Virus record (IMG/VR): IMGVR_UViG_3300018023_000026
Location: 1 to 27,574 of that record
Reading direction: 5' to 3' (one strand)
Origin: a virus
DNA: 27,574 bases
Each line of letters opens with the position of its first letter. Within the stretch, counting starts at the first letter, position 1. Positions 1-27,574 of this stretch are shown piece after piece. The position numbers and the translations under genes are program-made. The notes beneath the pieces are model-generated. The model made no database searches and was not told where the DNA came from. It saw nothing but the letters and a program-made list of their open reading frames with translations.

Positions 1-873
1 AATGTAAGCGGCAACGACTCCAATGATGGTCTGGACCCGACTACGCCGAAGCTCACCATCACGGCGGCAGTAAACAGCCTGCCTCCGGTCCTCCGTCACC
101 CCTGTTCCATTCAACTTATCACCACGGGTATAGCGTATAACATCACCCGCCTCGCTTCCACTTTGCAGGTAATCGCTCTTGGTGATGGAACACTTCGTAC
201 TGCCAAGTGGTATGCTCTTGCTAATCTCGCCTTCTCCATTCAGGAAGAGGGACGTATTGTTATCACTAGCACGGCGAGTGCTACCAGTCCTATCGTCATT
301 GACGCCACAGGATTCAGTGGATTTGGCGACGGGCCGACCTCGGCGTTCTTCGTAGACAACAGCCGGGTGTTGTTCAATAACATCCAGTTCCAAGGATTTG
401 TCAATCCCGCTGTTTACGGTATTGACTCCGATATAGAGTTTGTGTCTTGTGTGTTTGTCAACAATGCACAGGCGGGCGGGTTCGAGCAGGGCTGCGGTGT
501 TATTATGACCGGAGGTTCGGTCAGCTTGCCGACTTCCGGCACCGGCTTTGTCTTGTCTCAGTCGGAGCTTACTGTATCCGGTGTGGCCCTTGCCGTAGCG
601 GTCGGGGATACCCCCGGAGCTTTCTTCATCGCAGAGCGGTCCTCCTGCACCAACCTGTCTATGCACGGAATCAGTCAGGAGACAAATATTGCCCCCAGTA
701 CGGTTGTGGCTTACGCTCAGCTTAACTCCACCATCGTGGCGGACAGCACTTTCCAGACCGCAGGCGCAGCCAATCTGACGGCAAATTCGATATTGGCAAG
801 ATCAGTTGCTCTGGACCCCTTTATCGGGGGAATAACAACCGATTCTACAAGCTCTGTGGTTACACAGATTTAA
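1..873 (+). CDS. Tail spike / fibre-like beta-helix protein, 5' end outside window
   Basis: The frame is open from base 1 to the TAA at 871-873, giving 290 residues with no start in the window; a TTG at 163 is in frame, but the coding signal clearly continues upstream of it. The first visible residues (NVSGNDSNDGLDPTTPK, followed by LTITAAV) match the recurrent opening of right-handed beta-helix (pectin-lyase-like) domains in phage tail spikes and secreted adhesins. The rest is rich in G, S, T, V and N with short hydrophobic strands, as in a parallel beta-helix. Its place before the Ig-repeat and baseplate genes supports a receptor-binding or tail-appendage role. No catalytic residues for depolymerase activity can be identified, so enzyme function is not claimed. 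A GIY-YIG nuclease gene follows after 12 bases. Confidence 0.7.
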   Translation, partial: NVSGNDSNDGLDPTTPKLTITAAVNSLPPVLRHPCSIQLITTGIAYNITRLASTLQVIALGDGTLRTAKWYALANLAFSIQEEGRIVITSTASATSPIVIDATGFSGFGDGPTSAFFVDNSRVLFNNIQFQGFVNPAVYGIDSDIEFVSCVFVNNAQAGGFEQGCGVIMTGGSVSLPTSGTGFVLSQSELTVSGVALAVAVGDTPGAFFIAERSSCTNLSMHGISQETNIAPSTVVAYAQLNSTIVADSTFQTAGAANLTANSILARSVALDPFIGGITTDSTSSVVTQI

Positions 874-882
874 GGTTGTGTG
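861..882 (+). promoter_or_regulatory. Weak hairpin holding the SD of the first GIY-YIG gene
   Basis: ACACA at 862-866 can pair with TGTGT at 877-881, with one more T.G pair. The AAGG Shine-Dalgarno at 872-875 lies in the loop and ATG 886 is just downstream. Only 5-6 pairs form, so alone this would be ignored; it is listed because better hairpins sit at the same place on the other nuclease genes. Confidence 0.25.
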
Positions 883-885
883 TTT

Positions 886-1656
886 ATGAAAAAGTCTCGT
901 GTATGGCTAGTTTATCTTATCACTAATAAAGTGAATGGAAAGGTTTATGTTGGTCAGACTTCCAATGGGATAAAGACAAGATGGAGGGGACATTGTGCCG
1001 AAGTTAAAAGAAAGGGTCTTAGGCTCTATAGGGCATTAAAAAAGTATGGTCTTGAATCCTTTGACATAAAAGTGTTACATGGACCACATCTTTCTAAAGA
1101 AGAAGTTAACGTGCTGGAAATAAAGGAAATACTTAACCATCGTTCAACGAATCCTGATTTTGGATACAATTATAGTACCGGTGGTGAATGCTCAGCGATA
1201 GGGGTGAGGTGGTCACCTGAGAGTCGTATTCAGAGAAGCAAGATTATGACAGGTAGGAAACACACTTTGGAAACAAGAAAAAAGATAAGTTTGTCCCTTA
1301 AAGGAATCCATCGTGGGGCGTGTTCAATGGAAACTCGTGCTAAGATACGAGCAGCCAATACGGGAAAAGTTCGTTCGACTGAATGGTGCGCTAACTTAAG
1401 CAAGGTACGAACCGGTAAAAAATTATCCCCAGAAACTCGTGCCAAGTTAAGTCTTGCTATGACAGGAAAAACACTTTCGGATGAACATCGAGCAAAGATT
1501 AGAGCTTCTCTTCAACATACTATGGGTACACCAGAAATGTTTGCCAAATTGAGTGCTGCCCGTATTGGTCGTAAACATTCTCCCGAAACCATAGCCAAGA
1601 TTAGATTGGCGGCGATTAATCGGGAATCCTTAAAGAGGAAAACAAAAACTATATGA
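886..1656 (+). CDS. GIY-YIG homing endonuclease with NUMOD3-type repeats
   Basis: 256 residues from ATG 886; a GTG at 880 is in frame but leaves too little room after the AAGG at 872-875. The N-terminal ~95 residues are a GIY-YIG nuclease domain: the paired motif reads VYL...YVG (VYLITNKVNGKVYVGQT), followed by an arginine-bearing TRWRGH, a glutamate-containing LEIKEIL segment and the usual GYN..TGG end. Residues ~105-245 hold several NUMOD3-type DNA-binding repeats of the form SPETRAKLSLAMTGK. This is the layout of free-standing phage homing endonucleases, which cut at an empty allele and spread by recombination. Base composition is more AT-rich than in both neighbours. The stop overlaps the next start (ATGA at 1653-1656). 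Homing activity is inferred. Confidence 0.9.
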   Translation: MKKSRVWLVYLITNKVNGKVYVGQTSNGIKTRWRGHCAEVKRKGLRLYRALKKYGLESFDIKVLHGPHLSKEEVNVLEIKEILNHRSTNPDFGYNYSTGGECSAIGVRWSPESRIQRSKIMTGRKHTLETRKKISLSLKGIHRGACSMETRAKIRAANTGKVRSTEWCANLSKVRTGKKLSPETRAKLSLAMTGKTLSDEHRAKIRASLQHTMGTPEMFAKLSAARIGRKHSPETIAKIRLAAINRESLKRKTKTI

Positions 1657-4600
1657 GTTTACCCCTTTTACCAACCTCTCCAACAATAGCTGATATAAGT
1701 GAAAGTTATATCCTCACGGTAAACTGGACTCCGCCCAAGGTCAATGGCGGATACACGCTCTACTCCGGGTGGAACATCTACCTTGCTACCCCGCCGAATG
1801 CTTCTCCGACTTCCGTCTTCACCACCGGCTTGAGTTTTGGGGGAACGGTAAGCAGTCCGTCCTTTGAAGAGACCTTGCAGGTGAGCGGTTATGCCATGAG
1901 TATGGTTGCAGTGTCCTCCGACCTTACTCAATATCAGGACAGCCCCTTCTGGGATGTGTACCACACTTTCCCGCCCGCTATTACGAGCAGCCTTGTAGCT
2001 TATGACAACAGCACCCTGCTTCTCGGGCAGACTTTGACCATCACCCTCAGCAGCCTTTACGATGGCTCGAACTCAAGCTCGTGGCAGGTTCTCTATCAGG
2101 ATGGCACCAGTTCCGGTCCGTTGCCTTTGAGCAACCGGGTAGTCACCAAGATTTTTACCACACCGGGGACTCAGACCATTATTGTGCAGGTGCTTAACGA
2201 TTTCAGCCTCAACACACCGCCCGTTAAGCTCACCCGGTCATTTGCTTTCAGCGTCTACGTGATGAACCAGCAGTACAACGCTGCCCCGGAAACCTCCATC
2301 ACTGGTACCCTCGGTGTCGCCGGGGAACAGGGATTCGAGATTGTCAACAACACCTCCGTGCTGACCGCACCTCAGCCCTTTGAGGTCATTGTCCGCAGCC
2401 TCGTCCGGGACATGATAACGAACGAACTCAAGCTTCTCGTTGCTACAAGCCGTTACAGCAATGCCAGCAGCCTCCTTGGCACCATGGCGCTGGACGTGTT
2501 CCCATTCTCAGGACGCCCGCAAGCACAGGAGCTTTTGGAGCCGTTGACAGAGGTTGTTCCCAGCACAGGCACACTGTCTCCTGTCAGCATCCAAACCGCT
2601 TCCCTGCCCAGCAACTCTTATGTTGGTATCCCCATGCTGGATTTCAAGATGGCGGCAGCGGGTGGTAATGCCCCTTATAGTTGGTTTGCGGACGGGCTTC
2701 CTCCCGGCCTCAAGATGAGTATCGACGGAACCATAAGCGGTACTCCCACACAACTAGGCAACTTCACCGTCAACATCTCCGTGATGGATAGCACCACACC
2801 GGCATTTATCGCCGAGGGGACATTCACTTTCACTATCCCCACTAATCTTACCATCACTACAACGTCCATTGCTAATGCGACGGTTCTTACTCCCTACACC
2901 CAGCAAATGGTGAACACCGGGGGATTGCTGCCATTCACATGGTCCATTCAGGGAGGAGCGTTGCCGGTTGGTCTCACCATCAACCCTGCAACCGGATTGA
3001 TTTCCGGCGTTCCTTGCACCTATAGTCTCACAGACTTTAGCAACCTGTTCTCCGTTACGATACAGGTTCAGGACGCCGTGGGAGCACTGGCCTCCAGTAC
3101 CTTTACGTTAACACTATCTCGTGCGGCCCTTACGGTTGGGAATCCCGACCAATCCGTTATCTACGCCGGGCAGAGTTTCAGGATTGATGTGCCGGTGTTT
3201 GGAGGAGTCCCACCCTACACCCTCAACTCCCCCTCCGATGACCTTAGCTTGGCTTCTTTCAGCCTCATCGACGGAGTAGTGGAAGCACAGATAACTGTCC
3301 CCAACGATAAGCTGGGAGTACACTACCTGACTATCCCCGTGACGGACAGCGCTACCCCCTCACCCGCTACTGTTGTTGCCAAAGTTTACTACACGGCTCA
3401 GACCGAAGTTAACAACATTCTCGATACCGCAGCGGCATTCGACCACATCTGGGGATATGGAGAAACCAACCCCCTGACAGAGGCGATATCTGGCACCTTC
3501 CAAGGTTTCGTTCTCAATCAGAATAATAACTTCCCCGTTCCCGGTGGTGACTTTGTCAATCCCAATGGGTTGGCTGTAACAGTCTGCCCAATCACCTCCG
3601 TCAGTCCTCAGTCTCCTCCGGTCGCCGGTCCACTTATCGAAGTCTCTGGCCCGCCCACGAGCTACGGTAACACCGAAGCAGATGTCCCCATCATTCTTAC
3701 CAACGGGGTAGATACGGTAGCAACCATTATCCGTACCTTCTCACTCCTCTCCCACAATGACATTGCCTCTTTGGGAGACATCGGAGTGGTGACCAACTTT
3801 GCCCGCCCTTACATCATCGGGGACGCTGTAGGACTTAATCCCCAACGCCCATATTTCAACTCCTCATTGCTTCCCGTTGGTAGTCCTCCAGAATCTTCTT
3901 TTACTGTTAGGCTTAAGAGTGGTTCTGCTCTACCTACCGGCTTATCTCTGGACCAAAATACGGGCCTAGTCTACGGAAACTTGCTCGCCACATACGCCCC
4001 GGCAACCGTGTTTGAGTATATTGATGCCTCCTCCAACGTTCATGGCACCATCACCGTCAATTGGAATACGGTCCCCAAGGGCAACTCGTTGACTTCTCAT
4101 CTCGGAACGGGTAAACTCACAACCTCGTACACAGGGACCATTGTTACCTCCGGTTCGGCTCCCTTGGTATCCGCCACGGTGTATCGTGGTCATCTCCCGG
4201 CTGGCTTAAGTTTTGCTGTTGCCGGTAACACCGCTACTTTGAGTGGGACTCCCACCGAAGCTGGGTATTTTGATTTGTGGATTCAGCTTACCGACACATC
4301 GGGGTCCTCTTCCTATCTCTATCAGCGGCTCGCCATTCAGTACATCACCCCGCTCACAATCCTGACGAGCACTTTGCAGTCTATTGTGGTGACCGTTCCA
4401 TACTCTCAGACTCTTGTGGGGTATGGTGGTGTACCTCCTTACTCATGGTCAAGTGATATACTGACCAGTGCCGCCCCACTTTCCCCCTATCTTACTCTTA
4501 ATGCTTCTACGGGAGTTCTGTCCGGGACCGTTCCTTCTGGTATAGTGACTGAGCCGTACAGTGCTAACGTCACCTTTACTCTAACTGATAGCAACAGTAT

Positions 4601-7394
4601 TGTTACCCACCGGGTGATTACTCTTACGGTAAATAGTGCTTTGACCATCACCACCACATCCATTGCCCCCATCACCGCCGCAACCCCCTACACATTCCAG
4701 TTACAGGCGGTAGGTGGTATTGCTCCCTACACATGGCAGCCCGCCGCTCCCCTGCCGACTGGTATCACGTTCAATAGTTCCGGTGTCCTTTCCGGCACCA
4801 CTACAGACATTGCCTATGGAAGTCAGTCCGTTACCTTTACGGTTCAAGACTCCATTGCCAACTCCGCCAATAAGACACTCACTGTCACGGTGGGCGTGCT
4901 TTCTGGTATGACCATCGACTCCAGCGGGGTAGTACCCATCAACCGGGGAGTGGATTATCTTGGTACCCTTGCGGTCCAGGGCAGCTTTACTACACCGGTA
5001 TCGTGGACGGTGATTTCCGACCCCGATAACCTCTTTGTGGGAGAAGGTGGGCCTCTCACCCTTACAGCCAGTTCCTCTGACAATGGAGCAACGGCCCGTA
5101 TCACCGGTCTTTATACCGGTGCTCCGTTCGCTTCTGACCCCGTTACTTTCCAAGCGGTAGACCTTGGTGGACACCTGGCAACCGCCGTGGTTAATATGTC
5201 TGCTGGCACCAACATCGCTATCACCTCCACTTCACCCCTTCCGCAGGGGCTTATCAACATTGCCTACAGTCAGCAGCTAACCGCTACTGGAGGAGGTTCG
5301 CCCACGGGCGGTGCGCCCGTGTACACGTGGTCGTCTACGGGTCTTCCGGGAGGTTTCAGTTTGAGCGCCGGGGGTCTTCTGACCGGTACTTCCGCCTCAG
5401 CGATAAACACGACATTTAATGCTACAGTCTCCGATGGGATGTCACCGGCAGACTCCATTACCGCTCCCTTACAGTTGGTCATCTCCGCTAGCACCCTTGC
5501 TATTACTAACTCCTCACCTCTACCAGGGGCTACAGCCGGGGTTACTTACTCCGTCACCTTCAACGCTTCGGGAGGTTCCGCTCCATACAACTCTTGGACT
5601 GTTGTCGCCGGGGCCTTGCCTAGCGGCCTGACTCTCAACTCCTCCACGGGAATACTTTCTGGAAAAACCACGGCACCGGGAACCTACACGTTCACCGTTC
5701 AGGTTACGGACAACGCTGGTTCTACTACCCAGAAGCAGTTCAGTCTCACCGTGGCTGTCGGTCTCACCCTTAAGACCGGTATCGACTACGTTAATGGCCT
5801 ATCACTCGGCTCTCTTGGTTATGTGGCAAACGGCAACGTTGACACCATCAACCCCCGTACAAACAAGTCGTTCTACGTTGTGGCTCTTGGGGTCATTGCG
5901 ACACAGACCAGTCAGCTTAGTGCCACTCCTCCCGCAGGATACACTTATGTGGTGGAGTCGGTAAGTGGCGGAGTGGCATTTATCCGCCTGAGTGGACCGT
6001 TCTCCTCGGGAAGTGGCAGCTTTCCCATCACTGTAACCGATGTGGGAGGGGTTAACGCTTCCGCTACATTTACCTACACGGTCTACACCAATGGGGCACT
6101 TCGTACCACTGTAACCAGCGGCGGCATTCCGTCCTACGGCGTACCGCTCTTGCAGGGAGTTAGCGCCACACTGCCCATCTATAACAACCCCAGCAGCCCG
6201 GAGTTTGACTTCCAAGGATACAACAGTCAAACCCCCGATGCTGCTACCGCCGCCACGACAGACTTTACTCTGTCCGGGGATAACAACAACTATCAGGGAC
6301 TTATCAGTTTTGGGTACACCAATCCGAATTTCCAACTCTCTTACAATGGAGGAACTCCAGTATCCGGTTCGGCGGGAAACTCCATGACGCTATCCGACCA
6401 AGACATTGCTTGGTATCAGGGCAGCAACAAATCTTTCGACCTGTTTGCTGTGGGAGGCTCCGGTGGAGGCAAGCAGTTGGGACTTAATTTCCTCTACTTC
6501 TGTAAGCCCACAGTGTCCTCTGTCAGCCCGATTTCGGTCACCATTCCACCTTTGAATTACACCACCAACACGGGTGGTCCTTTCCTGCCTCACTCGGAAG
6601 TGGAACAGACTAACGTTTCCGGCGACGTGGGGTGGATAACTTATGGAAATCTCGGCTCTGGTGGGCAAGACACCATCACCCTCTACGGTTCTAATAACAG
6701 CAATGCCCACATCGCCAAGAACCTGCTCCTGACTAATCTTGGGTTCAATATTCCGAGCAACGCTACCGTCATTAATGTGGATGTCAGCGTTTACCTCACT
6801 CAATCAGCCGGAACGAGTGGGGCTTACACTACTATAAACCTTTTGGGGTGGGCGGCTTCTACCATCAATCAGACCCAAGAAGGTGCGAATGTTGTTCACG
6901 ATTTCAGCTTCTACAGCCCCGCAGGGCTTACCCCGGCAATCGTCAATAGCGCAGGTTTCGGAGCCATTCTATACCTATCCTGCTCGCAACAGCCGGGAAC
7001 CGGTGCAGTTCTGCAACTTCAAAGTGTTAATATCTCGGTTACCTATACGGTCCCGAACTATAACAACTTTGTGGTGACCCTCAGTCAGCCCATCTCCCCG
7101 CAGCAACAAGGGGGAAGTGGAGTAGCCTCTTCGATAGGGGTTTCAAGCTGTTCGTTCACCAACGGTGTCTCAGTCATCGCCGTCAATCCAAACTATGGTA
7201 CGGGGGCACTCGCCGGTTGGCTCACAGGGTGGACGATTCAGGCCCAATTCCCGAGTGGAACGGGGACTATTTCCACGGTGCTGAGTATGACGGTCGAGGG
7301 CAACTCCACCATTCTAAATGGGACCAGTATCGTTAGCCAGCCCGTCACTTACATCAGTGGCAATGTGGCTACGATAACCGGAACCTACAGTTAG
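1653..7394 (+). CDS. Giant Ig-like repeat virion protein (He_PIG-type repeats)
   Basis: 1913 residues. The N-terminus looks fibronectin-III-like (LTVNWTPP near residue 25). From about residue 340 to 1370 there are at least eight putative-Ig repeats with the He_PIG signature LPxGL...G.ISGTP, for example LPPGLKMSIDGTISGTP, LPSGLTLNSSTGILSGK and the divergent LPGGFSLSAGGLLTGTS. Residues ~1645-1810 resemble a jelly-roll-like module frequent in phage structural proteins (LTNLGFNIPSNATVINVDVS, then a later GFGAILYLS). Ig-like repeats on phage virions are generally tail or capsid decorations thought to bind host surface carbohydrate. There is no signal peptide. ATG 1653 overlaps the stop of the nuclease gene, whose 3' end carries the likely SD (AAAGAGG, 1632-1638). 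The first ~60 bases are more AT-rich than the rest. Its exact place on the virion is unknown. Confidence 0.8.
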   Translation: MSLPLLPTSPTIADISESYILTVNWTPPKVNGGYTLYSGWNIYLATPPNASPTSVFTTGLSFGGTVSSPSFEETLQVSGYAMSMVAVSSDLTQYQDSPFWDVYHTFPPAITSSLVAYDNSTLLLGQTLTITLSSLYDGSNSSSWQVLYQDGTSSGPLPLSNRVVTKIFTTPGTQTIIVQVLNDFSLNTPPVKLTRSFAFSVYVMNQQYNAAPETSITGTLGVAGEQGFEIVNNTSVLTAPQPFEVIVRSLVRDMITNELKLLVATSRYSNASSLLGTMALDVFPFSGRPQAQELLEPLTEVVPSTGTLSPVSIQTASLPSNSYVGIPMLDFKMAAAGGNAPYSWFADGLPPGLKMSIDGTISGTPTQLGNFTVNISVMDSTTPAFIAEGTFTFTIPTNLTITTTSIANATVLTPYTQQMVNTGGLLPFTWSIQGGALPVGLTINPATGLISGVPCTYSLTDFSNLFSVTIQVQDAVGALASSTFTLTLSRAALTVGNPDQSVIYAGQSFRIDVPVFGGVPPYTLNSPSDDLSLASFSLIDGVVEAQITVPNDKLGVHYLTIPVTDSATPSPATVVAKVYYTAQTEVNNILDTAAAFDHIWGYGETNPLTEAISGTFQGFVLNQNNNFPVPGGDFVNPNGLAVTVCPITSVSPQSPPVAGPLIEVSGPPTSYGNTEADVPIILTNGVDTVATIIRTFSLLSHNDIASLGDIGVVTNFARPYIIGDAVGLNPQRPYFNSSLLPVGSPPESSFTVRLKSGSALPTGLSLDQNTGLVYGNLLATYAPATVFEYIDASSNVHGTITVNWNTVPKGNSLTSHLGTGKLTTSYTGTIVTSGSAPLVSATVYRGHLPAGLSFAVAGNTATLSGTPTEAGYFDLWIQLTDTSGSSSYLYQRLAIQYITPLTILTSTLQSIVVTVPYSQTLVGYGGVPPYSWSSDILTSAAPLSPYLTLNASTGVLSGTVPSGIVTEPYSANVTFTLTDSNSIVTHRVITLTVNSALTITTTSIAPITAATPYTFQLQAVGGIAPYTWQPAAPLPTGITFNSSGVLSGTTTDIAYGSQSVTFTVQDSIANSANKTLTVTVGVLSGMTIDSSGVVPINRGVDYLGTLAVQGSFTTPVSWTVISDPDNLFVGEGGPLTLTASSSDNGATARITGLYTGAPFASDPVTFQAVDLGGHLATAVVNMSAGTNIAITSTSPLPQGLINIAYSQQLTATGGGSPTGGAPVYTWSSTGLPGGFSLSAGGLLTGTSASAINTTFNATVSDGMSPADSITAPLQLVISASTLAITNSSPLPGATAGVTYSVTFNASGGSAPYNSWTVVAGALPSGLTLNSSTGILSGKTTAPGTYTFTVQVTDNAGSTTQKQFSLTVAVGLTLKTGIDYVNGLSLGSLGYVANGNVDTINPRTNKSFYVVALGVIATQTSQLSATPPAGYTYVVESVSGGVAFIRLSGPFSSGSGSFPITVTDVGGVNASATFTYTVYTNGALRTTVTSGGIPSYGVPLLQGVSATLPIYNNPSSPEFDFQGYNSQTPDAATAATTDFTLSGDNNNYQGLISFGYTNPNFQLSYNGGTPVSGSAGNSMTLSDQDIAWYQGSNKSFDLFAVGGSGGGKQLGLNFLYFCKPTVSSVSPISVTIPPLNYTTNTGGPFLPHSEVEQTNVSGDVGWITYGNLGSGGQDTITLYGSNNSNAHIAKNLLLTNLGFNIPSNATVINVDVSVYLTQSAGTSGAYTTINLLGWAASTINQTQEGANVVHDFSFYSPAGLTPAIVNSAGFGAILYLSCSQQPGTGAVLQLQSVNISVTYTVPNYNNFVVTLSQPISPQQQGGSGVASSIGVSSCSFTNGVSVIAVNPNYGTGALAGWLTGWTIQAQFPSGTGTISTVLSMTVEGNSTILNGTSIVSQPVTYISGNVATITGTYS

Positions 7395-7402
7395 GGGAGG
7401 AT

Positions 7403-8143
7403 ATGGCAGCCGTAGCACCTGTTAAATATTCATACGCCGGACCACCCTTCCATTGGCTGGGGAACTTCGCTCTCTCCCAGTGGCAGTCCTTCCAAAAGTG
7501 GGTCAACAACCGCACGGGAGATGTGGCGGCGATTTCCACCTTCCATCGTATCCGGGCGGAGCAACTTCGTAAAACGGCGGGGGTGCTTGAGCAGTACTAC
7601 TCCACCGTCTATCCCGAGGACCCGGCTTCTCACAATCAAAGCCTTGCTCCCACATTCAAAAAGCCCTCGTGGAAACCAGGAGAAAATGGGCACTTTAACT
7701 ATGCCGTGGGGAATGACCATCTCCCTATGGTTATGGTCAGCCGGATAAAAAAGGGAATGCAGTATATTCATGAACGGGAGGATGATGCTGTCTTTTACAT
7801 GAATCAGGTGCGGTGTCTCATTGAAAAGAACGAAGATGCTGCTCAATATGCAAACGACTTCTTGCAAGACTCTCCAGCAGATAGTACGGGAGTCAACCCC
7901 AGAACATTGCCGGAACTGCTTACCAAAATTAACAGCTATTTCGCAAAACCGGAGTATCAAATCACATTAGTGGATGATGTCAATTCGGCGAATTTGTACA
8001 AAGGTCAACCCTATGCCCGAGTTAATCAAGCCGATGACATGACTCAGTGGGAGTTGGAGCAGGCCAATCATAGTCAGCCCACCACTCCCATCAATATCGT
8101 GGATAGGGGGGTTATAACACCAACAACGGGTTCGACATCATGA
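7403..8143 (+). CDS. Conserved phage virion protein, function unknown
   Basis: 246 residues, starting at ATG 7403 behind GGGGAGG at 7394-7400. No domain is recognised. The N-terminus is aromatic-rich (PPFHWLGNFALSQWQSFQKW), the middle has a charged helical stretch (about residues 110-155) and the tail is polar. It begins 8 bases after the Ig-repeat gene and its stop overlaps the next start (ATGA at 8140-8143), so it should be co-translated with the gp25-like and baseplate J-like genes downstream. A baseplate or tail assembly role is inferred from position only. There is no signal peptide, transmembrane segment or cysteine cluster. Confidence 0.65.
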   Translation: MAAVAPVKYSYAGPPFHWLGNFALSQWQSFQKWVNNRTGDVAAISTFHRIRAEQLRKTAGVLEQYYSTVYPEDPASHNQSLAPTFKKPSWKPGENGHFNYAVGNDHLPMVMVSRIKKGMQYIHEREDDAVFYMNQVRCLIEKNEDAAQYANDFLQDSPADSTGVNPRTLPELLTKINSYFAKPEYQITLVDDVNSANLYKGQPYARVNQADDMTQWELEQANHSQPTTPINIVDRGVITPTTGSTS

Positions 8144-8928
8144 GTTATGACTTCAATACCGGTCTCCAAGCATGTCCTCATACGATTTACGGGGAGAGGT
8201 ATGTAATTGATACTACAGATTTTATGACGTTGCACTTAGCGTCAAATCCGGCTTTGAACATGCGTGCTCCGATTAACGGTCAGGAGGTCGTACAACTTTA
8301 CATAAGCGGGGAGTTGGCTTCTCCAACGCCGGGAGCTAACAATCCCTATGCTTATCAGATTCTCCCGGATGAGAACCGGCTGAACACCAGCGCTCAGTTT
8401 TACAAAATAGTGTTCATCAAGCCGGTGAGGTGGTATGTTCCCCTGATTGAGGTGAGTTATATCACCCTTCAAGATTATTGCCTCCGATGCTCGGCTACGG
8501 GGCAGCTTAATGACTTTGTGATATCTCCGTATGGCACCATGCAGCGAGTTTGGGATACGAACAAGTTGGTGCAGAAGGTGTTGAAGTTCGTTCTCACCTC
8601 TACGTGTCCGTTTTATCCTCAGTTCACTTGTGCTATTCGGAGTTACATTGGTAAGAAGTTTGGGGTGACCATTACCGAAGCAGACATCTCTTCACAGATA
8701 ATGGATGCGCTCCAGAATATCAAAAACATTCAGTCCGCTCAAAGAACCGTGCAGAGTTTGAGCCTTTTGGAGATGCTTAAAGACATAGGAAATATTTCGA
8801 TAACGATGCCTGACCCAACGTCGGTAGCCGCCCAATGCGCCGTCACTTCTTATGGCAATCAGACTACGCCGTCTTCGGTTTCGTTTTCGATAACATCGTC
8901 TAGGCAGCTAGTGGGGAATCAACAATGA
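8140..8928 (+). CDS. Candidate baseplate wedge protein, gp25-like C-terminal half
   Basis: 262 residues, joined by ATGA overlaps to the genes on both sides (8140-8143 and 8925-8928). The C-terminal half, about residues 140-255, has the pattern of gp25/W-like wedge proteins: a helix (NKLVQKVLKFVLTS), then PFYPQFTCAIRSYIGKKFG, a helical stretch with DISSQIMDALQNIKNIQ, a LEMLKDIGNISI segment, and a C-terminal strand ending SSVSFSI. In contractile-tail phages gp25-like proteins initiate the wedge and contact the J-like protein, which is exactly the next gene. The N-terminal 130 residues are unassigned. The resemblance is by eye and sub-family level at best; profile comparison would decide it. Confidence 0.5.
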   Translation: MSYDFNTGLQACPHTIYGERYVIDTTDFMTLHLASNPALNMRAPINGQEVVQLYISGELASPTPGANNPYAYQILPDENRLNTSAQFYKIVFIKPVRWYVPLIEVSYITLQDYCLRCSATGQLNDFVISPYGTMQRVWDTNKLVQKVLKFVLTSTCPFYPQFTCAIRSYIGKKFGVTITEADISSQIMDALQNIKNIQSAQRTVQSLSLLEMLKDIGNISITMPDPTSVAAQCAVTSYGNQTTPSSVSFSITSSRQLVGNQQ

Positions 8929-11900
8929 TACCGCCCAGTGTAGGAAGTCCGCTCACGTTCATCACGCCGGTTATCACTTTCGGCAGTCCGCCTGTGCAGA
9001 TTAATGCCATGTCGGTGGATACCTCTGTTCTTCCGTATGTCATACAGGCTGGGCAGTCCTACGTGCGTCTTGAGGTTTCTCTTCCTTATGCTCAAAAAAT
9101 CACCACTACCCCCACTGTGTCAAATGGGGTAGCACAGTTTTCTGACAGCATCACTTTGGATGTTGGTTATGGGGATGCTTCTATTCAATTCTTAGCTCGT
9201 AATTACGACCCCAGCCAGATGGCTTGGGAGGCCAGCACTCCCCGTGCCGTGGGATATAGGTTTGTAGATGATAATGGCTACGTGCAGTTGGTTATCACCT
9301 CCACTGGGTCCACAGGAAGCAGTGAACCCACGGTGTTTACAACATCGGGAGCAGCCTCGGATTTGTCCGCTCCCGTTACCGGGATAGCGATATCCAACAA
9401 TTTGCTGACTGTTACTTCCAACCACAATTTTTCCGTGGGAATGACCGTTTCTTTTAACAACCTTTTGCAGGCCACTTTCCTGAACGGTGTGAGCGTAATC
9501 GTAGCTTCTGTGACTCCCACCAGTTTTACGGCTATTTACGCTTACACGGGGACTTATTCGCAACCCTCACCGGAATCTGGCACATCCGGCGTAGTTACAT
9601 CCGATGGAAATGTCACGTGGCTCAACGTGGGTTTCTACGCCATTTCTCCCACGGTGCAATTTACCATCGTTCCAGTGCAAAGTGGCCTTGCTCAAGTTAT
9701 CGGCCCACCTTCGGGAATAAACGCCTATAAATCTCAGGTAAGCTGTCGGATAGAATGGCTCATGCCTAATTTTGTTGGGGCTATCGGCGTTAAGGTGATG
9801 TTGTCCACAGACCCAGCCGGGGTGAATCCTCCGTATGTTCAGTATGGAGATGTTGTTCCTCTGACCCAAGTCAGCCGAGTGAATACGCAAATCACCAACA
9901 CCAACAGTGTGACTAATTACGACCCCACTACAGGACAGGAAATCATAACTACCACGAACAGTACCGTGGCCTACACCTATAACTACGTGGATGTTCCTCC
10001 CGGTGCGGTGAATAATGCCACGCAGTTTTATGCAATGCTATCCGTGGTTGTTCAAAGCCCTCTCAATAACGTCCTGTTTGAGAGTCAGCAAAGCGGACCG
10101 GTTACGTGTGGTTTTGTCAACTTATCTCTTGCTAACCCTACGGATTTTCTTGCTCTTCAACGGCAACAGGATATCGCCGGTCGGCTTATCACCCAAATGA
10201 CTCAGCTTTATCCCGACCTTGACTTGACTCCTCGTTCGGAGATAAGAGATTTGCTTATCGACCCAGTGTCGATTGAACTCAGCAACATGAGTGTTCGTGA
10301 GTGGTTTTCACGGTGCGCCCAATCGGTATCGGCAATAAGCCAGATAGATAATGTAAGTGGTAACGGGGTTAGTGACACCTTTAATGCTTCTCCTATAAAG
10401 CAGCAGATTGCCCGAGCTTATGGGCTTAATGCCGCCGATACTCAGACATTCATTGACCAACAATTCGACCATCTCGGACAGTCTGTGGGTCTCACTCGTG
10501 GAGGAGCTACACCATCGGTCGTCAATCTCACTTTCTATACCTATAGCCAGCCCACAACGACCACCACCTTTCCTACTGGCATCATCTGTTCTACCACAGG
10601 AGACGCCTCTACCCCATCCATTAACTTCCAGACTACCGGTTCGGCCTCCATCACCCCATCCTCCGCTGCCTCATTTTACAACCCCGTGTATGGTTGGTGG
10701 GGAGTTACAGTTCCGGCATCTTGCCAAACCACCGGCTCCAGTACCAATGTGGGAGCGGGGACTATCAACTCTATCGGCTCCAATGCCCCGGCAGGGTGGT
10801 CGGTCACCAACCTTGCGGCGGCTACCTTCGGAGTTGATGATGAAATCAACTCTCACTTCGCCGCTCGCATTGTCAACCGGCAGTTTACTGGAGTGGACTC
10901 GGGAACCCGCAATGGGTATTACACCACGGCAGCATCCACACCGGGCATCGTTGCGGTAGAAGTGGTAGCAGCCGGTGACCTTGAGATGGTTCGTGACTGG
11001 GATAACATTCGGCAAAAGCACGTGTTTGGTTGTGTGGACGTTTACTGTCAGGGAACTTCCTCCTCCGAGGAGGATGACATCGTATCGTTTGAATATGATA
11101 ATGCCAGTGCTCCGGGAGTATACAGCACCTACCTTCCACTCACCCTCGTGTCGGCTACCAACAACCTACTCAAGTTTCAGGTTGCCAGCGCCAACTTTCA
11201 AGCGCTTAATTGGCCTCTCTACCAAGGAGTGGAGCTTCTCGTTCAAGGGCTTTCCAACTCCTTCTTCCTTGATATCAGTGAGGCACAGTTCGACACCAAT
11301 GGCGGATACATCATCCTTAATCCCAGCGCCAATGCCTACTACATCTCCGGGAGCGGGGCAACACAGGTCAGAATTTCTTATCCTACGCTCGCCGCTCCAC
11401 TGAGCAATCTCGCCGCCGTGCAGGGCGTGGGATTCAACGGCACCTATCTCCTGAATGCCCGGCTCCAGTCTCCCCTCGTGGATACCCCCACGAATCAGCC
11501 GGTCACCAACGTCAACTCGGTCATCGGGCAGACGAATTTCACCGGCACCATCCCCGAGGCCCTGTTGGACCTCGTACACACCTCTGACTTCCTGCTCAAT
11601 GGTGGGTCTAATCAGGCGGGTGACATGGTGCAGGTGGTCTCCACCGCTACAACCCCCATCACTGTGACCATCACCGCTAGCACCACTACACCTGTAACCA
11701 TCGGCACCGCCATGGATATCTCCGTTGACCCTAGTGGTGTTTTGGGGGATGTCCTCTCAGTCCGTTCTTCGGACCTGTCTACCCTGTATGTCAACGGGTC
11801 TGATTACACCTTGGTGCCAGAGCCGTCTCCTTACGGCACCCCCGCAGGGCCTTATGTCGGCTGCTACGCTACCTACGGCCTTAAAACACTCACCGTGTCC

Positions 11901-13391
11901 AAGACCATTACAGGTATCTCCATCTCCAACAACATCCTCACCGTAAATTGCATCAACAGCTTTGGAGCAGGAGCGCCCCTCACGCTTGCCGGACTTACAT
12001 CCGCTTCTTTCCTTAACGGTCAGAATGTGACCGTGGCAAGCTCCAATGGGACACAGTTCACTGCCGTTTACAATCACAGCGATTATGCTTTTGCCTCCGA
12101 CACGGGGACAGCGACCGGAAGCTCCATCCAGAACAACCAGCAAGTCGTGGTGAGCTTCAATCAGTTTATCCTGCACGAGAACCTCAGCTTCGCTTCCATG
12201 GAGCCTCAGACCCTTAATGGCAGCGTTGCAAACTCCCTTGATAACAACGGGTTTGTGTATAATACGTGGCTTCCCGAGAGTTATGGCCGGTTTGATTTGA
12301 CGTTGAATGGGGCAGCATACAATACGGATGGGACCATCAACCTCACCAACTCCACCGGACTGGTGGGAGCGGGAGTTCCTCATGACAGCCGCTATATCGA
12401 AGTCCTCTATCAGACCAGCGTCAGCCCGCCCGCCTACGAGGTCATGATTGAGAACGTGGACTTTGTTCTTAACGTGGACACGACATCCGGCGCAGTGACC
12501 ATTGCCCGCAATCTCGGCACCAATGCGACCAGCCGCATCCCAGACGGTGGGCAGGTGTTGGTGTCTTACTTCTACACCGAAGCATTCACCACTGCGACCG
12601 AGTATCCCTCGTTCGTTCCCATCTTGGTTAACCAGATAAACATCACTAAGGCGGCGGGTGCAAGCGTCCTTGTCAAGGCCATGGTTGCCAATCCTATCGA
12701 CATCACCTTGACGGTGACTCTCAATAGTGGCATTTCACCGGATACAGTAGACTCCGCTGTGCGCACCGCCATTGACCAAGCGTTGGACAGCGCTACGGGA
12801 ACTCTGTATCAGTCCAGCATCGTTTCATTGGTGCAGGCGATAAGTGGCGTCAAGTCGGTGGGAATCCCACTCATCAAGTGCGCCAAGTCGGATGGTTCTT
12901 ACGATATCGGCTTTGTTATTCCCACGGGCACGCTGTGGACTCCTCTGACGAATGACCCGGCCTTTAGCGGACAAGCGGTGCCCGCCCACAGTTTCATCAC
13001 TACCGTTCCCATTTTACCGGATAGCACGGTGCCCAGTGGCGGACCTGCCGAAGCGTTTGTGGGATTGCTCTATGAGGGTCAGGCTTACGCCCGTACCTCT
13101 TCAATAAGCAACTTCCTGTCTACCGCTGCCACGCCCTTGGTTTCGTCACAGAATGGCTCTTTCTACATCATCGGTACCAACGACCCCGGTCTTGCTGCGC
13201 AATATCAAAGTGCCTATGCTCAAAAGGTCATCATCACCATCCCTGCGGATACCACCTCCCCCTCTTTGAAGTCTTACTTTGTCACATATGTTGTAGAGGG
13301 TGAGAGTAGTGCTAAAGATATAACATTGAGTGCTACGGAATATTTTTCTGCTGGGAGAGTAACTATAAATTATTTAACATCAGGAACTTAG
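8925..13391 (+). CDS. Baseplate J-like protein
   Basis: 1488 residues, much longer than P2 gpJ (about 300) and T4 gp6 (about 660), but within the range of large phages. The J-like core runs from about residue 429 (YPDLDLTPRSEIRDLLIDP) through a helical wedge segment, SVGLTRGGATPS, an NVGAGTI turn, the FGVDDEINSHFAARI segment and a GTRNGYYTTAASTPGI motif to KHVFGCVDVYCQG near 700. The late ISGVKSVGIPLI segment is also typical. Two homologous beta-rich domains are inserted at about residues 153-222 and 997-1068. Proteins of this family form the baseplate inner ring. GGGGA at 8913-8917 serves as SD for ATG 8925. The last ~110 bases turn AT-rich where a nuclease gene follows. Confidence 0.88.
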   Translation: MIPPSVGSPLTFITPVITFGSPPVQINAMSVDTSVLPYVIQAGQSYVRLEVSLPYAQKITTTPTVSNGVAQFSDSITLDVGYGDASIQFLARNYDPSQMAWEASTPRAVGYRFVDDNGYVQLVITSTGSTGSSEPTVFTTSGAASDLSAPVTGIAISNNLLTVTSNHNFSVGMTVSFNNLLQATFLNGVSVIVASVTPTSFTAIYAYTGTYSQPSPESGTSGVVTSDGNVTWLNVGFYAISPTVQFTIVPVQSGLAQVIGPPSGINAYKSQVSCRIEWLMPNFVGAIGVKVMLSTDPAGVNPPYVQYGDVVPLTQVSRVNTQITNTNSVTNYDPTTGQEIITTTNSTVAYTYNYVDVPPGAVNNATQFYAMLSVVVQSPLNNVLFESQQSGPVTCGFVNLSLANPTDFLALQRQQDIAGRLITQMTQLYPDLDLTPRSEIRDLLIDPVSIELSNMSVREWFSRCAQSVSAISQIDNVSGNGVSDTFNASPIKQQIARAYGLNAADTQTFIDQQFDHLGQSVGLTRGGATPSVVNLTFYTYSQPTTTTTFPTGIICSTTGDASTPSINFQTTGSASITPSSAASFYNPVYGWWGVTVPASCQTTGSSTNVGAGTINSIGSNAPAGWSVTNLAAATFGVDDEINSHFAARIVNRQFTGVDSGTRNGYYTTAASTPGIVAVEVVAAGDLEMVRDWDNIRQKHVFGCVDVYCQGTSSSEEDDIVSFEYDNASAPGVYSTYLPLTLVSATNNLLKFQVASANFQALNWPLYQGVELLVQGLSNSFFLDISEAQFDTNGGYIILNPSANAYYISGSGATQVRISYPTLAAPLSNLAAVQGVGFNGTYLLNARLQSPLVDTPTNQPVTNVNSVIGQTNFTGTIPEALLDLVHTSDFLLNGGSNQAGDMVQVVSTATTPITVTITASTTTPVTIGTAMDISVDPSGVLGDVLSVRSSDLSTLYVNGSDYTLVPEPSPYGTPAGPYVGCYATYGLKTLTVSKTITGISISNNILTVNCINSFGAGAPLTLAGLTSASFLNGQNVTVASSNGTQFTAVYNHSDYAFASDTGTATGSSIQNNQQVVVSFNQFILHENLSFASMEPQTLNGSVANSLDNNGFVYNTWLPESYGRFDLTLNGAAYNTDGTINLTNSTGLVGAGVPHDSRYIEVLYQTSVSPPAYEVMIENVDFVLNVDTTSGAVTIARNLGTNATSRIPDGGQVLVSYFYTEAFTTATEYPSFVPILVNQINITKAAGASVLVKAMVANPIDITLTVTLNSGISPDTVDSAVRTAIDQALDSATGTLYQSSIVSLVQAISGVKSVGIPLIKCAKSDGSYDIGFVIPTGTLWTPLTNDPAFSGQAVPAHSFITTVPILPDSTVPSGGPAEAFVGLLYEGQAYARTSSISNFLSTAATPLVSSQNGSFYIIGTNDPGLAAQYQSAYAQKVIITIPADTTSPSLKSYFVTYVVEGESSAKDITLSATEYFSAGRVTINYLTSGT
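9381..9590 (+). repeat. Internal domain repeat, copy 1, in the baseplate J-like gene
   Basis: Encodes about residues 153-222, starting GIAISNNLLTVTS and containing a LNGVSVIVAS...FTAIY stretch. It aligns with copy 2 at 11913-12128 (GISISNNILTVN...LNGQNVTVAS...FTAVY). The similarity is clear in protein and weak in DNA, so the duplication is old. It looks like a small beta-sandwich module placed outside the J core. Confidence 0.75.
11913..12128 (+). repeat. Internal domain repeat, copy 2, in the baseplate J-like gene
   Basis: Encodes about residues 997-1068, the partner of copy 1 at 9381-9590. Shared features are the GIxISNN start, a ATFLNG/ASFLNG-type segment, a VAS strand and FTAxY, then a G/S/T-rich end. 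Copy 1 precedes and copy 2 follows the J-like core, so the two modules flank it. Confidence 0.75.
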
Positions 13392-13404
13392 GTATGATTA
13401 TATA
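13364..13404 (+). promoter_or_regulatory. Weak AT-rich hairpin covering the start of the second GIY-YIG gene
   Basis: TATAAATTAT at 13364-13373 can pair with ATGATTATATA at 13394-13404: ten pairs, one of them T.G, with one bulged A. The start codon (13394) is in the stem and the SD-like CAGGAAC is in the 20-base loop. Nearly all pairs are A-T, so stability is doubtful. Confidence 0.3.
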
Positions 13405-14062
13405 CTTGGTACGATGTTTAGTAAATCAAAAAGTTTATATCGGAAAGGCTTCGGGAAATACCCCGTCAAAAAGATGGTCAAGGCATAAGCAAGAAGCAAA
13501 GAGAGGAAGCCAGACCCACTTTCATAGAGCTATTCGAGCGTATGGAGAAACGGCGTTTGAAGTATGCTTGTTATCCGGGTTTGTGGCATCTAAACAAGAC
13601 CTCAACGCTCAAGAAAGATATTTCATAGGGAAATATCAATCTAATAATCCTATTTTTGGATATAACATAACTGGGGGTGGAGATGGACATGACGGTTTTG
13701 TACCTTCTATGGAACATAAACTTTCGATTAGCTTCAAACTCAAAGGCAAACCAAAGATTGAAACTCATCGGTATAACGCCGCCGAAGCTAAAAAGAAGTA
13801 TTGGGGGCGTATAGGCGACGTTATTAATCTTAGAATTAAGGGATGCACTTTTAGAGAAATTAGCAAGCAACTAGGATTTTCCTATATGACAGCCAGCAGA
13901 CTTTGGAAAATCTCGGGTTATTCCGACGATGCTAAGCTCAATGAGCTTATTCGTCAACAAAAAAACTCTCGTATAGGAATAGCTAAAAAACAATGGTGGG
14001 GTGAGCATCGTTATTCCTCCCCATTAAAGGAACCCAAGGCTATAGTAGTTAAGGCTGCCTAG
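13394..14062 (+). CDS. GIY-YIG homing endonuclease with C-terminal helix-turn-helix
   Basis: 222 residues. The N-terminal ~95 residues carry the GIY-YIG pattern as IYL...YIG (MIIYLVRCLVNQKVYIGKAS), then KRWSRHK, a glutamate in NAQERYFIGKYQS and FGYNITGGGDG. About residues 148-175 (GDVINLRIKGCTFREISKQL) form a helix-turn-helix of the resolvase/NUMOD1-like sort, probably the DNA-recognition part; a short basic tail follows. The gene sits between the baseplate J-like gene (stop 13391) and the tail-tip gene (ATG 14064) with 2 and 1 bases between. SD is CAGGAAC at 13381-13387. It is far more AT-rich than its neighbours, both of which appear complete, so it is a free-standing insertion and not an intron-borne gene. 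Confidence 0.9.
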   Translation: MIIYLVRCLVNQKVYIGKASGNTPSKRWSRHKQEAKRGSQTHFHRAIRAYGETAFEVCLLSGFVASKQDLNAQERYFIGKYQSNNPIFGYNITGGGDGHDGFVPSMEHKLSISFKLKGKPKIETHRYNAAEAKKKYWGRIGDVINLRIKGCTFREISKQLGFSYMTASRLWKISGYSDDAKLNELIRQQKNSRIGIAKKQWWGEHRYSSPLKEPKAIVVKAA

Positions 14063-14063
14063 T

Positions 14064-15545
14064 ATGGCGACCAATAACAATCCCGACCTTCTCTACCTGC
14101 TACCGAGGGAATCACTCCTCTTGTTCGAGGATGCTCGTCTGCTCGGTCTGTTGCAGGCAACCGCTAATTACTATCTTCCGAGGAATGACCAGCCGCAGTG
14201 GGGATATCTCCTTCGGGTGATAGCACAAGAACTTGCCAAGCTCGAATATGATTATCAATATGACATTCTCGGAATTCAACCGCAATACCTCACTCCTCCC
14301 GACATCAAGCGCCGGGACGCCGCCCCCCTTCAAATCAAGAGCGCTTACCCATATCCGGCTCAATATGACAAGGGAGATTTCACCGGGTTCGGGGCCTTGG
14401 ATAATCCCGTGGGCTACCGGGACATGTTGGTAGACCTCATCAATGCCTATGGCATGGGGGCAACCACTGCTGCTATTGCCGCCGTCATTTATGCTTACAC
14501 GGGAAAGACCGTGCAGGTGGTGGAGCTTTACAAGCTCATCGGGCAGGGAGTTTACGACCAGTCCGACCGCAATGCCATTCAGGTATCGGTGAACGTGGGG
14601 GGAAACAACCCCCTAAACAACGTCCTCAGTCTTACCCAATTGCAGGAGATTGTCCAGAATCTTTACGGGGCTATCGACCTAGCCAAGCCCGCCCATGTGG
14701 GATTGGAGTTCACCACGGTATTCACCGAAGCGGAGAACGTCAGCCTCAACATCAACGATATCCTGCGTATCATCATCCTACAGGTGGAAAATCCTCCGCT
14801 CGGTCCGATGCTGTGGGTAGCGCCCCTGTTTGACCCCAAGCATCCCAAGACCACCTTGGCGGCATACGGCAGGCACTTGACCCCGACACTATCTCAGGCG
14901 GATTGGCAGGCGCTCTACTATGCCCCCACCTCCCCGCCAACTTTGCTCCCGGCTGAATGGAACAGTGGAATGACTTATGCTCGGGGGGCCTTGGTTCAGT
15001 ACTCTACCTCCAGTCCTCCCATTCCAAGCTACCAAATGTACCGGGCACTTAAGCGCAACACCAATCAGCCGCCAACCATTGGTACGAGCAACGCTTATTG
15101 GAAGCTGTTGCCCTCCCCTGCGGTGTGGCAAGCATACTACAGGAACACTTTCGGCATGTATACGGTGGGTATCGCCCCATGGACGGCGCTGACCACCTAT
15201 TATACCGGTCAGTTCATCATCGACCCAAACGGTAATCTCCAGATTGCTATAGTAGGGGGAGTTAGTGGGATGACCGCCCCGGCCTTCTCCACCACGCAGG
15301 GGGGAACGGTGACCGATGGTACGACCAGCCCGCCGACCGCCGTGACGTGGGAGTGCCTCGGGACCAACTATCTTGTGGACCCCGGTCAGTGGATTCAAAT
15401 TGGTTGGGTTGCTGGCGGCGTATTCACCCCCACGGGAGAGGTTGCCAACTGGAATGTCAACAACCCCATGGGTCTGCTCGCTCCGAGGGAGAACACAGTG
15501 TGGGAGTGCAAAGGTGATATATTAAATATTTTCAATGAGAGTTAG
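14064..15545 (+). CDS. Tail-tip / tail-fibre-connector protein with carbohydrate-binding-like modules
   Basis: 493 residues. The N-terminal ~240 residues begin MATNNNPDLLYLLPRE and have a helical, leucine-rich character. Position directly after the J-like gene is where tail protein I-type proteins lie in P2-like order, so an equivalent role is inferred. About residues 297-353 read like a type-3 chitin-binding / CBM5-12 fold: W at the start, then TYARGALVQY, MYRALKRNTNQPP and a terminal YWKLL. A second W...YYTGQFI...G module spans about 372-435, ending in VTWECLG; this kind is common in phage tail proteins. The start ATG 14064 lies one base after the nuclease stop, and its SD-like AAGG (14051-14054) is inside the nuclease gene. 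The last ~30 bases become AT-rich. Confidence 0.6.
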   Translation: MATNNNPDLLYLLPRESLLLFEDARLLGLLQATANYYLPRNDQPQWGYLLRVIAQELAKLEYDYQYDILGIQPQYLTPPDIKRRDAAPLQIKSAYPYPAQYDKGDFTGFGALDNPVGYRDMLVDLINAYGMGATTAAIAAVIYAYTGKTVQVVELYKLIGQGVYDQSDRNAIQVSVNVGGNNPLNNVLSLTQLQEIVQNLYGAIDLAKPAHVGLEFTTVFTEAENVSLNINDILRIIILQVENPPLGPMLWVAPLFDPKHPKTTLAAYGRHLTPTLSQADWQALYYAPTSPPTLLPAEWNSGMTYARGALVQYSTSSPPIPSYQMYRALKRNTNQPPTIGTSNAYWKLLPSPAVWQAYYRNTFGMYTVGIAPWTALTTYYTGQFIIDPNGNLQIAIVGGVSGMTAPAFSTTQGGTVTDGTTSPPTAVTWECLGTNYLVDPGQWIQIGWVAGGVFTPTGEVANWNVNNPMGLLAPRENTVWECKGDILNIFNES

Positions 15546-15560
15546 AAGGAGATGGGTTCA

Positions 15561-15731
15561 ATGTACGACAATAGGGTTGACGATAAACCAGTTAACGTGG
15601 AAAATACGGTAATCACTGAGGACATGTTGGAGGAGTTAAGGAATATACTCAAGAGTGACCGGCATGAGCGGGTCATGGAAGCCTTTGAAGCTTCTTGGCT
15701 TCGGGAGAAGCGGGAACTACCTGTCGCTTAA
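15561..15731 (+). CDS. Small acidic/basic helical protein, 56 residues, unknown
   Basis: The reading frame starts at ATG 15561, nine bases behind GGAG (15548-15551), and ends in TAA 15729-15731. An ATG at 15552 directly abuts the SD and is less likely. The sequence begins MYDNRVDDKPVNVENTV and then forms a charged helix (EDMLEELRNILKSDRHERVM). No family is recognised. It exactly fills the gap between the tail-tip gene and the Nudix gene, whose start lies 4 bases after its stop and lacks a good SD of its own, so translational coupling is likely. Confidence 0.6.
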   Translation: MYDNRVDDKPVNVENTVITEDMLEELRNILKSDRHERVMEAFEASWLREKRELPVA

Positions 15732-15735
15732 ACAG

Positions 15736-17325
15736 ATGAATAAGACAGCTTACATTTCGCCGACGTTCGCTACGCTGGAGGTCTCAGCGATGCACACAGG
15801 TTTGTCTCCTACTGCCTCCATCGTCCTCGATTTGGGAATTCCCAAGTTTACCACGTTCTCCATCAAGTTCCCCATACCCGAGGAGACCCAAGCTTTCCAG
15901 CAGGTCGCCAGCGAGGCACTGGGGGTCATGCTGGATGAGATGACCGCCTTCATGATATCGGTGGGCTACAAGAAAGAAGTCATCGCCAAAATTTACGCCC
16001 TCACGCTAGCCTGCTACAAGGATTTGGTCGCTAATGACCACCCGGAGAATCGGGAGAAGGACCCCAGTATTGGCTCCGTGCGGGGAGAATTTCAAATCCC
16101 TGCGGACTTTATCAATGAGACTCAGCGGTATGTGGTGACAGCAGGTAAGAAGGTAGACCGCAGCCCCCGGCAGCGCCGGGTGGAGATTGTCCCCAAGCGT
16201 CCGGTCAACCCCTCCAAGAACGATGTTCTCAAGGCTATCCGGCGCTATCGCTTCCAGAGCATCAAGAGCCAGCCGTTCCCCCTGTATCTCGTGGTCTACG
16301 ATAACATGGGGCAGCCCAAGGGCACATTAACACTGGGGCCGGGATTCCACAATGAGCTTTTGAAAATGCAGTACAAAAAGAAGGGAGATGACCCCAACCA
16401 AGCCTATAAAGACGCTGTAAGGGCCGGTGGAGGCGTATGGAAGGGCATTGGAGATAACGGCGTGGGCGGTTTCATAGTTTATTTCGATAACGCCGCTACC
16501 AAGTCAACTCTCGTTTTGGATACCACGGAAGTAACCCCCGAGGCGGTAGCGGCTAAAATCAAATGGAATCAGGATGCCACGGATGAACGAAGGAAAAAAA
16601 TGGGGCGTTTCCTCCGGGTCGATGAGATGCGAGCGTGGGGGACGGGCAAACAGGATGAATACTATGCCCAACACCCGGAGCTTGGTAGTCCGGGAGAGAA
16701 ACCAAATCTCGTAGTTACCGAACCCGGCTCCGAGCCTATGCCCTTGGCAAAGGCGGTCAGGGCCGACTATTACGACGAACAGGGCTTCTGGGCCGGTGAT
16801 GGCGGCGGAGCCTCGGGAATTCTCCCGGTCTGCACTACAACGGGTCGTATTTGCTTTGCATGGCGGTCTCCCGAGGTCCAACAGGGTTCATGCTGGGGAA
16901 CTATCGGCGGAGCCATCCAAGAGAATATGCAGCCCGGCGAGAGCGCACAGAAGGAACTTCGAGAGGAGACGGGGTATAGCGGCAGCATGACTCTCCACCC
17001 GGCCTTTGTGTTCCAAAGTGGGACATTTCGTTACTTTAACTTCATCGGCGAGACTGCGCAGGAATTTGACTTCCACCCTCAAAGTGATGCCGTATGGGAG
17101 ACCGAAGGGCTGGAGTGGTTCACTCTCCCGCAGGTCCGGGAATACATGACAAAAAGTCCACATGAGTTTCATAGTGGGGTTATAGCTCTGTTCAAGAATT
17201 CGGGGAAGCTTATCGAGCAGATTTGTGCGAAGGCAGCCCCCAAGAAGGGAAAAGGCGATGGAAAACCAAGCAAGGTTAGAGAGTCCGGCACTGGTAAAGC
17301 TCCGGGAGCAGGCGGCACAGCTTAA
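15736..17325 (+). CDS. Virion-cassette protein with C-terminal variant Nudix domain
   Basis: 529 residues from ATG 15736. In-frame GTG 15655 would overlap the 56-residue gene almost throughout and has no SD. Residues 1-180 resemble nothing I know (MNKTAYISPTFATLEVSAMH); 180-330 are basic and mixed. A Nudix-like domain lies at about 340-470, with its box at 391-414: GGAIQENMQPGE followed by SAQKELREETGY. Spacing matches the consensus GX5EX7REUXEEXGU, and the metal-binding glutamates E407, E410 and E411 are present, but the first box glutamate is Met398 and the arginine is Lys406. Nudix enzymes hydrolyse nucleoside diphosphates linked to another moiety (e.g. ADP-ribose, NADH, dinucleoside polyphosphates). 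The substrate cannot be predicted. The lysine/glycine-rich tail overlaps the next gene by 68 bases. Confidence 0.7.
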   Translation: MNKTAYISPTFATLEVSAMHTGLSPTASIVLDLGIPKFTTFSIKFPIPEETQAFQQVASEALGVMLDEMTAFMISVGYKKEVIAKIYALTLACYKDLVANDHPENREKDPSIGSVRGEFQIPADFINETQRYVVTAGKKVDRSPRQRRVEIVPKRPVNPSKNDVLKAIRRYRFQSIKSQPFPLYLVVYDNMGQPKGTLTLGPGFHNELLKMQYKKKGDDPNQAYKDAVRAGGGVWKGIGDNGVGGFIVYFDNAATKSTLVLDTTEVTPEAVAAKIKWNQDATDERRKKMGRFLRVDEMRAWGTGKQDEYYAQHPELGSPGEKPNLVVTEPGSEPMPLAKAVRADYYDEQGFWAGDGGGASGILPVCTTTGRICFAWRSPEVQQGSCWGTIGGAIQENMQPGESAQKELREETGYSGSMTLHPAFVFQSGTFRYFNFIGETAQEFDFHPQSDAVWETEGLEWFTLPQVREYMTKSPHEFHSGVIALFKNSGKLIEQICAKAAPKKGKGDGKPSKVRESGTGKAPGAGGTA

Positions 17326-17995
17326 TGCCGCTGCACGGGGAAAGTGGGGGGAGAAAGTTCCTCCTCCGATAAAGAAGGGGAACATCACTGTCTACCGCCC
17401 GGACACCGGAGAGGTCCTTTACTCCGAGCACAATATCATCACGTCCATCTCCAGTTGGCTCTTTGCCCAGTTCATGGCGTGTGCTTCTCCCCTGAACCTC
17501 TCCCCGCCGCAGACTCAGCCGGTCAGCATCGCTGCTACGGAACCGGCATGGGGCGTCTGGGGGTTGGCATTGGGCGCTGGCAGTCCCACGTGGGCACCAA
17601 CTACCCAACCCGTGGAAACGGCCACTCAGGTGGAACTCATCCAGCCGCTCGCCCGTGTGCAGTTGAGCCGGGTGAACTTCGTTACTCAGGACAGCAGCGG
17701 TAACTGGAACCCGCAGGCGGTGCTGACCACCAACGTGGAGTTTCAGACCACGGTAAACAGCACGACCAACAACATCAACCAAGGCATCCGGGAAATGGGC
17801 CTCATCGGCGGCGGTATTGCCAACATGGGCAGCTACACCATGTTGACCGCTCCGTACTTCAATGGCAATCCGTCCTCCTATGCCACAGTTCAAGCATCGC
17901 AGCAGACGGTCATACTTCTGAACTATAAGACACTTCCTCCACTTTTGTTACCTCCCGGAATAGATATAATCTTCAGTTGGATTTTTTCCTTTTAG
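17258..17995 (+). CDS. Phage structural protein, function unknown
   Basis: 245 residues from ATG 17258, preceded by GAAGGGA (17244-17250); a GTG at 17225 is in frame but has no SD. The N-terminus is a short charged helix (MENQARLESPALVKLREQAA), then a beta-rich body with GNITVYRPDTGEVLYSEHN and an INQGIREMGLIGG segment of the kind seen in tail-appendage proteins. No catalytic motif is visible. It overlaps the Nudix gene by 68 bases, implying coupled translation and a shared function in tail or virion assembly. The last ~60 bases are markedly AT-rich, just before the nuclease gene at 18090. Confidence 0.6.
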   Translation: MENQARLESPALVKLREQAAQLNAAARGKWGEKVPPPIKKGNITVYRPDTGEVLYSEHNIITSISSWLFAQFMACASPLNLSPPQTQPVSIAATEPAWGVWGLALGAGSPTWAPTTQPVETATQVELIQPLARVQLSRVNFVTQDSSGNWNPQAVLTTNVEFQTTVNSTTNNINQGIREMGLIGGGIANMGSYTMLTAPYFNGNPSSYATVQASQQTVILLNYKTLPPLLLPPGIDIIFSWIFSF

Positions 17996-18001
17996 TTGAT
18001 T

Positions 18002-18038
18002 CTAAAGGACTTATCTTAGTTTTTGGTAAGTCCTTTAG
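18002..18038 (+). terminator. 14-bp stem-loop after the structural gene, possible terminator
   Basis: CTAAAGGACTTATC (18002-18015) pairs with GGTAAGTCCTTTAG (18025-18038): 13 Watson-Crick pairs and one T.G, with a 9-base loop. It begins 7 bases after the stop at 17995. No T-run follows the stem (AAACTAC does), so it is not a textbook intrinsic terminator. It could act instead as a transcript-end stabiliser or a processing site. Confidence 0.4.
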
Positions 18039-18052
18039 TAAACTACAAGATG

Positions 18053-18091
18053 ATGACTTTCACAGTATTTAGTATACGAGGTGAAAGTTAT
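18053..18091 (+). promoter_or_regulatory. Hairpin sequestering SD and start of the PD-(D/E)xK gene
   Basis: ATGACTTTCAC (18053-18063) pairs with GTGAAAGTTAT (18081-18091): eleven pairs, one a G.T. The right arm ends on the A and T of start codon ATG 18090, and the SD GAGGTG (18079-18084) straddles loop and stem. The 17-base loop is AT-rich. Folding would hinder ribosome loading. The geometry is nearly the same as at 19904-19940. Confidence 0.6.
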
Positions 18092-18977
18092 GATTGAACT
18101 AGAGATTTCTTCAAAAACCGAAAAGTGTGCTTGGGGTTGTGGCCAGCCAGCTAAGTTTTACTCTGATAAATCCTATAAACCACGTTGGACATGCTCCCGT
18201 CTATGGCAGGGGTGTCCTGCTATGATTGAAAAGGGACGAGCGAAATATACTGCCACTATGATGGAGCACTATGGTGTCCCAGTGCCCACCAAGAACCCCG
18301 CTGTCGATGCCAAACGTCGTAAGACCAACTTGAAACGCTACAAAGCTGAACAGGTAATGCGGTCTGTCAAGGTTCAAAATAAGTATAAAAAAACCCTACA
18401 GACCCGTCACGGGGTGACCCACATTAGCCAAATTCCCGGCGTGTTAGAAAAGGCCAATGCCACACGAATGGAAAATGGGACATTTGGTGGGGACTTGAAG
18501 AAGAGAAATATGACAAGTCAAGCTAAATATGGTACTGACTGGCCTATCCAAGACCCCGATGTTTTCCAGCGCAATGTGGATTCCTGCTTCAAGCACAAGG
18601 TCTTCGTCCTTCCCTCCGGGGCAATCGTGTTCCTCCAAGGCTATGAGCCATATGTGGTTACCCATATGCTTAATGATGGCTACAAAGAACAGGACTTCCA
18701 GTGGCGTAACAAGCCATCGTTCTGGTACACGGACAAGGCTGGAAGGAGACGCCGCTACCACCCAGATTTGGTTCTCCCTACCCACAATTCAATTGTGGAG
18801 GTCAAGGCAAGGAAGTGGTTTGAGCGTGACTTGGACCTCATTATCCGTAAAGGTCGGGCTTGCCAAGATGCTGGTTGGGAGTTTACGGTTGCCGTGATGG
18901 GCAACAATATCAGGAAACGGGAAAATAACCCCATTGAGTTTATCCCCTTTCGGTTCCTTATACAGGAGCCAGCATGA
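18090..18977 (+). CDS. PD-(D/E)xK-type homing endonuclease with zinc finger and repeats
   Basis: 295 residues from ATG 18090; GTG 18081 is in frame but lies within the GAGGTG SD. Residues 13-42 form a probable zinc finger (C13, C17, C34, C42). About residues 60-170 carry repeats of the type TLQTRHGVTHISQIPGVL and TSQAKYGTDWPIQDPDVF, familiar from phage homing nucleases. The nuclease core is at ~200-260: RYHPDLVLP gives P225-D226, and IVEVKA gives E237 and K239, a PD-(D/E)xK arrangement as in very-short-patch-repair-like (Vsr/EDxHD) enzymes. Those domains are known homing folds, so a homing role is likely, though a phage-borne DNA modification or repair nuclease is possible. Its TGA overlaps the next ATG (18974-18977). 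Confidence 0.75.
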   Translation: MIELEISSKTEKCAWGCGQPAKFYSDKSYKPRWTCSRLWQGCPAMIEKGRAKYTATMMEHYGVPVPTKNPAVDAKRRKTNLKRYKAEQVMRSVKVQNKYKKTLQTRHGVTHISQIPGVLEKANATRMENGTFGGDLKKRNMTSQAKYGTDWPIQDPDVFQRNVDSCFKHKVFVLPSGAIVFLQGYEPYVVTHMLNDGYKEQDFQWRNKPSFWYTDKAGRRRRYHPDLVLPTHNSIVEVKARKWFERDLDLIIRKGRACQDAGWEFTVAVMGNNIRKRENNPIEFIPFRFLIQEPA

Positions 18978-19387
18978 ACTACTATACGGCACGACAGCGA
19001 ACAGACGGCAGATGGGACTTCACCTGTAATGGTCACCCGTGGGGTTATTGTCGTCCGTATGAGGAATTCAAGAAAGGGTCAGTGTTCAGCGACGGAGAGG
19101 TGGAGCGCTATAACCTCCGGTATGGGAAGTTCAAAGAGAAGTATCACACCGATGGGCACGCTACGAAGGAGGAAGCAGGCGAGTGCTACAAGCAATACCT
19201 GCTTGACCACAAGTACCGTGAGGGCGAGGATAGCGGGACACAGAGAAAGTGCGATGTGTGCAAGGCTTGGACCAGCAGGTTTGTAGAAGTGGATTGCCAC
19301 ATTTGGATGCTGTGCGACGAGCACCGGAACCGTGCCGAGTTGGAGAAGCTGATGGAGACCCCGGACACGATTTGGTCAAGTTGGTAG
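18974..19387 (+). CDS. Small cysteine-rich phage protein, unknown function
   Basis: 137 residues. ATG 18974 overlaps the preceding stop; SD AGGAG 18964-18968 lies inside the nuclease gene. The C-terminal half has CDVC...C...C..H (KCDVCKAWTSRF, then DCHIWMLCDEH), a likely zinc-binding treble-clef-like site. The N-terminal half is aromatic and polar (MNYYTARQRTDGRWDFTCN). No family was identified. Base composition matches the virion genes rather than the nuclease genes, so it is a resident phage gene. Its stop TAG forms part of the SD of the next gene (TAGGAG, 19385-19390). Confidence 0.6.
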   Translation: MNYYTARQRTDGRWDFTCNGHPWGYCRPYEEFKKGSVFSDGEVERYNLRYGKFKEKYHTDGHATKEEAGECYKQYLLDHKYREGEDSGTQRKCDVCKAWTSRFVEVDCHIWMLCDEHRNRAELEKLMETPDTIWSSW

Positions 19388-19394
19388 GAGATTC

Positions 19395-19892
19395 ATGGGG
19401 AACATCTTAGCGGTGCAGTTGGGAGAATGGCAGGAGTTGTCGGATGGCGTAGTTGACACCGGCTATCGTGTCGTTCTCTCTACGCAACGTGTCCAGATGA
19501 ATGTTCAGACCACCACTTTTTGGGGACAACAGATTCTCATGGCGACCGGCTCCCCATGGGGGGTGGGAACCGTGGACATCGGCTCCCTTTCGGTCATCGC
19601 CCAGTTTAACCTATTCCTCAATCAGTTCGTAGGCAAGCGCCGGGGGTGGGGACAGTTCGTCAATGTTCCCTACAATCCCTCTTACTATCTCGCCCGCACC
19701 TACGTTATCGCCGTCCCCGAGGCCGAGCCGCCCGAGTCTGCCGGTCCTATGATTCTGCTTGCCAGCGGCTATGACCCCCTCAAGGGTTGGTGGTTGACCT
19801 TCAAGGGGAACTTCCGCCTGCACATCCCCATCTTCCAAGATTTCTGTCCGGTGGAGAACCAGACACCGGATTATCGGATTAAAATCAGTTGA
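19395..19892 (+). CDS. Probable virion/tail protein, unknown function
   Basis: 165 residues from ATG 19395, behind TAGGAG at 19385-19390. The protein is beta-rich and tryptophan/aromatic-rich (VQTTTFWGQQILMATGSPWG), with RRGWGQFVNVPYNPSYYLAR in the middle, and has no transmembrane segment or catalytic motif. Composition and position place it with the structural genes upstream, from which it is separated by the inserted nuclease gene and a small cysteine-rich gene. A tail or appendage role is inferred from position only. Confidence 0.55.
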   Translation: MGNILAVQLGEWQELSDGVVDTGYRVVLSTQRVQMNVQTTTFWGQQILMATGSPWGVGTVDIGSLSVIAQFNLFLNQFVGKRRGWGQFVNVPYNPSYYLARTYVIAVPEAEPPESAGPMILLASGYDPLKGWWLTFKGNFRLHIPIFQDFCPVENQTPDYRIKIS

Positions 19893-19903
19893 CGACTGGA
19901 AAA

Positions 19904-19940
19904 ATGAACTTTTTAAAGTATCTATAAGGAAAAAGTTCAT
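19904..19940 (+). promoter_or_regulatory. Hairpin sequestering SD and start of the third GIY-YIG gene
   Basis: ATGAACTTTTT (19904-19914) and AAAAAGTTCAT (19930-19940) pair perfectly over 11 bases. The 15-base loop (19915-19929) contains the start of the AAGGA Shine-Dalgarno (19926-19930), and the right arm ends on the first two bases of ATG 19939. Confidence 0.6.
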
Positions 19941-20715
19941 GTTCATATATCTCATCGTTAACCATAAGACCGGCAAATATTATGTCGGTCAGCATAAGGG
20001 AAATAACCTTAAAAAGTATCTTCAAACGAAACTGTCTGGTGCAAGGCATCAAAAAAACGGAAAATCCCACCTTTTTAATGCCATGCGGAAGTACCCACAA
20101 GCTACCCTATGGTCTATTCATGCCCTTCGTTCTGACATTCAAACCCGAGGAGAACTTGACGAGACCGAACGAGATTTCATCAAGTTTCTAAAAGCCCAAG
20201 ACCCTGAATATGGTTATAACATTTGCCGAGGAGGAGAAGGATTCACGGGGCCATGTTCCAAAGAAACTCGTCAAAAAATATCTATCCATAGTAAGAAAAT
20301 GTGGGAAGATTCTGAATTTCGTATCAGACAATCAGAAGCCATGAAAAGGGGATGGGCTGATGAAGAACGCTCTAAACAAGCGGAAATTGCTAAGAGAAGG
20401 TGGTCTAACCCTGAGTTTAAGGATAAACTATCTGAAATTCAAAAAAAATCACAGATTAGAGTAGAAGTCGTAACTAAAAAAAGTAAAATTGGGAAAGAAA
20501 TCTGGTCTGATTCCGAACGACTTGCAAAGAGGGGTAAAAAAATCAGTGAGGCTCTATCTAAACCGGAAGAACAAATTAGAAGGTCGGAGGCGGCTAAAAA
20601 GCGATGGACTGACCCGGAATATCGTGCTAGCATGAGTAAGCTTTCAAAGGAGTTGTGGTCTGACCCAAATTATCTAATCAAAATGAGTAAAAGAGGACAA
20701 AAATTGGTAATATAA
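19939..20715 (+). CDS. GIY-YIG homing endonuclease with W-(S/T)-(N/D)-P repeats
   Basis: 258 residues. The GIY-YIG domain occupies about 1-105: IYL...YVG (MFIYLIVNHKTGKYYVGQHK), the catalytic-glutamate region LDETERDFIKFL, and EYGYNICRGGEG. The remainder is a string of basic helical repeats of the form KRRWSNPEFKDKLSEI, KKRWTDPEYRASMSK and KELWSDPNYLIKMSK, a repeat style common in the DNA-binding part of phage homing nucleases. SD is AAGGA at 19926-19930. The gene is strongly AT-rich against both neighbours, lies 46 bases after the previous stop and 13 before the next start, and interrupts no recognisable reading frame. Confidence 0.88.
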   Translation: MFIYLIVNHKTGKYYVGQHKGNNLKKYLQTKLSGARHQKNGKSHLFNAMRKYPQATLWSIHALRSDIQTRGELDETERDFIKFLKAQDPEYGYNICRGGEGFTGPCSKETRQKISIHSKKMWEDSEFRIRQSEAMKRGWADEERSKQAEIAKRRWSNPEFKDKLSEIQKKSQIRVEVVTKKSKIGKEIWSDSERLAKRGKKISEALSKPEEQIRRSEAAKKRWTDPEYRASMSKLSKELWSDPNYLIKMSKRGQKLVI

Positions 20716-20728
20716 TTAGGAGAAGAAT

Positions 20729-21055
20729 ATGGCACTCAAATTTGCAACCGATTGGACCGCTACCGGTAAACACCTGAAATTCTCTTATCTCGGACCTAGT
20801 CCCAGTGGGAAGACGGGAATCTTTGGAGTTTTCTCTTCTCAGCAGCATGAGAACTATCTCGGCACTGTGGAGTACTATGCCTCATGGCGGCAGTACAATT
20901 TTAATCCCGAGACAGGCACCACTTTTGCCGCCAGTTGCCTTTGGGACCTTGCCGAGTTCTGTGAGCACTGGACTAAGGAGCAAAAGGAGATGCATGAAGG
21001 ATTCCCCGCTATTTCGTTTCGAGCGGACCGTGGTGATGACGGCAACGGTGCTTAG
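20729..21055 (+). CDS. Small phage protein, unknown function
   Basis: 108 residues from ATG 20729, preceded by TAGGAGAAG (20717-20725). The central part, LGTVEYYASWRQYNFNPETG followed by TTFAASCLWDLAEFCE, has the look of a small conserved phage protein with a strand-strand-helix core; I know of no assigned activity. The N-terminus lacks a signal sequence. Composition is like the resident genes. Its end overlaps the putative membrane-protein ORF starting at 21036. Confidence 0.6.
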   Translation: MALKFATDWTATGKHLKFSYLGPSPSGKTGIFGVFSSQQHENYLGTVEYYASWRQYNFNPETGTTFAASCLWDLAEFCEHWTKEQKEMHEGFPAISFRADRGDDGNGA

Positions 21056-21209
21056 CTTCTGGTATATCGACGTGACTATTTGGTTTAACAGCATCACCGA
21101 AATGGGTCCGGCGTGGTGGGATTTTTGTGGTTTAGCCCTCCTGTTTTGCGGTTGGTGCTTGTATGTGGAAAGAACTTTGGAGAAGGAGAAACCATGCGAA
21201 TCTTCCTGA
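21036..21209 (+). CDS. Putative small single-pass membrane protein, 57 residues
   Basis: ATG 21036 to TGA 21207-21209; a GTG at 21033 is an alternative. The protein starts MTATVLSFWYIDVTIWFN and has a clear hydrophobic segment (WWDFCGLALLFCGWCLYVE), then a charged tail (RTLEKEKPCESS), so a single transmembrane helix with the C-terminus on the positive side is predicted. It bridges the 138-base gap between two genes and overlaps each by a few bases (20 upstream, 16 downstream), typical of tightly packed phage genes. No strong SD is visible, so it would rely on coupling. Role unknown. Confidence 0.45.
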   Translation: MTATVLSFWYIDVTIWFNSITEMGPAWWDFCGLALLFCGWCLYVERTLEKEKPCESS

Positions 21210-21877
21210 TTTGTCCTGTGCGTTATGCGAGTCCCGAGCAGACCGAAATGATAGCGAAGTATGTTGCTTTCCAAGAGAAGGCGGAGGGCAACACTGTACA
21301 CTGGCCTGCCCGTGACACATTGCAGACCCAAGATACCCTTAAGATTTGTGAGGACAATCGCTTTGCCATGGAGCACAGCGACGAAGTCCACATCTGGTAC
21401 GATGCCGATAGCCAAGGAAGCGTGTTTGATATTGGCATGGCATTCGTGTTCAAAAAGCCGGTGCTCATCGTGAACCGGGGGGACGTTAAGGCCACGGATA
21501 GCAAGTCCGTAAACAACCTTCTCCTGTCCCTTGACCGGCAGGCACGAGATTTGAAAAAGCCGGTGAAAACCCCGCCTGTGGAGAGTCGGATACCGCCCTA
21601 CCACGTGCGTTACCCCAACGGTCACAGTATGCGGTCAGCGAGCGATATGTACGGGTATAAGGACCCGACGCCCGACGTGGTATTCCCGGATATCCCCGTC
21701 GCTCCGGTTGAATCTGAGATTGAGGATGAACTGCGGGGGATGCCCTACGACGAGACCCCCGGACAGGATGAGGCGGCTTTCCCTGCCGGAAAGATAGGAT
21801 GGCATGAAAGTCTGGACGCTCCGGGAACCATGGGCAAGTCTGGTGGTCCTCGGGGAGAAGAAATGGGAAACCCGTAG
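21194..21877 (+). CDS. Nucleoside 2-deoxyribosyltransferase-like protein
   Basis: 227 residues from ATG 21194, five bases after AAGGAG (21183-21188). Residues 1-~105 resemble the nucleoside 2-deoxyribosyltransferase / TIR-like Rossmann group: MRIFLICPVRYAS at the first strand, CEDNRFAMEHSDEVHIWYD, and DSQGSVFDIGMAF (about 72-84) followed by KKPVLIVN. Classical family members have a catalytic Glu in the D.GT..E.G motif; here the position is Asp79, so activity may differ (nucleotide/NAD glycosidic-bond cleavage, or binding only). The C-terminal ~115 residues are proline- and acid-rich and look disordered. The last 74 bases overlap the ASCH gene. Confidence 0.6.
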   Translation: MRIFLICPVRYASPEQTEMIAKYVAFQEKAEGNTVHWPARDTLQTQDTLKICEDNRFAMEHSDEVHIWYDADSQGSVFDIGMAFVFKKPVLIVNRGDVKATDSKSVNNLLLSLDRQARDLKKPVKTPPVESRIPPYHVRYPNGHSMRSASDMYGYKDPTPDVVFPDIPVAPVESEIEDELRGMPYDETPGQDEAAFPAGKIGWHESLDAPGTMGKSGGPRGEEMGNP

Positions 21878-22253
21878 CCGACCCAACCGCAAGATTGTGG
21901 GGCAGACTGTTGGCATTCACGCCTCGGCGCACCACTTCAAGGATTTTCTTGACTCCGATGGGTGTTTCATAGACCCATTTCTGACTCGCTTTGCCATGCA
22001 CGACGTGGACCCGGATATGCTCCGCCTCGGCTGTATCATTGGCACTGTGGACGTGGAGACTTGCCAACCGGTAGCGGAGGTCGCCCCGGCGCTGGATTAC
22101 GTGCAGTACAGCCTTGGAGACTGGTCCAAGGGCAGGTATTGCTTCCGGCTAGCTCATCCCCAAATGATTGAGCCGGTGGAAGCCAAGGGAGCGCTTTGTT
22201 TGTGGGAGTGGGATGCTAAAGACCTCTACTACAATGGATACCCAACTCCTTAG
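21804..22253 (+). CDS. ASCH-domain protein
   Basis: 149 residues from ATG 21804. The N-terminus MKVWTLREPWASLVVLGEKK, followed by WETRS, is the hallmark of ASCH/PUA-like proteins; IVGQTVGIHASAHH is the next conserved strand, and GCIIGTVDVETC is the strand after. ASCH domains adopt a PUA-like beta-barrel and are thought to bind RNA or modified bases; some hydrolyse N4-acetylcytidine. The start lies inside the preceding gene (74-base overlap), so the two are probably translated together. The SD is modest (AGGATGG, 21796-21802). Substrate not predictable. Confidence 0.8.
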   Translation: MKVWTLREPWASLVVLGEKKWETRSRPNRKIVGQTVGIHASAHHFKDFLDSDGCFIDPFLTRFAMHDVDPDMLRLGCIIGTVDVETCQPVAEVAPALDYVQYSLGDWSKGRYCFRLAHPQMIEPVEAKGALCLWEWDAKDLYYNGYPTP

Positions 22254-22263
22254 TGAGGAGAAT

Positions 22264-22812
22264 ATGCCCACCTTTAACTTTAAGTCGTCTTTCTTGAAAT
22301 CCGCCGCTTTGGTTCGCCACCCGGAATACATGTCAATCCCCGAACTGAAAGAAGCCGCTGCTGGGTCCGCCCCGAGAGAATACCCCGTGAAGAAGGATAA
22401 GGAAGGCTTCTGGTATGTCATGGGTCTACCCGGCGAGGAGCTTTCCGAGGGAATTAAGGATGCTCCTGTTGTTCCTACCCCCAACACGTGGCTGAACGTT
22501 CACAACGAAGTCAAGGGGCTGGAACTGGCTGAACAGCTTTATCGAGAGCTTTACGCTGAGTTCCAAACCAACGACAACCTCCGGGAGGGCGATGTATTCA
22601 GCACTCCCATGGGCAAGTTCATCTGTCAGGGAGTGGATGTTCTTCCTTATGACGAACCGGCTAAACGTATCATTGGCGAGGTGGATGACAGCTACAAATG
22701 CATTTGTGGCTGTGATTCGAGTGAACATCGCAGAGCTATAGATGAAAATGGATTCCAGTATCATGCTGAGTGCTCCAAATGCCAAGATTGTAAAGAATAT
22801 ACAAAAAGATAA
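22264..22812 (+). CDS. Phage protein with C-terminal zinc-binding cysteine cluster
   Basis: 182 residues from ATG 22264, with GAGGAG at 22255-22260. The alternative in-frame ATG at 22234 has no SD and overlaps the ASCH gene. The N-terminus begins MPTFNFKSSFLKSAALVRHP and the middle is acidic and helical (ELAEQLYRELYAEFQTND). The last ~40 residues hold a dense Cys/His cluster (KCICGCDSSEHRR...YHAECSKCQDC), predicted to bind one or two zinc ions. No known family is assigned. The last ~60 bases become AT-rich before the following HNH gene. Confidence 0.6.
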   Translation: MPTFNFKSSFLKSAALVRHPEYMSIPELKEAAAGSAPREYPVKKDKEGFWYVMGLPGEELSEGIKDAPVVPTPNTWLNVHNEVKGLELAEQLYRELYAEFQTNDNLREGDVFSTPMGKFICQGVDVLPYDEPAKRIIGEVDDSYKCICGCDSSEHRRAIDENGFQYHAECSKCQDCKEYTKR

Positions 22813-22821
22813 CTACGCACA

Positions 22822-22853
22822 TCTTCTTATGGGGGTTTTACACTATGGGAAGA
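22822..22853 (+). promoter_or_regulatory. Hairpin covering SD and start of the first HNH gene
   Basis: TCTTCTTAT (22822-22830) pairs with ATGGGAAGA (22845-22853): nine pairs, two of them T.G. The 14-base loop opens with the GGGGG SD (22831-22835), and the whole start codon ATG 22845 is in the right arm. Confidence 0.5.
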
Positions 22854-23549
22854 CCAGTTGATTTGGTAGGAGTAAGGTTTGGAAAGTTGGTTGTTAAATC
22901 TAAAGCTGAGAATTTATATGGAAAAACAAGATGGTTATGCCTCTGTGATTGCGGAACCACAAAAATAATACAAACAGGTAGCCTTCGTGGCAAGCGAACA
23001 AGGAGTTGTGGATGTAATTTAGGAATGAAGGTACTCCCTAAAGACCTAACCGGGCGGGTTTTCGGGAAACTTATAGCACTTAGGATGGTCAGTCGTCAGC
23101 CCCCCAAATGGGAATGCCGTTGTGGTTGTGGTAAAGTCAAGGTTGTTAAGTCAACAAGCTTGCTGATGATACATGGAGTTAGAAGTTGTGGATGCTTCCG
23201 TGGGTTTTCAAGCCGTAAACAACCATTCGAGTCTCTTTATAACAGGGTGCGTCAGAGTGCAGCTAAACGCAGTGTACCTTTTGACCTTTCATATGCTGAT
23301 TTTATTTCTTATACCGTTGTATCCAACTGCCATTATTGTGGGGACATGGTTTCTTGGACGAAGTGGAATGTCGGTAAGAAAGGACCGACAAACCTTGACC
23401 GTAAGGATTCATCGCTTGGATATTCCAAAAATAACTTGGTAGTAAGTTGTACCCGTTGTAATAAAGCTAAGCTCGACCACTTCACCTACGAGGAGTGGCT
23501 GCGAATTGGAAAACTTATCCGTCAGATGCGAGAAGAAATTAAAGTTTAG
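22845..23549 (+). CDS. HNH homing endonuclease with tandem zinc/AP2-like repeats
   Basis: 234 residues. Two tandem N-terminal repeats of about 50 residues (VDLVGVRFGKLVV...SCGC at 5-57, KDLTGRVFGKLIA...SCGC at 66-107) each carry cysteine pairs; this repeat type precedes HNH domains in many phage nucleases and resembles AP2-like DNA-binding modules. The HNH domain is at ~150-200: C152-x2-C155 (CHYCGD), NLDRKDSS with Asp175, SKNNLVV with Asn187, and C192-x2-C195 followed by NKAK. The classical His at the DH position is replaced by D-R (LDR), as in several active phage HNH enzymes with that motif. AT-rich against neighbours; 32 bases after the preceding stop. Confidence 0.85.
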   Translation: MGRPVDLVGVRFGKLVVKSKAENLYGKTRWLCLCDCGTTKIIQTGSLRGKRTRSCGCNLGMKVLPKDLTGRVFGKLIALRMVSRQPPKWECRCGCGKVKVVKSTSLLMIHGVRSCGCFRGFSSRKQPFESLYNRVRQSAAKRSVPFDLSYADFISYTVVSNCHYCGDMVSWTKWNVGKKGPTNLDRKDSSLGYSKNNLVVSCTRCNKAKLDHFTYEEWLRIGKLIRQMREEIKV

Positions 23550-23577
23550 AATTTTACCTTCCAAATCGTCCGTAACG

Positions 23578-23586
23578 TGGTATACT
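23578..23586 (+). promoter_or_regulatory. Extended -10 promoter for the 82-residue gene
   Basis: TGG followed by TATACT (23581-23586) gives a good extended -10 (TGn + TATAAT-like) with no convincing -35. The predicted start near 23593 falls in the SD, so the mRNA would have almost no leader. A sister element lies at 23873. Confidence 0.4.
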
Positions 23587-23602
23587 GTAGGTGGAGGATA
23601 CT

Positions 23603-23851
23603 ATGGATGACCTCACGAAAGAATTGAAAGAGGAGTCGGAGAAACTCACTGACGAGTACTTTTGCAACCCTACCTCCATGGATTATATGGTGGTTAACAG
23701 CATTTTGGTGCGGGGTTTCATCATGGGGTGCAATCATGCTAAGGGCATTTTTTACCCGAAACTGGCTGACCCCGTAGCCGCTGTGGCGGAAGTCAGTAAG
23801 GGTCTTTTCGAGAAAGCTATGTCGGGTTTTGTGCCTCTTGGAAAGAAATAA
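23603..23851 (+). CDS. Small phage protein, 82 residues, unknown
   Basis: ATG 23603 preceded by GGTGGAGGA (23590-23598); the GTG at 23591 is inside the SD. The protein starts with a charged helix (MDDLTKELKEESEKLTDEYF) and continues with a hydrophobic-amphipathic part (MDYMVVNSILVRGFIMGCN) that is too interrupted for a firm transmembrane call. No family is recognised. It stands alone between an inserted HNH gene and the gene-free RNA-like stretch and has its own likely promoter. Confidence 0.6.
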   Translation: MDDLTKELKEESEKLTDEYFCNPTSMDYMVVNSILVRGFIMGCNHAKGIFYPKLADPVAAVAEVSKGLFEKAMSGFVPLGKK

Positions 23852-23872
23852 CTGCAAAAAACCGACTACCGG

Positions 23873-23881
23873 TGGTATTAT
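23873..23881 (+). promoter_or_regulatory. Extended -10 promoter ahead of the candidate ncRNA
   Basis: TGG plus TATTAT (23876-23881). The surrounding bases resemble those of the 23578 promoter: both read GTGGTAT...TAG then a GGAGG-like purine block. Transcription would begin near 23888. No ORF follows the purine block, and no strong -35 is seen. Confidence 0.4.
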
Positions 23882-23887
23882 ATAGAA

Positions 23888-24206
23888 GGAGGGAGCTACG
23901 GCTCTACTCCTAACCGGGAACCTTCTTGTCCCAGAAAAATGGCTGGTCTTAAAAGGGCCTCCCGTTAGGTTAGACCCCGAAGCGGACTCGGACAAGGTCC
24001 CGGCGAATTACAGCAGATATACCCATCCGGGGTGGACGCTAGGCGACCGCCCCGGACATTCAAAGAGAAGCGCAATGTTGACTATCACCATGCCGCACAC
24101 ACAAACGCAAACTACGATTAGTTCAGGCGGCGGAGCCTGCTTGGCATAACAAAGACCAAGCCGAGACTCAGCAGCCGCCATTCTTTCTGGCGGCTTTCGT
24201 GTTTTA
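23888..24206 (+). ncRNA. Candidate structured noncoding RNA (about 320 nt)
   Basis: This ~350-base gap between genes has no convincing ORF but is rich in hairpins. GAGC-TACG-GCTC (23893-23904) has a C(UACG)G tetraloop. CCTAACCGGGA (23909-23919) pairs with TCCCGTTAGG (23960-23969) with one bulge. GACCCCGA (23973-23980) pairs with TCGG (23988-23991) and GGTC (23996-23999) across a 4-base bulge. CCGGGGTGG (24027-24035) pairs with CCGCCCCGG (24047-24055). CAGGC/GCCTG (24124-24139) and GCTTGG/CCAAGC (24139-24161) are adjacent. A promoter-like extended -10 lies just before and an intrinsic terminator closes it. It does not show RNase P or tmRNA core motifs. A 24-codon ORF at 24075-24149 is the only coding alternative and has no good SD. 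Confidence 0.4.
24173..24206 (+). terminator. Intrinsic terminator
   Basis: AGCCGCCA (24173-24180) and TGGCGGCT (24188-24195) form a perfect 8-bp GC-rich stem with a TTCTTTC loop, followed by T-rich TTCGTGTTTTA. On the minus strand no T-run follows, so it acts on plus-strand transcripts. It ends the candidate ncRNA and precedes the gene at 24217. Confidence 0.65.
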
Positions 24207-24216
24207 TGGGGGTTCT

Positions 24217-24576
24217 ATGGCGAAGTTCCAGCAGCATTGCATGGACTGTCAAATCATCCTCGGCAATAAGCATGAGGATGTCAACCTGTGGGTCGATGGA
24301 TTGTTCTGGAAGTTCGGCCCCCGGCACCGCAGGATGCGCCATAACCTGCATGGAGTGAGAGAGGCGCAGAAGTTGTTCGGCCCGGAGGGAGCCAAAGCGG
24401 CTATTGTTCACATCGTCCGGGATATGGGAAAGGTTCCGCATGAGCGGGACTACGACAGGGTCCCCGAGGGAGTGGATATCTTCCCCGGATCTTGTGATCC
24501 ACCGCTTGGATTTGTGCAGCACTTTGCGTTGTTCCGGGAGAGAGTTGAGGAAGAGATTAAGAGGATATTAGGTTAA
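24217..24576 (+). CDS. Conserved phage protein, DUF6915-like
   Basis: 119 residues from ATG 24217 (GTG 24199 is in frame but lies in the terminator tail). Histidine-rich motifs dominate: VNLWVDGLFWKFGPRHRRMR, HNLHGVREAQKLFG, and AIVHIVRDMGKVP near residue 80. This pattern of H-R-x3-H, then HI..D.G.VP, recurs in a group of small bacterial and phage proteins of unknown function (I associate it with DUF6915); the conserved histidines and aspartates suggest metal binding but no activity is known. CxxC (CMDC) is near the N-terminus. It begins just after the terminator; GGGGG (24208-24212) may be its SD. Confidence 0.6.
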   Translation: MAKFQQHCMDCQIILGNKHEDVNLWVDGLFWKFGPRHRRMRHNLHGVREAQKLFGPEGAKAAIVHIVRDMGKVPHERDYDRVPEGVDIFPGSCDPPLGFVQHFALFRERVEEEIKRILG

Positions 24577-24582
24577 GATTGT

Positions 24583-24657
24583 GCGCCTGTCATATAGCGA
24601 CGAATATGCTCCCTCGATAGGGGAGTCACGAAGGTTTGAGTCCTTCCGGGCGCACCA
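24583..24657 (+). tRNA. tRNA-like gene, Ile(GAT) by geometry, atypical
   Basis: Full cloverleaf: acceptor GCGCCTG/CGGGCGC (one T.G), D-stem ATAT/ATAT, anticodon stem CTCCC/GGGAG, T-stem GAAGG/CCTTC with loop TTTGAGT, discriminator A and encoded CCA. Oddities: the anticodon loop is TCGATAG, placing C at position 33 where U is near-universal; the D-loop AGCGACGA lacks GG. Canonical geometry gives anticodon GAT (24616-24618). Shifting the loop one base to recover U33 gives CGA (Ser) but breaks the stem. It could be a decayed tRNA. It starts 6 bases after the preceding gene. Confidence 0.6.
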
Positions 24658-24669
24658 AAGATTGGACTT

Positions 24670-24710
24670 TTGAACCACTATTATAGGAGCATACTATAAT
24701 GGTGGTTCAA
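24670..24710 (+). promoter_or_regulatory. 17-bp hairpin sequestering start of the HNH gene at 24699
   Basis: Seventeen bases at 24670-24686 (TTGAACCACTATTATAG) pair with 24694-24710 (CTATAATGGTGGTTCAA), with a single T.G, around a 7-base loop. AGGAG (24685-24689) is split between stem end and loop, and ATG 24699 is fully in the stem. This is the strongest of the nuclease-start hairpins in the window. Confidence 0.75.
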
Positions 24711-25541
24711 TGTGAGAACGAGAAGTGCAAGAAAGAGCATGATGGGTCGTATGGGTCAGGGCGGTTCTGTTCCGAGTTTTGTGCTAGAAATTTTGTTTCA
24801 ACACAGAATCGGAAGGAGAAGAACAAAAAAATATCCCTTAAGCTTTATGGTCATAAGGTAAGTCAAGAGGCTAGGGAAAGAGCGGGTCGGCACTCAAGCC
24901 AAACCAAGCTTAGACAGTTGTTGGAAGCGGATTTTGATTCCTTGACCGTTGAGAGCAAGAAGAAACGGGTTATCGTTGAGCAAGACAAGGCTTGCTCTCG
25001 TTGTGGAATTAAGGAGTGGATGGGAACTCCTCTGACGTTGCAGGTTGACCATGCTGACGGGGATACGCAAAATAATCAGCGTGAGAACCTTCGAGGTCTA
25101 TGCCCTAATTGCCACAGCCAGACGCCGACATACTGTGGTAAAGGAAGGGGAAGGGGTCATAGGAAAGGCGATTACGAAATAACTGATGAGCGGCTTTTAG
25201 TAGCTCTACTTGAGACTCGTAGCATTGGCGCAGCCTTGGAGTCTCTTGGGAAGAATCGCAATGCCTTAAACTATCGTCGCTGTAAGGCACTTTTGGAGCG
25301 ACATGGTGGAATGACAGCCGAGGCGTGTAAACTAGCAGAGTGCGGATTCTGCCATCAAGAGCTAAAAGACCGTCCTCACGAAGAAGGAAAGTTGAAGTTT
25401 TGCAACCAGTCTTGTTCCGGGAAGTTCCGTGCGCTTGTAAGACACGGAAATTTGAAGACCAGTCTTAGTTCAACGGTAGAACTTGCGACTGATAATCGCA
25501 CAACGGAAGTTCGACTCTTCCCGACTGGACCAAGTTTTTAG
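24699..25541 (+). CDS. HNH homing endonuclease; frame runs through tRNA-Ile
   Basis: 280 residues. N-terminal cysteine pairs (CENEKCKKEH, then FCSEFC) form a likely zinc finger. The HNH core is at ~99-145: CSRC, LQVDHADGDTQNN with the D-H pair, ENLRGLCPNCHSQT. Residues ~165-200 (DERLLVALLETRSIGAALES) look like a helix-turn-helix, and a second zinc finger (CGFCHQEL...FCNQSC) is near 218-248. SD is AGGAG 24685-24689. The last 28 codons contain the whole tRNA-Ile gene at 25459-25532 and the stop lies 9 bases after it, so the C-terminal ~30 residues are probably a by-product of insertion beside the tRNA rather than a functional domain. Confidence 0.85.
   Translation: MVVQCENEKCKKEHDGSYGSGRFCSEFCARNFVSTQNRKEKNKKISLKLYGHKVSQEARERAGRHSSQTKLRQLLEADFDSLTVESKKKRVIVEQDKACSRCGIKEWMGTPLTLQVDHADGDTQNNQRENLRGLCPNCHSQTPTYCGKGRGRGHRKGDYEITDERLLVALLETRSIGAALESLGKNRNALNYRRCKALLERHGGMTAEACKLAECGFCHQELKDRPHEEGKLKFCNQSCSGKFRALVRHGNLKTSLSSTVELATDNRTTEVRLFPTGPSF
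25459..25532 (+). tRNA. tRNA-Ile(GAT), inside the 3' end of an HNH gene
   Basis: Cloverleaf with D-stem GTTC/GAAC, anticodon stem TGCGA/TCGCA, loop CTGATAA (anticodon GAT at 25491-25493, U33 present), T-stem GGAAG/CTTCC with TTCGACT, discriminator A and encoded CCA. The acceptor CCAGTCT/CGACTGG has one T-C mismatch at 7-66. It lies entirely within the HNH reading frame that ends at 25541. Confidence 0.85.
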
Positions 25542-25567
25542 CTCACCCACCATAGTGGGAGGAGTTG

Positions 25568-25588
25568 GGGTCGCCCTCGGGGCGTCCC
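25568..25588 (+). other. GC-rich hairpin between tRNAs
   Basis: GGG-T-CGCCC (25568-25576) pairs with GGGCG-T-CCC (25580-25588) around a TCG loop; eight G-C pairs flank one T-T mismatch. No T-run follows, so a tRNA-precursor processing or stability element is likelier than a terminator. A smaller CCCAC/GTGGG hairpin lies at 25546-25559. Confidence 0.5.
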
Positions 25589-25591
25589 TAT

Positions 25592-25667
25592 GCCGATGTA
25601 GCTCAGGTGGCAGAGCACTCGCCTCGTAAGCGAGAGGTCAGCGGGTCAGGGCCGCTCATCGGCTCCA
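25592..25667 (+). tRNA. tRNA-Thr(CGT) with atypical T-loop
   Basis: Perfect acceptor GCCGATG/CATCGGC, D-stem GCTC/GAGC, anticodon stem CTCGC/GCGAG with loop CTCGTAA (CGT at 25625-25627), T-stem AGCGG/CCGCT, discriminator T, encoded CCA. The T-loop is GTCAGGG instead of the usual TTCRANY, losing the T54-A58 pair that shapes the elbow; function may be impaired. Confidence 0.85.
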
Positions 25668-25673
25668 TTTTTA

Positions 25674-25748
25674 GCCCTCGTAGCTCAGTGGTAGAGCATT
25701 CCCTTGGTAAGGGAGGGGTCGTCAGTTCGATTCTGACCTTGGGCTCCA
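25674..25748 (+). tRNA. tRNA-Thr(GGT)
   Basis: D-stem GCTC/GAGC, anticodon stem TTCCC/GGGAG (one T.G) with loop TTGGTAA (GGT at 25706-25708), T-stem GTCAG/CTGAC with TTCGATT, discriminator T, encoded CCA. The acceptor GCCCTCG/CTTGGGC has two internal mismatches (positions 5 and 6). It starts 6 bases after the Thr(CGT) tRNA. Confidence 0.85.
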
Positions 25749-25807
25749 AGTTTTATTGAGTATTTTTTTAGAATGGAGACAACTGTAATTCCCAAATTCT
25801 CAACTAT

Positions 25808-25830
25808 CTCCACCTTTATTGGGGGTGGAG
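25808..25830 (+). promoter_or_regulatory. Hairpin sequestering SD of the HNH gene at 25832
   Basis: CTCCACC (25808-25814) pairs perfectly with GGTGGAG (25824-25830), which is the SD-like block immediately before ATG 25832; the 9-base loop includes GGG, part of an alternative SD GGGGG (25821-25825). Confidence 0.5.
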
Positions 25831-25831
25831 T

Positions 25832-26284
25832 ATGGACCACTATAAGGTAAGAAATCAGTTGGGGATGCCTTTTGGAACAGCAAGTGGAAGGTTGTTGAAG
25901 CAACTACTTTTCCATATGGCGAAGCAACTTAATTTGGATAGCTGCTTTCAATGTGGCAAAAAGATTGAGAACGCCGCTCAGTTCTCTATTGAACACAAGA
26001 AACCTTGGCTGGATATGTCGCCTGACCTGTTTTGGGATTTAGGTAACATTGCCTTTTCTCACAAGTCATGCAACATTAGGGCGGCACGAAGGAATATTCC
26101 CAAGTTAAGAGAACAACTAGAAAGAGCTAGAATTAATCATGTAAACACAGCACCAGAAGGAGAAGCATGGTGCTATGGACATAAAAAGTTTCTGGGTAAG
26201 GGATTGTTCAATCTTAATAAGTGGCAACCCTCGGGAGTCCAGAGATTTTGTAGAGCATGTAGAAGTGGTGGTATCGGTCGTTAG
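25832..26284 (+). CDS. HNH endonuclease ending on a tRNA
   Basis: 150 residues. The HNH-type core has C38-x2-C41 (CFQCGKKI), FSIEHKKPWL with His55, LFWDLGNIAFSH with His77, and C80-N (SCNIRAARR). A second zinc-knuckle-like element lies at the C-terminus (C114, H117, C140, C143: AWCYGH ... RFCRACRSG). The stop TAG (26282-26284) shares its G with the first base of the following tRNA. The gene sits between tRNA-Thr(GGT) and that tRNA and is AT-rich. HNH genes lodged in phage tRNA clusters are typically mobile; activity here is inferred. Confidence 0.8.
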   Translation: MDHYKVRNQLGMPFGTASGRLLKQLLFHMAKQLNLDSCFQCGKKIENAAQFSIEHKKPWLDMSPDLFWDLGNIAFSHKSCNIRAARRNIPKLREQLERARINHVNTAPEGEAWCYGHKKFLGKGLFNLNKWQPSGVQRFCRACRSGGIGR

Positions 26285-26369
26285 CCGGGTTAGCCTAGTG
26301 TACGATGGCACCTGTCCTGTAAGCAGGCGGAGAAATCCCACGTGGGTTAAAATCCCGCACCCGGCTCCA
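26284..26369 (+). tRNA. tRNA with class-II-like variable arm; Thr(TGT) or Tyr(GTA)
   Basis: Perfect acceptor GCCGGGT/ACCCGGC, 3-bp D-stem GCC/GGC, T-stem GTGGG/CCCGC with loop TTAAAAT, discriminator T, encoded CCA. The anticodon stem CCTGT/GCAGG encloses CCTGTAA: standard geometry gives TGT (Thr) but with C33. Taking the T of CTGTAA as U33 gives GTA (Tyr), at the cost of a 4-bp stem and 9-base loop. The 14-base variable region can form GGA-GAAA-TCC, as in class II tRNAs such as bacterial Tyr. Identity is unresolved. Confidence 0.75.
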
Positions 26370-26408
26370 GTTTCCAAATGCACCATTTTTGATGCGTTTG
26401 ACATAGAT

Positions 26409-26496
26409 TGGGAAGTGGTGTAATTGGTAACACGCCTGACTTTGAATCAGGAGACAGTAAATGCTTGTGAGGGTTCGAGTCCCTCCTTCCCATCCA
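26409..26496 (+). tRNA. tRNA-Gln(TTG) with a 17-base variable region
   Basis: Perfect acceptor TGGGAAG/CTTCCCA (T1-A72 fits Gln), D-stem GTGT/ACAC, anticodon stem CCTGA/TCAGG with CTTTGAA (TTG at 26442-26444), T-stem GAGGG/CCCTC with TTCGAGT, discriminator T, encoded CCA. The variable region AGACAGTAAATGCTTGT (26452-26468) is far longer than the ~5 bases of normal tRNA-Gln. Confidence 0.85.
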
Positions 26497-26503
26497 GCTT
26501 TAT

Positions 26504-26581
26504 TCCAGAGTAGTGTAATTGGTAACACGCCGGGCTTTGAACCCGTTGAGACTGGAGGTTCGAGTCCTCCCTCTGGAACCA
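26504..26581 (+). tRNA. tRNA-Gln(TTG)-like, paralogue of the preceding tRNA
   Basis: Perfect acceptor TCCAGAG/CTCTGGA, D-stem GTGT/ACAC, anticodon stem CCGGG/CCCGT (outermost pair C-T mismatched) with CTTTGAA (TTG at 26537-26539), T-stem GGAGG/CCTCC with TTCGAGT, discriminator A, encoded CCA. It shares the D-arm run GTGTAATTGGTAACACGCC and the anticodon loop with the upstream tRNA-Gln, but positions 2 and 3 are C, not the G-G usual for Gln, so charging is uncertain. Confidence 0.85.
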
Positions 26582-26623
26582 AAGTTTTCAATAATTTATA
26601 ATTTTTCGTACCTTGACTTCGTA

Positions 26624-26648
26624 TCTCTTTAGTATGAGTCTAAAGAGA
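26624..26648 (+). promoter_or_regulatory. Hairpin presenting the start codon of the HNH gene at 26634 in its loop
   Basis: TCTCTTTAG (26624-26632) and CTAAAGAGA (26640-26648) pair perfectly over 9 bases. The 7-base loop TATGAGT contains ATG 26634. There is no clear SD for this gene. Confidence 0.55.
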
Positions 26649-27392
26649 AAAAAACGTAGTCGAATCTGGTTTATTCCATCTGAGGAATTTACGGAGATTG
26701 TCCGCACATCTAGAACCATTAGGGAGATGGTAAGTCGTTGCGGTCTTAGGAATATCGGCGGGAACTTCCATACCGTGCTTCGGAGGGTCAAAGAAGATGG
26801 TCTAGACATTTCCCATATTCCCAGAGGTCTAGGAAATAGGAAAGGTTCAGGCGGGCACCGCAAAGCTGTACCATTAGATACCGTTCTAGTAGAAAATTCA
26901 CCTTACAGCAGGTGCCAACTTAAACGCCGGTTGCTCCACGACGGTCTGCTTGAGAACAAGTGCTTTGAGTGCGGACTTCTCCCTGAGTGGAACGGCAGAC
27001 CATTAGTGCTCCGTCTTGACCATATCAATGGTGTGAACAACGACAACCGAATAGGCAACTTGCGTCTACTTTGCCCTAACTGCGACAGTCAGAGTTCTAC
27101 TTTCACGGGAAGGAATAATAGGGGGGTGAACATCTATCGGTATTGTTCTGCTTGCGGGAAGAGGGTTAGCAAGCCGTCTAAAAAATGCAAAAGCTGTGCC
27201 GGGCACGACCGGGTTGGGTTGAATTGCAAGGCTTTTTGGCCATCCTATGAAGAACTCAAACGCCGAGTAGAGGCTTCCAACAACATCGCCGTGGCGATAG
27301 AGCTTGGAGTCACCGAGACGGCGGTCCGCAGAATGATGAAAAGAATGAAACGACGAAACGACGATAACAGTGGTTTGGTCTCCCGTATCTAA
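26634..27392 (+). CDS. HNH endonuclease with N-terminal helix-turn-helix
   Basis: 252 residues from ATG 26634; a TTG at 26613 is in frame without SD. Residues ~17-62 (FTEIVRTSRTIREMVSRCGL, then GGNFHTVLRRV) form a helix-turn-helix often seen before this HNH type. The HNH core: C110-x2-C113, LRLDHINGVNNDN with D129-H130, NLRLLCPNC with C147 and C150. A four-cysteine zinc ribbon follows (C161, C164, C175, C178), and a second HTH-like segment closes the protein (YEELKRRVEASNNIAVAIEL). The layout matches HNH proteins of phage tRNA regions and bacterial genomes. Unlike most genes here it lacks an obvious SD. Confidence 0.85.
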   Translation: MSLKRKKRSRIWFIPSEEFTEIVRTSRTIREMVSRCGLRNIGGNFHTVLRRVKEDGLDISHIPRGLGNRKGSGGHRKAVPLDTVLVENSPYSRCQLKRRLLHDGLLENKCFECGLLPEWNGRPLVLRLDHINGVNNDNRIGNLRLLCPNCDSQSSTFTGRNNRGVNIYRYCSACGKRVSKPSKKCKSCAGHDRVGLNCKAFWPSYEELKRRVEASNNIAVAIELGVTETAVRRMMKRMKRRNDDNSGLVSRI

Positions 27393-27408
27393 TGGTGTGG
27401 AGGTTCAC

Positions 27409-27574
27409 ATGAACAAGCTCTCAAAGTTTATTGCAGCGTTAGTACTGGTACTTGCGGTCAGTGTCCCGGCTTCGGCTTGGTGGGGTCACCCGCACTACGT
27501 CTTCTACTATGGACCTGTGGCTTACCCGGCGCAGTGCTTCGGCATCAACTGCGTTCCCCCGTGGGGGAACAACT
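27409..27574 (+). CDS. Secreted protein with signal peptide, 3' end outside window
   Basis: The first 55 residues are visible from ATG 27409, with TGGAGG (27397-27402) as SD. The N-terminus is a textbook Sec signal peptide: MNKLSKF, then hydrophobic IAALVLVLAVSVPA, then A-S-A followed by WW as the probable signal-peptidase I site. The mature part starts aromatic and histidine-rich (WWGHPHYVFYYGPV) and has two cysteines (CFGINC). The host-export signal suggests a periplasmic or extracellular phage product. Family unknown because the gene is cut by the window edge. Confidence 0.75.
   Translation, partial: MNKLSKFIAALVLVLAVSVPASAWWGHPHYVFYYGPVAYPAQCFGINCVPPWGNN

Follow-up and report, generated by a model that had tools for sequence, protein, structure and literature searches.

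The question raised by this locus is how homing-type nuclease genes lying within phage operons could be kept from being expressed at the wrong time, and whether hairpins at their translation starts could serve this purpose. The stretch analysed, hereafter the window, is a linear virus record of 27.6 kb. Its eight genes in question, named here by their start positions, are putative endonuclease genes by their matches to Pfam and PHROGs families: GIY-YIG by Pfam for 880 (886) and 13394 and by PHROGs for 19939, HNH for 22845, 24699, 25832 and 26634, and DUF7487 / phrog_3339 homing endonuclease for 18081 (18090). A first-pass annotation had proposed that all eight can fold a hairpin over their own start, that the stems are unrelated in sequence, and that a control like that of phage T4 has been selected repeatedly and may be a general rule for such genes. 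The features to which we refer are the following.

886-1656, plus strand: GIY-YIG endonuclease gene; start not occluded (opening fraction 0.96), MFE z -1.29; best motif match 3.7 bits
13394-14062, plus strand: GIY-YIG endonuclease gene; marginal hairpin (opening fraction 0.05, MFE z -0.75); weak motif, 9.9 bits
18053-18091, plus strand: start hairpin of 18090, 11 bp; MFE z -2.33, opening fraction 0.01
18054-18061 and 18069-18076, plus strand: motif blocks TGACTTTC and TTAGTATA in the 18090 hairpin; 14.2 bits, scored as the copy in record G017
18090-18977, plus strand: DUF7487 / phrog_3339 homing endonuclease gene; ORF listed from GTG 18081
19904-19940, plus strand: start hairpin of 19939, 11 bp; MFE z -2.80, opening fraction 0.00; covariation in homologues
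19906-19913 and 19921-19928, plus strand: motif blocks GAACTTTT and TCTATAAG at 19939; 18.3 bits
19939-20715, plus strand: GIY-YIG-type homing endonuclease gene; phrog_314
22822-22853 (with the motif 22810-22853), plus strand: start hairpin of 22845; MFE z -2.21, opening fraction 0.04
22810-22817 and 22826-22833, plus strand: motif blocks TAACTACG and CTTATGGG at 22845; 12.8 bits
22845-23549, plus strand: HNH homing endonuclease gene; phrog_374
23863-23886, plus strand: non-nuclease motif CGACTACC-ggtggtat-TATATAGA before a noncoding region; 15.0 bits (G017 and G013 copies)
24670-24710 (with the motif 24664-24710), plus strand: start hairpin of 24699, 17 bp; MFE z -8.06, opening fraction 0.00
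24664-24671 and 24680-24687, plus strand: motif blocks GGACTTTT and ATTATAGG at 24699; 20.4 bits
24699-25541, plus strand: HNH endonuclease gene; phrog_10822, with HNH_3 slightly below the Pfam cut-off
25808-25830 (with the motif 25801-25830), plus strand: start hairpin of 25832; MFE z -2.03, opening fraction 0.02
25801-25808 and 25815-25822, plus strand: motif blocks CAACTATC and TTTATTGG at 25832; 20.6 bits
25832-26284, plus strand: HNH endonuclease gene; Pfam/PHROGs
26624-26648, plus strand: start hairpin of 26634, 9 bp, with the AUG in the loop and no clear Shine-Dalgarno sequence (SD); opening fraction 0.02, MFE z -0.94
26614-26621 and 26628-26635, plus strand: motif TGACTTCG / TTTAGTAT at 26634, placed by eye and unscored; overlaps the AUG
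26634-27392, plus strand: HNH endonuclease gene; phrog_10822

Starts in the window were folded from -40 to +25 with dinucleotide-shuffled controls, and the cost of opening -15 to +5 was compared with 100 shuffles. At six of the eight nuclease starts no more than 4% of the shuffles reached the opening cost of the SD-AUG region, and the six stronger hairpins of the first-pass annotation, at 18090, 19939, 22845, 24699, 25832 and 26634, were all present in the folds at the positions listed above. The two weaker ones fared differently. The 861-882 pairing falls where the upstream coding sequence ends, its stop being at 871-873, in a stretch that aligns to the related record G013, where the nuclease gene is absent and the repeat is less perfect, and it leaves the start of 886 unoccluded; the hairpin at 13364-13404 is borderline. 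The distance from the upstream stop to the start is 12 nt for 886 and 2 nt for 13394. A hairpin in all eight genes was therefore rejected, since 886 and 13394 are without a convincing hairpin or motif.

The mean MFE z was -2.55 for the eight nuclease starts against -0.05 for the 17 other starts of the window (p=3.5e-5), and the mean opening z was 2.34 against 0.30 (p=0.004). Raw MFE without shuffle correction did not differ between the two groups (p=0.29). Among the 17 non-nuclease starts, 18974 passes with an opening fraction of 0.03. The start at 23603, a non-nuclease start for which a short pairing had been named earlier, has an opening fraction of 0.05.

The comparison was extended to a lineage set of 12 sequences, consisting of nine records, the contigs L110 and L114, and the window. 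Six of the window nuclease proteins occur at 100% identity in G017, a record of 43.7 kb, and the large gene at 8925-13391 is common to 11 loci at 47-100% identity. The sole named relative found, in one protein search, was Tunturiibacter phage Tunturi_5 (44% identity across 52% of a single query), described in PMC11924767 as a jumbo phage of 309 kb that infects an Acidobacteriota host; a megablast of 25 kb against named phages gave no match, and an Rfam scan of the window at gathering thresholds gave nothing beyond six tRNA matches. Gene starts came from our own gene caller; in the lineage sequences and in the 202 loci mentioned below, near-identical starts were removed, as were non-nuclease genes with a start score below 4.5 or shorter than 90 aa. 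Seven genes first counted as non-nuclease, all bearing the motif described below, were reassigned to the nucleases, which changed the sample from 64 against 538 to 71 against 531 starts; PHROGs backs five of the seven, while L300:11221 and L301:4056 match families of unknown function and were reassigned by eye.

Nuclease starts were the more structured ones in this set, both before the reassignment (MFE z -1.16 against -0.02, p=2e-9; opening z 1.49 against 0.13, p=1.5e-9) and after it (MFE z -1.17 against -0.00, p=6e-11), and they also differed from 196 AT-rich controls (p=2e-9, relabelled set). An opening z above 2, as a measure of predicted structure, was reached by 24/71 nuclease and 36/531 other starts. 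Over 202 loci the corresponding z values were -0.99 for 169 nuclease and 0.00 for 545 other starts (p=8.6e-13). The contrast with shuffled and with non-nuclease starts, which had been put forward as the way to check the hairpin proposal, thus holds in the window, in the 12 lineage sequences and in the 202 loci.

A two-block motif, (AAAAAT)GRACTWTC-N7-YTTATAGG, was found in the 5' arms of these hairpins across nuclease families. It was derived from k-mers enriched upstream of nuclease genes, and its matrix was built on a seed picked by eye among nuclease leaders. An A-rich stretch precedes block 1, which is situated within the 5' arm or next to it. Block 2 lies mostly in the loop, directly 5' of the SD; at 19939 the motif reads GAACTTTT-taaagta-TCTATAAG, directly 5' of the SD. 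It stands at the hairpin in five of the eight window genes (18090, 19939, 22845, 24699 and 25832), and 26634 is an exception, its best matrix match (12.2 bits) sitting elsewhere. The claim that the stems are unrelated in sequence consequently holds only in part: RACTWYC recurs in the 5' arms, because the promoter-like motif common to them pins that arm. The nested motif had no place in the first-pass annotation, and it would turn a block of translation into a switch.

Before the relabelling, which favours the motif, matches of at least 12 bits were present at 39/64 nuclease and 26/538 other starts of the lineage set, and five of ten such "others" that were examined match endonuclease PHROGs. 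A matrix trained on the 19939 family alone matched 16/51 nuclease starts of other families, as compared with 8/531 non-nuclease starts, 1/45 AT-rich starts and 0.6/51 after shuffling. Structure tracks the motif, with z -1.68 where it is present (n=39) and -0.33 where it is not (n=25). The association is incomplete, as 26/46 nuclease starts with the motif stay below an opening z of 2. Base composition was considered as a cause of both structure and motif, and the cross-family matrix, the AT-rich controls and the shuffles speak against it.

Conservation of the pairing was examined in 17 leaders from homologues of 19939. All of them have ACT in the 5' arm, and the pairs just outside these three letters change on both sides: G-C 9, C-G 5, T-A 1 and G-T 1 at position -2; T-A 9, A-T 3, G-C 1 and C-G 1 at -3; A-T 8 and T-A 3 at -4. 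These pairs were counted in single-sequence folds because the MAFFT alignment of the leaders is not structure-aware on the 3' arm. When 3' arms were swapped among 42 motif-bearing nuclease starts, predicted pairing weakened from -12.8 kcal/mol with the own arm to -9.3 kcal/mol (p<=0.0005, kinship ignored; arm-swap p-values are floors from 2000 or 5000 permutations). The effect was found within the families of 19939 (p<=0.0005, n=15), 22845 (p=0.025, n=10) and 886 (p=0.049, n=7). Compensatory change in homologues, which had been named as a check, is accordingly present: pairing is kept while the bases change between G-C, C-G and T-A, and own arms pair better than swapped ones.

It could be argued that the hairpin is a by-product, either of a promoter block that resembles an SD complement and pairs by chance, or of an AT-rich insert that folds by its composition. 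Stem pairs 0 to 5 do fall on the conserved motif block, so part of the pairing is cheap. The shuffle-corrected z values and the AT-rich controls argue against such an origin, as do the weakening by arm swaps within one family and the pairs outside the block that change in step, and we consider it highly improbable. At 14 non-nuclease starts with the motif, arm swaps had no effect (p=0.83), which also led us to reject promoter overlap alone as the source of the structure.

Folding is stronger on the sense than on the antisense strand at 38/46 motif-bearing nuclease starts (mean -3.18 kcal/mol), compared with 13/25 other nuclease starts (-0.45) and 311/531 non-nuclease starts (-0.85); the bias of the motif-bearing nuclease starts over the non-nuclease starts has p=3.4e-4 with kinship ignored. 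This sense-strand bias indicates the RNA level, and the asymmetry stands against a palindrome read in DNA. As judged from these sequence comparisons, selection is acting on the pairing, and on RNA. The idea of a T4-like hairpin control that was selected repeatedly has thereby come through both comparisons that could have overturned it, namely with shuffled or non-nuclease starts and with homologues, though it does not extend to all nuclease genes.

The hairpins appear to have arrived with the genes. Most of the flanks align to G013, with an identity of 88-98% (75-80% across the tRNA part), and the nuclease stretches are missing from it: 17986-19384 corresponds to 7 nt in G013, 19884-20724 to 176 nt and 22701-23562 to 126 nt. 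Hairpin and motif fall within the extra DNA that is absent from G013. On this alignment the putative hairpin/motif switch is a unit that moves together with the nuclease gene.

The motif also behaves like a promoter. At 15 bits, seven contigs (related ones not deduplicated) contain 74 matches, of which 28 are at nuclease starts, 27 in other intergenic positions and 19 in coding sequence. Five shuffles gave totals of 17-28 matches, from which about 3.4 are expected in intergenic and 17 in coding sequence. The non-nuclease instances lie upstream of large genes (about 1280 aa) in G001, G003 and G013 and before a tail-fibre-like gene in G013, and instances like that at 23863-23886 are present in other contigs. 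The motif is probably a phage promoter of the late class. It differs from TATAAATA, the T4 late promoter, and searches of five records gave no match for PF00940, PF00562, PF04542 or T4 gp55, the searches with PF00940 and gp55 being without a working positive control; PF08281 gave three matches below cut-off in the five records, all in G008 and two of them within HNH genes.

Another interpretation is that the motif is a binding site presented by the hairpin, either an operator for the nuclease itself or a target of an RNA-binding repressor, with no promoter involved. There is a precedent in I-TevI, which according to PMC2988022 binds an operator overlapping its own late promoter, and a putative operator role would be compatible with a promoter role. 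The motif, however, is found in several nuclease families that are unrelated to one another, and also before structural-type genes and before a noncoding region, which is unlike a nuclease-specific operator, and we regard this interpretation as quite improbable.

We favour the reading, to which we assign a probability of roughly 0.7, that the nuclease cassettes each carry their own timing switch in the form of a hairpin with a nested promoter. Read-through mRNA from upstream genes would contain both arms, fold and be poorly translated, while mRNA from the nested promoter would begin 3' of block 2, lack the 5' arm, remain unfolded and be translated. The nuclease of a cassette inserted in an operon would thus stay off until its own promoter fires. 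With the transcript cut after block 2, opening the AUG and the final bases of the leader is predicted to cost 3.42 kcal/mol at 42 nuclease starts, compared with 9.05 kcal/mol for the uncut transcript. This predicted gain of 5.63 kcal/mol exceeds that of 150 non-nuclease starts truncated at matching distances (1.92, p=7e-10) and that of 14 motif-bearing non-nuclease starts (2.65, p=0.007). The weakest step is the position of the transcript start: the short transcript would lack block 1, and whether it would retain the whole SD depends on the exact start. Block 2 often abuts the SD, and with a sigma-type spacing at block 2 the mRNA would presumably lose part of it. The arrangement is common and not universal; 26634 fits the switch poorly, and 886 and 13394 do not fit it.

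The hairpin might instead dampen translation of the nuclease at all times, with a promoter that merely overlaps it and no timed switch. This would be in line with the 25/71 nuclease starts that are without the motif at 12 bits, and with the somewhat structured nuclease starts without TATAAATA outside the lineage (z -0.70, n=101). It does not account well for the fact that structure follows the motif, nor for the fact that a transcript from the motif must lose the 5' arm, with the drop in predicted opening cost given above. Constant damping is therefore unlikely in our view, and the nested switch remains the preferred reading.

The loci outside the lineage were defined by the route by which they were fetched and not by phylogeny, and the set contains L122 and probably further lineage-like contigs. 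In it, 142 nuclease starts (one of them, L001, from the window) had a z of -0.87 against -0.02 for 431 others (p=4e-8). The values are uneven, being -1.77 for 24699-like genes (n=29), -0.95 for 26634-like genes (n=29) and -0.35 for 22845-like genes (n=74, p=0.052). With the window start taken out, exact TATAAATA within -60 to -8 was found at 16/141 nuclease and 7/431 other starts. Where TATAAATA was allowed at most one mismatch, z was -1.28 at 40 nuclease starts and 0.01 at 56 others (p=3e-5), and arm swaps had an effect at the nuclease starts (p=0.0002, a permutation floor, n=32) as compared with the others (p=0.18, n=48). A promoter in the 5' arm is clear in L160, L158 and L148, TATAAATA contigs that were grouped by motif and not by marker genes.

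In T4 itself, with 15 nuclease and 219 other starts, an MFE z below -2 selects three nuclease genes, I-TevII (-4.3), segB (-6.4) and I-TevI (-4.2), and an opening z above 2 adds segF; the two groups differ weakly (p=0.028 and 0.041). I-TevIII was missed at its annotated, defective start. As a general rule for such genes the proposal does not hold, with six of eight starts in the window, about a third of the lineage nuclease starts above the opening threshold (24/71), 3/15 in T4, and the weak signal of 22845-like genes outside the lineage.

PMC2988022 describes structures that sequester the ribosome-binding site (RBS), together with promoters, for I-TevI, I-TevII, I-TevIII, segB and mobE of phage Aeh1. 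These are likewise homing endonuclease genes in operons with an RBS hairpin, and their promoters are sited so that short transcripts are without the 5' part of the hairpin, the placement predicted here for the putative promoter. They differ in having T4-type promoters (the late one being TATAAATA), shown or implicated case by case (PMC2988022), whereas in the window lineage the motif is another one, of two blocks, the gp55 search gave no match, and the arrangement recurs at many cassettes from several families. Given a predicted functional likeness with another promoter, we do not file the lineage as a member of the T4 late-promoter type; most likely, the T4 mechanism has here been built with a different promoter in a different lineage. 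A related control is described in PMC3014915 for T4 gene e (lysozyme) and similar late genes, in which long early transcripts form an inhibitory structure and late promoters just 5' of the RBS produce mRNAs from which the 5' part of that structure is missing. Those are ordinary phage genes and not mobile cassettes, whereas in the window lineage 16/19 motif-bearing non-nuclease starts stay below an opening z of 2 (3/19 exceed it). In the literature covered, with preprints and most subscription papers outside its scope, such control was found in T4-type phages only, and the portions consulted of PMC3037559, PMC5259590, PMC6690015, PMC2993671 and PMC3073962 mention none outside T4-type phages.

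We see an even chance that a promoter nested in an RBS-blocking hairpin is a recurrent and portable timing module, reached separately with TATAAATA and with GRACTWTC-N7-YTTATAGG, in which case the late promoter of an uncultured phage could be discovered from the hairpins of its nuclease cassettes. A handful of case studies from the T4 family would then become a quantified comparative rule, and the motif is a candidate promoter class for large soil phages of a group in which transcription is apparently unstudied. For each cassette the prediction is that transcription begins between the 5' arm and the AUG. If true, the nested switch explains how a nuclease can reside in an operon without being produced at the wrong time.

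The sequences adjoining three of the nuclease cassettes, at 13286-13391, 22701-22812 and 1653-1713 of the window, are ends or starts of genes which, compared with G013 (a relative lacking several of these cassettes), encode similar protein from strongly divergent DNA, against 88-90% in the remaining alignment. Judged from this sequence comparison, the flanks look as if they had been recoded, in a manner resembling protection of a resident target site. The stretch absent from G013 that carries nuclease gene 18090 (DUF7487 / phrog_3339) also includes a 137-aa ORF immediately 3' of that gene (18974-19387), for which a Pfam search gave no match. The HNH gene 24699-25541 is flanked by two tRNA-Ile genes (24583-25541 overall): one tRNA-Ile(GAT) lies 41 nt ahead of its start, and another (25459-25532), on the same strand, is overlapped by its 3' end, so that the final codons of the nuclease are tRNA sequence.

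The two-block, promoter-like motif (GRACTWTC-N7-YTTATAGG) that overlaps the start hairpins of many nuclease genes also occurs upstream of a stretch of some 310 nt in which no gene was called (23887-24198). This instance has an identical copy in G013 and similar copies in other contigs; an Rfam search of the window gave no match in the gene-free stretch, which is a candidate phage noncoding RNA. Between divergent genes in two contigs (L289:4374-4431 and L295:8535-8592), two motif copies overlap on opposite strands and form a near-palindrome (TGACTTTC..TAAGTAGA / TGACTTCT..TTAGTAGA), which by its sequence is possibly a two-way promoter.

In L122, a contig fetched outside the lineage set, two nuclease starts have strong hairpins (z of -7.1 and -6.0 relative to dinucleotide shuffles), and the same two-block motif, judged by eye, is present at both. 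The 43.7-kb record G017 contains at least three more GIY-YIG-type nuclease genes (L300:2860, L300:15554 and L300:19158); this longer record of the window's phage is very rich in nuclease genes.
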